Below the pieces are notes generated by a model. That model was not told the DNA's origin, did not search any database, and worked only from the letters and a program-made list of their open reading frames with translations. DNA of 64,000 nucleotides from Gigantopelta aegis (Eukaryota; Mollusca; Gastropoda; Neomphalida; Peltospiridae), in the NCBI RefSeq assembly GCF_016097555.1, contig NC_054708.1, positions 4,860,293-4,924,292 on the forward strand, read 5' to 3'. Positions within the stretch are counted from its first letter, which is position 1. Each line of letters begins with the position of its first letter. Below, one piece after another: positions 1 through 64,000 of this stretch. A program made the translations under genes and the position numbers.

Positions 1-26
1 ATAGAACATTTTTGTTCTTTCTAAAC

Positions 27-177
27 AGGGAACATTTTGTTTTTCAAATCTTGAACAGCGATATTTCTAGTCAAATGAAAATTGTTTAGCAACTACAGTT
101 TAATTTTTTAAAACTGTGTAGCAATCTCTGAAACTTGCAAAGCGACTCATGATGCGATAATAAACAAAATGTTCCCT
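27..177. mobile_element. 151-bp MITE, copy 1
   Basis: Begins AGGGAACATTTTGT and ends ACAAAATGTTCCCT, so terminal inverted repeats of about 14 bp. The second copy at 12504-12654 has the same length and closely similar interior. Non-autonomous, family unassigned, no clear target duplication. Confidence 0.75.
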
Positions 178-306
178 GCCAAAGCACTTGTATTTTTTTT
201 TTTGTGTTAAGACAACCTGGAATTATTTTTAATATATATATATATTAAAAAAAGTTAAAATGGAGGTTGATCAGACCATAAAACTTAGTTAATCATAATA
301 ACACAC

Positions 307-481
307 CAAGTCTGAGTTGTGTGTTTCTTTCAGGTTTGTGTTCTTGTTGTAAATCTCTAACCTTCTGCATCATTGTGTTTGAGAAGAGGAAGGCATAGCT
401 GGCATCATCAAAGCAGGCCAGACTCGGTAAAATAGTCAGCCAGTTTAAGAAACTCAAATTCCCACTTGTAATGAGAATCAG
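307..481 (-). CDS. LMF1: LMF1-like exon 7 (last in window)
   Basis: 175 nt, acceptor TTTTCACAG, proposed donor GTGTGT (phase 1). It encodes LILITSGNLSFLNWLTILPS, LACFDDASYAFLFSNTMMQK, then a charged linker VRDLQQEHKPERNTQLRLG. SGNLSFLNWLT and LACFDD are family hallmarks. The 3' boundary is less certain than the others because the donor is weak and no downstream exon is visible between 1 and 306. Confidence 0.85.
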
Positions 482-502
482 CTGTGAAAAAGAAAGAAGA
501 TA

Positions 503-1363
503 ACATATTAACTCCGGTAATACTTTATCACTGCAGCATTCTGCAGTATTTAACTCTGGTAATACTTTATCACTGCAGCATTCTGAAGTATTTAACTCTG
601 GTAATACTTTATCACTGCAGCATTCTGCAGTATTTAACTCTGGTAATACTTTATCACTGCAGCATTCTGCAGTATTTAACTCCGGTAATACTTTATCACT
701 GCAGCATTCTGCAGTATTTAACTCCGGTAATACTTTATCACTGCAGCATTCTGCAGTATTTAACTCCGGTAACATTTATCACTGCAGCATTCTGCAGTAT
801 TTAACTCCGGTAACACTTTATCACTGCAGCATTCTGCAGTATTTAACTCCGGTATTACTTTATCACTGCAGCATTCTGCAGTATTTAACTCCGGTAACAC
901 TTTAACTCCGGTAATACTTTATCACTGCAGCATTCTGCATTATTTAACTCCGGTAACACTTTATCACTGCAGCATTCTGCAGTATTTAACTCCGGTAACA
1001 CTTTATCACTGCAGCATTCTGCAGTATTTAACTCCGGTAACACTTTATCACTGCAGCATTCTGCAGTATTTAACTCCGGTATTACTTTATCACTGCAGCA
1101 TTCTGCAGTATTTAACTCCGGTATTACTTTATCACTGCAGCATTCTGCAGTATTTAACTCCGGTAATACTTTATCACTGCAGCATTCTGCAGTATTTAAC
1201 TCCGGTAACACTTTATCACTGCAGCATTCTGCAGTATTTAACTCTGTAACACTTTATCACTGCAGCATTCTGCAGTATTTAACTCCGGTAACACTTTATC
1301 ACTGCAGCATTCTGCAGTATTTAACTCCGGTAATACTTTATCACTGCAGCATTCTGCAGTATT
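503..1363. repeat. 42-bp minisatellite, about 20 units
   Basis: Unit of 42 bp containing CTGCAGTATTTAACTCCGGT and ACTTTATCACTGCAG. The unit is 14 codons long without stops in some frames, so it creates false open frames on both strands (LPELNTAECCSDKV repeats). It starts about 20 bp upstream of the LMF1 exon 7 acceptor, inside intron 6. Confidence 0.95.
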
Positions 1364-1975
1364 TAGAACAAATGAAAACAATAATTTTATACAGCTACAT
1401 TTGGGCACATTTTAAACTAAGGTCATTTAGTGTCGTAACAGTTATTTCAACACCTGGTTTAGAAAGAGAGGAAACTTGCAGCCACTACATAGGTTACTCG
1501 CACCAAACCAACAACAAGAGCTACTTTTTTATGCAGGATAGTACATACAAGTGCCACAACCTTTGGTGTACCAATCACTGAGCACTGCTGAGAAACCTGA
1601 GTCTATCCAAGACAATCAGGCAGGTGCTCTACCACTGAGCTACAGACAACCTCACTGAAATGCATGAAGATCAATCAAACCTGTTCCTATTTCCCATTTC
1701 TCCATATGCAATTTTAATAACATGAAAATAAATCAAAACATATATATTTCCAATTTCTCCATAACATCAAAAATAAATCAAGATAGTATATGTTTCCGAT
1801 TTCTCCATATGCGATTTTAATAACATGAAAATAAAAATAAAACCACTGCCTATTTCTGATTTCTTTATATAAAACTTTGATACCATGAAGATAAATCAAA
1901 CCAGTATATACTTCCGAGCTTTCCATATACAACATTAAGAACATGAAGGTAAATCAACACAAAGAAATCATATTG
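1364..1975. repeat. LMF1 intron 6, spacer between arrays
   Basis: 1597-1656 is a minus-strand tRNA-like SINE head (TAGCTCAGTGGTAGAGCA). 1684-1960 holds about five degenerate copies of a ~57-bp unit (ATTTCTCCATATGC .. AACATGAAAATAAATCAA). No gene seen. Confidence 0.6.
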
Positions 1976-4900
1976 TGTTAGGTGGTTTAATTGTTGTCAA
2001 TAGTGTTGTATTGTTTGTGTGTGTATTCAGACAGAGAACCTGTGAACAAGCTGACCTGGTGGTTTCATTGTTGTCAGTAGGGTTGTATTGTTTGTGTGTG
2101 TATTCAGACAGAGAATCTGTGAACAAGCTGACCTGGTGGTTTAATTGTTGTCAATAGGGTTGTATTGTTTGTGTGTGTATTCAGACAGAGAACCTGTGAA
2201 CAAGCTGACCTGGTGGTTTAATTGTTGTCAATAGTGTTGTATTGTTTGTGTGTGTATTCAGACAGAGAACCTGTGAACAAGCTGACCTGGTGGTTTAATT
2301 GTTGTCAGTAGGGTTGTATTGTTTGTGTGTGTATTCGGACAGAGAATCTGTGAACAACCTGGTGGTTTAATTGTTGTCAATAGTGTTGTATTGTTTGTGT
2401 GTGTATTCAGAGAACCTGTGAACAAGCTGACCTGGTGGTTTAATTGTTGTCAATAGGGTTGTATTGTTTGTGTGTGTATTCAGACAGAGAACCTGTGAAC
2501 AACCTGGTGGTTTAATCGTCAGTACAGTTGTATTGTTTGTGTGTGTATTCAGACAGAGAACCTGTGAACAACCTGGTGGTTTAATTGTTCTCAGTAGTGT
2601 TGTATTGTTTGTGTGTGTATTTGGACAGAGAATCTGTGAACAAACTGACCTGGTGATTTAATTGTTGTCAATAGGGTTGTATTGTTTGTGTGTGTATTCA
2701 GACAGAGAACCTGTGAACAAGCTGACCTGGTGGTTTAATTGTTGTCAATAGTGTTGTATTGTTTGTGTGTGTATTCAGACAGAGAATCTGTGAACAAGCT
2801 GACCTGGTGGTTTAATTGTTGTCAATAGTGTTGTATTGTTTGTGTGTGTATTCAGACAGAGAACCTGTGAACAAGCTGACCTGGTGGTTTAATTGTTGTC
2901 AGTAGGGTTGTATTGTTTGTGTGTGTATTCGGACAGAGAATCTGTGAACAACCTGGTGGTTTAATTGTTGTCAATAGTGTTGTATTGTTTGTGTGTGTAT
3001 TCAGAGAACCTGTGAACAAGCTGACCTGGTGGTTTAATTGTTGTCAATAGGGTTGTATTGTTTGTGTGTGTATTCAGACAGAGAACCTGTGAACAACCTG
3101 GTGGTTTAATCGTCAGTACAGTTGTATTGTTTGTGTGTGTATTCAGACAGAGAACCTGTGAACAAACTGGTGGTTTAATTGTTCTCAGTAGTGTTGTTTT
3201 GTTTGTGTGTGTATTCAGACAGAATCTGTGAACAAGCTAACCTGGTGGTTTAATTGTTGTCAATAGGGTTGTATTGTTTGTGTGTGTATTCAGACAGAGA
3301 ATCTGTGAACAAACTGACCTGATGGTTTAATTGTTGTCAATAGTGTTGTATTGTTTGTGTGTGTATTCGGACAGAGAATCTGTGAACAAGCTGACCTGGT
3401 GGTTTAATTGTTGTCAATAGGGTAGTATTGTTTGTGTGTGTATTCAGACAGAATCTGTGAACAAGCTGACCTGGTGGTTTAATTGTTGTCAATAGGGTTG
3501 TATTGTTTGTGTGTGTATTCAGACAGAGAACCTGTGAACAAGCTGACCTGGTGGTTTAATTGTTGTCAATAGTGTTGTATTGTTTGTGTGTGTATTCAGA
3601 CAGAGAACCTGTGAACAAGCTGACCTGGTGGTTTAATTGTTGTCAGTAGGGTTGTATTGTTTGTGTGTGTATTCGGACAGAGAATCTGTGAACAACCTGG
3701 TGGTTTAATTGTTGTCAATAGTGTTGTATTGTTTGTGTGTGTATTCAGAGAACCTGTGAACAAGCTGACCTGGTGGTTTAATTGTTGTCAATAGGTTTGT
3801 ATTGTTTGTGTGTGTGTATTCAGACAGAGAACCTGTGAACAAACTAACCTGGGGGTTTAATTGTTGTCAGTAGGGTCGTATTGTTTGTGTGTGTATTCAG
3901 ACAGATAATCTGTGAATAACCTGGTGGTTTAATTGTTGTCAGTAGTGTTGTATTGTTTGTGTGTGTATTCAGACAGAGAACCTGTGAACAACCTGGTGGT
4001 TTAATCGTCAGTACAGTTGTATTGTTTGTGTGTGTATTCAGACAGAGAACCTGTGAACAACCTGGTGGTTTAATTGTTCTCAGTAGTGTTGTATTGTTTG
4101 TGTGTGTATTTGGACAGAGAATCTGTGAACAAACTGACCTGGTGATTTAATTGTTGTCAATAGGGTTGTATTGTTTGTGTGTGTATTTGGACAGAGAATC
4201 TGTGAACAAACTAACCTGGTGATTTAATTGTTGTCAATAGGGTTGTATTGTTTGTGTGTGTATTCAGACAGAGAACCTGTGAACAAGCTGACCTGGTGGT
4301 TTAATTGTTGTCAATAGGGTTGTATTGTTTGTGTGTGTATTCAGACAGAGAACCTGTGAACAACCTGGTGGTTTAATCGTCAGTACAGTTGTATTGTGTG
4401 TGTGTGTATTCAGACAGAGAACCTGTGAACAAACTGGTGGTTTAATTGTTCTCAGTAGTGTTGTTTTGTTTGTGTGTGTATTCAGACAGAATCTGTGAAC
4501 AAGCTAACCTGGTGGTTTAATTGTTGTCAATAGGGTTGTATTGTTTGTGTGTGTATTCAGACAGAGAATCTGTGAACAAACTGACCTGATGGTTTAATTG
4601 TTGTCAATAGTGTTGTATTGTTTGTGTGTGTATTCGGACAGAGAATCTGTGAACAAGCTGACCTGGTGGTTTAATTGTTGTCAATAGGGTAGTATTGTTT
4701 GTGTGTGTATTCAGACAGAATCTGTGAACAAGCTGACCTGGTGGTTTAATTGTTGTCAATAGGGTTGTATTGTTTGTGTGTGTATTCAGACAGAGAACCT
4801 GTGAACAAGCTGACCTGGTGGTTTAATTGTTGTCAATAGTGTTGTATTGTTTGTGTGTGTATTCAGACAGAGAACCTGTGAACAAGCTGACCTGGTGGTT

Positions 4901-5700
4901 TAATTGTTGTCAGTAGGGTTGTATTGTTTGTGTGTGTATTCGGACAGAGAATCTGTGAACAACCTGGTGGTTTAATTGTTGTCAATAGTGTTGTATTGTT
5001 TGTGTGTGTATTCAGAGAACCTGTGAACAAGCTGACCTGGTGGTTTAATTGTTGTCAATAGGTTTGTATTGTTTGTGTGTGTGTATTCAGACAGAGAACC
5101 TGTGAACAAACTAACCTGGGGGTTTAATTGTTGTCAGTAGGGTCGTATTGTTTGTGTGTGTATTCAGACAGATAATCTGTGAATAACCTGGTGGTTTAAT
5201 TGTTGTCAGTAGTGTTGTATTGTTTGTGTGTGTATTCAGACAGAGAACCTGTGAACAACCTGGTGGTTTAATCGTCAGTACAGTTGTATTGTTTGTGTGT
5301 GTATTCAGACAGAGAACCTGTGAACAACCTGGTGGTTTAATTGTTCTCAGTAGTGTTGTATTGTTTGTGTGTGTATTTGGACAGAGAATCTGTGAACAAA
5401 CTGACCTGGTGATTTAATTGTTGTCAATAGGGTTGTATTGTTTGTGTGTGTATTTGGACAGAGAATCTGTGAACAAACTAACCTGGTGATTTAATTGTTG
5501 TCAATAGGGTTGTATTGTTTGTGTGTGTATTCAGACAGAGAACCTGTGAACAAGCTGACCTGGTGGTTTAATTGTTGTCAATAGGGTTGTATTGTTTGTG
5601 TGTGTATTCAGACAGAGAACCTGTGAACAAACTAACCTGGTGGTTTAATTGTTGTCAATAGGGTTATATTGTTTGTGTGTGTATTCAGACAGAGAACCTA
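1976..5700. repeat. 77-bp minisatellite with higher-order structure, about 50 units
   Basis: Unit of about 77 bp (some 67-73) with TTGTATTGTTTGTGTGTGTA, TTCAGACAGAGAACCTGTGA and ACAAGCTGACCTGGTGGTTT. Variant units recur in blocks. The block at 3953 is repeated at 5220 (1267-bp shift), and a related block is at 2464. It fills the 5' part of LMF1 intron 6 and its unit carries a copy of the exon 6 donor region (minus strand CCAG-GTCAG). Confidence 0.95.
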
Positions 5701-5713
5701 TGAACAACCTGAC

Positions 5714-5881
5714 CTGGAACATGCTCTGGATGACTCCTCCCACAATGCACAGTCTGCGTCCCATGAAGAGGAGGAAAGGTGCAATCAGTTCTACGAAATG
5801 GTTGGTCAGAGTCTCAAACTTGTGGAAAACCTCCGGTTCCTGGTGCATGTAGTAACTCACTGGGTTTGGAACTGGTTGTGT
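5714..5881 (-). CDS. LMF1: LMF1-like exon 6
   Basis: 168 nt, 56 codons, phase 0: TQPVPNPVSYYMHQEPEVFH, KFETLTNHFVELIAPFLLFM, GRRLCIVGGVIQSMFQ. It holds a lumenal stretch and a membrane helix followed by GRR. Acceptor is TTTTCAG. The donor is CCAG|GTCAGG. The 77-bp minisatellite of the downstream intron starts at this donor and each unit repeats a close version of CCAG-GTCAG. Confidence 0.92.
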
Positions 5882-6062
5882 CTGAAAATATATATATATC
5901 AAATTTGATTTACACTTAGGCCTTGCTTAAAAGCATTAAGAAAAGAAACAATTGTGTAAAGGGGATGTCACACAAGCAAACATTGTTTACTGCATGTAGC
6001 TTATGTTGAACAATTAGTTTTTTCTCTGTCGATATTTAGGAGAAACAAAAAACTGGACAGAG

Positions 6063-6425
6063 AACACAAGGCCATAGCTAGCAGAAATTAATGAATGAAT
6101 GAATGACTGGTTAAGGACACCCCAGCACGAAACCATAGCTAGCAGAAATGAATGAATGAATGAATGACTGGTTAACGACACCCCAGCACGAAACCATAGC
6201 TAGCAGAAATGAATGAATGAATGACTGGTTAACGACACCCCAGCACGAAACCATAGCTAGCAGAAATGAATGAATGAATGACTGGTTAACGACACCCCAG
6301 CACGAAACCATAGCTAGCAGAAATGAATGAATGAATGACTGGTTAACGACACCCCAGCACGAAACCATAGCTAGCAGAAATGAATGAATGAATGACTGGT
6401 TAACGACACCCCAGCACGAAACAAT
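6063..6425. repeat. ~57-bp satellite derived from a LINE tail, 6 units
   Basis: Units contain (GAAT)n, GACTGGTTAACGACACCCCA, GCACGAAACCATAGCTAGCA. The segment AACGACACCCCAGCACGAAA next to (GAAT)n is the reverse complement of the LINE 3' tail seen at 42246-42306. It lies in LMF1 intron 5. Confidence 0.85.
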
Positions 6426-7260
6426 CGTAAACAGTGCTTTAGATCTCACTCATTTAACACAACAGTTTTTGTTCTTTTCTGAGCACTACAAGGTATTTTT
6501 AGTGCAGTGATGTTAGTAACAGTTGGTAAATAGATGTACATTTTCAGAAATGCATTTCAAGTTATTTTAATCTAACACAGCTTAACAGTCCATTGATTTA
6601 GAGGTGAAATGTTTTGAGGATAGAATGTTTGTACTTAATTTGAGCTTGCTTATTTTGATCACACCCTTTATCGCCTCAGCCTTGGTGCAATCTAAAGTCC
6701 TCAAGCTAGTCTAATCACACTGCTGGATGGAACGGAAACTAGCCCAAAACACACACTACAGGGGTGATACTTCAACAAAGCACATCTCAGACAGGCTATC
6801 TATGATTCACCTGCATTCTCCTATTCCACTAGTTTAGATTTCTGTCATTTATAATAATATAAGCAAATATTTTATGCATATCATTCATTCTCATCAATGT
6901 TGTATATTTCTGAAAAACAATTGCATCTATTATACAGTGAAGGAAAGGTATACATGGTTAACAACACCTCAACATGTTTTAGGATGGCTATTCAAAATAA
7001 GTAATTATCCAATTGCCTGACACATGAAATCTACTTGAATAAGCAAAATGTACCTCAATTAACGGTTATTTGGCAGAAAAATTAAAATCTCTAAAGCAGT
7101 ACCATAATTTCAAAACATGACCACTAGAATGAAGTAAACAAAGAGCTTACATGGACAAGTGAAGATATTGGTGGACAAGCCGATTTCTAGATGTTCTTTC
7201 CGGTGGACTAGTGAAAAATTCTGCTTACTACCTTCACTGCAATTTAGTGTCTTCACATAT
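6426..7260. other. LMF1 intron 5, no recognised feature
   Basis: AT-rich unique-looking sequence. No exon, RNA gene or repeat recognised. Confidence 0.5.
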
Positions 7261-8579
7261 GGGACATTCTGTGTCAAATCACACAAAAAAGAGAAGAATT
7301 TTTAACCTCACCCCCTCAGATTTGTCTGGAATTTTGTTTCTATGGTGGTTTTGGCTGAAAAAGCTTAATTTTCAAAGATCAGCTCAATCGGACCAGCGGT
7401 TTGAGTCCTACAACCCGCCCATTTTGGCAAAAGTCACCAAAATTTGGTGGGGGTCCCTATATTTGAACGTCCATAAATAAGTAACCACTGGTCTAATCTT
7501 GATGGAAATGGCATCTCTTGAATGGGAATTGCCCAAGGATTCCAAATCTTTTGATGTAAGTTAAAGTCTGATGACCTTTTGACCATCACTTTGACCTTGT
7601 TGCCCTCATGACCTTGAAATAAAAATTGGTCAGAATTATAGTCAAACATGTTTCCTACAAAATATAACAGAACTAGAGGTGTAATATTCCTCTATAGTCC
7701 ACAAAAGTCAATCAAAAACCCTTTTCCAAGCAATTTAACTTCAATTTAGTTAGTACCCTGTGAAGGATAATTCCCACCGACTATGAGTAGACATTGCATG
7801 TTCTTGAAATTTGGCACACACATACTACTGACCATAATGAACAATAATTAATGGAAATTAAAACAGTTGACGGTCTCCAATTTTTGTAGAAGCCATGCCC
7901 ATATTGACGATTTATGTAAAATTTGTCAATATAGCAAATATTGGAATGTTCTAAGTATATACCACAAACCTCAACTATAGATGATATATACCATAATTAC
8001 AAAATGTAAGCCCCTAACTGATCTGTTTCCATGTGTTATAATGAATGCATTCATTCTCTGGAAACCTATAATCCATAGATACTGTTCTATGCTTTAGTAC
8101 ATATAAAGTAACGTTAAGTTAACACCAGGTGTGAACCCCAAACAACCACATGTTCATCAAGTTAAGACAATGGGAAAAGTTCTGGGGTGTTTTTATTTCA
8201 AATTCACAACTTTCTGAGGCTGCTTCCGAAAATGTAAGTGTACATATATTATTCTAAAACACTTCCGATACTTTAGATTGTAACTTATACAATAAATCAA
8301 ACATTGGTGTACTGTAATTAATTAAAACATGTTCAAGTTTGTTTGTGTCCTGTCATAGATAGACTTGATACATGTAGTCTATATAGTAAGCCAAGTGTTT
8401 GGAATCCACCCGCCCAAGTTTCGTGACTTTTGCCAAAATGGGCGAGCTGTAGCACCCAAACCGCTGGTCCGATTGAGCTCATCTTTAAAAATTAAGCATT
8501 TTCAGCCAAAATCTCTCTAGAAAACAAATTTCAACCAAATCAGAGTTAAACCCATTGGGTGATTTGACTCGGAATGACC
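7261..8579. mobile_element. ~1.3-kb element with ~180-bp inverted ends
   Basis: The left arm (7261-7465, TGTGTCAAATCAC .. CGGACCAGCGGTTTGAG .. CCATTTTGGCAAAAGTCAC) recurs as its reverse complement at 8398-8579. The arms are about 80% alike by eye. The interior has no transposase frame that I recognise, so it is probably non-autonomous. Confidence 0.65.
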
Positions 8580-8590
8580 TATTGTAATTT

Positions 8591-8800
8591 TATCACCGCT
8601 TCTACCCAATAGCAGCAAGAACTATTTTATATGCACTTTCACAAACACAGGATAGCATATATCATGGTGTTTGATGTATGAGTCGCAGAGACTCTGTATG
8701 GAACAGAACAAAAACCTGACAAGACCTCTAAGGACAATCGATCCTATTACATATTACACCTCAGATAAGCTCTCTACCTCTACCACTGCACTACACCCTG
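8591..8800 (-). mobile_element. Degenerate tRNA-SINE copy
   Basis: Shares the SINE body (CAGCAAG..TTTTATATGCACTTTC, ACAGGATAGCATAT) but is heavily mutated. It sits just upstream of LMF1 exon 5 on the plus coordinate. Confidence 0.5.
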
Positions 8801-8904
8801 ACCATATATTATCCAGAGTTGTTTATAGCTACAAGCATCAGATAAAAGTTACAAATGGCTAACCTCTCTGAACTTTGAAAGCCGACATATCCTAAGTTAG
8901 TTAC

Positions 8905-8970
8905 CTCATAGTGGTAATTCATGCAAGTCAAATCTCGCCAACATTTGTCTCCCCTTATCTTTATCAGTCC
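8905..8970 (-). CDS. LMF1: LMF1-like exon 5
   Basis: 66 nt, 22 codons, phase 0 on both sides: GLIKIRGDKCWRDLTCMNYH then YE. Acceptor is TGTTACAG and donor is GTAACT. Both cysteines of the conserved CWRDLTCM motif are present. The exon is short but certain because its residues bridge exons 4 and 6 exactly as in LMF proteins. Confidence 0.92.
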
Positions 8971-9078
8971 CTGTAACACAGAAAACATGTTAATATCAAA
9001 TAAATGTAAATTATCTATGTATTCAAAGACATCAGTAGATTAAAAAAAATTAATTAGTTATACACTACTGATGTAATT

Positions 9079-9370
9079 ATAGAGCAATACAGCACATTAA
9101 TTTACTATCATCGGCTATTGGATGTCAAACATTTGGTAATTCTGACATATAGTTTTATACAGGAAACCTGTTACATCTTTCCATTCATAGCAAGGCATCT
9201 TTTATATGCACCATCCCATAAACAGGATAGCACATATCACGACTTTTGATATACGAGTCATGGTGTACTGGCTGGAATGAGAAATAGATCAATGGGCCCA
9301 GTGATGGGTAACGATTCTAGATTGATCGCGTGTCAAGCGAGTGCTTTACCAGTGGGCTACATCCCGCCCC
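9079..9370 (-). mobile_element. tRNA-derived SINE, near full length
   Basis: Reverse-oriented copy. Tail side GGCTATTGGATGTCAAACAT, body CTTTTATATGCACCATCCCA, head GCTTTACCAGTGGGCTACAT then CCCGCCCC. It lies in LMF1 intron 4. Confidence 0.8.
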
Positions 9371-10743
9371 AGGTCCAAAATGGATGCCTCAATGTAGGGC
9401 AATTCTATCACAATACATACACGCTGTTAAGTCAATGATCCCCATTTAAAAAACATACCGCTTTTGTTCTTCATCAAATACAGTTTGAGCTACTACAGAT
9501 ATGAGGATGACCAGAAACACATTGGGTTTGCTAAAAATTGATAAATTAAGCAACACTTACGTAGTATATTATATATGAAAACAGCTGTAGTTGCTAAAAA
9601 TGTTTTACACTGTCTAATGATTAGGGTCAGTGCCATTAAGTATCATGGAACATATTGTATTGCAACTTACCCATGTCATCACACCTTCTGGGTTCACCCT
9701 GTCTATAATCACATTAGCCAATTGCTAATATTTAAAAACAAAATGGCTACAACATTTAGTGTTAGAATACCAAAATTTTCTTTAAATTAGCTTTTTAAAA
9801 ATAATTTTAAAGGAAATCAGTCCATGGGTTTTGAAAATTATAGGCGAGTAGGAAATTGCACACCTCAATATGCTAAGGCGAGTGAAAAATCACTTTCCAA
9901 AATAAACAAAATAGGCAGTGTAGCTCCGATTGGATTTTGACTGGTACGTCTACAAAATTGTCTATTAAACCAGTATTTCCCGACTTGTTCAACAAAGAGA
10001 AATACCAGTTTAACGACTGCATGGAAACCACTGCCATGTTTTTAATTTTTATTGTTTTAATAAAAGGACCTGCCTATCAGCTAAATGAGCTATGAAAACT
10101 GTTGATTTTTGTAAACTGTGGAAATAAATATACCCATCTATTTTACGTGCGCCGTTTGTTGAGTGTGACGTGCGCTGCTTTTCACACTTGTCAGATTGAA
10201 ATTATGTGCGCTATACGAGCGCGATCGCATCTGCACACCTTAAAAAGCAAGGTCTGGGAAATATTCCACATATCTGAAAATTGGCTAAAACAAAATGATT
10301 TCCACTGTGAGCCTTGCACCTTGTGTTCTGTTTCAAAGCAGAATGGCCGTTTTGTTTGAAAGTAGGCAAATATGTTCAGAGAAAAAATTGTCTCCGAAAC
10401 AAAATGTAATTAATTTATAACGCAAGTCAGAACATTTTACTGTAACAATTAGCTGGTGAAAGTGTCACCACACATTATTTTGATACATTCGTATATCAGG
10501 TATGTGACTGAAACATTTCTAAAAAGAGATCAAAATGATACATGCGTGCCGAAGGCACGTAATCGAGTGCAGAATGCAAGGAAAATGAATGAAAGGAAAA
10601 CATTTTTAAAAGCGGAATTCTACCAATCAGTGGAAGAATCACATGCCTGGTATATGTGGCATACATGTACACATGTAAATGCTTCTGCCATTATTCTAGA
10701 CAATTTTTTGTTATGATTCTGCAATGACTACAAAACTATAGAT
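9371..10743. other. LMF1 intron 4, mostly featureless
   Basis: 9842-9892 (TTGCACACCTCAATATGC, AAGGCGAGTGAAAAATC) matches the short repeats at 33378-33485, so it is a dispersed repeat fragment. Nothing else recognised. Confidence 0.5.
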
Positions 10744-10918
10744 GTGACCACAAAAACTACATTTACAGTACCCAACATTATTCTAAAAATATGCCATCGA
10801 TATGATGACAAAAACTACACTTACTGCACCTAACATTATTCTAAAAATAAGCCATCGATATGACCACAAAAACTACACTTACTGCACCCAACATTATTCT
10901 AAAAATAAGCCATCGATA
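10744..10918. repeat. 58-59-bp triplication of exon 4 end plus donor
   Basis: Three tandem units (about 10744-10801, 10802-10859, 10860-10918). The rightmost contains the true exon 4 end and GCA|GTAAGT donor. The middle unit keeps an intact GTAAGT and the leftmost reads GTAAAT. Using the middle donor would add intronic sequence containing a stop. Confidence 0.9.
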
Positions 10919-11031
10919 TCCCCAGATGACGACTCGAGATGTTGGAGTGTGTTTTGGAAGAACTGAAACGTTCAACACTGGACAGAGAAAAGTTGCCAAA
11001 AAGCCAGTTTCCAGAAGCTGCGATTCCCATC
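10883..11031 (-). CDS. LMF1: LMF1-like exon 4
   Basis: 149 nt, acceptor AATTCAG, donor GCA|GTAAGT. It encodes GWESQLLETGFLATFLCPVL, then PKHTPTSRVVIWGYRWLIFR and IMLGA, the most conserved core of the LMF family. The 3' end of this exon plus its donor is tandemly duplicated twice more in the downstream intron (10744-10859). Confidence 0.92.
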
Positions 11032-11852
11032 CTGAATTGAAAGCAGAAAGTACAAACACTGACAAGTACTAATTCAATACAAATTGACATAATATCAATG
11101 ACCATGAGGCGTATACACATTATGTAGCAGCAGGAATATTAACTATGGTATTAAGGTACTGGCATCATTTTGTTATTTACATGAACAATATTAAAATTTT
11201 GTAATTTTATACTATTATAATATATTTTAAAATTAAACTAATTCAATTAATTTGCACAAATACCAAGTGTTGTATTATCTTCATTGCTCATGTACAGTTA
11301 GACCTAGTTACACTAAATGTCCTTAAAAGACATTTACACCACCCAACAGATGTTTTATAGAACCAATTAGTGACCACAGTGAGAGCAATAGCAGGTTTTA
11401 TCAACCTTCTTCAGTCGAAAAAACCTGACAATCATATTTCACAAAATGTGGCCAATAACTGTTTTATTACACAATAAAATATGTTTAATAATTGTTTTGT
11501 TACACAATGAAATTGATAAGACTCCTATGGTTTACTTAAATATAAAAAAATATGTGTATGCTTATCATTTCCCACAAAATGGGTTCTGATGAGCTCTATG
11601 TAACGTCATGCTATCCTATGACGTGGGAAGAAAAGGACAGAAATGGAAAAATAAATAGCTCTGAGACATGAACAAATTAAATTAGTGACACTACAACTAG
11701 TAAGAGCATACAAAAATCATATTAATAACAAAATACAAAACCGAATTTGATCATCTCAACATACTAAACAGTTACTAATTATCTCAAAATGCATGTTTAC
11801 AAAATCCAAGTAAGTGTCCTCTAATACTAATACAGTCCATTGATGTACTCAC

Positions 11853-11863
11853 CAAATGAATAC
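11853..11863 (-). CDS. LMF1: LMF1-like exon 3: 11-nt microexon
   Basis: Minus-strand reading: a TTTTTTGCAG acceptor, then GTATTCATTTG, then a GTGAGTAC donor. Exon 2 ends in phase 2 and exon 4 begins GA in phase 1, so exons 2 and 4 cannot be joined directly in frame. Exactly 3n+2 bases are needed. This 11-mer gives W-Y-S-F-G-W, and WYSFGWESQLLETG is the conserved LMF sequence at this place. I found it by looking for the missing residues. The match of sequence, phase and both splice sites makes chance unlikely. Transcript data would confirm it. Confidence 0.85.
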
Positions 11864-11942
11864 CTGCAAAAAATAAGAGAGAAGCATGATAAAGTTCCAC
11901 ACTTACAATCAAACCATTTCATGTAAAACATATCTGAGAACC

Positions 11943-12197
11943 CAAACTGTAATGCCACCTAATAATAAACATGAATACATGCTTACAGACTGGTCATTAT
12001 TAGCACTTATAGAATGGGATTTATTCAAAACTGTAATGCCACCTAATAATAAACATGAATACATGCTTACAGACTGGTCATTATTAGCACTTATAGAATG
12101 GGATTTATTCAAAACTGTAATGCCACCTAATAATAAACATGAATACATGCTTACAGACTGGTCATTATTAGCACTTATAGAATGGGATTTATTCAAA
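11943..12197. repeat. 84-bp tandem repeat, 3 near-perfect units
   Basis: Unit includes AACTGTAATGCCACCTAATA and TTACAGACTGGTCATTATTA. Being 28 codons long without stops, it leaves open frames on both strands. Intronic (LMF1 intron 2), not coding. Confidence 0.92.
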
Positions 12198-12503
12198 TGA
12201 ACTTTGCCAGTTTGCCATATTCCAAGAAATCCTAAACTGTTGGAAACTAAATACTATAATGGGTTATTGACAATTATCAACATTATATCAAGCATACAAA
12301 TCTTATGCTGGATGAGTAGAGCTTTAATAAAAAATAAAAAAACACATTTAGGAGAGAGAAGGGGTTAGCAAAACAAAATATGTTTTGTACACTGGTGAAA
12401 ATACCTATAATAGTAAAAAGTCCCAAAAATTATTTAATTTATATTATTATATACATATTCCTTATACATATATGTAAGTATAAACAGTTATTTTTCTCCA
12501 CAA

Positions 12504-12654
12504 AGGGAACATTTTGTAATCAAAATCTTGATTATTGATATTTCTAGTCAATTGAAAATTGATTAGCAATTACTGTTTAATGTTTTACAATTGTGTAGCA
12601 ATCTCTGAAACATGCTTAGCGAATCGTGAGGCAATACTGAACAAAATGTTCCCT
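12504..12654. mobile_element. 151-bp MITE, copy 2
   Basis: Same element as 27-177 in the same orientation, with the same AGGGAACATTTTGT inverted ends. It lies 22 bp from the LMF1 exon 2 donor. Confidence 0.75.
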
Positions 12655-12676
12655 GCCGCAGACTCCAGCAACTCAC

Positions 12677-12986
12677 CATCTCTGGCCCACATTGACAATA
12701 GAATGATAAAGCATCCACAGAGAAAGCATGACGATCCAGTTGGCGGAACCACGCACAATAAGACAGCATGACAGACCGAGCCCAGCGTACGCGATGTAGT
12801 CGAGGATCACGTCAAGGTGCTGCTGGTAGTCAAAGAGCCAGATGATGCTGGGCACATAGTTGAAGGTAACCCAGTTGATGCCTTGAGCCCTGTCCTTCAC
12901 ATGGTCAAGATGTTTGTCTGCAGGCAGCAGACCTTTCAGGCCAATAAGCTGCTTGTTTTGATCAAGGGCAACAAGGAAGGCAACAA
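12677..12986 (-). CDS. LMF1: LMF1-like exon 2
   Basis: 310 nt, acceptor TTTCAG, donor GTGAGT, enters in phase 1 and leaves in phase 2. It encodes VAFLVALDQNKQLIGLKGLL, then a lumenal stretch, a membrane segment (LDYIAYAGLGLSCCLIVRG) and SLWMLYHSIVNVGQRW. The last codon TG|G is completed by the 11-nt microexon. A 151-bp MITE (12504-12654) ends only 22 bp beyond the donor. Confidence 0.9.
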
Positions 12987-15377
12987 CTGAAATTAAAAAT
13001 ATGTTGTAGACGTACATGTATGTGTATGTATTACTTCTATCAAATGGTTCATGTATTTTAGTTTGCAAATCTTTATATTGGATTATACAATCATTGTAAT
13101 ACATTTTATGTTATTAAATATGTGGCTGCATATTGGTTTTTTAACAACCTCAGTCCCAACATCCGAAACCTTTAATGAATGAATGTTTACCGATGCCCCA
13201 GCATGAAAAATACATCGGCAATTGGGTGTGAAACTAAGGTAAAGTTCTGTGTACATATAACAAAAGTGATCTGTGACCATGAAGTTGCATAGTATGTATC
13301 CATGGTCAATTCACATAGTATGTAACATTGTAAGATCAAAAGTGGATTTTACTTAAAATTCAAATACAGATCCATTTGGTAATCATTCTAAATTACAATT
13401 AAGGTACAGTACACTTGACTATCAACAATTCCATTTTTATTCACAGTCATGCGGTTTAACCAAAACAACTCAAGTACTAGCAATGATGTTATATAAAAAG
13501 CACAAATGCAAACAAACATCATGTAGAAAAATATTTTTTTATTAGTAAAAATGATAGCTGAATATATTTGTACAAATTTCAAGGGTAATCATGCTAACAA
13601 GTGAGAAATGTTTATCTCCCAATTAAAGTATCGGGTAATTTATGTTGATAAATACTGAATATAAACAGCTATATAAAATAATAAAAGATATTTGATCTAC
13701 ATGGTATGTAGAAAATCTGAAAATTCTGTTGTATGATAATGGTATATCATGCAATATCTACATTGTTGATTTCCCTGGCCCGATTTGCATGTACCCAATG
13801 CACACCATCAGTGGTTGCAAAACAAGGCATCATTACTGCTCATTGCCTTTGTTTTTAAAATATATTTTGTGTTGATTCATGAGCACACTTAGACCCAGTG
13901 ATTTTTCGCAATCGCAGAAAACGGACGGAATTCCAATCATGAAACGGAATTTACATTTGGAAACGGAATTACGATTTTCTGCGAAGTTAAAAAAAATTAA
14001 TACTATTTTACTATTGCAACATGCTGTAAAACTGATGCTTGACCAGTGCGCAATACTATTCAATTGGCAAACGCTAGACTGGATTATGTGCTTCACGGTA
14101 AACCAAATGGTCACATTGGGAACCAACCAAATACTTCGCGAACGTTAGCAAAACGTTTGCTGGCTGAACTTGGGGCTGGTTTACTGCTTAGTCTGTTGTG
14201 CTAGCGCAGATGGGACAGGTTTTTTTCACAGTTTTGCCACCGGTTTATCGCTAACGCATGTCTTGGAAGACAGATTTTTACGCTACACATTAAACCTATG
14301 ACCATTTCGGGAACCACCAGTCAAAATATGTTTGCAAACGTTTACAAAAAGCAGATGGCTGAATGTTGCAATGTTACTTTATTTCCGCTGTGTCATGTGC
14401 ATACTTCAAATTGCAGACAATGTTAGACTGTCAAAGAGATGATAAAATAAATCTTACGTTTTGTGAACCCTAAGCCCCGTTGAATAAAGCAGTGCACTTA
14501 ATTGTTGGACAATCATGCTTTATGTAGTTATTATAATTGTAGCCTTTGCTCCTGATGCGATTTTTCGCTACTAATATGTAGGCTTAGGTTGATTTAATGA
14601 CAAATAGGGACGGATGTCGATGCCAGTATATTTTCGGACCCTTTAATTTTTCACAACTTGTGTTAGTTCAATTGTTAATTACATATTGTTGTCTGAAATG
14701 GAAATGAAACGGAATTTACATAAACATGAAACAGAAAATACATGTAGCATTTGTTTTTTAAACGGAAAACCACTGAGTCATACTTGTTCTATTCTTGGGC
14801 CAACAATCTCACCAACTATATGCATTACAAGTGGACTACATTGCACACTTCTGTGGTAACAGACTCTGGCCCATAGAGCCACCCCCCCCCCCCCCCCCAA
14901 CCCCACCCCGTGTGCCCCCATTACTGAGTGTCTGTAGCTCTCGATAAACCCCCAACTCCTACTCTGTCAGTTCCAACGCCTACTATAGTACTTCGTTTTG
15001 CAACCGCTGACCATGCATAACAATAAAATACAAGTTGTGTTCCAATGATCAATTAAAATTGAGAATTGATTGGTTGGGCTCTTCTATTAATGTGACGACT
15101 GAATCATGATTATAAAAATTCATAATTGATTGTCATAGAAAAATGCTAACTACAATAGTTACTATAATTTAGATGATGGAACTTACATAAATATGCTGGC
15201 TGTAAAGAGTTTGGGTTTGTTTTCATCTTCACGTGAACATAAAGGAAACAGATTATGAATATCATCTACATATTAAAGGTAACATGATCAATTTGTATCC
15301 ATGGTAAAATGACAATACGTGGTTATTCCTAATAATTCAAATCTTTGTTAATTGATTACCATTTTAACGATTATATA
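12987..15377. other. LMF1 intron 1, proximal part
   Basis: 13172-13232 is a minus-strand LINE-tail fragment (GAATGAATG .. CGATGCCCCAGCATGAAAAA). 13898-14778 may be a very degenerate element with CAGTG ends. A C18 run lies at 14882. Otherwise AT-rich and unrecognised. Confidence 0.45.
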
Positions 15378-16914
15378 CTACTCAAAAGAATTTAAGGGTC
15401 AGACGATATTTTCGGCATTATTTTCTGAATGTCAATTATATTAGCTAGACCATAATGTCACGCATGGTATTGTTCCATTTTGACGAAAGTGGGTCTAAGC
15501 AACCCATAAATGAATTAAAATCCACTGTCATTGACACTGTCGACTAGTTCTAATGGCGAAAACATGCTTACATTTGCACGTAAATTAGGGCGAAAGCGAA
15601 AGGTCTGCTAAGTGCCCATAACTTGCTTTTTCACAAAGCGCTTCATTTGCACACTTTGCACATGTATTCCATGTTCCCAATGCTGAATTTCCGTATAATT
15701 GGAGCTTGCGTTCATGTACGGTGCACACTCAAAATTCGACAATGGTACGACTTCAACTGACTATCGAAGATCGAGGAAGGGCTATTGCTTGGCTTCAGGA
15801 TGGCAATACGCAAAAAAATGTTGCTCTGGGACTTGGTGTCCACGTTCGGGAAGACCCCGAAGCACTACAAATAGAGAGGACCGCTACATCACCAATATGG
15901 CTCTACGTCAACGCACAACCACTGCACGCCGATTACGTGACAATCTGCGGTCTGCGACTGGAACTCGAGTGTCTGATCAAACCATACGCAATCGTCTGAG
16001 AGCCAATAATCTACGCTGCCATCGCCAGGCTGTTCGACCACCACTCCTACCACGTCACAGAACGGCCAGACGTCACTGGTGCACGCTTCATCTGCGGTGG
16101 CAACGTGTTCAGTGGGGTTGAGTGATGTTCACTGATGAGTCCAGGTTTAGTCTCCAGTTCAACGACAGTCGGGTTCGTGTCTACAGACGTCCTGGGGAGC
16201 GCTTCGCTGACGTTAACGTTAGACAACGTCACCGGTTCGGTGGTGGCAGCGTCATGGTGTGGGGCGGCATCTCTATCCACCACAGGACCCCCCTCTATGT
16301 GGTGGATGGCAATCTGAATGGAATCCGCTATCTGAATGAGATTATCCGGCCGTTGGTTCTCCCAGGCCTTCAGCAGATTGGCGGCGGGGCAGTTCTGCAG
16401 GATGACAATGCCAGACCCCACCGCGCCAGGGTGGTAACGGACTTTCTCAGACAACAAGGTATTGCCAGGATGGATTGGCCAGCATATTCGCCTGACTTGG
16501 CCTCAATAGAGCACGCCTAGGACGAATTAGGCAGGAGAGTTCGGGATAACCATGCCCCTCCGGCCAACCTTCATGATCTGGGTCAACTTCTTATGGCAGA
16601 GTGGCAGGCCATTCCCCAAGAGTTCTTCAGACGTCTGATCAACAGCATGAGGCAACGATGTGTCGAGTGTATTCGCGCCAGGGGTGGATTCACACACTAT
16701 TAAACGAATGTTCTAATGTGTAAAATCCATGTTTGACAACCTTGAACTTTGACAGCATGTCATGTGACTTTCTTGTATACAGTGACGTTTATTTGTGTTT
16801 TTTTGTAAATATGGAACAATAAATAAAAAAATTGGTGTAGTTTACATCATCAATCTAATACACTCTGAAACTTATTTGGTTATAAATTTTTGACCCTTAA
16901 ATTCTTTTGAGTAG
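15378..16914 (+). mobile_element. Tc1/mariner-type DNA transposon, inactivated
   Basis: 1537 bp bounded by inverted repeats CTACTCAAAAGAATTTAAGG-GTCA and flanked by TA. It carries a Tc1-like transposase reading 15740-16703 with SGRPRSTTNREDRYI, FTDESRF (first catalytic D), QDDNARPH (second D) and WPAYSPDLASIEHA (third motif). Lesions: the start region is in another frame, with the helix-turn-helix part apparently shortened near 15840. There is an in-frame TGA at 16119-16121 and a TAG at 16518-16520 where a Trp codon is expected. Few lesions suggest fairly recent death. It lies in LMF1 intron 1, sense plus. Confidence 0.9.
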
Positions 16915-16996
16915 TATATTTAATCAAAAGTTGATGGGTTGGTGCAAGCAGGTTAATTATTAATAAATGATGTCAGATGATAAAATTCCTAGTGTT

Positions 16997-17868
16997 ATTC
17001 AGTGTATCGGCACATCTAAGCATTCAAAGACCATTTTCTATGTGAACACTGTGAAATACTTAATAAAATGTGTCTCTCACCAATGAAGCAGTGCATAATC
17101 TGACATACACTACATACTGTTTTATGTCTGTAGTAAATAAACGTTTTAAAATTGTGCATAAATGTAGACACCCCTAGCTTGTATCCAAAACGATTTGCAT
17201 GTTCGGTGATTCGGCGCAGTAGATGTGGATCGGTGACCCCGCTATTTATATACAGCCCATAAATGCAACATTATTGTCACAGGAATATTTTAGTACTTTT
17301 TTGTTTTGCCTTGTAGAAAATATTACTATGAAAATGAACGATCACACATGACCCATGTCATGATCAGTTTCAGAATCATTTTCTTGAGTGGCACAGTACT
17401 GCAGATGCATGTATACATGTCCATTGTCATGCATGGCTAAGATGCCTACATGGATTTTTTTCTCAGGTAGATTGTGATCTTATTTTGCCTTTATTTTTTG
17501 TAACAATGTGACAATTTGCATTTGCATTTGCTTGTGTTTTCCTTTTCAGTTTAAATAAAAATAACCCCCCAAAAATGTATAATAATTATACTGTTTACTA
17601 TAATTTAAAAAATGTGGGAAAGGTGTTTTTAGTCTGGTTTTAACATTCTTAATATCAATAAGACTGACCAACTTCGTGTTTATACACACAAAAACAGGTG
17701 AATGATTTATTTTGAAATTATGATCTAATTATTGATATTGATAATTCTAATAATTTTTAATTGCACCCTTATCAATAAATATGTTGATATTTGATTAACC
17801 ATTGAAAAAGGAATTGAACTTTAATTTGTTAAAAACATCAACAACATGACAACTTCCTAAGCATACTT
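16997..17868. mobile_element. TIR element, truncated copy 1
   Basis: Closely similar to 18580-19511 along its length (GTGTATCGGCACATCTAAGC, GATTCGGCGCAGTAGATGT, GCACAGTACTGCAGATGCAT). It lacks the right terminus. Confidence 0.75.
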
Positions 17869-18574
17869 AAGTTTTTACTGGTTTGAGTTAAAAGACCGGT
17901 ACAGATGATAAGTTCTATTGCATCTTTTATTGAAATCTAGTATTCAATATTAATAGGAGTCTAGGTAAATATATATCTTTCTTTTTTTCTCTCTTTGTTT
18001 TTGAAACACGAAGCTTATTTTTTATGTAATATGTGTATCCACTTTCCATCTGCGATCTAAACCTTTATGTTTTCCTTTTTATTATTGGTCTGGATGTACA
18101 TTATTGTATAAGCGTGAATAAATGTGAACTGAAATTGTTATTCTGATGTAACATTTGCATAAATTATTATGTCATTAAATTACGTATTCCAAGATTTGTG
18201 TTTTTGTTATTTTGGAGAGGTTTCAAACCTACCCCAAGAATACATATGTTATCAGAAATAATAGTAACCCTTATATTTTCACTTGAAATTTTCAGAGATG
18301 CAACATTAATAACTGCTTGTAACATCTATAAGCTTACAACGTAACAACGAAAATTTCTCTGTTATTTTTTTGTTTACAAAAGTGGACGTAAACAACATTA
18401 AGATCGTCATGTCGGCCATGTTTGGTCACAGAAGTACAAGGCTACTACGACCTTATTTTGCTTCATTTGATAATATAGTGATGTGTTTTTTTCAATAAGA
18501 GCAACAGTTTTAATGAAACTATGACCATGAGGGGAAAAAAATAACATTTGTTTGGTCTGTGGTACCTACAGTGC

Positions 18575-19563
18575 TGTCCGGTGTATCGGCGCACCTAAGC
18601 TTTCAAGGACCAGTTTCTATGTGAACATTGTGAAATATTTAATAAAATGCGTCTCTCACCAATGAAGAAGTGCATAATCTGAAATACACTACAAACTGTT
18701 TTATGTCTGTAGTAAATAAACATTTTAAAATGGTGCATAAATATAGGCACCCCCTTGTATCCAAAACGATTTGCATGTCCGGTGATTCGGCGCAGTAGAT
18801 GTAGATCGTTGACCCCGCTATTTATAAACCGCCCATGACCTCACTTTTAGCCTATAAACGCTACACTATTGTGCCAGAATTATTTTAGTACTTTTTTGTT
18901 TTGTCTTGTTAAAAATATTACTATGAAAATGAACGATCACATATGACCCCATCTCATGATCAGTTTCGGCATCGTTTTCTTGAGTGGCACAGTACTGCAG
19001 ATGCATACATGTTCATTGTCATGCATGGCTAAGATGCCTACATGGATTTTATTTTTCTCGGGTAGATTGTGCACACACGTGGATCTTATTTCGCTTTTAT
19101 TTTTATAACAATGTGACAATTGTGAAATGGAATGACCGTCAATTAAGGTGTAAAATTTTCGTTTTGTTTGCATTTGCCTGTGTTTTCTTTTTCGGTTTAA
19201 ATAAAAAAATAACCCAACAAAAATAATTACATTTATACTGTTGACTATAATTTTTTAAATGCGGGAAAGGTGTTTTTAGACTGGTTTTAACATTCTTAAT
19301 ATCAATAAGGATGACCTACTTCGCGTTTGTAAACACGAAAACAGGTGAATGATTTATTTTGAAATTATTATATAATTATTGATAATTCTATAAAAAAAAA
19401 TTAACTGCACCCTTAAAAATAAATATGTTGATACTTGATTAACCATTGAAAAAGGAATTGAACTTTAATTCGTTAAAAACTCCGACAACATGACAACTTC
19501 CTAAGCATACTCATGCAAAATACCAAGTGCGCCGAATCACCGGACGCGCCGATACACCGGACA
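18575..19563. mobile_element. TIR element copy 2 (~989 bp), ends intact
   Basis: Begins TGTCCGGTGTATCGGCGC and ends with its exact reverse complement, GCGCCGATACACCGGACA. A second internal GTGATTCGGCGCAGTAG motif recurs near both ends. No transposase recognised, superfamily unassigned. The right end lies 9 bp from the target duplication of the Mutator-like element. Confidence 0.8.
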
Positions 19564-19581
19564 CGGTTGTATGTCAAGGCT

Positions 19582-20535
19582 TAGCCCGAGTACTCTGACT
19601 GTAAGAGAGCTAGACGGACATTTGGACATAAACACGCTCTCATTACAGTCAGAGACCAACCTATGTCTTTTTTTGGCAATTCCTGACTACCAAACGGTAG
19701 GCAACGAGTCCCGCTCTAATACCACAACAATCCTATGTTTGACGTCAAATACCTTTACATCAATAATTTTCGAGTTAAGTGATAAAAAAAAATCCACATA
19801 TTAATCACTAATACACATACTACAGAAAAAAACCCGACAGCACCCACATTCAGCTACGCTTCGTGACACTCCATCGCAACAATTGCAAAGCTCGGCGATC
19901 TATTTCGAGACGTAGACCACGTGATCCCGCCTTGTGCAGCAGTTACAGGGGCCGTCTCATATCAAGCGAAGTTACAACATGGAAGAGTTGGCTAATGCCG
20001 TTTTGGATGAATTTGGATTTCATTACGTCATTAAACCAAAACAATTACACATTACTGATTCCATTTTGAATTTGAAGGATACATTTGGGGTGTTATCGAC
20101 AGGATACGGCAAAAGTATGTGCTACGTACTGCCTCCTCTTATGAGACGACCCCTGTAACTGCTGCACAAGGCGGAATCGCCCAGTGCGCGATCACGTGGT
20201 CTACGTCTCGAAATAGATCGTCGAGCTTTGCAATTGTTGCGACGGAGTGTCACGAAGCGTAGCTGAATGTGGATGCTGTCGGGTTTCTTTCTGTAGTATG
20301 TGTATTAGTGATTAATATGTGGATTTTTTTTTATCACTTAACTCGAAAATGATTGATGTAAAGGTATTTGACGTCAAACATAGGATTGTTGTGGTATTAG
20401 AGCGGGACTCGTTGCCTACCGTTTGGTAGTCAGGAATTGCCAAAAAAAGACATAGGTTGGTCTCTGACTGTAATGAGAGCGTGTTTATGTCCAAATGTCC
20501 GTCTAGCTCTCTTGCAGTCAGAGTACTCGGGCTAG
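19582..20535. mobile_element. Mutator-like foldback element with captured helicase fragment
   Basis: 954 bp, starting TAGCCCGAGTACTCTGACTG and ending with the reverse complement. Long inverted arms at 19582-19961 and 20140-20535 (about 380-396 bp, high identity). It is flanked by a perfect 9-bp direct repeat GTCAAGGCT (19573-19581 and 20536-20544), the length typical of Mutator-like elements. The 178-bp centre is not transposon-like (see the helicase fragment). The small loss of identity between arms suggests a recent insertion. It lies in LMF1 intron 1. Confidence 0.88.
19979..20143 (+). pseudogene. RecQ-like helicase N-terminal fragment inside the element
   Basis: The reading from ATG 19979, MEELANAVLDEFGFHYVIKP, KQLHITDSILNLKDTFGVLS, TGYGKSMCYVLPPL, resembles the start of a RecQ-family helicase: an F-x-x-x-x-x-KPKQ motif followed by Walker A (TGYGKS) and Y-LPPL. 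It ends abruptly at the right arm, so it is a captured fragment, not a working gene. A relation to a transposon-borne helicase is possible. Confidence 0.7.
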
Positions 20536-20625
20536 TCAAGGCTATAAAGTGGTCTTCCTATAAAATACCATACATATATGATATTAACAATGCCAAAGCC
20601 AATGATATTTTTAACAAATTCTTAC

Positions 20626-20857
20626 AATAAATAAATCCTAAATAACGTATTAAAACAACGCGCGTGAGCCAATATGTGCCCGTTTCTATGCTGACTGCAG
20701 ACGATGCAAAAGACCCAGTTTTTGGTGAAGTGTCAGTGAAGTCCTTTCCGTAATTTGTCTCGATGCTGGCGTTGTCATTCTTATTCTGTGCATCTAGTTT
20801 CCTGTGTCGAATCCCATCCTTTTTGGCAACGTTGACATTTCGTTTTTCACTTGTCAT
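20626..20857 (-). CDS. LMF1: LMF1-like exon 1 (start codon)
   Basis: ATG at 20857-20855. The first ~54 residues are polar and lysine-rich (cytosolic tail, MTSEKRNVNVAKKDG start). They are followed by GTYWLTRVVLIRYLGFIY, the first membrane segment of LMF proteins. The exon is 77 codons plus one base, and the donor GTAAGA follows TAT-T (phase 1). Joining to exon 2 regenerates TTT, giving Y-F-V-A-F. The 954-bp Mutator-like element lies only 90 bp downstream of this donor. Confidence 0.88.
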
Positions 20858-21135
20858 AATTATCGTAAGATCACAATTTTAAATCTTTCATAGACAAATT
20901 TAGTTTTAAAAGCCACACTGTGTGTTAGAATTGTTACGCATAGCTCAAACCAACATAATTATAAGTTAACATTTATAATCCAGTCTATTGACGAACGATA
21001 ACTCCGTCGTCGTTTACTTTGTTAGTTCTCAAAACATAAAAATAAAACATTTTAAAAAATTTAAATATTTTTTAAAATAATAATAATAATAATGACTAAA
21101 TAAATACAAATCTAAAAATTACTGTATATATATTT

Positions 21136-21168
<33 letters not shown>

Positions 21169-22202
21169 TAATAATAAAGTTTTATAGGCCAGGTCATTCA
21201 TTAAATGTTATTTTTTGTTTACATATTCCAAATGTTATCACATTTGCACTTTCAGCAACAAACAAATCCCTAGTAAAGTAAACATACATTTGTGTTTGTT
21301 ATTTAATTTACTTTACTTTATATATATAGCTGTTTTTATATGCATATATCTGCTGTTTTACATTGTCACTATAACATCATCACCCAAATTTCAAGTTATA
21401 TTTTTTAATGTTTTGAAAACAGAATACAAAATTATGAAATACACTTGTAGCCTACCATTCTTACACATTAAACATTAGAATTACTAGCAACCAAATAGAG
21501 TAGAATAAACAATGTTTAATAGTTTTTGAAAATATGGGTATGAAAAAAATGTCAATACAACTGTTTATGTCAGTGGTGAATTTCTGATTATGATATATAT
21601 ATATGATACCAAAGTTGACCGTTTTGAACATCACTGGCCACTGCAGTGCTAAAAGGAAGTAAATGGCACCCTAAAAGACGAATTTCTTAAATAATATTAA
21701 TTTTATTCGGATTTATTTAAATCAGTAGGGTATGTTCATTCTCTGTCAGTGGTGTTACCATTTTGAGTCAATGGCAGGTGGAGTTTTATACAAATTAAAT
21801 GATATAACATATAAAACATATTGGGTTTTGATTACTGAACACATAGAAACCATTTGTTAATCACATGGTTGGAAGAGTATATATTTTTATTTTGTCAGTG
21901 GTGTTACTGTCAGTGATTTAACCAAACAAGGTAACACCATAAAATCAGGTAACACCATTGACAAACCATGCAACATCAATAACATTGAAAGGAAATTTTA
22001 ACTTTAAAAAAATATTTCTTGTTAAATGTATAAACAATATTGAAAATGTTTTAACATTTGGCACATTTGTCCACGTATTGAAAAGAAAATGCATAACCAA
22101 TTGATATAGGCCTACAAGTCACTTACTCGATTTTCAAAACTTACTGAATTACTAAAACGTTATTAGTTCTCTACCGGTCCAACCGGTCACATAACTAGAG
22201 GA
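20858..22202. other. Intergenic, LMF1 upstream side
   Basis: AT-rich, with (AAT)n runs at 21077-21092 and 21139-21175 and scattered GTCAGTGGTGTTACC-like short repeats at 21745-21960. No gene or clear promoter motif seen. Confidence 0.5.
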
Positions 22203-22403
22203 CATTAATTTAATAATAATCGGCTAGTGGATGTCAAACATTTGGTAATTTGTTACTTGTTAGATGAAACTAGGCTCTCCACGAGTTCAAAGTATTGGAC
22301 TGGAGTACTCGTGGGGACCCCAGAGGAAACCCATTATATTTTTCCACTGGCAGCAAGTGCTCTTTTATATGCACTTTTCATAGACCGGACAGCACATACC
22401 ATA
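22203..22403 (-). mobile_element. SINE fragment, minus
   Basis: Has CGGCTAGTGGATGTCAAACA, TTTGGTAATT and CTCTTTTATATGCACTTTTC but no tRNA head. It carries an unrelated insertion in the middle. Confidence 0.6.
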
Positions 22404-22560
22404 GCCTGTTTTAATACGTTTGTTTCGGGGTTGTTGTTTTTTTTTCATTTAAACTGTAAGACATTTGAAGCTGATAAATAGCGTTAAGTTACATTTCCCT
22501 AAATTGTTTATGATGTACAGAGTAACAAGACGGACAGACATACTGACTGACTGACTGAAT

Positions 22561-22778
22561 TAATTGATCTTGATAATGACTTATTTTCCCATTTTAAATT
22601 TTATATGTTTTTAAGAAATCTTGATCCATGCAATGTATATTAATAATGTTTGCTGATTGACTGAATTAATTAATTAATTGAGGCAGTAAACATTATTATA
22701 ATACATTGCTCGGATCAAGGTTTCTTAAAAACAAATATAATTTAAAATGTGAAAATTGTCATTATCAAGATCTTGATT
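22561..22778. repeat. Inverted repeat with ~100-bp arms
   Basis: The left arm (TTGATCTTGATAATGAC .. TTTTTAAGAAA-TCTTGATCC) returns inverted as GGATCAAGGTTTCTTAAAAA .. GTCATTATCAAGATC. The right arm leads into a LINE 3' fragment, so this is probably a piece of the same LINE joined in inverse. Confidence 0.65.
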
Positions 22779-23220
22779 GGAAACTTATAAATGCAATGCC
22801 GTTTCGCTGCACAGATAATACACAATTTAGATGGTTTCAATATAAAATTATCCACAAAATATAACCAGATAATATGTTTTATACCATAGGATATATCGAG
22901 TCACCACTTTGTTCTTTCTGTGAACTTGAAATATCAACATTAATTCTTTTAATTGTAGTAAAATTTATCCATTTGGAAAGGGCTAAAAGAATGGATCTAT
23001 AACAAAAACCCAGGCATATTAATACATTTTATAAACGAAAATGACATTTGTGGGGTTTAGAACAAGTAACACTGATCTAATTAATTCAATTATACTATTA
23101 TTGTATTAACGAAGCAGATAATACGTAAAGAGTAATTAGAAATGTTTTATTCCAAGTATGGAATCGATTCAAAAGTAATTTAAAATGTGCTATATTATTA
23201 CAAAAAGTGTAGTCTTTTCC
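22740..23220 (+). mobile_element. Decayed non-LTR retrotransposon 3' fragment
   Basis: A broken reading includes WKLINAMPFRCTDNTQFRWF, QYKIIHKI, then SPLCSFCELE and WKGLKEWIYNK. The FQYKIIHKI..LCSFC pattern is the zinc-binding segment after the reverse transcriptase of LINEs. Several stops are present. Confidence 0.7.
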
Positions 23221-23261
23221 AAGTATGAATGTGATTAATGTGTTAAATTGTGGCAAGTAAA

Positions 23262-23540
23262 CGTTTGTTTGTTTTGTTTAACGACACCATAGAGGCTAAG
23301 AGCACATTGATTAATTAATTATCGGTTATTGGATGTCAAACATTTGAGTATTTCTGACACGTAGTCATTAGAGAAATTCGTTACATTTATTCTAAAGCAG
23401 CAAGGGATGTTTTATATGCAATTTCCCACAGACAGGAAAAGCACATATCACGACCTTTGACCAGTTGTGGTGCACTGGTTAAAACAAGAAAAGACAATCA
23501 GTTAAATGGATCCATTAAGTACGTGGTTCGATTCTCCTCA
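23262..23540 (-). mobile_element. tRNA-SINE copy, minus
   Basis: Tail TTTGTTTAACGACACCAT, then GGTTATTGGATGTCAAACAT, body CAGCAAGGGATGTTTTATAT, head CGTGGTTCGATTC (box B side). Confidence 0.75.
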
Positions 23541-23944
23541 AAGGTTCAAAGGCTATAACTATGAGAAAAATGGGTAAATTGCCCTAAAGGTCAAACATAA
23601 TCTGTAACACAATATCACAAAGCCATACACAAAATTTCAGCTCAATATACCTTTCATTTCAGGCAATGTGTCGAGAAATTACTTTGAAAAGTCAGGCATT
23701 TATTTAGGCAATCTACAGATTGTCTGGGTGAATCAGGCAATTTACAGATCGCCTGATTTTACACATTGCCTGTAACAAATATATATATATAGTCCGGAAA
23801 ACCAATGTTCAATATTTCCTTAGTTCAATATGGGTAATTCGCCTCAAACATAACACTTGCTCTAGCTGTAACAGTACATGATAAAGATATACGCAAAATG
23901 TCAGCTCAGTATATCAAAACTATACGTGAGACTGACTGCCGGGC

Positions 23945-23981
<37 letters not shown>

Positions 23982-24010
23982 TACATACATACATACATAC
24001 ATACATACAT

Positions 24011-24057
<47 letters not shown>

Positions 24058-24072
24058 TACAGACAGACAGGA
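23945..24072. repeat. (GACA)n/(CATA)n microsatellite
   Basis: Tetranucleotide runs GACA, then CATA, then GACA. They create false QTDRQTD open frames. Confidence 0.97.
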
Positions 24073-24079
24073 CACAAAT

Positions 24080-24217
24080 GAAACCTATAGTCCCCTCTGG
24101 TTGGACCAGTAGGAAACTAATAACAGTGTTCTTGCAGACATGATTGTATTTCAAGAGATAACTTCATATATCCTTGTTGACATATGGTTATGTATGAAAA
24201 AAAAGAAGAAAAAAGGT

Positions 24218-24256
<39 letters not shown>

Positions 24257-24993
24257 TTAATATATTGGTGTTATATATATACATATATATACATATATAT
24301 ATATATTGCGTTTTCGCTATGAGTAAGTTCGCCCTGGTCGTCATGTTTGCTTGATAACCACAATCAATACATGTTAAAAACACTTCCTGGTTAACATCCA
24401 TGAAGACATTACATGAAACAATCGTGGATTTGGTTTTTGTCAGTAGGCAACATATTGATCAGATTGATTATATATCTACCATAATTATGTCAAGGAAGTA
24501 TTGTCAATAAGGTACTGTCAACAAAACTATTGTGATTTGTCATATTTACAAGCATTTATGAGTGATAATAAAAACCGTGACTTTAATGGTTGAAGATATA
24601 AGTGGTCTATGAGTCACCCGCGTTTCGATCAGGAGAGCGTAACACGAAACCCAACCTGACCTGCGTGTTACCTGTCGTCACGCCTGAGAAGGTAAAGCTA
24701 ACACACAGGACTCGTGTCAAAAAGGGGAAGTTGAGATACTAAACTGATAGGTAATACCACGACAAAGAACGTGGGCTTGCTGGCCGTTACTGCCTAGGTT
24801 TCATACAACGTCACCCAATAATGAGGGATAGCGTGCTTACTTGTTAGAGGAATATAGATCTACCTACAGTCACTCCTTTTTACTGGAAACAGGACAAACA
24901 AATTAAGTGATCGCCAGAAGGGTTGAGGAATACGTCTGTCTCTCGTGTTTAAGGTGTGTGGAGTAACTGATTGACGGTTTCTTGGTGTTCGCC
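24080..24993. other. 5' flank of TspanC8-A exon 1a
   Basis: (AAT)n at 24221-24260 and TA runs to 24305, then unique sequence up to the start codon that likely holds the promoter and 5' UTR. No TATA box at a convincing position was recognised. Confidence 0.4.
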
Positions 24994-25095
24994 ATGGGGA
25001 CAATACGGCGAATGTTCAACCCAAGACGGAGAGACCGGAGTGCCGTGAATCTCTTCCACAAATATGTCATCTTCTTCGTCAACTTTATATTCATA
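24994..25095 (+). CDS. TspanC8-A alternative first exon 1a
   Basis: ATG in a strong context (GCCATGG), 34 codons: MGTIRRMFNPRRRDRSAVNL then FHKYVIFFVNFIFI, donor ATA|GTAAGT, phase 0. The tail is strongly basic (RR..RRR) and TM1 begins near residue 23. It joins exon 2 in frame (FIFI-LLGLAL). It has the same length and layout as exon 1b, so the two are alternative starts of one gene or products of first-exon duplication. Confidence 0.85.
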
Positions 25096-25263
25096 GTAAG
25101 TGTCGCGTTATATCTGCATTTCTATTCTAAGTATACCATTCAAACATATATTTATACCATTAGCATTATAAAAATTAATCGTTTAATTTGCATCTGCTGT
25201 AATTTATTTCGAAATGTGGAGTTATTATAAATCCTAATTTACACAAAATGAAGACGTTTTCCT

Positions 25264-26010
25264 CTTGTTTACAAATGAGTCACATGGTTTTGTTGTCCTT
25301 ATGCACAAAACGGTCGCATGTTTTTGTTCTTGTTTACAAACGGTAACAGGTCGTTTCGCCCTTATTACTAGTTCATCCGAGTCGTTTTGAACAGGGTCGA
25401 TTCGTATCTCAAACCGAGTCGTTACGCCCCATGTTTCGATTCACCCTAATTTTTATTTTGTTAATAAAGTACATTTATTCATTGATTTGTCCTATATCCA
25501 TTGATTTTTAGATGTCACACATTGTGTGTTTATATCAATGTACAGATAAAAATAATATTATAATTTTGTTTATTTCCAATATCATTTACTCAAGCCATAT
25601 ACATGAAATACGTACAGGCCTTAGATAATATACAGACAATGTATTCACATTAATAATTAATTTATGAACAGTCACACTAATATTTGGTAATGAATATTGA
25701 ATAAACAGAAGAAAAAATACTTCAAAACTATAATAAATATATTTATTTTGGGGGGCGAAACGACTCGGTACGAATGAGATTTAGGGCGAACCAACCCTGG
25801 GTGAATAGGACTAAGGGCGAAACAACGCAGAGTTCGGTATGGTTTTAGGGCGAAACGACACGGATTCCTCACAAACGGGCCACATCTTTTTGTTGTCCTT
25901 GTTTACAAATGGGTCACGTGTTTTTGTTTCCCTTGTTTACAAATGCACCACGTTTTGTTGTCCTCGTTTACAAATGGGTCACGTGTTTTTGTTGTCCTTG
26001 TTTACACAAA
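25264..26010. repeat. ~35-bp minisatellite split by a MITE
   Basis: Units such as TTGTTGTCCTTGTTTACAAA-TGGGTCACGTG lie at 25264-25348 and again at 25870-26010. An inverted-end element with GTCGTTTCGCCC ends (about 25349-25863) sits between. It starts 170 bp after exon 1a. Confidence 0.75.
25349..25863. mobile_element. MITE-like element with GTCGTTTCGCCC inverted ends
   Basis: Left GTCGTTTCGCCC..GAGTCGTTTTG..GAGTCGTTACGCC and right GGGCGAAACGACTCGG..GGGCGAAACAACG..GGGCGAAACGAC are inverted relatives with internal repetition. No coding potential. Confidence 0.65.
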
Positions 26011-26394
26011 CATCAAAGGACGTATAACGTCCCATCACATATGAAACGGCAGCTAATATAATGTAGGTTTCCAACACATAATATAGTAATTCATTTTATA
26101 GAAAATTAGATAAGATACCCGCTGTTGCTTCCCATTCTGACTTGTAGTGATCGATATATGGTTAGGCCAGTCTTTGGTGATGGACGTTTGTTTGGGTCGG
26201 GAAATAAATTACACACTTTAAAGCGGTCGATTCTATGAAACGATTTTTAGATGCCTACCCCCTGCCCCACCAATAGTATCTCTCTTTTTTTCAGACCACA
26301 TTTTATGTTTGTCTCCCCATAACACGACTCACAGATCGTGTGGTTACCTTCTCCAACGTTGGTGCCATATAAACACAATATAAATTCCTGGATG

Positions 26395-26510
26395 CACCAA
26401 GGCGGCTGTTGGATGTCAAACAGTGATAACTCTGACTAGTCTTTCACAGGAAACAAGTTTACATTTTCCTATTACCAGCATGGAGTCTTTCGTGTGCACT
26501 TTCCCACAGA
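26395..26510 (-). mobile_element. SINE 3' half, minus
   Basis: Has GGCTGTTGGATGTCAAACAG and AGTCTTTCGTGTGCACTTTC. It abuts the full plus-strand copy that starts at 26511. Confidence 0.7.
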
Positions 26511-26835
26511 GGGGCGGGATGTAGGCCATTGGTAAAGTGCTTGCCTGATGCGCGGTAGATCTATGATCGATTCCCGTTGGTGTGTCCATTGGGATATTTC
26601 TCTCTCTAGTTAGTGTACCGCGACTGGTATAACAAAAATTAAGGCCGTAGTATGTGCCATCATGTTTGTGGGATGTGAATATAAAAGATCCCTTGCTACT
26701 AACAGAAACAAATGTAGCGGGTTTCTGCTCTACGACTATATGTCAAAATTATCAAATGTTTGACAACCAGTAGCCGATGATTATTAAATCAATGTCCTCT
26801 AATGGTGTCGCTAAACCAAAAAACAAAACAAAAAA
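26511..26835 (+). mobile_element. tRNA-SINE, full-length plus copy
   Basis: Head GGGGCGGGATGTAGGCCATT-GGTAAAGTGC (box A like), GATCGATTCCC (box B like), body GTGGGATGTGAATATAAAAG, tail TGGTGTCGCTAAACCAAAAA. Confidence 0.85.
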
Positions 26836-29273
<2,438 letters not shown>

Positions 29274-29375
29274 ATGGTTGAAAACACACAGAATGTCACA
29301 GTACTCGGAAATGACCGAAGTGCCGTGAATTTAGTGACGAAGTATTTAATATTCTTCGTCAACTTCATGTTCATC
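29274..29375 (+). CDS. TspanC8-A alternative first exon 1b
   Basis: Also 34 codons: MVENTQNVTVLGNDRSAVNL then VTKYLIFFVNFMFI, donor ATC|GTAAGT, phase 0. From DRSAVN onwards it is nearly identical to exon 1a, but the first 13 residues differ and lack the arginine cluster. It is 4.2 kb downstream of 1a and 12 kb upstream of exon 2. No second exon 2 lies between 1a and 1b, so both most likely splice to 41410. Confidence 0.83.
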
Positions 29376-31239
29376 GTAAGTATATGCATCCTTAACACAC
29401 TTAATGGCGGTGTATTTGTTTATGTATTTGTCTACCTGTGTTCTCCGCTATCGATTTTCCACGTGTCCACGAGCAGTTCAAGATACACATCTGCTGTTTG
29501 CTGTAGGTCAATGTTAACAACCTCAGTTTAAATATCCTAGCTGGGTGTCGCATTTATGTGTTACTTCAATTTAGACAGATATTCACACCAAGATCTTTAT
29601 TACTCCATTATTACTTCAGTGGAAAGTAGGCTTCTGAACTTTTTTCATCGTTGTAGTCAGGAAGTCGACTGTAGTGAGCAGAGAACCCACTTATCAAATC
29701 TCTGTCAATCCTGACTAAATCTTTTGTGATGTAATGCGATCGCCACTTCCCAAAACGTCGATACATCATTGCCACTTCGTTTGCAGCAGGACTGCCACTT
29801 CGTTTGCAGCAGGACTGCCACTTCGTTTGCAGCAGGACTGCCACTCCCATTTCTGGATTTACAAATCTGAATGTCAGAGCCATATTTTGTTACAATATTT
29901 AAACACACAAACTATCAATTGGCAGGATTCGAACCTACTACATCGATTCGCATGCCATTTGACAGTTTAAACACTTAACCATTCGCCAACCAAGTCTTCC
30001 ACAAAAATGAAACCCCAATTAACCGTAGTTAACAAGTGTGCTGACTGACACTCGGTTCGAAACTAACGTAACAGTTTTAATATAGATTTTTTAAATTATA
30101 GCTCAAGGGATATCTAAGCAACGATATTATGTTATGTTTGAAACCTACCATAAATGAATTCCATAAATACAACAGTAATGGAGGCTGCCATTTTTATTAC
30201 TTGACAGAGAAGTGTCTACAGCCTCGGCTAATGAGGACTGGCTATCTACATAAAGCGGCCATATAATAATACAGCAATAAAAGTACAAAATCCAGTCCAA
30301 GGAGTTATGATAGACAAGAACGCTTAAGATTATCAGAAACATTTAAAGAATTGTTTTATAGAAGTGACGGTTTCTTACTACAAGTGGATGTTTGATAAAG
30401 TTAATACGGTGGCAGGGCATCTCTGAATGAAGTTCTGCGTACAAAGATACAGCAATTAGCTTTTTAGTAAATAAATAATTAAAATATATGTGACCCACTG
30501 CGTGGGGCTGACTTGATTGATTGTGTGTCATCTAATGGCCGCAATTACCATTGATCTCTCGGCATGACTGCCCTTCTATGGGGTCAGTAATAATCATAAT
30601 GCTCTATCAGTTTATCGTGCAGAATCTAATGTCCGCCACTGACTGGAACACACCGAATATATCAAGTGGTTATTAATACAGGGGTGATCGGAGGGACATT
30701 GGTTCCCCGAGGATGTCAAATGAACCATTCTTCGAATATTGACTATTATAAAATACGTTTCAAAAGGTAGGGTATCACAGGAAATATTATACAGTTAGAG
30801 AAAATACCAGCGTGAAAGGAAATGAAAGAAGACAGTAACATGTTTTAATTAACTGTATTAAAAATCAGTCATTTTACGTGAGGGGGTATTATATGAACAC
30901 TCACATGAAAAGGAAGAGATTTAAAAAAACCCAACACAAGATCATTCACCCATTCACCTCTCCAGTATCAAATGGTTCCCACACTTTGAGTGTGTTGTGG
31001 CTATACTATTATTCATTAATAAATAGTATATATTGTTTGTGCTGGGGTGGTGTTAAACATTCAATCATTCATTCATTCATTCATTGTATTCAAAATATAC
31101 TGACCCACATTTATAAAACCCGTTTTCAATCAAAGGTAATTAGTTTATTAATATAATAATTTCCTTTTAAAATAAAACATTTTATTATATAACATTTAGT
31201 GCAATATCTTAAAATATCATTGAAATAAAAGTGATATCA
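29376..31239. other. TspanC8-A intron 1, first part
   Basis: 29770-29850 holds four ~23-bp units (CACTTCGTTTGCAGCAGGAC). 30140-30265 carries a dispersed repeat that recurs inverted at 41120-41265 (GCCTCGGCTAATGAGGACTG and its complement). 31036-31084 is a LINE tail (GGTGTTAAACATTCAATCATTC). Confidence 0.55.
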
Positions 31240-31790
31240 GTCACTCAGAGACGATAACACATTTTAGAGTGAAATTTCACTCGAAAATGTGTTATCGTCA
31301 CTGTAAGAAAGCTGGAACTATATTTTTTTTGCTGACATTTTAAAAATAAAAGTAAATTGCCAAAAGTTATATAATAAATAGAAAGTTCATGTTTTTTGTC
31401 AAATATGCTTTATATATCTGACCTCGTGAAGTTTGCAATCATATTACACTCGTCGCTCAAGCGCGACTCGTGAGATATGATTGCAAACTTCACTCGATGA
31501 AATATAAATCATATTCGACAAAATATCATGAAGTATCTTTATATATATGTAAAACAAGATCTTTGGGGGTAAATACAATACAATACAAATATACAGGTAA
31601 ATGCATTTCAAAATTGTGTGTTGAAATCAAAATGTTTCGAAAACATTAAAATAAATTGTGGGTGCAGCTTAAAATAATTTAAAACATTTCTCCTCCTCGA
31701 TGTAAACATTGCCAATGTACATTAACAGTGCTACACATTTTGAAGCCGACAATTCTGTAGCATTGGCAATGTTTACATTAGGAGGGCCCT
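31240..31790. repeat. Three consecutive foldback hairpins
   Basis: 31240-31302: GACGATAACACATTTT .. AAAATGTGTTATCGTC. 31424-31497: CTCGTGAAGTTTGCAATCATAT .. ATATGATTGCAAACTTCACTCG. 31697-31790: GATGTAAACATTGCCAATG .. CATTGGCAATGTTTACAT. Each looks like a separate small palindromic MITE. Confidence 0.7.
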
Positions 31791-32330
31791 TTTCAAAACA
31801 TAAACAAATGCGTTAATTATGTATGGTCGATGCTAATAAATGAGAAGCATGTTTGTAATCTAGTTTGTGACAACAAAAGTGCAACACAGTTATCCAATGT
31901 TTAGTTACCCTTTACGCTTTAGAAAAGGTTGCTGTTAAAGTCTTTAAAACAGTTATCATATATACGATATCTTTTATGACTAAGTAATTGTTCTCATTTG
32001 TCGTAAACGAATTCTATCAGTGAATTCCTGATTCTCTCAATGATTAGGTCGATTTATTTATTTGCTTATAGTTTCACAATGTACCTCATATGTCGTTGAA
32101 TTACGGCCAGAGTTTAAATACAGTTCAGATCAAATGACTTCCTAATTGCAGTGCTATTTATAAAACACCAACATGGTCAATGTTTCTGTCGCACAGCAGT
32201 CGGTACAAACGAGTTTCACAAATCTATTCTGAAGTGTAATATGTTTTCTGTTCTGAAACGCCTCGCGTAATAAGAACACTACACCAGTGCCGTTTTCTTT
32301 CAATTATTTACTCACGAGTTGATTATAAAG

Positions 32331-32480
32331 GGGGACGGGATCGTAACTCAGTAGGGGGCTCACCTGAGGTACTTGCCGTAGGATCGAACCCCCTCGGTGG
32401 ACCCATTCTCTGACTGTGACACCCCCCCCCCCCCCCAACCCACCTCCGTCCCGACCAGTGCACCACAACTGGTGTATGGA
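32331..32480 (+). mobile_element. tRNA-SINE head fragment, plus
   Basis: GGGGACGGGATCGTAACTCAG, GTAGGATCGAACCCCCTCGG, GACCAGTGCACCACAACTGG, with a C15 run inside. A variant head of the same SINE group. Confidence 0.7.
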
Positions 32481-32651
32481 AATCCGTTGTTTTATTATTA
32501 ATTTATAATTATTATTACTAGATGAATCTTATGAAGAATAAGGTACTCCCTATAGCCGATGTATTTTATTATAATACATTCATTCTTATAGTAAAGTGTA
32601 CAGGCAAATGCTTTATCAGTTAGTATATATGTAGGTCATTAATGTTTCATA

Positions 32652-32941
32652 TTTTTCGTGCTAATAACCAGTTTAAGCTCACTGTCCTGGACACATCTCG
32701 GCTGTTACCTCCGTCTATCCAGGGCACTGGTTAATGGTTAGTTATTGAGAACAATCCCGGTCTTGTATTTTCCCACTGAGCCGGGGTGGGAGCGGCTACC
32801 GTGAATCGATCCCAGAACATCTAAACATGAAATATGATTGCTTAATCACTAAGCCACAGAGTTTGGCCATGATTTATTTAAATATCCATATTTTAGTTAT
32901 TTTCGTGCCTATATCCAATTAAAGTTCAAGCACGCTGTCCT

Positions 32942-32989
<48 letters not shown>

Positions 32990-33053
32990 CATCTATGTGG
33001 ACTGACTGTCCAGGACAGTGGGATAGTGGTTAGTTGTTAGTAATTGGTCATAC
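32652..33053 (-). mobile_element. Second SINE-like family, two copies in tandem
   Basis: 32652-32870 and 32889-33053 share TTTTCGTGC..ATA-CCA, AAG..CACTGTCCTG and CCAGGGCACTGG/CCAGGACAGTGG. The first ends in a tRNA-like head on the minus strand (GTGGCTTAGTGATTAAGC, GGGATCGATTC). A (CA)n run of ~40 bp interrupts the second. Confidence 0.6.
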
Positions 33054-34539
33054 TACTTGTATATGGTATGTATATGCTAAGTACGGAACACACTGCAGAT
33101 GTCTAAACAGTGTTCACTGGAGATTTCCCAGTAGGCGTAGACCAATCAATAACACCGTTAAAACGTAGTACTGCAACAGGTGTTGCCCGGGGCACCCACT
33201 CAAATGCCACACTGGTTTTCTTCCCCTTTAGAATTTGCTTATAAATATCACAGGGTTCGATAATACTGTTCTGGGCGCGCAACTCATCTGTCTTGACCAA
33301 AACATATTTATTACGAGAAAAACATATCACTGAACTCCACTTTTGCAGTCCTTGGCTTTTGAAAAACCATGACGAGCAAAAAATCGCACACCTCAAAATG
33401 CTTAGGCGAGTGAAAAATCGCACTAATCAAAATGTTTAGGCGAGTGAAAAATTGCACTCATCAAAATGCTAAAGCGAGCGAAAACCAAGCATAATCAATT
33501 TATGAAGTAATTGGTAGACATATGTTGCAAACATGAATTAGTAAACCAATAATGTTTTCTTCTAATTTTATGTTGTTCAGTTCATTAGTGTAGGTTGACT
33601 TCTTTTCCTTTTCAGGAATGGCGTTATTAAAACATTTTAGGAGCAGTGCTATAGAAATATAATTATGGCATACACTAATGCAGACAAATTTATTTTTTAA
33701 TTACAATATGTACTATTCAGATAATTTTATGCACACAATTATATATATCTTTTCAGTTTGATGAACGTATTTGAAGTTCATAGAGCCATTATAAGGACCA
33801 AACAGTCTTTCTGAAAGCATTTTGTTTAGAAATCCAGTGTCTGTATATACAAATGTTTTATGCCATCCTAATGTACGTTTGTAAAAGCAGTAGTGGCTTT
33901 TCTCCAACCTATGTTGTCGCCACAAAAGTGAGTTGTTCTTTTATGCGACCCAGAAAACAGGCTTGAACATTAATGGGACATTCGCACGAACATATGTCAC
34001 CATGATTATGTTTGTTGTCGTAAACTACTCATAGGAACTAATACAATAAAATCAGTTGACATGAACTAGCATTTGGCCTGCAAAACAACGCACTTGACCT
34101 ACATGTATGAATGATTCATTAATGTCCAACATCCGTAATATATCTAGTACATCCCATTGTCGTCTGCTGCTCTAAATAACCCTTGTCGTGTAAGACAATG
34201 GGAGAATCCGGTATCTTGTACAACAGGGGGTGAATGAGACATACACATTATTTAGGACATATGCTGCCTGGAACAGTAACAGTGTTTCATCCAGGAGTTT
34301 TGTTCATAGTGTTGGCAAACATGTGGGACGTAAATTGATCCCCCGTAGGGGTGAAAATGCTAGGGAGTTCGGGGACATGCTCCACCGTAAAAACAAATTG
34401 AAAATACAATTGCTTTTAGATTCCTTCTGGAGTACATATGGGTGTAATGTCATGTACAGATATATTTAACCATATATTTCAGTAATAATGTTTATTATAA
34501 TAAATAATATTATAATAGTGCTAGAACAGTTGACTACTT
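33054..34539. other. TspanC8-A intron 1, middle
   Basis: 33378-33485 has three ~35-bp units (AATCGCACACCTCAAAATGC, TTAGGCGAGTG). A 106-codon minus-strand open stretch (33103-33423) and an 80-codon plus one (34230-34469) match nothing I recognise. They may be transposon-derived. Confidence 0.4.
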
Positions 34540-37500
34540 TTTAGTTAATACAGATATGTATAGCAAGGTGCAGTCTTTAAGAGTAAAGCCATTGTCTTAT
34601 CTTTCCAATCACTACCTAATTGACTTAATCATAAATATTGCTAATAAAGCTGCACAAGACAGTTCTAAAAATAAGCAATATCTTAACACTAAAATCCCAA
34701 AGTTGGGAGATGCCTCAGTCAGTTAATGATAATCCTTGTGGGAAAATATCAACTTTAGGTACAGCCAAATGTAGATCTGATACAAATATTACTTCATTGA
34801 AAACAAAGAGCCCAACATTTTCAGTAAGTAAAAGCAAGTTTAATTTCCCCACAAAAAGTTTCAATATTGCCAGTTGGAACATTCAACATATACTGCCAAA
34901 ACTAGATGAAATCTCATTGATAATGGGTAAAAACCCTTCTTTACATATATTAGGATTATGTGAAACCTTTCTAAGCCAGGAAATCCCGGATACTATAATT
35001 AATATTGATCAATGCAACCTGGAACGAAAAGACAGAAGGGACAAACAGGGTGGAGGACTGGCTGTATATATTAGAAACTCCTTATCCTATAAAAGACGAA
35101 ATGATATCGAAGACTTGACTACAGAAACTATATGGCTACAAATTAATTTACAACATGCTAAAAACATCTTGTTATGTTTTGTCTACAAACCACCTAACTC
35201 ACATGTGTCCTGGATAGATATGATTGACACTCAGCTGGAAAAGGCTTTAAATGAAAACCTTGATATAGTTGTTATGGGAGACTTTAATATCGATTTCATA
35301 AATGGTTGCTCTAATACCAAGTGGAGCAATTTAGTGAAGTCATATGAATTGACTCAAATAGGGGATAAGCCTACCAGAATAACCGAAAATTCTTCGACTA
35401 TCATAGATCACATTTATTGTACAAACACTAGTATGATTACTCAAGTATGTATACCATGTTTTACTATTAGCGACCATTATCCTGTCAGTTAGTCTTAATC
35501 AATATACAAACAATTCTGATATAAATATGATAAATAACACTCATAAAACTATATCATATAGGTGTTTTAAAACATTTTGCACTGAAGACTTTCTTTTAGA
35601 CATTAACAATTCCAATATAAACAATAATTTTTTCATGTAATGATGTTAATATGGCCTTATTACTTTGGCACAACACACTAATTAATATTCTGAATAAACA
35701 TGCACCTTTGAAAAAAAAACGAGTTAGACGATTTGAACAACCAAAATGGTACAGTGATAAGATAAAATACTCAAGAATGCAACGTGATCATTTTCATAAA
35801 ATAAAAGACTGGACCAGCTACAAGCTGTGGCGCAATAAAACATTAAATTTCATAGCTGAGGCCAAAAAGGATTTATTTCAAGATGCTGTTCAGAATAACA
35901 AACCTTCAAGTTTCTTATGGAATCATTTCAAAACATTATCTGGAAAACGATCAGGGTTACTTATGCCTTCAGAGTTAAAATAAATGACAGTTTGGTTACT
36001 AATGCAAGTGACATTCTACAAACTTTAAATGAGCATTTCATTAACATCTCACAGACTATTGACAAAACCTTTTACTCCCGAAAATCACACTATACTTCAG
36101 GATTATCTTAAAAACAAAATAGTAAATAACTTGCCATTTAGAATACCACATATCTGTCTACACGATGTGGTAAATTATATAACAAAATTAGACTCATCAA
36201 AGGCAACCGGTTTAGACGGCATTGGGCCAGGAATATTAAAGCTTAGTAATCACACACTAGCTCCACTCATCGTACACATAATCAACTTAAGTATTGCTGA
36301 TGGAACCTTCCCATGTGCATTACAAATTGCTCCACTCCAATATATAAAGGGGGTGATAAAGACAAAGCAGAGAATTACAGACCTATCTCGATTTTACCAA
36401 CTATAACAAAAATATTTGAGAGGCATATCTCAAATCATCTATATAAATACTTGACTAATATAACCTCCTACATGATGCTCAGTCTGGTTTCCGTGAAAAA
36501 CACTCATGTCAGACTGCATTGGTACACCTAATTGATCAGTGGATCTTGTCTATCGATAATGATAACATGGTAGGAATCATTTTCCTAGATTTAAAGAAAG
36601 CCTTGATCTTGTAGATCATTCTATACTTCTTTATAAACTGAAGCTTCTAAATTTTTCTGATCAAAGTCTCAAATGGTTTACTTCCTACTACAAAATCGTC
36701 AGCAGATTGAAAAAGTTGGGAACTTACAATCCTCATCACAGCTGACCGGTGTCCCCCAAGGCTCAATTCTCGGTCCACTACTATTTATTATCTACATAAA
36801 TGATATGCCCTTGTATGCCAAACACTGCTTTATTGACATGTATGCCGATGATGCAACCATGCACACATATGGTAGTGACCTAACAGAACTAGTTAAATTT
36901 GCAGGTGGATTTATTGGTCGTTCAAAAGTGGTGCACAAATAACAATATGGCTCTTAATCTTCAGAAAACAACTTGTATGTTAGTAAGTACAACATACAAA
37001 ATAGCCAGGCAGCACTCAATACAAATTACACTAAACAATGAAAAACTTAATGCAGTAAAATCGCAAAAGGTACTTGGTGTTTATATAAATGAGTCACTGA
37101 CCTGGACAGTACACATTAGAAAAGTGATTTCAAAATTGGCCTCGACTATCTCACACTCAGGAGACTTAATATATACTTAAATCAAGCTGCCAAAACAGTT
37201 TTCTATAATGCATACGTTGTTCCAATTCTCGACTTTGCTGTCACTGTTTGGGGACACTGTGCTAAGGAACAAGTGGTTCAAATTCTAAAAATGCAAAAAC
37301 GTGCAATGAGAATACTTTTAAACAAACCATTAATAACTCCGTCTAAAGACATGTTCAGGGAACTAAATATTTTACCTTTCCCTGACAGAATAAAATACCA
37401 CATCGGCATAATGGTATATAAAGCACTAAATGGCTTCTCCCCAGAATACATTACATCTCTCCTTACCCCAATATCTGAAATCTGTAATTATAACCTAAGA

Positions 37501-37909
37501 TCCTCTAATAAAAACAAACTTCAGCTACCAAGGCCTCATACTGAACTACATAAAAAATCCTTCAGTTACTCAGGTGTTCAGATATGGAATACAATACCCT
37601 TTGATATTAGACACCTGAAGTAAGTTGCGAACTTTAAATCCAGCCTGAAACAATATCTTATGGATGTTTATTTGGCTGATTAGTTTTTATTCTATATAAT
37701 AGTTATGTTTTGAGACATTAGTGTCAATATTACACAACTAATAGATGTCTGTTAAATGTAAAATTTCTCTAGTCAATATGTATGTATGCATTATTATAAT
37801 AGTATAGTACTTAGTATACATGTATTTTCTTTTTTCAGTGTTTCAATGTATTGCTGAGGGCCAAGTGGAAGATTAGCTTGTGCTAAACCTGTCACCCTCA
37901 TTAAATAAA

Positions 37910-37951
<42 letters not shown>

Positions 37952-37955
37952 TGCA
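34540..37955 (+). mobile_element. CR1-like (Jockey superfamily) LINE, decayed
   Basis: An endonuclease domain reads 34855-35490 (NIASWNIQHILPKLDEI, LGLCETFL, GGGLAVYIRNSL, VVMGDFNIDFI, TISDHYPVS). One base appears lost at the stop after SDHYPVS. Reverse transcriptase follows in pieces: [56 protein letters not shown] and the catalytic [12 protein letters not shown]. The C-terminal part runs to IWNTIPFDIRHLK at 37623. It needs at least six frame changes or stops to be crossed. The 3' end is AAATAAAGTT(ATT)n at 37906-37950, typical of CR1/L2-like elements. 34540-34635 (SKVQSLRVKPLSYLSNHYLI) looks like an extra endonuclease end, so the 5' part may be composite. Confidence 0.85.
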
Positions 37956-38885
37956 TGGTTAATGATTGGTATTACATAGAGGCGAGGGACAGTGTCCGCA
38001 GGGTGCAATTCGCCACCAGAGATGTCGGTGCCATCTCTTCTCTAAATGAGCAAACCACATAATTATTATATCATATTATGACTCGACATAATCTTTACGT
38101 GATTGTAGTATCCACTTTATTATTTTACTAACACAAAGATGGACATTTTATTTATTTATTTTTAACAAATATTTATGAAAAGAAATGTATGTTTTCAACA
38201 TTACAGGAATAGGTCAATGGGCTCCTTGAAAATGAGAAATTAAATCAATCTCTCCTGATATAAAATGTTCTCTGGATAACTGGATACCATTGACTGTTAA
38301 CAATGTATACAAACCACGAGAAGAAACAAATAGGCATATTATATAAGCCAACAATATCGTTACAGTCTGAATTGTAAACTTGTAGAAGAAGACACATTCA
38401 GACCAAAGACTAAAATGTACATCAGCTATATATAATATGTTCACAGATATCCACCAACATCACGTGATTTCTCTCCTTGTGCTCTGTAGGTGAGTTTCGG
38501 GCGAAGGTAAACAATATTAATATAGTAGCGGTTTTCACACGTCACTGTACCGTGTTTGCTCAGTATCATATGTCCTCCAGTGTGTGTCAAGCCCATTGCA
38601 TGTCTCAGTAAAGTACTTGTAAGCCAGGTATGTGTTGTGCGGGTTTTGCACAGTATTAATAAATCGCCACACAAAAGGGTAGCTTCTTTTGGTAGGTGCA
38701 CGATCATTGTATTTGACATTTCATGTTTTAAAAAGGAATACACTTCATTTCACCGAACCAGATACGTCTTAGCGTAAACCAAGGGTGGATAGACGAATTT
38801 GAAAAGAGATATGCTGAGGGATGAATGTGCCAAGCTAATTAGCTAAGGGCCGATATCATCAAAACGTGTGTACAGTGTAGTTTCT
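37956..38885. other. TspanC8-A intron 1, unannotated
   Basis: No exon, repeat or RNA recognised. AT-rich. Confidence 0.5.
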
Positions 38886-39197
38886 TTTATATGACGACAC
38901 CACCAGGGCACATTGGTTTATTAATCATCAACTATTGGATGTCAAACATTTGGTAATTTGTTTTTACATAATAATAGTCTTAGAAAGAAAACCCGCTACA
39001 TTTTTCCGTTAGTAGAAAGGGATCTTTTATATACACCATCCCTCAGACAGGCTAGCACATACCACGGCCTTTAATATACCAGCCGTGGTGCACTGGCTAG
39101 AGTGAAAAATATCTCTATGGGCCAACCGACGGGGATCGATCCTAAACCAACTGCCCATTAGGTGAGTTGTTTACCTCTCTGGCCAACGCCCAGCCCC
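38886..39197 (-). mobile_element. tRNA-SINE, near full length, minus
   Basis: ACGACACCACCAGGGCACAT, CAACTATTGGATGTCAAACA, GGATCTTTTATATACACCAT, ACCACGGCCTTTAATATACC, GGGGATCGATCCTAAACC, CCCAGCCCC. Confidence 0.85.
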
Positions 39198-39436
39198 ATT
39201 CAACAAGAAATAAAGGGGGGGGGGGGGGGTCAGCTCCTTTATATCTGCTCTTGAATACGACTGTATTGGTATAAAAGGAATATTAACCAGAGGATTCAAC
39301 ACAGATATTAATAGTGCTGGACATAACGTATATGCTGGTATGACCATAAGCGTGCGAACCGGGCGGGGTTTAACGTGGTAACAGCCCCACCCCCAACGCC
39401 CCAATGCAGGAACAAATCTTCGCATGTGGAAAAAAA

Positions 39437-39583
39437 GATGCACACACACACTCACTCACACACACACTCACTCACACACACTCACACACACATTCACACA
39501 CATTCACACACACACACACACACACCATACACACACACACACACACATACACACACACACACTCACTCACACACTCACATACA

Positions 39584-39615
<32 letters not shown>
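39437..39615. repeat. (CA)n-rich microsatellite
   Basis: CACACT/CACATA variants. It creates false THTHTH open frames. Confidence 0.97.
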
Positions 39616-39616
<1 letters not shown>

Positions 39617-39797
39617 TCACTTCTTTCCTTTAATTTTGAGTGTTTTAGTTCATTGTGTGAAATTGTGAACTGTTTTTCTATCTGACAGTATTTTTCTTTC
39701 AATAACTGCCAACAGAATATTTGAAATATCCAGATTTATAAAATAAAACCATGTAAGATGGAGACGGTTTTCGGTAATAGACCGGTAACCACCTAAC

Positions 39798-39911
39798 TAG
39801 CCCGAGTACTCTGACTGCAAGAGAGCAAGGCGAACATTTAGCCAGTGTAATGAGAGCGTACAACTGTCCAAATGTCCGTCTAGGTCTCTAACAGTCACAG
39901 TACTAGGGCTA
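39798..39911. mobile_element. Short MITE of the 19582 Mutator-like family
   Basis: 114 bp starting TAGCCCGAGTACTCTGACTG and ending CAGTCACAGTACTAGGGCTA, matching the 954-bp element's ends. The flanking 9-mers (CCACCTAAC, ACACCCAAC) match at 7 of 9 positions. Confidence 0.75.
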
Positions 39912-40026
39912 ACACCCAACCATCTCTCATTGCCTGCTTTTCGAGTCTGTTATATAACTGACATGCTGCTAGCCGTCATGGAGTGGTTTACGATAATACA
40001 CTGGTAAACACCCAACCATCTCTCAG

Positions 40027-40183
40027 CAGGCCCGTAGCTAGGATTTTGAGGAGGGGGGGGGGGGGGGGGGTCGTTTAGGCTTGGGTCCGGGGGCATATTG
40101 AAAAAAAAAGTCTTCGGTAGGGGGAGTCGACCGACCCCCCCCCCCCCCCCCCCCCCCCCGATCACCCACTGGCTACGGGCCTG
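40027..40183. mobile_element. Small TIR element with CAGGCCCGTAGC ends
   Basis: Begins CAGGCCCGTAGCTAGGATTT and ends CTGGCTACGGGCCTG. It is flanked by TCTCAG on both sides (40021-40026 and 40184-40189). It contains long G and C runs. A left-end relative lies at 43147-43195. It is inserted in the second copy of a local ~100-bp duplication (AACACCCAACCATCTCTCA .. TTATATAACTGACATGCTGC). Confidence 0.75.
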
Positions 40184-40519
40184 TCTCAGCTCCTGCTATT
40201 CGAGTCAGTTATATAACTGACATGCTGCTACCCGGCTAAACTGACGGAAGTCCATTATGTTTCTCCGCATGATAAAATTTAAAAAGATAGCTTGATAATA
40301 AATATGTTTACCACGTCGGCCTATGGAGACGCAAACCTCTTTCCAAGGGCTATGAAAACAGGCTAAGTGTGGTTTCTATTTATATACGTTATTTTGGCTA
40401 TATCACGAACAGGGCTGTCTGAAGGCGTGTATCGAAGTATGTGGTTAATACACTGGGTGGACGGCTGTCTCCCACACAACTACGATATAACACGTATAGT
40501 CGTAAACGTCGCAATGAAA

Positions 40520-40870
40520 TGTTCAGTACAGTGTAGTACAGTACAACACAGTACAGTACAGTACAACAGTACAGTACAGTGCAACACAGTACAGTATAGT
40601 ATAGTACAGTGCAACGCAGTACAGTACAGTACAGTACTACACAGTGCAGTATAGTATAGTACAGTGAAATACAATACAACACAGTAGCTTACAGTATAGT
40701 ATAGTACAGTACAGTGCAATACAGTGCAGTACAATACAATACAACACAACACAGTACAGTACAGTGCAACATAGTACAGTATAGTACATTACAATACAAT
40801 ATAGTACAGTCCAGTACAACACAATACAGTACAGTACAGTATAGCACAGCACAGCACAGCACAGCACAGC
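40520..40870. repeat. (ACAGT)n-type degenerate 5-bp repeat
   Basis: About 350 bp of ACAGT/ATAGT/ACAAC units. All open frames here are artefacts. Confidence 0.95.
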
Positions 40871-41409
40871 ACTGCACTGTACTGTGGGCTTAGTTTGAGC
40901 AGTTACGTCTGGCATTGTTAAGAGTCTTCTGTAACTACCTACTATACAGTTACTCCTATTACCGGCAATCGCAAGTTATTGCCAGCTTTTTAGCTGCTGA
41001 GTATAATAATTATTATAAACTATTGTTGTTGTTGTTATTATTAGATGTAACACGTGCTATTCACGGGGAAGTTTAGATGGGGTGTGGTGGTCTTACACTG
41101 GGCTTTACCCCCCACCCCCCACCCCCAACTATGTGATTGCCGTGTAGACAGCCAGCCCTCATTAGCCGAGGTTTTATACATGGCCTCCGTGTATTCAGCC
41201 GTTTCTGTGTTAAGTAGCAAAGATGGCGACCTCCATTACAGTTGTATTTATGGAATTCATCTTTATATGCAATATCTAGCATGTGTATACGTTAGTCAAT
41301 TGGACCAGAGCGCAGGAAAAATACCTTGCGAAATGCGTGTTATATTATTATTATTATTATATATCGTTATTGTTATTTATTTATTTATGTATGTATTATT
41401 TTATTCCAG
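40871..41409. other. TspanC8-A intron 1, last part
   Basis: 41110-41265 is a dispersed repeat (CTCATTAGCCGAGGTTTTAT, AAGATGGCGACCTCCATTAC) also present inverted at 30140-30265. (ATT)n at 41345-41360. Confidence 0.55.
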
Positions 41410-41598
41410 TTGTTGGGCCTGGCACTGACTGTGAGCGGATCGTACATCCTGGTCACGACGGGCAAGCAGGTAACGTCGTTAATGGACTTCCTGTTTGACC
41501 CAGCATGCATCCTCACTCTGGCCGGGTCCATCTGTGTCGTCATCGCATTCTTTGGCTGCGCTGGAGCGCTTAGAGAAAATACCTGTTTCCTTAGAACG
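41410..41598 (+). CDS. TspanC8-A exon 2
   Basis: 189 nt, 63 codons, phase 0. Acceptor TATTCCAG, donor ACG|GTACAA. It encodes the rest of TM1 (LLGLALTVSGSYI), the small loop (VTTGKQVTSLMDFLFDPACI) and TM2 (LTLAGSICVVIAFFGCAG) ending ALRENTCFLRT. The G-C-x-G-A-x-R-E-N pattern after TM2 is a classic tetraspanin signature. Exactly the length of exon 2 in TspanC8-B. Confidence 0.93.
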
Positions 41599-41698
41599 GT
41601 ACAAGAACTCATTTAACTCTTACAAATATAGTTTACTTATTTCTCAAAGTGCCCTTTTACCAAGTCCAACGTTAAAGTGTGTTTTGTTTATCGACATC

Positions 41699-41928
41699 GC
41701 TAAAGCATATTATATTGATTAATGAACCATTGGCTATTGGATGTCAAACAAGTGGTAATTCTGACATGTAGGCTAAGCCCGCTACATTCTTCCATTAACA
41801 GCAAGGAGTATTTCATATCCATAGACAGCACAATACATACCACTACTTTGATATACCAGTCGTGGGACCATCCAATGTATCGCCAAAGTAGGTTCGATCC
41901 TCAGGCGAGCTCACTACCGACCTACGTT
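41699..41928 (-). mobile_element. Degenerate SINE copy, minus
   Basis: GGCTATTGGATGTCAAACAA, CAGCAAGGAGTATTTCATAT, GGTTCGATCCTCAGGCGAGC. It lies 100 bp after TspanC8-A exon 2. Confidence 0.7.
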
Positions 41929-42094
41929 TTGACAGGGCTAGATGGAAAGTTGTCTCACGGTTCAATACGAACCCTCTAATAACAGTGCGTGCAGCACAAA
42001 GAGAATCGGACCAAATCTATATGGCCCCTGCGCGTGCTGTAACCTCACCGTGGTGCAGGGGTGTAACATTCTCTTTGAGAATGGCCAATACAGC

Positions 42095-42306
42095 ACAAAT
42101 TGAAGTTTAGAGTAAAATTCGGTGTCCGTAAAATTCTGTGATATTTGTATTTGTATTTTTGCACAGTTCTTTACACTGTTTTTGTTTAAACCTTGAATTT
42201 TTATATTGATGTTGATCATCACTTTATTTATTTGCATTACCATAGTTTGACACCCAGTAGCCGATGTATTTTTCGTGCTGGGGTGTCGTTAAACATTCAT
42301 TCATTC
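42095..42306 (+). mobile_element. LINE 3' end with (CATT)n tail
   Basis: Non-coding 3' end: TGAATTTTTATATTGATGTT, ATTACCATAGTTTGACACCC, AGTAGCCGATGTATTTTTCG, TGCTGGGGTGTCGTTAAACA, then (TTCA)n. Same end as at 45440-45800. Confidence 0.75.
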
Positions 42307-42752
42307 CAAATCTATATGGCGTCTTCTCAGCTAGACAAAAAGAGCACTTTCTAACTGAAAACTGCACTCACTTTTCAGTGGGGGAAGCAAATGGCTTCCA
42401 TCCAAAAGGTAGGCCTAAGTCCCTGTATCAAAATATTCACCATGTTCTTGAAATGGCCCGTGCTTTGTCAAACCAGTCTTGGGAATAGCAGGCCTGCTAC
42501 AGTGTAGGGAAAATGCATCATACTGGTGGGCTAAGTGGCAGACCTCCTGTGAACAATTCACTTGAAGGTGATTTATAGGAGCAGTGACGACCTTGTCCAA
42601 ACATAATTTTCACTTTAGAGATACGATTTTCAACAATATGGTAGCAATTTTGTCGTTCAGCTTACAAATTGAAATACAAATGGTCTGTTTTTATCTATCA
42701 TTTACGAAATTCCATAATGTTGTTAACAACGTATTGTTTCTGTTTCTTTCAG

Positions 42753-42947
42753 TACACGCTGATTCTGTCAATACTCTTCTTCCTCGAGGTGGCCCTCATT
42801 ATCCTGGTGTTTGTTTATTACTACGTGCCAGACGTGAGGAAGTCGCTGAAGCTCTACCCGGAGGACCTGCTGCAGACTGCAATAGAAAAATACGAGGACG
42901 AAACAGCAGGGGACTTGAAAAATCTTTTAGATACCATTCAGAAAACA
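42753..42947 (+). CDS. TspanC8-A exon 3
   Basis: 195 nt, 65 codons, phase 0. It encodes TM3 (YTLILSILFFLEVALIILVF then VYYYV) and the start of the large loop (KLYPEDLLQTAIEKYEDET, LKNLLDTIQKT). Acceptor TTTCAG, donor ACA|GTAAGT. The last ~45 nt of this exon with its donor are repeated several times in the downstream intron (42963-43120 and weaker copies to about 43480). Confidence 0.93.
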
Positions 42948-43480
42948 GTAAGTACTAAATAAAACAGCAGGGGACTCGAAAACCTTTTAGATACCATCCA
43001 GAAAACAGTAAGTAATGAAATAAAACAGCAGGGGACTTGAAAAATCTTTTAGATACCATTCAAAAAACAATAAGTGATGAAATAAAACAGCTGGGGACCT
43101 GAAAAATCTTTTAATTAATTAATATGTAGTGACTAATAAAATATGACTGTACATGGCCGTAGCTAGGATTTTTTGTGGGGGGGGGGGGGGGGGGGGGCAA
43201 CTGAGTAGTTAATAAGTCTAAAACTCCTTAAACAGTTAAGAAGAGAAGTTTCTTTAAGTTTTTTTTCGGGGGGGGGCACCTGCCACCCCCCCCCCCCCAC
43301 CCCACCCCCTGCTGTAGTGGACTTGAAATATATATATTATAAATACAATTACAAACCAGTAAGCAGAGAAATAAAACTCAACAGGACATGAAAAGTTGTT
43401 TAGATAATATTCAGAAAATAATAGGTACATAAACAAAACTGCTGTCCACCCAGAATTTGAAAACCCAGAAAGTAATACAA
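42903..43480. repeat. Tandem copies of TspanC8-A exon 3 end plus donor
   Basis: The native unit (42903-42962) contains GACTTGAAAAATCTTTTAGA, TACCATTCAGAAAACA|GTAAG. Copies follow at 42963-43023 (donor GTAAGT intact), 43024-43085 (donor changed to ATAAGT) and 43086-43119 (partial). Weaker copies lie around 43318-43480 beyond an inserted G-rich TIR fragment. Confidence 0.88.
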
Positions 43481-43861
43481 CAAATATATTATTAGAAACC
43501 AGCAATAACCAGTAGGCGGAAGTAGTCAGCTGTTTATAGTTTTTATTTCTTTTAACTGTTTTCACGAACATACTCTTTGTTTCTCAAAATAGCATTTGAC
43601 AAAATAACCATTCAATAATGGATGAAAATTACCATATTTTATTGCTTGTATGAATCCATTATGCAAATATTAGTACATATAGGTAGTTCTGTTTTTATTG
43701 GTGGTCGTTATTGCATTATCTTCGATGATATGTTTGATGATATAAAATGAAAGTAGTTTCCACTACGTCTACTATACCAAATATACTGAGAGAAACACAT
43801 AAGGGAATACTTGGTATCGTAAACCTGAGCGCAATTATTAGCGTCGTATTGCCTGAACAAA

Positions 43862-44205
43862 GATGTAAAGTGGTATTGAATGTCAGTATTGTGAGATTGA
43901 ATGTCAGTATTGTGAGATTGAATGTCAGTATTGTGAGATTGAACGTCAGTATTGTGGGATTGAACGTCAGTATTGTGAGATTGAACGTCAGTATTGTAGG
44001 ATTGAACGCTAGTATTGTGGGATTGAATGTCAGTAATTTGCGATTGAATGTCAGTAATGTGAGATTGAATGTCAGTAATGTGAGATCGAATGTCAGTAAT
44101 GTGAGATTGAATGTCTGTAATGTAGGATTGAATGTCTGTAATGTAGGATTGAATGTCAGTAATGTGAGATTGAATGTCAGTAATGTGAGATAGAATGTCA
44201 GAAAC
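43862..44205. repeat. 21-bp tandem repeat, about 16 units
   Basis: Unit ATTGAATGTCAGTATTGTGA-G with variants. Seven codons long, so both strands are open (LNVSIVR and LTILTFN repeats). Intronic artefact. Confidence 0.93.
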
Positions 44206-44842
44206 ATTGTTAACTTCCTGACAGTTGCTGTCGATCCTTCCTGTTCAGGAGCCTACTCAGTATGCGCCTAGTCACACCGACTTGTCGAATGCGATCGAGT
44301 CGTATTGTGAGAACTCTGAACGACTCTAGTCTTATATACGTGTAGCAGTCGGTATTTTGTGCGTGAAGCTAGGTTCAACAAAGTTCACAACACCAGTTAC
44401 GGGTTAGGGCATCATCTTTTATTAAACATAAGACACACCCATATGAATTACACGTAGGCATTGTGTTGATATATTCCATAACAACTGGGGAAACCTGCAT
44501 AAAAATAAATTCATAATATCAATTGTTTAGTATATGGTTTCCATATATCTATTATACATTCAGAACTAAAACATTTAAACTAATTCATTCCAAAACCAAT
44601 GTTTTGGTGTAGTTCGTCATAAAAACAATTGATTAAACGTAGCTAAATTATTAACTCAGATAAGCTAACAACTAAAACAGAAACTTCACTTAAATCATAA
44701 AATATATAGTTTTGACAGCAGAAAACAAAGATGGCTGACATTCATTATGTCACGCCCTGTAATCCATAATAATTAAAAGGCAGATTTATTATTAAATATT
44801 ATATGTTAAATTATTCATTAATCACTACCAGGAATAGAAAAT

Positions 44843-45171
44843 GGAAGTAGCCCAGTGTGGTAAAGCGTTCGCTTGACGCGCGGTCGGTCTAGGATCGATC
44901 CCCGTCAGTGGACCCATTGGGCTATTTCTCGTCCTAGCCGGTGCTTCACAACTGGTGTAACAAAGGCCGTGGTATGTACTATCCTGTCTGTGGGATGGTG
45001 CATATAAAAGATCCCCTTGATGCTAATCGAAAAGAGTAGCCAATGAAGTGGCGACAGCGGGTTTCCTCTCTCAATATCTCTGTGGTCTTTAACCATATGT
45101 CTGACGCCATATAACCGTCAATAAAATGTGTTGAGTGCGTCGTTAAATAAAATATTTCCTTCCTTCCTTCC
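44843..45171 (+). mobile_element. tRNA-SINE, subfamily 2, abutting exon 4 acceptor
   Basis: Head GTAGCCCAGTGTGGTAAAGC, GGATCGATCCCCGTCAGTGG, body GTGCATATAAAAGATCCCCT, subfamily-specific GTAGCCAATGAAGTGGCGAC and GTCTGACGCCATATAACCGT, tail GAGTGCGTCGTTAAATAAAA then (TTCC)n running into the CAG of TspanC8-A exon 4. Confidence 0.9.
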
Positions 45172-45176
45172 TTCAG

Positions 45177-45311
45177 TTGGACTGTTGTGGACTAAGTAAC
45201 AACGAGACGGGCTACTTGAACTGGAATCTGAACAAATATTACTTCTGCAACGATTCGTCGGTCGGAGTCCTTAGTTGCTCTGTTCCCTTTTCTTGTTGCA
45301 AAATAAAGCCG
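45177..45311 (+). CDS. TspanC8-A exon 4 (CCG motif)
   Basis: 135 nt, 45 codons, phase 0: LDCCGLSNNETGYLNWNLNK, YYFCNDSSVGVLSCSVPFSC, CKIKP. It carries six of the eight loop cysteines and an N-glycosylation sequon (NDS). The donor is CCG|GTAGGT. The acceptor is CCTTCCTTCCTTCAG. The pyrimidine tract is the (TTCC)n tail of a SINE that ends right at the splice site. Confidence 0.93.
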
Positions 45312-45439
45312 GTAGGTGTCGCATGTGTTTTATGACGGTATAATGTTACGGTTAATTATAGACCCCCCCCCCCCACACACACACACACACACATAAACAA
45401 GAAGAAAAAAAACTATTGAATATTTTTCTCTTTTTCGTT

Positions 45440-45805
45440 CTATGAATGATGAGATAAGATAAAAAGTTTGTAGATCTCTGACGATACGCCACATTTTGGT
45501 GGAGTGCAATCATCTACGAGAAACTAGAAAAGATATCTTTGGACTAGGAAATGTGATGGAATCAGTTCGATTCTATCATTCCATCCTGAACTTCTGTTGC
45601 AATTTCTTCGTGATACTGTAACTTTTAATTTTCCTTCTCCGTGATATTTGTATTTTTTTAACAGTTTGCTTTAATTTACCTCTTGAATTTTTATATTGAT
45701 GTTGGTCATAACATAATATTTGCATTTATCGTAGTTTGACACCCAAGAGCCGATGTATTTTTCGTGCTTGGGTGTCGTTAAACATGCATTCATTCACTCA
45801 CTCAC
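45440..45805 (+). mobile_element. LINE 3' end, including C-terminal coding remnant
   Basis: Reads SLTIRHILVECNHLRETRKD IFGLGNVMES then stop, the HILVEC zinc-binding end of a LINE reverse transcriptase protein. The 3' UTR ends GGGTGTCGTTAAACATGCAT and (TCA)n. It lies in TspanC8-A intron 4. Confidence 0.75.
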
Positions 45806-45945
45806 TGGACTGTATATCTATGAAACCGTTCTTGTCATTTTTTAGTAATGAAAATCCATTGTTATTGTTGTGTTTGTAATATATGTATAAGCATTAGTAT
45901 TATTACATGATGTTGTTTTTATATTTTTTGTTGTAATTTTTTCAG

Positions 45946-45996
45946 GGCGATTCCATAAATATTTTATGTGGAGCTGGAGTGCTAAAAAAATCTGAT
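45946..45996 (+). CDS. TspanC8-A exon 5 (51 nt)
   Basis: 17 codons, phase 0: GDSINILCGAGVLKKSD. Acceptor TTTTTTCAG, donor GAT|GTAAGG. It carries the seventh loop cysteine (ILCG). Exon 5 of TspanC8-B (GDTTNILCGAHINKIDK) has the same length and shared residues, which confirms this short exon. Confidence 0.9.
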
Positions 45997-46111
45997 GTAA
46001 GGGCGTTTTGTATGTTTTAACACATAACAGGTTAATAACAACATAATGTTTAGACGAAATAGTGAAACACACTTTCACTTAAAACCTACGATTGTTCATT
46101 ATTATTTATAT

Positions 46112-46285
<174 letters not shown>

Positions 46286-46344
46286 TAAGTGACCGCTATT
46301 AACGTGATTTTGTGGTTTCTTTTTTCTAAGTTAAAAAGATAAAT

Positions 46345-46625
46345 TTTGATTTATTTAACGACGTTAATGTTGATTTATTAATCGTCACTTGTTAGATGCC
46401 AAACATTTCATTAAAAAAAATATATATATATTTTCTGAAAAAAAGGCTTCATAGTCGTCGGAATATGCCAGCAAATTGGGGTTCGGGGTGAGATCATACA
46501 TATAGACTTGATAATTTTTGAGGCCATGGTATGTGCTATCCTGTCTGTGGGATGGCTCATATAAAAGATCCATTGCTACTAATAGAAAAAGGTAGCGGGT
46601 TTTCTATCTACGACTATGTCTGATA
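46345..46625. mobile_element. SINE pieces in opposite orientation
   Basis: 46353-46410 resembles the tail on the minus strand (TTTAACGACG, TTAGATGCCAAACATTTC). 46522-46625 is plus-strand body (GGCCATGGTATGTGCTATCC, TGGCTCATATAAAAGATCCA). Confidence 0.6.
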
Positions 46626-46686
46626 TACTGTGTTAGTATTAACTCACTAGGTGTGTTAGTTTTATTCCTTGTTTTCCACATTGCAG

Positions 46687-46803
46687 CCCAATGAAGTGTC
46701 GGACAAGATCTACACTAACGGTTGTCTACGCGGCCTGCAGGTGTGGCTGGACAGTAACATCTGGACGTTTGGTGGAATTATACTGGGAATTTTACTGCCC
46801 CAG
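46687..46803 (+). CDS. TspanC8-A exon 6
   Basis: 117 nt, 39 codons, phase 0: PNEVSDKIYTNGCLRGLQVW then LDSNIWTFGGIILGILLPQ. Acceptor CATTGCAG, donor CAG|GTGAGT. It holds the eighth loop cysteine (NGC) and the first half of TM4. The exon's last ~40 nt are duplicated just downstream (46825-46884), where the copied donor reads CAG|CTGAGT and is no longer functional. Confidence 0.92.
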
Positions 46804-46824
46804 GTGAGTGACTGCTAAACCTTG

Positions 46825-47005
46825 GACAGTAACATTTGGACGTTTAGAAGAATTATACTGGGAATTTTACTGCTGTTTCAGCTGAGTCACTGCTAAAACC
46901 TGGACCTTTTAGAAATGTTTCGTTTTTAACCCCAGCACATTTGCGACTTTTATATGGATGTTTTGTTTTCGACATTTAGAAGAATTTTGCTGCCAAATAA
47001 TTACT
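46825..47005. repeat. Duplicated TspanC8-A exon 6 end
   Basis: 46825-46884 copies the exon (GGACAGTAACATTTGGACGT, GAATTATACTGGGAATTTTA), ending TTTCAG|CTGAGT where the true donor is CAG|GTGAGT. A third, weaker copy lies near 46956-47000. Confidence 0.85.
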
Positions 47006-47293
47006 TTTATAATCACTAGTAATAAAGAGTGTTGTAGGATTAGTTTCCAGCAAACATGATAAATCATTTCACAGGGTCGGCCAAAAATGTATGGAAAACG
47101 CTCACTTAGACTATGAAAACTATGGTCGTTTCATGAAACGTTTTTACGTAAATTGATAACCGATATAAATTTGCACTGGAATGAGTTGGGTATAAACTGC
47201 TCTCTGGTGACTTTCAGCTTTAAAAAATGTTTCCCATCAATATATATGTTGTGGATCTTGTTGTAGTACTTGTGGTACTTGTTGTAGCACCTG

Positions 47294-47297
<4 letters not shown>

Positions 47298-47353
<56 letters not shown>
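47298..47353. repeat. (TA)n microsatellite
   Basis: Pure TA run in TspanC8-A intron 6. Confidence 0.97.
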
Positions 47354-47357
<4 letters not shown>

Positions 47358-47815
47358 GCCGTCTGTTTTTTAAGTGATAGTCTTTCTTTTGTAAAGACAC
47401 ACACCTTTTTACAAAGATATATGGGACCCCTTTAATACAGAAACTTATCGATTTGAACAATACCAATAAGGTATTCAAATTCGTATCTCTGTCCACGACA
47501 GTCTCTAAAGGACACTTTGTTAAGGGCGTGATATCTCCCGCGAATCACTGTCAGGTGTTTTGTCTAAGACGACTGCCACTAGCAGGCTTATTACGTTTCT
47601 ACTTTGTGTAAGACTGCCACGGGCAAGACTAGTTTGATAAACGGAACTCTGGGTAAGACTGATCTCATTGAAACTTTACACAGCTCTGGCGGCATGGACT
47701 CGTGAATCACTTCAAAACAGTGATCATATCAAAGATAAACACATCCTACTGCAACGGCGGTATTGTCATGACCTTGAACGTTTACGTTCGTTTTGGGGGG
47801 GGGGGGGGGTTCAAG

Positions 47816-48034
47816 GGCGGTACGTAGCCCAGTGTTAAACCACTCTTCAGATGCGCGGTCGGTCTAGGATGGATCCCCGTCGGTGGGACCATTTACCTAT
47901 TTCTTGCTTCAGCCATGTAGCAGGTTTCCTTTCTAAAACTACGTCAAGATTTACCAAATGTTTTACACCCAATAGCTGATGATTAATTAATCAGTGTTCT
48001 AGTGGTGTCGTTGAACAAAACAACGTTTAACTTT
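47816..48034 (+). mobile_element. tRNA-SINE (internally shortened) abutting exon 7 acceptor
   Basis: Head GGCGGTACGTAGCCCAGTGT, GATGGATCCCCGTCGGTGGG, shortened body, tail CTAGTGGTGTCGTTGAACAA AACAACGTTTAAC, directly followed by TTTCTTTGTGTTTCAG of TspanC8-A exon 7. Confidence 0.85.
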
Positions 48035-48047
48035 CTTTGTGTTTCAG

Positions 48048-48113
48048 ATACTTTTGGTTGGTTTTGCGCGGGCTTTGCGAGATCAAGTGTTACAACAGAA
48101 GTCCAAATGGTAA
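48048..48113 (+). CDS. TspanC8-A exon 7 (terminal)
   Basis: 66 nt: ILLVGFARALRDQVLQQKSK then W and TAA. It completes TM4 and gives a short basic cytosolic tail. The acceptor GTGTTTCAG lies at the end of a SINE tail. AATG|GTAAGA overlaps the stop codon and could act as a donor to a further exon. I see no obvious continuation, so TAA is taken as the stop. The reading frame stays open for about 30 codons after it. AATAAA occurs at 48709 and 48723. Confidence 0.82.
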   Translation: MLLVGFARALRDQVLQQKSKW

Positions 48114-48944
48114 GAGCGTCACGTGGTCAACATTCCAGAACTCCGTGCTCAACACTCCCAGGCAGCTCCACGTTCAGTTGGGGTTTTTTTGTATAACGTA
48201 TTTTCATAAACTACAGCAGCATGTGTACTGTGTATAACATGTTAAATTATACATTTCTATTCAGTGGTATGAATAGTCGAATAATATACGTTTTGCAATA
48301 ATAACGTAATGTTTTTTAAAACTACAACATTATTTATTCTTCATTTCAAACAGACACTTATAAATATTTGTAATTAACATTTATATGTAACATGTTGCGC
48401 TGATAAAAAGAATGTGCCAATATCATGTAGCAATTTCCCATCAAGATGACACGGCCAAAAGGAAACTGTGTTCCCAAGTGTTTGTCCTCAAATCAACGCC
48501 AACAGTTCGTTCTGTTGGCTAGTTGGTGGTGCCTTTTTAAAGCAATTTGTTATTTTTAAAACTGGAATGAATTCGAAAGACATTTCACCATATAATGATG
48601 ATAATATTTGACATGAATGACGTACAGTACTATAAATACTATTGTAGTTGTATGATACCCTTTCACAAATAACACAAATGTATAAATGCAATCGATATTT
48701 ACTCTTAAAATAAAATGTTTGCAATAAAATTTTATTCAAATGTTTTGATAATTGCAATTGTGAAATTGTGAAACTATGCAACAGACATTTATAAAAGTAA
48801 AATTCGATTTGACCCCCACGAAACCATCCTTCCCTTGCATACCAATCTGATTAAAATTAGCTCTACTGGTCTCACCAGTAGAACTAACAGCATTGCGTGG
48901 ACTCCCATGTCCAGGTGACATTTCATCTATAAATAACAATTTAA
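48114..48944. other. 3' flank of TspanC8-A
   Basis: Probable 3' UTR and flank with AATAAA at 48709 and 48723. No other gene recognised. Confidence 0.5.
48709..48728 (+). promoter_or_regulatory. Candidate polyadenylation signals of TspanC8-A
   Basis: Two AATAAA hexamers, at 48709-48714 and 48723-48728, lie about 600 bp after the stop codon. They are plausible 3' end signals, but AATAAA is common in AT-rich DNA. Confidence 0.35.
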
Positions 48945-49960
48945 AGGCGCTCTGTCACGGATGGTGACCTAATTAATGACCTAACAAAGTATTATCTGAA
49001 AATATACACATTTGGTTTGTCGCTAAAAGTACTTTATTTAACTACCATAACCCACTTATTACTGATATTTTGTAAAAATAATTGAATTATGTCGACGGTC
49101 CATAATTCAGGAAAAAACCCGGCTGTTTGGAGCGAAGAGGTGTGACGTATTCTTTTTGTAGTCACGTGATGGGCAACCCCCGAATAACCGCGGTGTCAAA
49201 ACGAGTTGCTAAGGTCGTGTAACGAGAACACTTGACCGTCCTCTGCGACGTAGGGTAAATTGAAAGAAAAACAATGAAAATAAGTTATAAAAAATTATAT
49301 AAACAGGTACTGAATGATAATAAGCTTATACATTAATTTATTTTAGCAACAGAAGCATTTTAAATGGCGACGATTCCGACTAGTTAGGCCTTTGCATGTA
49401 CTGGTAAATTTATCGTTTGTTGTACGCGAACAAATCTAAACACCGCATTCATTTTTCACTTTGTGAAATTTATTATTAAATATGCCATAACCCCATGGGT
49501 AATTACAGCTGGCTTGGGATAGGACTTATTACATTTTTAAAGAATACTGTGAACTAGACGGTGTTTATATACAAAGTGGCTATATATACGATGACCGTGT
49601 ATATGGCCTCCGCTGTTTTTGATTATTTTTTCAAGAAATAACATATTTTAAATTATTTTAAAGTCTCTATACATGGCAGTCGTGCACTGTATATAAAATT
49701 CAAAGGTATTTTACACGGCTGTCGTATATATAGCCTCATCAATACTCGGTTTTGTCGTACGTTTCAGACTCCTGACAAAAGAGTTCCAATTTTTAAAAAT
49801 TAAGCTGCTCACAGGTTGTTATGGGATTCCCTCAATCGTGGTTCAATTAAAATGTTCTGGGTGATACAATAGCGAGGTTTGGTATTCCAAATTAATGTAA
49901 ATGTCATTTATGATCCATATTTAGAGAAATAAGGCCCACTAAATCTGTGATTGGGCGCCT
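48945..49960. mobile_element. TTAA-flanked TIR element, ~1.0 kb
   Basis: Begins AGGCGCTCTGTCACGGAT and ends ATCTGTGATTGGGCGCCT, imperfect inverted ends, flanked by TTAA on both sides (48941-48944 and 49961-49964). TTAA targets are used by piggyBac and Kolobok. No transposase seen, so non-autonomous. Confidence 0.8.
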
Positions 49961-49964
49961 TTAA

Positions 49965-51641
49965 ATATCGACCAATTACACTTCGCCTTTTATAACGTTA
50001 TTTGGGAGCATACAAATTCTAAAAATATCGGTCGAAACTATTTATGCAATAGGCGAACTTGTTGGTCTATTTCAACATTGAAAAAACAGAGGGAAAAGTG
50101 CAGTAATAAATTCTGGATTGTATACTAGTATAAAAAGATTTTATGGCTATACCATCACGGGTTTTTTTTCGTCTTGAAACTAATTTTATTTAACATTTTA
50201 TATTGAAATTAGTTTCCGGCATACTTCGTAATTCACCCGAATCATTTCGTATACCCTCGGCATAATCCCGAATGTTTTCAAATTCTTTTCAAATCACTGG
50301 CATGATTTTGCAAGTAAGGTTTTGATTGGTCGAATGAAAGGTCAACTGGACTTGAGATCCAACTGGCTGCTGTTAGATTCACATGTAATAGTGGAGCTCA
50401 TTTTAATTAGATTGCTTGCATACCAGCTTGGATAGCAGTGGAATACGGTTTGCAATAAAACCAACATACCAATCCCTTCTGTCTGAGCAAGGGAAGTATT
50501 TAAATGTGAGGTAAACTGTGATAACTCATGCATAGTCCCACAAATACTTGATATATTTAGTGTGGTTTGTGATTGTCCGTCCCTTTACCAATTTCTCGTA
50601 CAGTTAACTCGTGATGCTGTGGAAGTGAATGTAATATTATAACAAGTGTATAACCAAACGTCTCGCCAGTTGTTTTCATCTATAACGCATTTGTGTTAAA
50701 ACAAGTTATTGAATTGCTGTCAGGACTGGATTCAGGAAATATGGGGTTGGGATGCGTGGTTGGCTAAGGGAAAAGGGGACATTACCAACTCGTGAAAAAG
50801 GCAATCCATTGATTAAAAGACAGATCTTTTTTTAATTATCATTTAAAAATATATTTAGGGGGATGGGTCCCCTGGTTCTTCCCCCAGGATCCCCTTCTTA
50901 TGTGGTACACACCACAATGCTTAAAATTTGACAGAAGGAGGTCCTAGTTTAATTATAGTTACATTTTGATTATTTTGTCCAATATTAAATCTCTTCAAAG
51001 TTTATTACAACGATTCAATCTACACGCATATCAGACAATATATTATTGCAAGTGCATTGTGTAATATATTGTATTTTAATAACCTGAATTTGAAATAATT
51101 GTTACATATGCAATTAGTATATTATGTTGGAGTACATATTTTACAAGATAATGAATTAGGGGCGATTCGTTTTGTTTTGTTTTTCTTTGGTTGCGAGGGT
51201 GGTGGCTCGAGTAAATACCACAACACGATGTCACATCTTTTATGATATTCTCTATATTATATAGCTATACACATTAATTATGACTTCAGCAGCAGATGGT
51301 TGTATAGTTTGGCAAATACAATATTTTAACTTTCTGCATTGTATCTGTCTAATCACAGCGAATGTATATCGAAGTCATACCGTCAACGGTTGTGGATATT
51401 GTTTTACACATTTGAATATACGAATTATATTATTATATTTCTTGTACGACGGATTGATGGTACTCCTATTTGACATCGATCCTGCGACACATCACACCTC
51501 AGACGAATGTTCTACCGGATGAGCCAAGTCTCGCCCCGAAGCACATTGAAATAAAACCGCCAAGGTCATTGATAATCATTTTACTTTTCGTTGCGCTTTT
51601 CCTCAGTCCTTTTTACGTTTTGACACGGTCAGTACTAACGG
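49965..51641. other. Intergenic, mostly unannotated
   Basis: 51475-51540 holds a minus-strand tRNA-like SINE head (ATCGATCCTGCGACACATCA, AGCCAAGTCTCGCCCCGAAG). The rest shows no gene, RNA or repeat that I recognise. Confidence 0.45.
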
Positions 51642-52085
51642 ATGACTATTAACTAGAACTACTGCATATAATTTCCTATAGGACTATTAATTAACTGTAA
51701 CTATTGCATATATTTTCTCACAAGTATTGAGTAGCAGATATGACTATTAACTAGAACTATTGCATATATTTTCTGAAAAATATTGAGTAGCAGATATGAC
51801 TATTAACTAGAACTATTGCATATATTTTCTCAAAAGCATTGAGTAGCAGATATGACTATTAACTAGAACTATTGCATATATTTTCTCAAAAGCATTGAGT
51901 AGCAGATATGACTATTAACTCCAACTATTACATATATTTTCTCAAAAGTATTGAGTAGTAGACATGACTATGAACTCGAACTAGTGGATACAATTTCTTA
52001 AAGGTACTGGATATCAGGGCTATGAATTCTATTGTATTTATTTTCTTAAAGATATTTGTGATAAAATATGACTATTAACTCTATT
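51642..52085. repeat. 56-bp minisatellite, about 7-8 units
   Basis: Unit GACTATTAACTAGAACTATT, GCATATATTTTCTCAAAA, GAGTAGCAGATAT, decaying to the right. Confidence 0.92.
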
Positions 52086-52388
52086 GTATTTTCTTAAAGA
52101 CACTATTTCTTGCTTTTATCGTATTGCACTTTTAATTCCATTGTTTCCAGTACCGTTCATTATGAAATATATACTGAACACATTTACTACCCAGTGTATT
52201 TTTACACAATGTATTACAGGTGTGGTTATAAACATATTGAATATGACATTACATGATGAAAGTATTTTGAATAAAAATTTAATATTTATATGCATTATTT
52301 TGTATTATATATGATGAAAACCTTTGCAATTAAAATAAATGTTTTTACCAACTATTTTGGGTATTCTTATTTTGTCTGTAATATTGTT

Positions 52389-52431
52389 GGACGGGACCCA
52401 GCACAGTCGTAAAGTGTTCGCCTGATGCAGC
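52389..52431 (+). mobile_element. SINE head fragment
   Basis: GGACGGGACCCAGCACAGTC-GTAAAGTGTTCGCCTGATGC, cut off by a TA run. Confidence 0.55.
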
Positions 52432-52760
52432 ATATATATATATATTCAGTAACCGTTATTAGTGATATGACTGAATCTTCATAGAGGTACACATTAGCTT
52501 GTATATGTTGTATATACAACAAAATGAGACTGTAGACTAAGTCGGCTGAAAAAAATATCATAGCTGTGGTGTCCACGAGAACGTGCTTGAACCTTAATTG
52601 GATATAAATACGAAAATAAAATGACACGACCGATACCGATAGACATGCTCATTACGATACCACCACACCATTCCTGTTGTTATCACATTATGGGTAATCT
52701 TAAAGGGACTTCTTTATTTAAATAATTTGCACAATATTGGTCAGATCCTTAAAAACAAGT

Positions 52761-52985
52761 GTTTGTTTCGCTTAATAACACCACTAGAGCACATTGATTT
52801 ATTAATCAATGGTTACTGGATACAAAACATTTGCTAATTTTAACATATTGTTTCGGAGAGGAAACCTGCTAGATTTTTCTATTAGTAGCAAGGAATCTTT
52901 TATATACACCATCTTGCAGACATGGCCATGACCTTTGATTATATACAAGTGGCATACCTCCTGTAGACGGACAGGGAACCCTATA
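52761..52985 (-). mobile_element. SINE copy, minus, head lost
   Basis: GTTTGTTTCGCTTAATAACA, CCACTAGAGCACATTGATTT, GGAATCTTTTATATACACCA. Confidence 0.75.
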
Positions 52986-54878
52986 TTTGATTCATGGCTG
53001 CATACACTCAGAAATATGATACTAAATATGCTGAGGACAGATTCGTAATCATCCATTTTGTATTGTCTAGGTGTATTACCGGTTAGTAGACTGACACACA
53101 TTATCTTTGTCAGTCTTTTCGGAAAACAAGACCCTCGTTCTCAGGGCGTAAATCATTTAAACTAGCCTGATTTAGGAAAGAGGTGTTAATTGAAAAAATA
53201 TAACTTACAATATACAAATACATTTTCAAATGTTTGTTGTTTTTCTACAGCAGGCTAATATGTTAACTGTAGCGTTTAAATAGTGCCTTGATTTGACATT
53301 GATAATATTTCAAGTGGAACGTTGATGTACTTACCTTAAAATCCTCTACTGGCCTATTCTGAAGTTGATATCTATGTACAATGTAGGTGGAGACGTTAAT
53401 AACATGGCTTTACACCCTCCATTAACCTATGCTGAATATGATAATGTTGTACGCAGCAAAGTTGGTTGTCTTAAAGACTGGTAGACTGCTGGTTCGGATC
53501 ACAACATCAGTCAAACATAAATGCACTGATCATTTGGAAGAGCACAGAATTGACTCTTTTTTTTCTTTTTTTTAAACTGAGCGTAGGATTTCCTTTAAAT
53601 TCTCACTGACACGTACTGACGTATCATGCATTTCAAAGAGTGGTCCAATATATTAAGAAAAATATTTTATTTTATTCAAAATCAAAATTCAACACAATCA
53701 CTTTAAAATAATGTACGTTTGTGTGGTGCACACTGATATGATATGAAGTACATATACATTTCAAATAGCACGATCTGCTGCTTAGACTCACACAATCAGG
53801 CGCGTGTGCAGTGGGGAGGGCTTCTAGGGTCGGATGGTTTTTCAGGGGAGCATGACCCGACCTCAACCCCCTTTAAACTTCCCTCGACACAGTATAGACC
53901 CAGCCTGTTAAACGTCCTGCATACTAATAGTGATTTGATGAACACGCGAACACAATATGAATATTACGCTGTGTATAAAATATTTAATAACATGTACGAT
54001 ATATTTCCAAATGAATGTGTAGTATACACTGTTAAATCCATATCAAATGAATCGGCAATAGCACAACCATCGTTCACATGAAAACTAGTACACCATGATG
54101 AAAGATTGGATGAAAGACTGGGGTATTACAATCATATATATTCACAACATTTGATTAAAATATTTCTTTATTAATGAAAAAACCCAGTCACGGTTAGGAA
54201 TGCATTTAGAATACTGTTTTGAGTGTGACCAAATTATGCAATCATCTGTCAATCATTCTGTCACTTTACTATTCACCTTTGTTGTAGAATTAGGTGCAAA
54301 ACCTCCTATAAGACGAAGTAAATGTTAACATGTGGAGCAAGTTTATGACGATGGGTTAGTAGCAAAATAAATTAATTATTTACACTGATATTACTTTGAA
54401 CATTTAACCCAAATTGCCGCACAATTTATGTCCGTTATTATACAATTAATTAAACATATTTCAATGTACAAACTGTAGCTTCAAAAATTACTTCAAGCCT
54501 AGATTTTTAAGATATTGCAAGAACAAAGGTTCAACAAAATAAATTCCTAACCACTGACTTGTAAAAACTATTGTATAGATACTTTGGCAAAACACAATCA
54601 CTTTTCAACACATGCTCACATTGTTGTTTGACAGATTATGCCATCATCAGGGGTCCATTCATAGAAGCACAGATACACTGTGTCTCTCGGTCATCAAGTC
54701 AGGTAGATGTCAGGGGCGGTTCCTGGAAATATTTTTTGGGATAAGAAAAAGGGCACATTGACAAACTCGTAAAAAGGGCAGCCCAATGACTTTTTCCCAG
54801 ACAAAAGATAGGAACTTGACTATATTTAGGGAGGGGTGAGTTCCTTGGTACCCCCTGGATCCACCCCTGGGTATGGAG
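52986..54878. other. Intergenic, 3' side of TspanC8-B
   Basis: No gene recognised. A minus-strand AATAAA (plus TTTATT at 54171) lies about 700 bp beyond the TspanC8-B stop and is a possible poly(A) signal. Confidence 0.4.
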
Positions 54879-55007
54879 TTAGTATCGCTCTGTGTTCTGG
54901 TCTCGTTGTCGCTCCTGCCTCAGCTGCCGCTCCTCATTGAGTCGCTGTTTGTGCAGCTGAACCTTCACCGAGTCGATCATGTTCCTGGCCATGCAGATGA
55001 AGATCAC
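54879..55007 (-). CDS. TspanC8-B exon 7 (terminal)
   Basis: 42 codons plus TAA: VIFICMARNMIDSVKVQLHK, QRLNEERQLRQERQRDQNTE, RY. It holds the end of TM4 and a long charged tail rich in Arg, Gln and Glu, probably helical. Acceptor TTTACAG. A minus-strand SINE tail fragment lies about 40-60 bp upstream of the acceptor. Confidence 0.9.
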   Translation of the reverse strand: MIFICMARNMIDSVKVQLHKQRLNEERQLRQERQRDQNTERY

Positions 55008-55042
55008 CTGTAAACAACCACCGCAAACTGAACTTCAAACAC

Positions 55043-55215
55043 AAACTTTGTTTTCTTTAACGACACCACTAATTCTGAAACAAATATAGCTAAGCGGGTT
55101 TGCTATAGAAGAATACGAGTCAAAATTACCACATGTTTGACATCCAATAGATGATTATTAATTAATATATCAATGTGCTCCAGTTGTGTCGTTAAACGAA
55201 ACAAAAGTTTAATTT
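55043..55215. mobile_element. SINE tail pieces in opposite orientation
   Basis: 55043-55068 (TTTGTTTTCTTTAACGACAC) is a minus-strand tail. 55080-55215 is a plus-strand 3' half (GTTTGACATCCAATAGATGA, GTTGTGTCGTTAAACGAAAC). It lies in TspanC8-B intron 6, next to the exon 7 acceptor. Confidence 0.7.
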
Positions 55216-55446
55216 AAACTTTGAAGGGTTTACAGAGATGAGTAGTGGCGTGTCTCTGTGTGATTTTACTAGTATATTATTAGTAACCTATTTTCGTTCG
55301 CGTATAAAATTTAGGGCATCATTTACGCGGGTTATGCAATCAGAAATAGGGTAGATCAAACTGCCAGGCGTAACTCATGCATAGGTTTTTGGCAAGTGGT
55401 CCATTCTTAGAGGGCTGTGGAAAATTAGTTATAAACAGGTTACATG

Positions 55447-55637
55447 TTAGATATTTTTACCTGAACTACAAGTATTCCTATGAGAACACCCCCAATCATC
55501 ACACGGATTACATGCTAGAATATTATCTAAACCGTTCTTACCTGAGATACAAACATTTCTACGTGAATACCCCAATCATTAGCTATATAAACGGGTTACA
55601 TGCTAGGATACAGTATAGATATCTAAACAGATCTTAC
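55447..55637. repeat. Two extra copies of TspanC8-B exon 6 end plus donor
   Basis: Minus-strand copies at 55533-55585 (CTCAG|GTAAGA kept) and 55447-55503 (TTCAG|GTAAAA), each preceded by a version of GATTGGGGGTATTCTTATAG. Spacing is about 85-95 bp, with shared GGTTACATGCTAG linkers. Confidence 0.88.
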
Positions 55638-55766
55638 CTGAGGTATGAGTATTCCTATAAGAATACCCCCAATCATCAAGGAATGGGCGTTAATCCAGTC
55701 TCCTAGAGCTTTGAGGCAGCCTTTAGTGTATATCCGAGACACGTCCTGGGGCACGACGAAACCACC
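55638..55766 (-). CDS. TspanC8-B exon 6
   Basis: 43 codons, phase 0: GGFVVPQDVSRIYTKGCLKA, LGDWINAHSLMIGGILIGIL, IPQ. It holds the last loop cysteine (KGC) and half of TM4. Acceptor TTTTACAG, donor CAG|GTAAGA. Two further copies of the exon end plus donor lie downstream in the intron (55533-55585 and 55447-55503). Confidence 0.92.
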
Positions 55767-55868
55767 CTGTAAAACACGCCCAACACTGATGATGTTGTTA
55801 CTACATATAAATGAAATACACCTATATTTCATCAAAATAGTCAGGGGAAGTAACTCAGTAATAGGCAG

Positions 55869-56206
55869 GAAGGAAATGTTTTATTTAACGACGCACTCGA
55901 CAGATTTTATTTACGGTTATATGGCGTCAGACATATGGTTATGGACTACACACACACACACACACACACATATATAGAGGAAACCTGTTGTTGCCGCTTC
56001 GTGGGCTACTCTTTTCGATTAGCAGCAAGGGATTTTTTATATGTACCATCCCACAGACAGGATAACACATACCACGGCCTTTCATATACCAGTCGTAGTG
56101 CACTGACTGGAGCGAAAAATAGCCCAATGGGCTCACTGACGGGGATCGATCCTATAACGACCGTGCATCAAGCGAACGCTTTACCACTGGGCTACGTTCC
56201 GCCCCT
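55869..56206 (-). mobile_element. tRNA-SINE subfamily 2, full length, minus
   Basis: TTTATTTAACGACGCACTCG, ATGGCGTCAGACATATGGTT, CTTCGTGGGCTACTCTTTTC, GGGGATCGATCC, GCTTTACCACTGGGCTACGT, CCGCCCC. A (CA)n run interrupts it. Confidence 0.88.
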
Positions 56207-56599
56207 AACCCAGTAATAGAGTTCTCGCCTCAGATGTGATGGGTTAAGCAATCAACCCTCCGCCCCACCCACTTGGAAGATCTATTCGGTTGTGTCCTTT
56301 TTCTACGAGTATAACTTCGTTTTAATTCTGAACGACAAAACCGATATCCGCGATCATACTGCACAATGCAGAGTCGAATAGGTATTTGGCAAAACAGTGG
56401 TGGTTCCATGAATCTCTATGTAGGAATAGCCTCATGTATAGGAGGACAGCCACTCCAGAGGAGATCCTTTTCAGAACAATACGTCCTTTCTGATCCTTTC
56501 AAAAGAGGACTGCCAGACATGTTTACTAAATTTGTCTGTGCTGCTTATACCAAATTAAGGTTCAAGTACGCCGTCGGGGTCCTGCGTCCTGAAACATTT
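56207..56599. other. TspanC8-B intron 5, unassigned
   Basis: A plus-strand open stretch of 82 codons (56366-56614: MQSRIGIWQNSGGSMNLYVG..., LSDPFKRGLPDMFTKFVCAA) precedes the 43-bp array. I do not recognise it. It could be an exon or retrocopy fragment antisense to TspanC8-B. Confidence 0.3.
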
Positions 56600-56815
56600 T
56601 TACTGATACTCTAAGGACGATGTAAGTACATATGAATTTTTTTTACTGATACTCTAAGGACGATGTAAGTACATATGAAACATTTTTACTGATACTCTAA
56701 GGACGATGTAAGTACATATGAAACATGTTTACTGATACTCTAAGGACGATGTAAGTACATATGAAATATGTTTACTGATACTCTAAGGACGATGTAAGTA
56801 CATATGAAATATGTT
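56600..56815. repeat. 43-bp array carrying GTAAGT, 5 units
   Basis: Unit TTTTACTGATACTCTAAGGA, CGATGTAAGTACATATGAAA. Each unit holds a consensus-like plus-strand donor GAT|GTAAGT. Confidence 0.92.
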
Positions 56816-57578
56816 CTGCTACAAATTTGAAAGAGTAGCCTCTGTTTGATTTCTGGTCCATCACTAAGTATTTTTGCGTGAAAACCAAACCGATGAATTG
56901 GCATGTTACTCTGTAAAGATTAACGTTAAATGTGGGCTTTTTAAAATTTCAATGTAAATAATAATAAAAAAGTTTCTTTACTAATGTTCATCAAATTGTT
57001 GTTGGTGTTTGTCTTCTTTGTTTTGTTGTTGTTGTTGCTTTTTTTTTGTGGGTTTATTAACTGAACAGCCAATGTGAAGTACCGGCAATTTTGTCTATAA
57101 TCGCTATGTAGGCATACGGCATTATCAATTACTGTAGGTGAAACTGCACACCTTGGCTGTTCAAGAATGTTGTCTTCACCCCGTATATTATAAATGAACT
57201 TCAATCTATATAATTTGATGCTCATTTATAAAGAAACTGCATTGCCATATATTACTTTTGCCATGAATGGTATGGATTTAAAACTTAATTTTATAGTATG
57301 TAGTTATATGCCAATTCATCGGTTCCCTTTTGCCACAAACGGACTGTACTACAAACTTCAAATTTACATCTTTGACTCCTAATAGCCAGTTATTAAAGAA
57401 ATATGTTTTTAGATATCAAATTCTACATCATTCTGAATATTTATTTTGTGAGACAGTTTATGTAATGATTTATGTATTAGGTGAATACATAATGCAATCC
57501 CGAATATTGACGATGGTCGTATCACCCGGTATAATACATTTACAAATAAACATTTAACTGCTGAAAGCCAGTCATTAA

Positions 57579-57957
57579 AGGGACATTCCTGAATTTGCTG
57601 CAATATTTAAGATGTTATCGACTAACAGAGATTTTTAACGATTGTAATTACTTTTTTTTTCTGCATAAAATATTAGTGGCTATATATTAAACGTGTTTCT
57701 GGTCGTTCTAATATTTGTACTAGGTTAAATTTCATTTTATTTCCTAAAAAAGAAAAACATATTTTCGTACGTACGAAATTATTTTAAGACAAACTCCAGT
57801 TTGGGCTTGTTACATATATTAAGACGACCAGAAACACGTGGAATATACAGACACTGATATTTTGAACAAGAAAATATATTTAATATAGAAGTTTAATCGT
57901 AGAAATATTTTATTAGTCGGAAACATCTTACAATGCAACAAACTCAGGAATGTCCCT
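57579..57957. mobile_element. TTAA-flanked palindromic MITE, 379 bp
   Basis: Begins AGGGACATTCCTGAATTTGC and ends CAAACTCAGGAATGTCCCT, flanked by TTAA (57575-57578 and 57958-57961). The internal halves are also inverted (CGTGTTTCTGGTCGT .. ACGACCAGAAACACG). Confidence 0.88.
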
Positions 57958-58082
57958 TTAAAGAAGCATTATCAAACTCTACATCATTCTCCAGATTTAT
58001 TTTCTGAGGCATAAATTATGTAATGACATGGTATTATTGGGTGATCTAACACAGTTGATATTGTCGATGTTGAGTAGTCTGT

Positions 58083-58320
58083 AATGCTGAACATTAACAC
58101 TGATCGAATCACACTGTGACTGTCTAATACATTAACACTGATCGAATCACACTGTGACTGTCTAATACATTGACACTGATCGAATCACACTGTGACTGTC
58201 TAATATATTAACACTGATCGAATCACACTGTGACTGTCTAATACATTAACACAGATCGAATCACACTGTGACTGTCTAATACATTAACACTGATCGAATC
58301 ACACTGTGACTGTCTAATAC
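58083..58320. repeat. 38-bp array starting at TspanC8-B exon 5 donor, 6 units
   Basis: Unit ACATTAACACTGATCGAATC, ACACTGTGACTGTCTAAT. Read on the minus strand, the first unit begins four bases after the exon 5 splice site (AAG|GTAC-GTATTAGACAG). Confidence 0.93.
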
Positions 58321-58324
58321 GTAC

Positions 58325-58375
58325 CTTATCAATTTTGTTTATATGCGCTCCACATAGTATATTTGTCGTGTCACC
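58325..58375 (-). CDS. TspanC8-B exon 5 (51 nt)
   Basis: 17 codons, phase 0: GDTTNILCGAHINKIDK. Acceptor TTTTGTAG, donor AAG|GTACGT. Same length and ILCGA core as exon 5 of TspanC8-A. A 38-bp array starts four bases into the following intron. Confidence 0.9.
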
Positions 58376-59554
58376 CTACAAAACAACAAGACACACATCG
58401 ATAGAACGAAACATCTCGTAATTGAACATTTGTAACTAAGAACTGTATACACGGCAGCTATGCTCTAACCGTTGGTGTATGAGAAGGATATCTGAGCATT
58501 TCTCACTGTGATAAATGTCGGTTTTGTTGGTGTTGGGCTTTTCCCATTCTTTTCTGCAATATTCTTGTGATATGTTGTATTTTGAGGAGTGAGGTTATTG
58601 ACTGGAGTGAGTTAAATGTTTGTTGCTATATATTGTGGTTTTTGTTTTTGTTTTTGTTGTTGTTGTTGTTTTTTGTTGGGTTTTTTTTTTTTGGGGGGGG
58701 GGGGGGGGGGTGTTGGGGGTGTTTTTGTTTTGTTTATGGTTTTGGGGTTGTTGTTTTTTTCTCATTAACAAAATATACTTAGAAAATAATGTGTGCGATT
58801 ACTATATATAACATAAAAAAATAATGTGTGCAGGAATTTATGTACATACATTTGTGTCTAGACTGTGGCGAGCGCAGTTTCTTGGGAGCGTCGAGCCATA
58901 CCCCCATCGAAAATAAACCGTATTTAAAAAAAAAAATGCTTTGAGCAGGGGGAGGTTCGACCCCGAAGTAGACGCGCCTAGACATTCCCCCATCCACCTA
59001 CCTCCTACATAATAACACATAAAAATAAATGAAAAACACCCAAAAGTCAATGTATTGTATCGTCTATTTTAACGAGATGTATAATTATTATTATTTTTTT
59101 TTTTTTTTTGCATGAGCGGGAGTGCCATACGGAATTTATGATACGAGTTTGAAACTTGTTTTATTTTCCGAGCAAACGCGAGTGGTATAAAACAATTCCC
59201 AAACGGGTTTCATGAATTTCGTGTGACACTTTATGTTATACTATGTTTACTATCCACAAAGTGATTAATAAGAAACGTAAAATATCATTATAATCGCTTC
59301 ACAGTCAATGTTAATAACATTCAACGATGTCATTAACAATGTCGCGGAATTATTTCAATATCACAATCTGCGACTGTCGCAAGCTTGCATTTGCTATTGC
59401 TACTCACGACTTCAGAAGAGTTCCACAATAATTTTTAAAATATTGTTATGACGCATGTCATAAAGATAGCATGGAAAAATAGGATATGTATGTACCCGTT
59501 TATTGCAGACCATTTTCTTTATCCATATGTTTATCCAAGGGCTTTATAGCATAC
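58376..59554. other. TspanC8-B intron 4, spacer
   Basis: Long G and T runs at 58630-58760 create false open frames. 59495-59560 is an older copy of the exon 4 donor region (CCATTTTCTTTATCCATATG, TTTATCCAAGGGCTTTAT). Confidence 0.55.
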
Positions 59555-59790
59555 GAAAATACGATCTGTATGTAACGGGCTTTATTCTGCATACGAAAAT
59601 ACGATATGTATGTAACCGGCTTTATTCGGCATATGAAAATACGATCTGTATGTAACCGGCTTTATTCGGAAAACGAAAATACGATCTGTATGTAATCGGC
59701 TTTATTCGGCATACGAAAATACGATCTGTATGTAACCGGCTTTATTCGGCATACGAAAATACGATCTGTATGTAACCGTTTACTGGAGAC
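59555..59790. repeat. 40-bp array built on TspanC8-B exon 4 end, 6 units
   Basis: Unit (minus) GTTACATACAGATCGTATTT, TCGTATGCCGAATAAAGCCG. GCCGAATAAAGCC is the last 13 nt of exon 4 (R-I-K-P), and the following GTTAC takes the place of the GTGAG donor. Confidence 0.92.
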
Positions 59791-59819
59791 CATTTTTCTT
59801 TATTCATATGTTTACTCAC

Positions 59820-59954
59820 GGGCTTTATTCGGCAGCAGGATGGCGGGACGGAACAGCGCTCCGGGCTCGGGTTCGAGGCCGTGCAGTTGAAGTAGACGTT
59901 ATTATTCCAGTCCTTGTAGCCTTCGTTGTCGTTAGAAAGACCACAGCACTCCAT
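59820..59954 (-). CDS. TspanC8-B exon 4 (CCG motif)
   Basis: 45 codons, phase 0: [45 protein letters not shown]. Six loop cysteines and an NCT glycosylation sequon. Acceptor TAACACAG, donor CCC|GTGAGT. The internal methionine is not a start because the exon joins QTS in frame. The exon's 3' end (GCCGAATAAAGCC) is the core of the 40-bp array downstream at 59555-59790. Confidence 0.92.
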
Positions 59955-60159
59955 CTGTGTTAGTTACAATCAGATATGAATAAAACGTTCATTTGCATTC
60001 CCGTCTTCTATACATCAACCATTGTTTGCTCATTCCATCCATCCATCCATCAACCCAAAACCAAACTACGCACCCATATATTCTTCCATCCGTCAATCCG
60101 TTCATTCATTCATCTATCCATCCATATAAACAGGGCAAGGACAGTCTTAGAGAACGGAC

Positions 60160-60262
60160 AGGTCGTAGCCTAGTGGTAAAGCGCTCGCTTGATGCGCGAC
60201 CGATGATTAATGAACCAATGTGCTCTATTGGTGTCGTTAAACAAAACAAACTTTCAACTTTG
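60160..60262 (+). mobile_element. ~100-bp internally deleted SINE
   Basis: Head GTCGTAGCCTAGTGGTAAAG, CGCTCGCTTGATGCGCGACC joined directly to the tail GATGATTAATGAACCAATGT, GCTCTATTGGTGTCGTTAAA, CAAAACAAACTTTCAACTTT. Box B and the body are missing. Confidence 0.85.
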
Positions 60263-60850
60263 TCTGAGAGAACATTCGACCAAGTGCCCAAATTCAACTA
60301 AAATCGCCCACCGTTTCATCCAACAACTCATTTTACTTTAGTTCAAATTACCGATAAACACTGCAGGTAAAACAAAACCCACAAAAAACAAAACAAAACA
60401 ACAACAAAACAGAAACATACTCTTTCTCATCGTTAAAATTATAGGACAGAGCTACTATCCCATGACGACAGCTATGATATACTCCAATCTTCCATGCGCT
60501 ATTACGTAATTATGCTTAACAAAGGTAACTAACACTATTGTTATACCTGTGGTCATCAAGACAACAGTTTCAGACTGATATGCTGTCATTAAAACCCGCC
60601 TTATGAAACGTATCTTGTCAATTGTTATTTTACATGATACTATGAAACAAAAACGGTAAATATGGTAGTACAGTTTATGATAAAATGGTCAACTCAAAAG
60701 TCATCTTTTCAGTCACTGATGTCTGTGCGAATTTCAACCTAGGAGAACTCCACAATCCTCGTCCCAGATCAAATTTCCACCACCTCAGGGATATATTTTT
60801 CAATTTCACGTGGATATAATTAATTTTTAAATCTTACTGTTCGTACTTAC
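60263..60850. other. TspanC8-B intron 3, unannotated
   Basis: No exon, repeat or RNA recognised. Confidence 0.5.
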
Positions 60851-61039
60851 ACTAGTTTGAAAGTTGTCTATAAGATTCTGCATGTCAGGATCATCTCTGT
60901 ATTTCAAGATGGCGTCCCGGAACGTCTCTTCCGGAAATAGATGGAGCTTTTGTCGTACATCCGGAACGTAGTAGAAGATAAAGACAAGGATGGCGAGAAC
61001 TACTTCTCCTAGCAGGAAGATCGCCGTGAAGTAGTAATA
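60851..61039 (-). CDS. TspanC8-B exon 3
   Basis: 63 codons, phase 0: YYYFTAIFLLGEVVLAILVF, IFYYVPDVRQKLHLFPEETF, RDAILKYRDDPDMQNLIDNF, QTS. It holds TM3 and the start of the large loop. Acceptor AATTGTAG, donor AGT|GTAAGT. YYVPDVR and the loop pattern match exon 3 of TspanC8-A. Confidence 0.93.
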
Positions 61040-61675
61040 CTACAATTAGACACAGTTAAGACCTGAAGTTAAAGTGACAAACCCTTGTTTTTAAACGCTA
61101 CGACGTATTTCTCACTTTTGAAAGCCGTTTCTGATAATTTAAATTAGAAATACTTACATTTTATTATTTAGAATATTCATTTTCGTACACCTGATGTGGT
61201 TCTGGTCATCCAGGGTTTGGTAATACCTCAAAATGCAGTTTTCATAATTCATAAAACGTACGTTTAACTGAGAAACAATGGTTATCGAGATAAGCTCTAG
61301 TTACTTTTAGACGATATTTCCGCGTTTAAACGTCACAGACTTTAACTTCTCTCTGTTATAACCTTATTCAGATTGGTTGCATTTTTGAATATCAGCTAAA
61401 CGTGGTGTACATTTTCTTGGGCTGAAACTAGGGTCTGCGTCTTTAAAACCTAGCTACAACGGCCAGATGAAGAGGTTTAAGGCCACTACACCGACTTCTC
61501 TTTCACGAACGACTAACAACTAATCAATAACATCTGCCCTGAACAGACAGCCCAGATAGCTGTGATGTGTGCACGGGACAGCATGCTTGAACCTTAATTG
61601 TATAGTAGCACGAAAATAAATTGAAATAATGAATTAATGAAAAGCTACAATCTTGAGTAAAAGATGATCCAGATA

Positions 61676-61850
61676 ATAGAGAGGAAACCCGCGGTCGCCG
61701 CATATGCTACTCCTACCCAATAGTTACAGCAATGGATCTTTTAGAATAATTATGTACTTTACCATAACCAGAAAATGCCAACGTCTATGCTATATTTGAT
61801 GTCGTGTACTTGTTTGGAATAGAACAATATTCGATCCTGCGACCCATTGC
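61676..61850 (-). mobile_element. Degenerate SINE subfamily 2 copy, minus
   Basis: GAGGAAACCCGCGGTCGCCG, CATATGCTACTCCTACCCAA, AATGGATCTTTTAGA, ATTCGATCCTGCGACCCATT. Confidence 0.6.
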
Positions 61851-62047
61851 ACGTTGTGTTTGTGCTCTACGACAAAACTGCAACACGCCCTAAATGGCAT
61901 ATTAAAACATAATTGCAAATACTGAAACACGTTTTTTTTTTTTTCATTTTAAGAGTTTTTATTTCAAATCAGATCTGAATTCAGCAATATTTACTATAGA
62001 CAACTTCAAATAAATACGAACAAAAATACCAGTTTTAAAAATGGTAA

Positions 62048-62052
62048 GATGA

Positions 62053-62090
<38 letters not shown>
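62048..62090. repeat. (AAT)n microsatellite
   Basis: Trinucleotide run in TspanC8-B intron 2. Confidence 0.95.
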
Positions 62091-62091
<1 letters not shown>

Positions 62092-62279
62092 CAAATATAA
62101 TTTTGTCATCACTATAAATATCCCGTGAAGGACTAAACGTTAAATATATTTAGCTCCAACTTATAAAAACCAAGTAACTCATAATTTGATCTCGGCGTTA
62201 TGCTATCATTCCCGTAATAAATCAAAAGTCACAACAAGCGGCCGACAACTCTACTTGGAGTTTGCGTGAGTGAACTTAC

Positions 62280-62468
62280 AATCTTCAGGAAGACGACGTT
62301 CTCCCTGAGAGAGCCCATACAGCCAAAGAAGGACACAAAGAAGGCGACGGACCCCGCAAGACAGAGGTCGCACGATGGGTCGAGGAAGAAGTCGATGGCG
62401 TCACGGACCCGCTTCTTCTTGTACGTCAGGATGTACGCACCGACCGCCATCAGGGCCAGGCCCACCAG
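62280..62468 (-). CDS. TspanC8-B exon 2
   Basis: 63 codons, phase 0: LVGLALMAVGAYILTYKKKR, VRDAIDFFLDPSCDLCLAGS, VAFFVSFFGCMGSLRENVVF, LKI. Acceptor ATCTTGCAG, donor ATT|GTAAGT. It holds the end of TM1, the small loop and TM2, and the FGCMGSLREN signature. GC-rich codons (CTGGTGGGCCTGGCCCTG) contrast with the AT-rich introns. Confidence 0.93.
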
Positions 62469-62494
62469 CTGCAAGATACACACAGTTATACAGC

Positions 62495-63480
62495 AAACTC
62501 AGCCGTCATACAGTCATACAACCATAGAGTCATACTACAACAATAGAGTCATACTACAACAATAGAGTCATACTATAACCATAGAGTCATACAACAACAA
62601 TAGAGGCATACTACAACAATAGAGTCATACAACAACAATAGAGTCATACTACAACCATAGAGTCATACTACAACCATAGTCATACTATAACCATAGAGTC
62701 ATACTACAACAATAGAGTCATACTACAACCATAGAGTCATACTACAACCATAGTCATACTATAACCATAGAGTCATACTACAATAATACAGTCATACAGC
62801 AACCATACAGTCATACTACAACCATAGTCATACTACAACCATACAGTCATACTACAACTATACAGTCATACTACAACCATACAGTCATACTACAACCATA
62901 CAGTCATACTACAACCATAGTCATACTACAACCATACAGTCATACTACAACCATAGTCATACTACAACCATACAGTCATACTACAACTATACAGTCATAC
63001 TACAATAGGTCATACTATAATAATACAGGCATACTACAACCATAGACTCATACTACAACTATAGAACCATACTACAACCATAGTCATTCTACAACCATAC
63101 ATATTACAACCATAGTCATACTACAACCATGCATTCATATCACAGCCATAATACAATCAGTCATAATACAGTCACAGCCATTCTACCATACAGACATTTA
63201 CAACCATGCAGTCAGTCTACAACCATGCAATCATTCTACAACCATACAGTCACACTACAACTATACAGCCATTCTACAACCATATCATAGTCATACAACC
63301 ATACATACAACAGCCATAGGTTTACAGTAATACAACAACCATGCAGTCATATTACAACCATAGTTATAGCTCAATAATAGTTATACAACCATACAGTCAT
63401 GTTACAACCATACAGTCATATTACAACCATAGTTATATAACAACCAGACAGTCATATTACAATCACTCAAACAACAACTA
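62495..63480. repeat. ~18-bp degenerate minisatellite, about 1 kb
   Basis: Units such as AGTCATACTACAACCATA with CAG/TAG/AACAAT variants. It starts about 25 bp upstream of the TspanC8-B exon 2 acceptor, in intron 1. Confidence 0.92.
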
Positions 63481-63489
63481 TGCAGTCAT

Positions 63490-64000
63490 GCGGCAACTAT
63501 ACAGGAACACAGCTGTAGCCCTATTACAAACACTCACCCATACTGCAACCATACAGGAATACAGCTGTAGCCCTATTACAAACACTCACTCATACTGCAA
63601 CTATACAGGAATACAGCTGTAGCCCTATTACAAACACTCACCCATACTGCAACTATACAGGAATACAGCTGTAGCCCTATTACAGCTGTAGCCCTATTAC
63701 AAACACTCACACATACTGCAACCGTACAGGAATACGGCTGTAGCCCTATTACAAACACTCACTCATACTGCAACTATACAGGAATACAGCTGTAGCCCTA
63801 TTACAGCTGTAGCCCTATTACAAACACTCACACATACTGCAACCGTACCGGAATACGGCTGTAGCCCTATTACAAACACTCACTCATACTGCAACTATAC
63901 AGGAATACAGCTGTAGCCCTATTACAAACACTCACCCATACTGCAACCATACAGGAATACAGCTGTAGCCCTATTACAAACACTCACCCATACTGCAACT
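63490..64000. repeat. 52-bp minisatellite running off the window
   Basis: Unit CAGCTGTAGCCCTATTACAA, ACACTCACCCATACTGCAAC, CATACAGGAATA. Some units carry a second CAGCTGTAGCCCTATTA. At least nine units to the window edge. Confidence 0.95.

Follow-up and report, generated by a model that had tools for sequence, protein, structure and literature searches.

The window, a stretch of 64,000 nucleotides from contig NC_054708.1 of Gigantopelta aegis, carries LMF1 and TspanC8-B on the minus strand and TspanC8-A on the plus strand. In it we tested 17 donors and 18 acceptors, and each of these 35 splice boundaries was located uniquely. The spliced LMF1 protein matches Pfam LMF1 (E-value 8e-68) over profile positions 1–161 of 163 (residues 105–264 of 275); the match runs approximately from the microexon to exon 7, with exon 2 outside the profile. 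The spliced TspanC8-A and TspanC8-B proteins match Pfam Tetraspanin, the two matches covering profile positions 14–220 and 14–219 of 225. Wrong exon models are ruled out by the unique placement of all 35 boundaries (35/35) together with these matches. The exons and repeats discussed below are as follows (TRF marks arrays called by that program).

10883..11031, minus strand: LMF1 exon 4 (splice model; donor, i.e. first intron base, at 10882)
10741..10919, minus strand: 58-bp array of 3.1 copies after LMF1 exon 4, with the last 37 nt of the exon and the donor (TRF)
5714..5881, minus strand: LMF1 exon 6 (splice model; donor at 5713)
1981..5717, minus strand: 77-bp array of about 50 copies, from −4 inside LMF1 exon 6 (TRF)
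508..1365, minus strand: 42-bp array of 20 copies on the acceptor side, without exon sequence, whose end lies 27 nt short of the acceptor of LMF1 exon 7 (exon start 481; TRF)
11944-12197, minus strand: array ending 80 nt upstream of the LMF1 exon 3 acceptor
42753..42947, plus strand: TspanC8-A exon 3 (splice model; donor at 42948)
42901..43113, plus strand: 62-bp array of 3.5 copies after TspanC8-A exon 3, with the last 47 nt of the exon and the donor (TRF)
46749..46901, plus strand: two tandem copies (one extra) at TspanC8-A exon 6, lag 75, with the last 55 nt of the exon and the intron start (donor at 46804)
59549..59778, minus strand: 40-bp array of 5.8 copies after TspanC8-B exon 4 (donor at 59819; TRF)
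58091..58320, minus strand: 38-bp array of 6.1 copies, intron only, from +4 of the TspanC8-B exon 5 donor (58324; TRF)
56590..56809, minus strand: 43-bp array of 5.1 copies in the middle of TspanC8-B intron 5 (TRF)
55457..55678, minus strand: original and two diverged tandem copies at TspanC8-B exon 6, lags 96 and 177, with the last ~41 nt of the exon and the donor (55637)
62507..63462, minus strand: 19/74-bp array that stops ~40–50 nt short of the acceptor of TspanC8-B exon 2 (exon start 62468; TRF)

An initial sequence-only reading had claimed tandem duplications on the downstream side of seven donors, and TRF, reading of the sequence, and alignment place them at 7 of the 17 donors tested. 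As it also stated, five contain real exon sequence (13–55 nt each) and two begin near the boundary, namely the arrays at LMF1 exon 6 (−4) and TspanC8-B exon 5 (+4). At the remaining 10 of the 17 donors, the alignment score for any downstream copy was at most 13. Copies aligned with identities of 53/54 at LMF1 exon 4, 63/68 at TspanC8-A exon 3, 66/78 at TspanC8-A exon 6, and 39/45 at TspanC8-B exon 6. The units after TspanC8-B exon 4 each hold approximately 13 nt of the exon end when the sequence is read directly, and automatic alignment found a farther copy only (24/28); a longer-period copy lies near 59547-59520, beyond the 40-bp array. The 43-bp array was rejected as a donor array, because it is situated mid-intron, between the end of exon 5 at 58325 and the start of exon 6 at 55766. 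The repeat units look unrelated from locus to locus.

A further claim was that several copies keep a good donor. In the array after LMF1 exon 6, donor scoring finds 33 GT sites whose scores lie no more than 2 bits from that of the true donor, 10 of them equal to or above it, and the TspanC8-B exon 6 copies carry GTAAG in one case and GTAAA in the other. The copied donor of TspanC8-A exon 6 reads CT instead of GT, the unit after TspanC8-B exon 4 retains GT yet makes a poor donor (GTTACA), and the array after TspanC8-B exon 5 contains no donor.

Judged by their head-to-tail copies and units of ~10–100+ bp, as called by TRF, these repeats are minisatellites, with only one extra copy at TspanC8-A exon 6. 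All seven introns terminate at an acceptor lying past the array. Intron gain by duplication is rejected, since the duplicates do not bound the introns. Tandem exon duplication of the kind that yields mutually exclusive exons does not apply either, as the copies in the window hold the 3' end of an exon only, or no exon at all. On the acceptor side, an ungapped search recovered exon-including copies at 0 of the 18 acceptors in the window, where arrays lie close upstream of three acceptors (those of LMF1 exon 7, TspanC8-B exon 2, and LMF1 exon 3).

The window, with 7 of 17 donors affected, is a locally extreme case that was chosen for being striking. The rates below come from a sample (not the whole genome) of 138 donors and 130 acceptors outside the window in the same genome, drawn only from exons that match Pfam Tetraspanin, Myosin_head, SNF, and Kinesin. 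Loci L001–L068 contributed 58 donors and 44 acceptors, L069–L129 (61 loci) 52 and 57, and L130–L143 (14 loci) 12 and 13; extra flank exons added 16 and 16, including the L048 donor, which entered the sample after its copies were seen. Intronless L001 and L002, near-identical copies L025 and L028, L037, and one extra L033 exon were left out, as were boundaries that were uncallable or too close to the end of a stretch. Boundaries were picked by hand from splice-site scores and knowledge of the proteins, and some are weak (e.g. the L038 acceptor); the scores derive from a general metazoan donor and acceptor weight matrix rather than one trained on this genome. Copies were looked for on the intron side only, and the flanks counted as intron may extend past the intron end. 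All P-values are uncorrected.

Exon-including copies were found at 13 of 138 donors and 6 of 130 acceptors (P = 0.16), and any copy within 60 nt at 24 of 138 and 11 of 130 (P = 0.045). An uncurated test restricted to exon sequence gave 11/138 donors versus 5/138 acceptors at score 20 (P = 0.20) and 11/138 versus 2/138 at score 25 (P = 0.019), with P-values from 0.019 to 0.34 depending on the threshold. Chance alone is rejected: shuffled-target controls yielded 0/138 at scores of at least 20 on either side, versus the 11 and 5 observed. Seven of the 13 exon-including donor cases (L013, L057, L062, L073, L122, L130, and L143) rest on or include pairs with 70–77 per cent identity, as expected if persistence matters.

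Acceptors, which had appeared by eye to be spared, are so within the window (for exon-including, ungapped copies) but not outside it. Exon-including acceptor copies were aligned for L057, L068, L112, L117, and L013; the copied AG is retained in L057, L068, and L117 and lost in L112 and L013. Donor-side copies outside the window were aligned for L011, L013, L014, L048, L057, L061, L062, L073, and L124, with the donor GT retained in the old copies of L057 and L062 and lost in that of L011. Three exons (L013, L057, and L143) are copied with exon sequence on both sides, and this suggests that the locus as a whole is prone to duplication, rather than that the donor carries a signal. Because acceptors are also duplicated (6/130, five of them aligned), a process acting on donors exclusively is excluded, whereas a donor-biased one is conceivable. 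The predicted donor excess, looked for here in the sample, has the expected direction, but it is small and borderline; at approximately two-fold over acceptors, it is suggestive, not established. Selective tolerance, which the sequence-only reading had offered as its second option, fits at least as well as a donor-biased process.

Tandem duplication is also common away from exons. Tandem duplications make up about a quarter of the intron sequence sampled. Coverage by tandem pairs is 19–28 per cent at 60–500 nt into the intron on either side and 20–26 per cent at 500–1400 nt, and in the sampled introns it does not peak at the donor. Proximity counts at donors (14/58) equal those at points 100–500 nt into the intron (12–16/58) and exceed those at 600–1000 nt (5–9/58), where partners may be missed beyond the end of the fetched sequence. 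Array edges are distributed differently: 17 fall within 60 nt of donors (15164 nt) versus 21 in the intron interior (49218 nt), a 2.6-fold difference (P = 0.0038) in bins that were partly post hoc, with small counts, and were re-tested with wider bins. At identities of at least 90 per cent, the counts are 7/16122 versus 6/55407 (4-fold; P = 0.014), and the excess persists on the intron side alone (8/7278 nt). Near acceptors, edges show a weak 2.3-fold excess over the intron interior (P = 0.07), and the edge densities of donors and acceptors do not differ significantly (P = 0.17). At six loci, the array start lies at +2, +3, +9, or +11 relative to the donor; at three loci, the array end comes to within 1, 5, or 9 nt of the acceptor. 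Start positions around donors are scattered from −107 to +58.

We consider it somewhat probable that minisatellites form throughout the genome and capture exon edges from either side, and that the copies persist by tolerance. Duplication units in the cases seen range from tens of bases to ~170 bp, and the duplications take in exon edges and splice sites at both exon ends, perhaps ~2 times as often at the downstream one. A boundary-crossing duplication would be tolerated because normal mRNA would still come from splicing at the outermost copy, which is the upstream one for donors and the downstream one for acceptors. Inner copies would end up inside the intron and drift, whereas the exon copy would be held constant by selection; exon-containing pairs should for that reason stay recognizable ~2 times as long as intron-intron pairs, and the apparent excess at exons would therefore be inflated. 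The approximately two-fold lower acceptor count may reflect the longer constrained zone there (branch point and pyrimidine tract) as well as the danger of splicing to a copy upstream of the true acceptor. One observation counts against this explanation: the excess of edges at donors, including at identities of at least 90 per cent, where persistence bias should be small, is greater than uniform duplication plus persistence predict.

That excess is what would be expected if exon–intron junctions at both ends were duplication hotspots, owing to a composition step, a nucleosome edge, or transcription-linked breaks rather than to the donor sequence as such. The edge enrichment at donors (P = 0.004 when rounded), its like direction at acceptors, the insignificant difference between the two, and the arrays that begin at +2 to +11 of donors or end within 9 nt of acceptors all agree with such hotspots. 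We nevertheless regard them as unlikely, given that proximity counts at donors are no higher than at 100–500 nt into introns, that the edge counts are small and their bins partly post hoc, and that arrays creeping along introns and halted at exons by selection would pile up likewise. Slightly more doubtful is a mutational process specific to the 5' splice site, such as template switching at transcription- or U1-linked breaks, which was the idea put forward initially. The proportion of affected donors in the window, the donor excess in the independent sample (P = 0.045, and P = 0.019 at score 25), and the high-identity donor edges argue for it, but acceptor copies of the same type exist, the other measures and thresholds give no significant donor–acceptor difference, and array starts converge on no single place. 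Selection for decoy-donor arrays, which might buffer U1 or control splicing or expression, is very improbable: the 33 near-equal decoys after LMF1 exon 6 and the GT kept in several old copies (e.g. L057 and L062) would suit it, but GT is lost in the TspanC8-A exon 6 and L011 copies, the motif is weakened at TspanC8-B exon 4, the units are apparently unrelated across loci, and the TspanC8-B exon 5 array lacks a donor.

The repeats resemble intronic minisatellites or VNTRs in their head-to-tail arrangement, unit length (tens of bases or more), copy number (2 to ~50), and wide occurrence in introns; they differ in that the coding exon end and splice site are often included (at the 13 donors and 6 acceptors above). 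In the AGGT-duplication model (PMC3443670), a new intron arises between duplicated AGGTs; there too a short tandem duplication within a gene carries splice-site sequence, but here the intron continues to an unrelated acceptor past the array and is only enlarged. In potato RdRp (PMC4974935), a duplication spanning the end of intron 1 and exon 2 copied splice signals over an existing intron–exon boundary, as here, yet it is a single case that produced a new intron, whereas we see many loci, both exon ends, and no sign of new introns. Novel Drosophila introns (PMC2891723) likewise involve regional tandem duplication with proto-splice sites, but of coding sequence, one copy of which was intronized, whereas the exon edges copied here lie in introns that already existed. 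The Caenorhabditis elegans minisatellite CeRep25B, found near alternative splicing (PMC4039745), shares the association with splicing regions but is one dispersed family, whereas each array here derives from its own locus. The excerpt of PMC12783039 describes minisatellites inside an earthworm intron and does not mention copying of its splice sites. Among titles and abstract openings, a scope outside which most subscription journals fall, we found no report of donor-anchored duplication.

It is conceivable, and we hold it only tentatively, that junctions, donors most of all, truly start tandem duplication in this lineage; donor-adjacent edges would then form at a rate several times that of introns, and the genome would hold a natural collection of introns in which 2 to 50 near-identical donors compete and splicing nevertheless stays correct. 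If a tandem copy of the exon end accompanies approximately one donor in ten, as in the sample, the genome offers a ready-made test of how the spliceosome selects one of several near-identical sites, the finding also bears on intron growth, and splicing-coupled breaks become testable as seeds of duplication. If the cause is only a high rate of tandem duplication combined with selective tolerance, these arrays would still call for caution in gene prediction and wherever duplication is claimed to have created an intron.

The window carries three genes, LMF1 (minus strand) and two tetraspanins (one on each strand), and their spliced models match the Pfam families LMF1 (E 8e-68) and Tetraspanin (E 2e-37 and 1e-34). 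For both tetraspanins we use the putative subfamily name TspanC8 from the sequence-only reading (TspanC8-A, plus strand; TspanC8-B, minus strand). The 17 donors and 18 acceptors of these genes were each placed by a unique sequence match. An 11-nt LMF1 microexon has the support of the reading frame and the Pfam match, and the array 80 nt upstream of its acceptor is probably very recent. These and three mobile-element-like stretches are as follows.

11853-11863, minus strand: LMF1 microexon, GTATTCATTTG, with consensus splice sites on either side
11944-12197, minus strand: array of 84 bp x3.0, copies 100% identical (TRF)
15699-16700, plus strand: broken frames; resembles, we presume, a Tc1/mariner-type transposase
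19505-20557: looks like an inverted-repeat element, its two ends encoding the same peptide stretches on opposite strands, with a helicase-like fragment in between
34635-37620, plus strand: broken reading frames; what we take to be a likeness to non-LTR retrotransposon reverse transcriptase (YADD-like motif)

The genome around the window comprises 1.149 Gb in 5216 contigs, 15 of them large; the Gigantopelta aegis (vent snail) assembly is given as 1.15 Gb with 15 pseudo-chromosomes (PMC7895826).

Tandem duplication is present at all seven donors for which it had been claimed (7/7: LMF1 exons 4 and 6, TspanC8-A exons 3 and 6, and TspanC8-B exons 4, 5, and 6), and the remaining 10 of the 17 donors gave alignment scores of at most 13 in the search for tandem copies. 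The strongest cases are the LMF1 exon 4 donor (58-bp unit, 53/54 identity over 37 nt of exon plus donor), the TspanC8-A exon 3 donor (63/68 identical), and the 3.7-kb LMF1 exon 6 array, which begins 4 nt before the exon boundary. This array holds 33 GT sites that come within 2 bits of the true donor's score, and 10 of the 33 equal or exceed it; the window-wide background is 2.7 sites/kb scoring at least 1.5 as donors. Because their periods differ (lag 75 in one versus lags 96 and 177 in the other), the duplications at the homologous exon 6 donors of the two tetraspanins look like separate events.

Tandem duplication has been described as a route to intron gain (PMC4974935; PMC2891723); the duplications here bound no new intron and therefore fall outside that class. 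They share the structure of minisatellites or shorter tandem duplications, but include exon edges. A literature search of partial coverage found no report of a genome-wide pattern of exon-edge tandem duplication.

Since the window itself prompted the idea of a donor preference, the test was run elsewhere in the same genome, on 138 donors and 130 acceptors of exon loci (L numbers) drawn from matches to four Pfam families. Tandem pairs that lie at most 60 nt from the boundary and whose partner is no farther than 400 nt away occur at 24/138 donors (17%, 95% CI 12-25%) versus 11/130 acceptors (8.5%, CI 4-15%; p=0.045). Copies holding at least 6 nt of exon occur at 13/138 donors (9.4%) versus 6/130 acceptors (4.6%; p=0.16); the L048 donor, exon-including by eye, is among the 24 and was left out of the 13 because its exon copies sit >400 nt away. 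An uncurated test on 138 loci per side took just 60 nt at the end (donors) or start (acceptors) of every matched coding stretch. It gave 12 donors versus 7 acceptors at score 18, 11 versus 5 at 20 and 22, 11 versus 2 at 25 (p=0.019), and 9 versus 1 at 30 (p=0.019), with at most one match in shuffled controls. A roughly two-fold donor bias is possible but unproven. The window is an extreme locus, since its 7/17 donors exceed the sample rate (p=0.047).

The proposal that acceptors are spared fails outside the window, given the six exon-including cases. In alignments, the acceptor and exon start are copied upstream with the copied AG intact at L057, L068, and L117 and with the AG lost at L112 and L013; L143 is the sixth. 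Arrays of ~1.4 kb also stop 5 nt (L020, 86-bp unit) and 9 nt (L038, 51-bp unit; acceptor call weak) from called acceptors. L013, L057, and L143 carry exon-including copies on both sides, and these three exons, against ~0.6 expected by rough arithmetic if sides were independent, suggest locus-wide duplication proneness. L048 and L062 (SNF family exon ends) have paralogous donors, EFFE|GTATG, with exon-including duplications of different period in both, which may reflect recurrence at a homologous site.

At 60-500 nt from an exon, on either side, tandem pairs make up 19-28% of the sampled flanks, and at 500-1400 nt 20-26%; their share falls to ~10% over the last 30 exon nt next to donors and to 4-6% over the first 30 next to acceptors. 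By a proximity measure, donors (14/58) are level with points 100-500 nt into the intron (12-16/58) and exceed points at 600-1000 nt (5-9/58), where some partners may be missed because they lie past the end of the fetched sequence. Acceptors (7/44) fall below points at 100-500 nt (9-11/44). These counts favour tolerance plus extra constraint at acceptors. Array edges are 2.6-fold denser within 60 nt of donors (17/15164 nt) than in intron interiors (21/49218 nt; p=0.0038), and 4-fold at identities of at least 90% (p=0.014); near acceptors the ratio is 2.3 (9/15028 versus 10/38509; p=0.074), and the comparison of donors with acceptors gives p=0.17. Because edge densities near boundaries exceed those of intron interiors, some boundary enrichment exists beyond what uniform duplication explains, and it is not clearly donor-specific.

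Tandem duplication is thus frequent in introns and takes in exon edges at either end of the exon; copies of these edges were sought on the intron side only. Pairs with a conserved exon copy should decay about half as fast as intron-intron pairs, which would inflate exon-including counts, but slower decay cannot account for array edges counted at donors in intron sequence alone (8/7278 nt). The leading explanation is ordinary minisatellite formation at a high rate, combined with selective tolerance. The outermost splice site would continue to yield normal mRNA: at donors the upstream copy, transcribed first and nearest the exon under exon definition, and at acceptors the downstream copy. Inner copies would drift afterwards; a good splice site is kept in some and lost in others. 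In in-vitro work with duplicated donors, the intron-proximal copy was often preferred. The L014 donor, with about eight 80-bp copies (98-99% identical) of the exon end and a strong donor, GTGAGT, offers a clean test case for choice among splice sites. If the intron-proximal preference holds, the tolerance of donor copies here would be a real question for RNA data.
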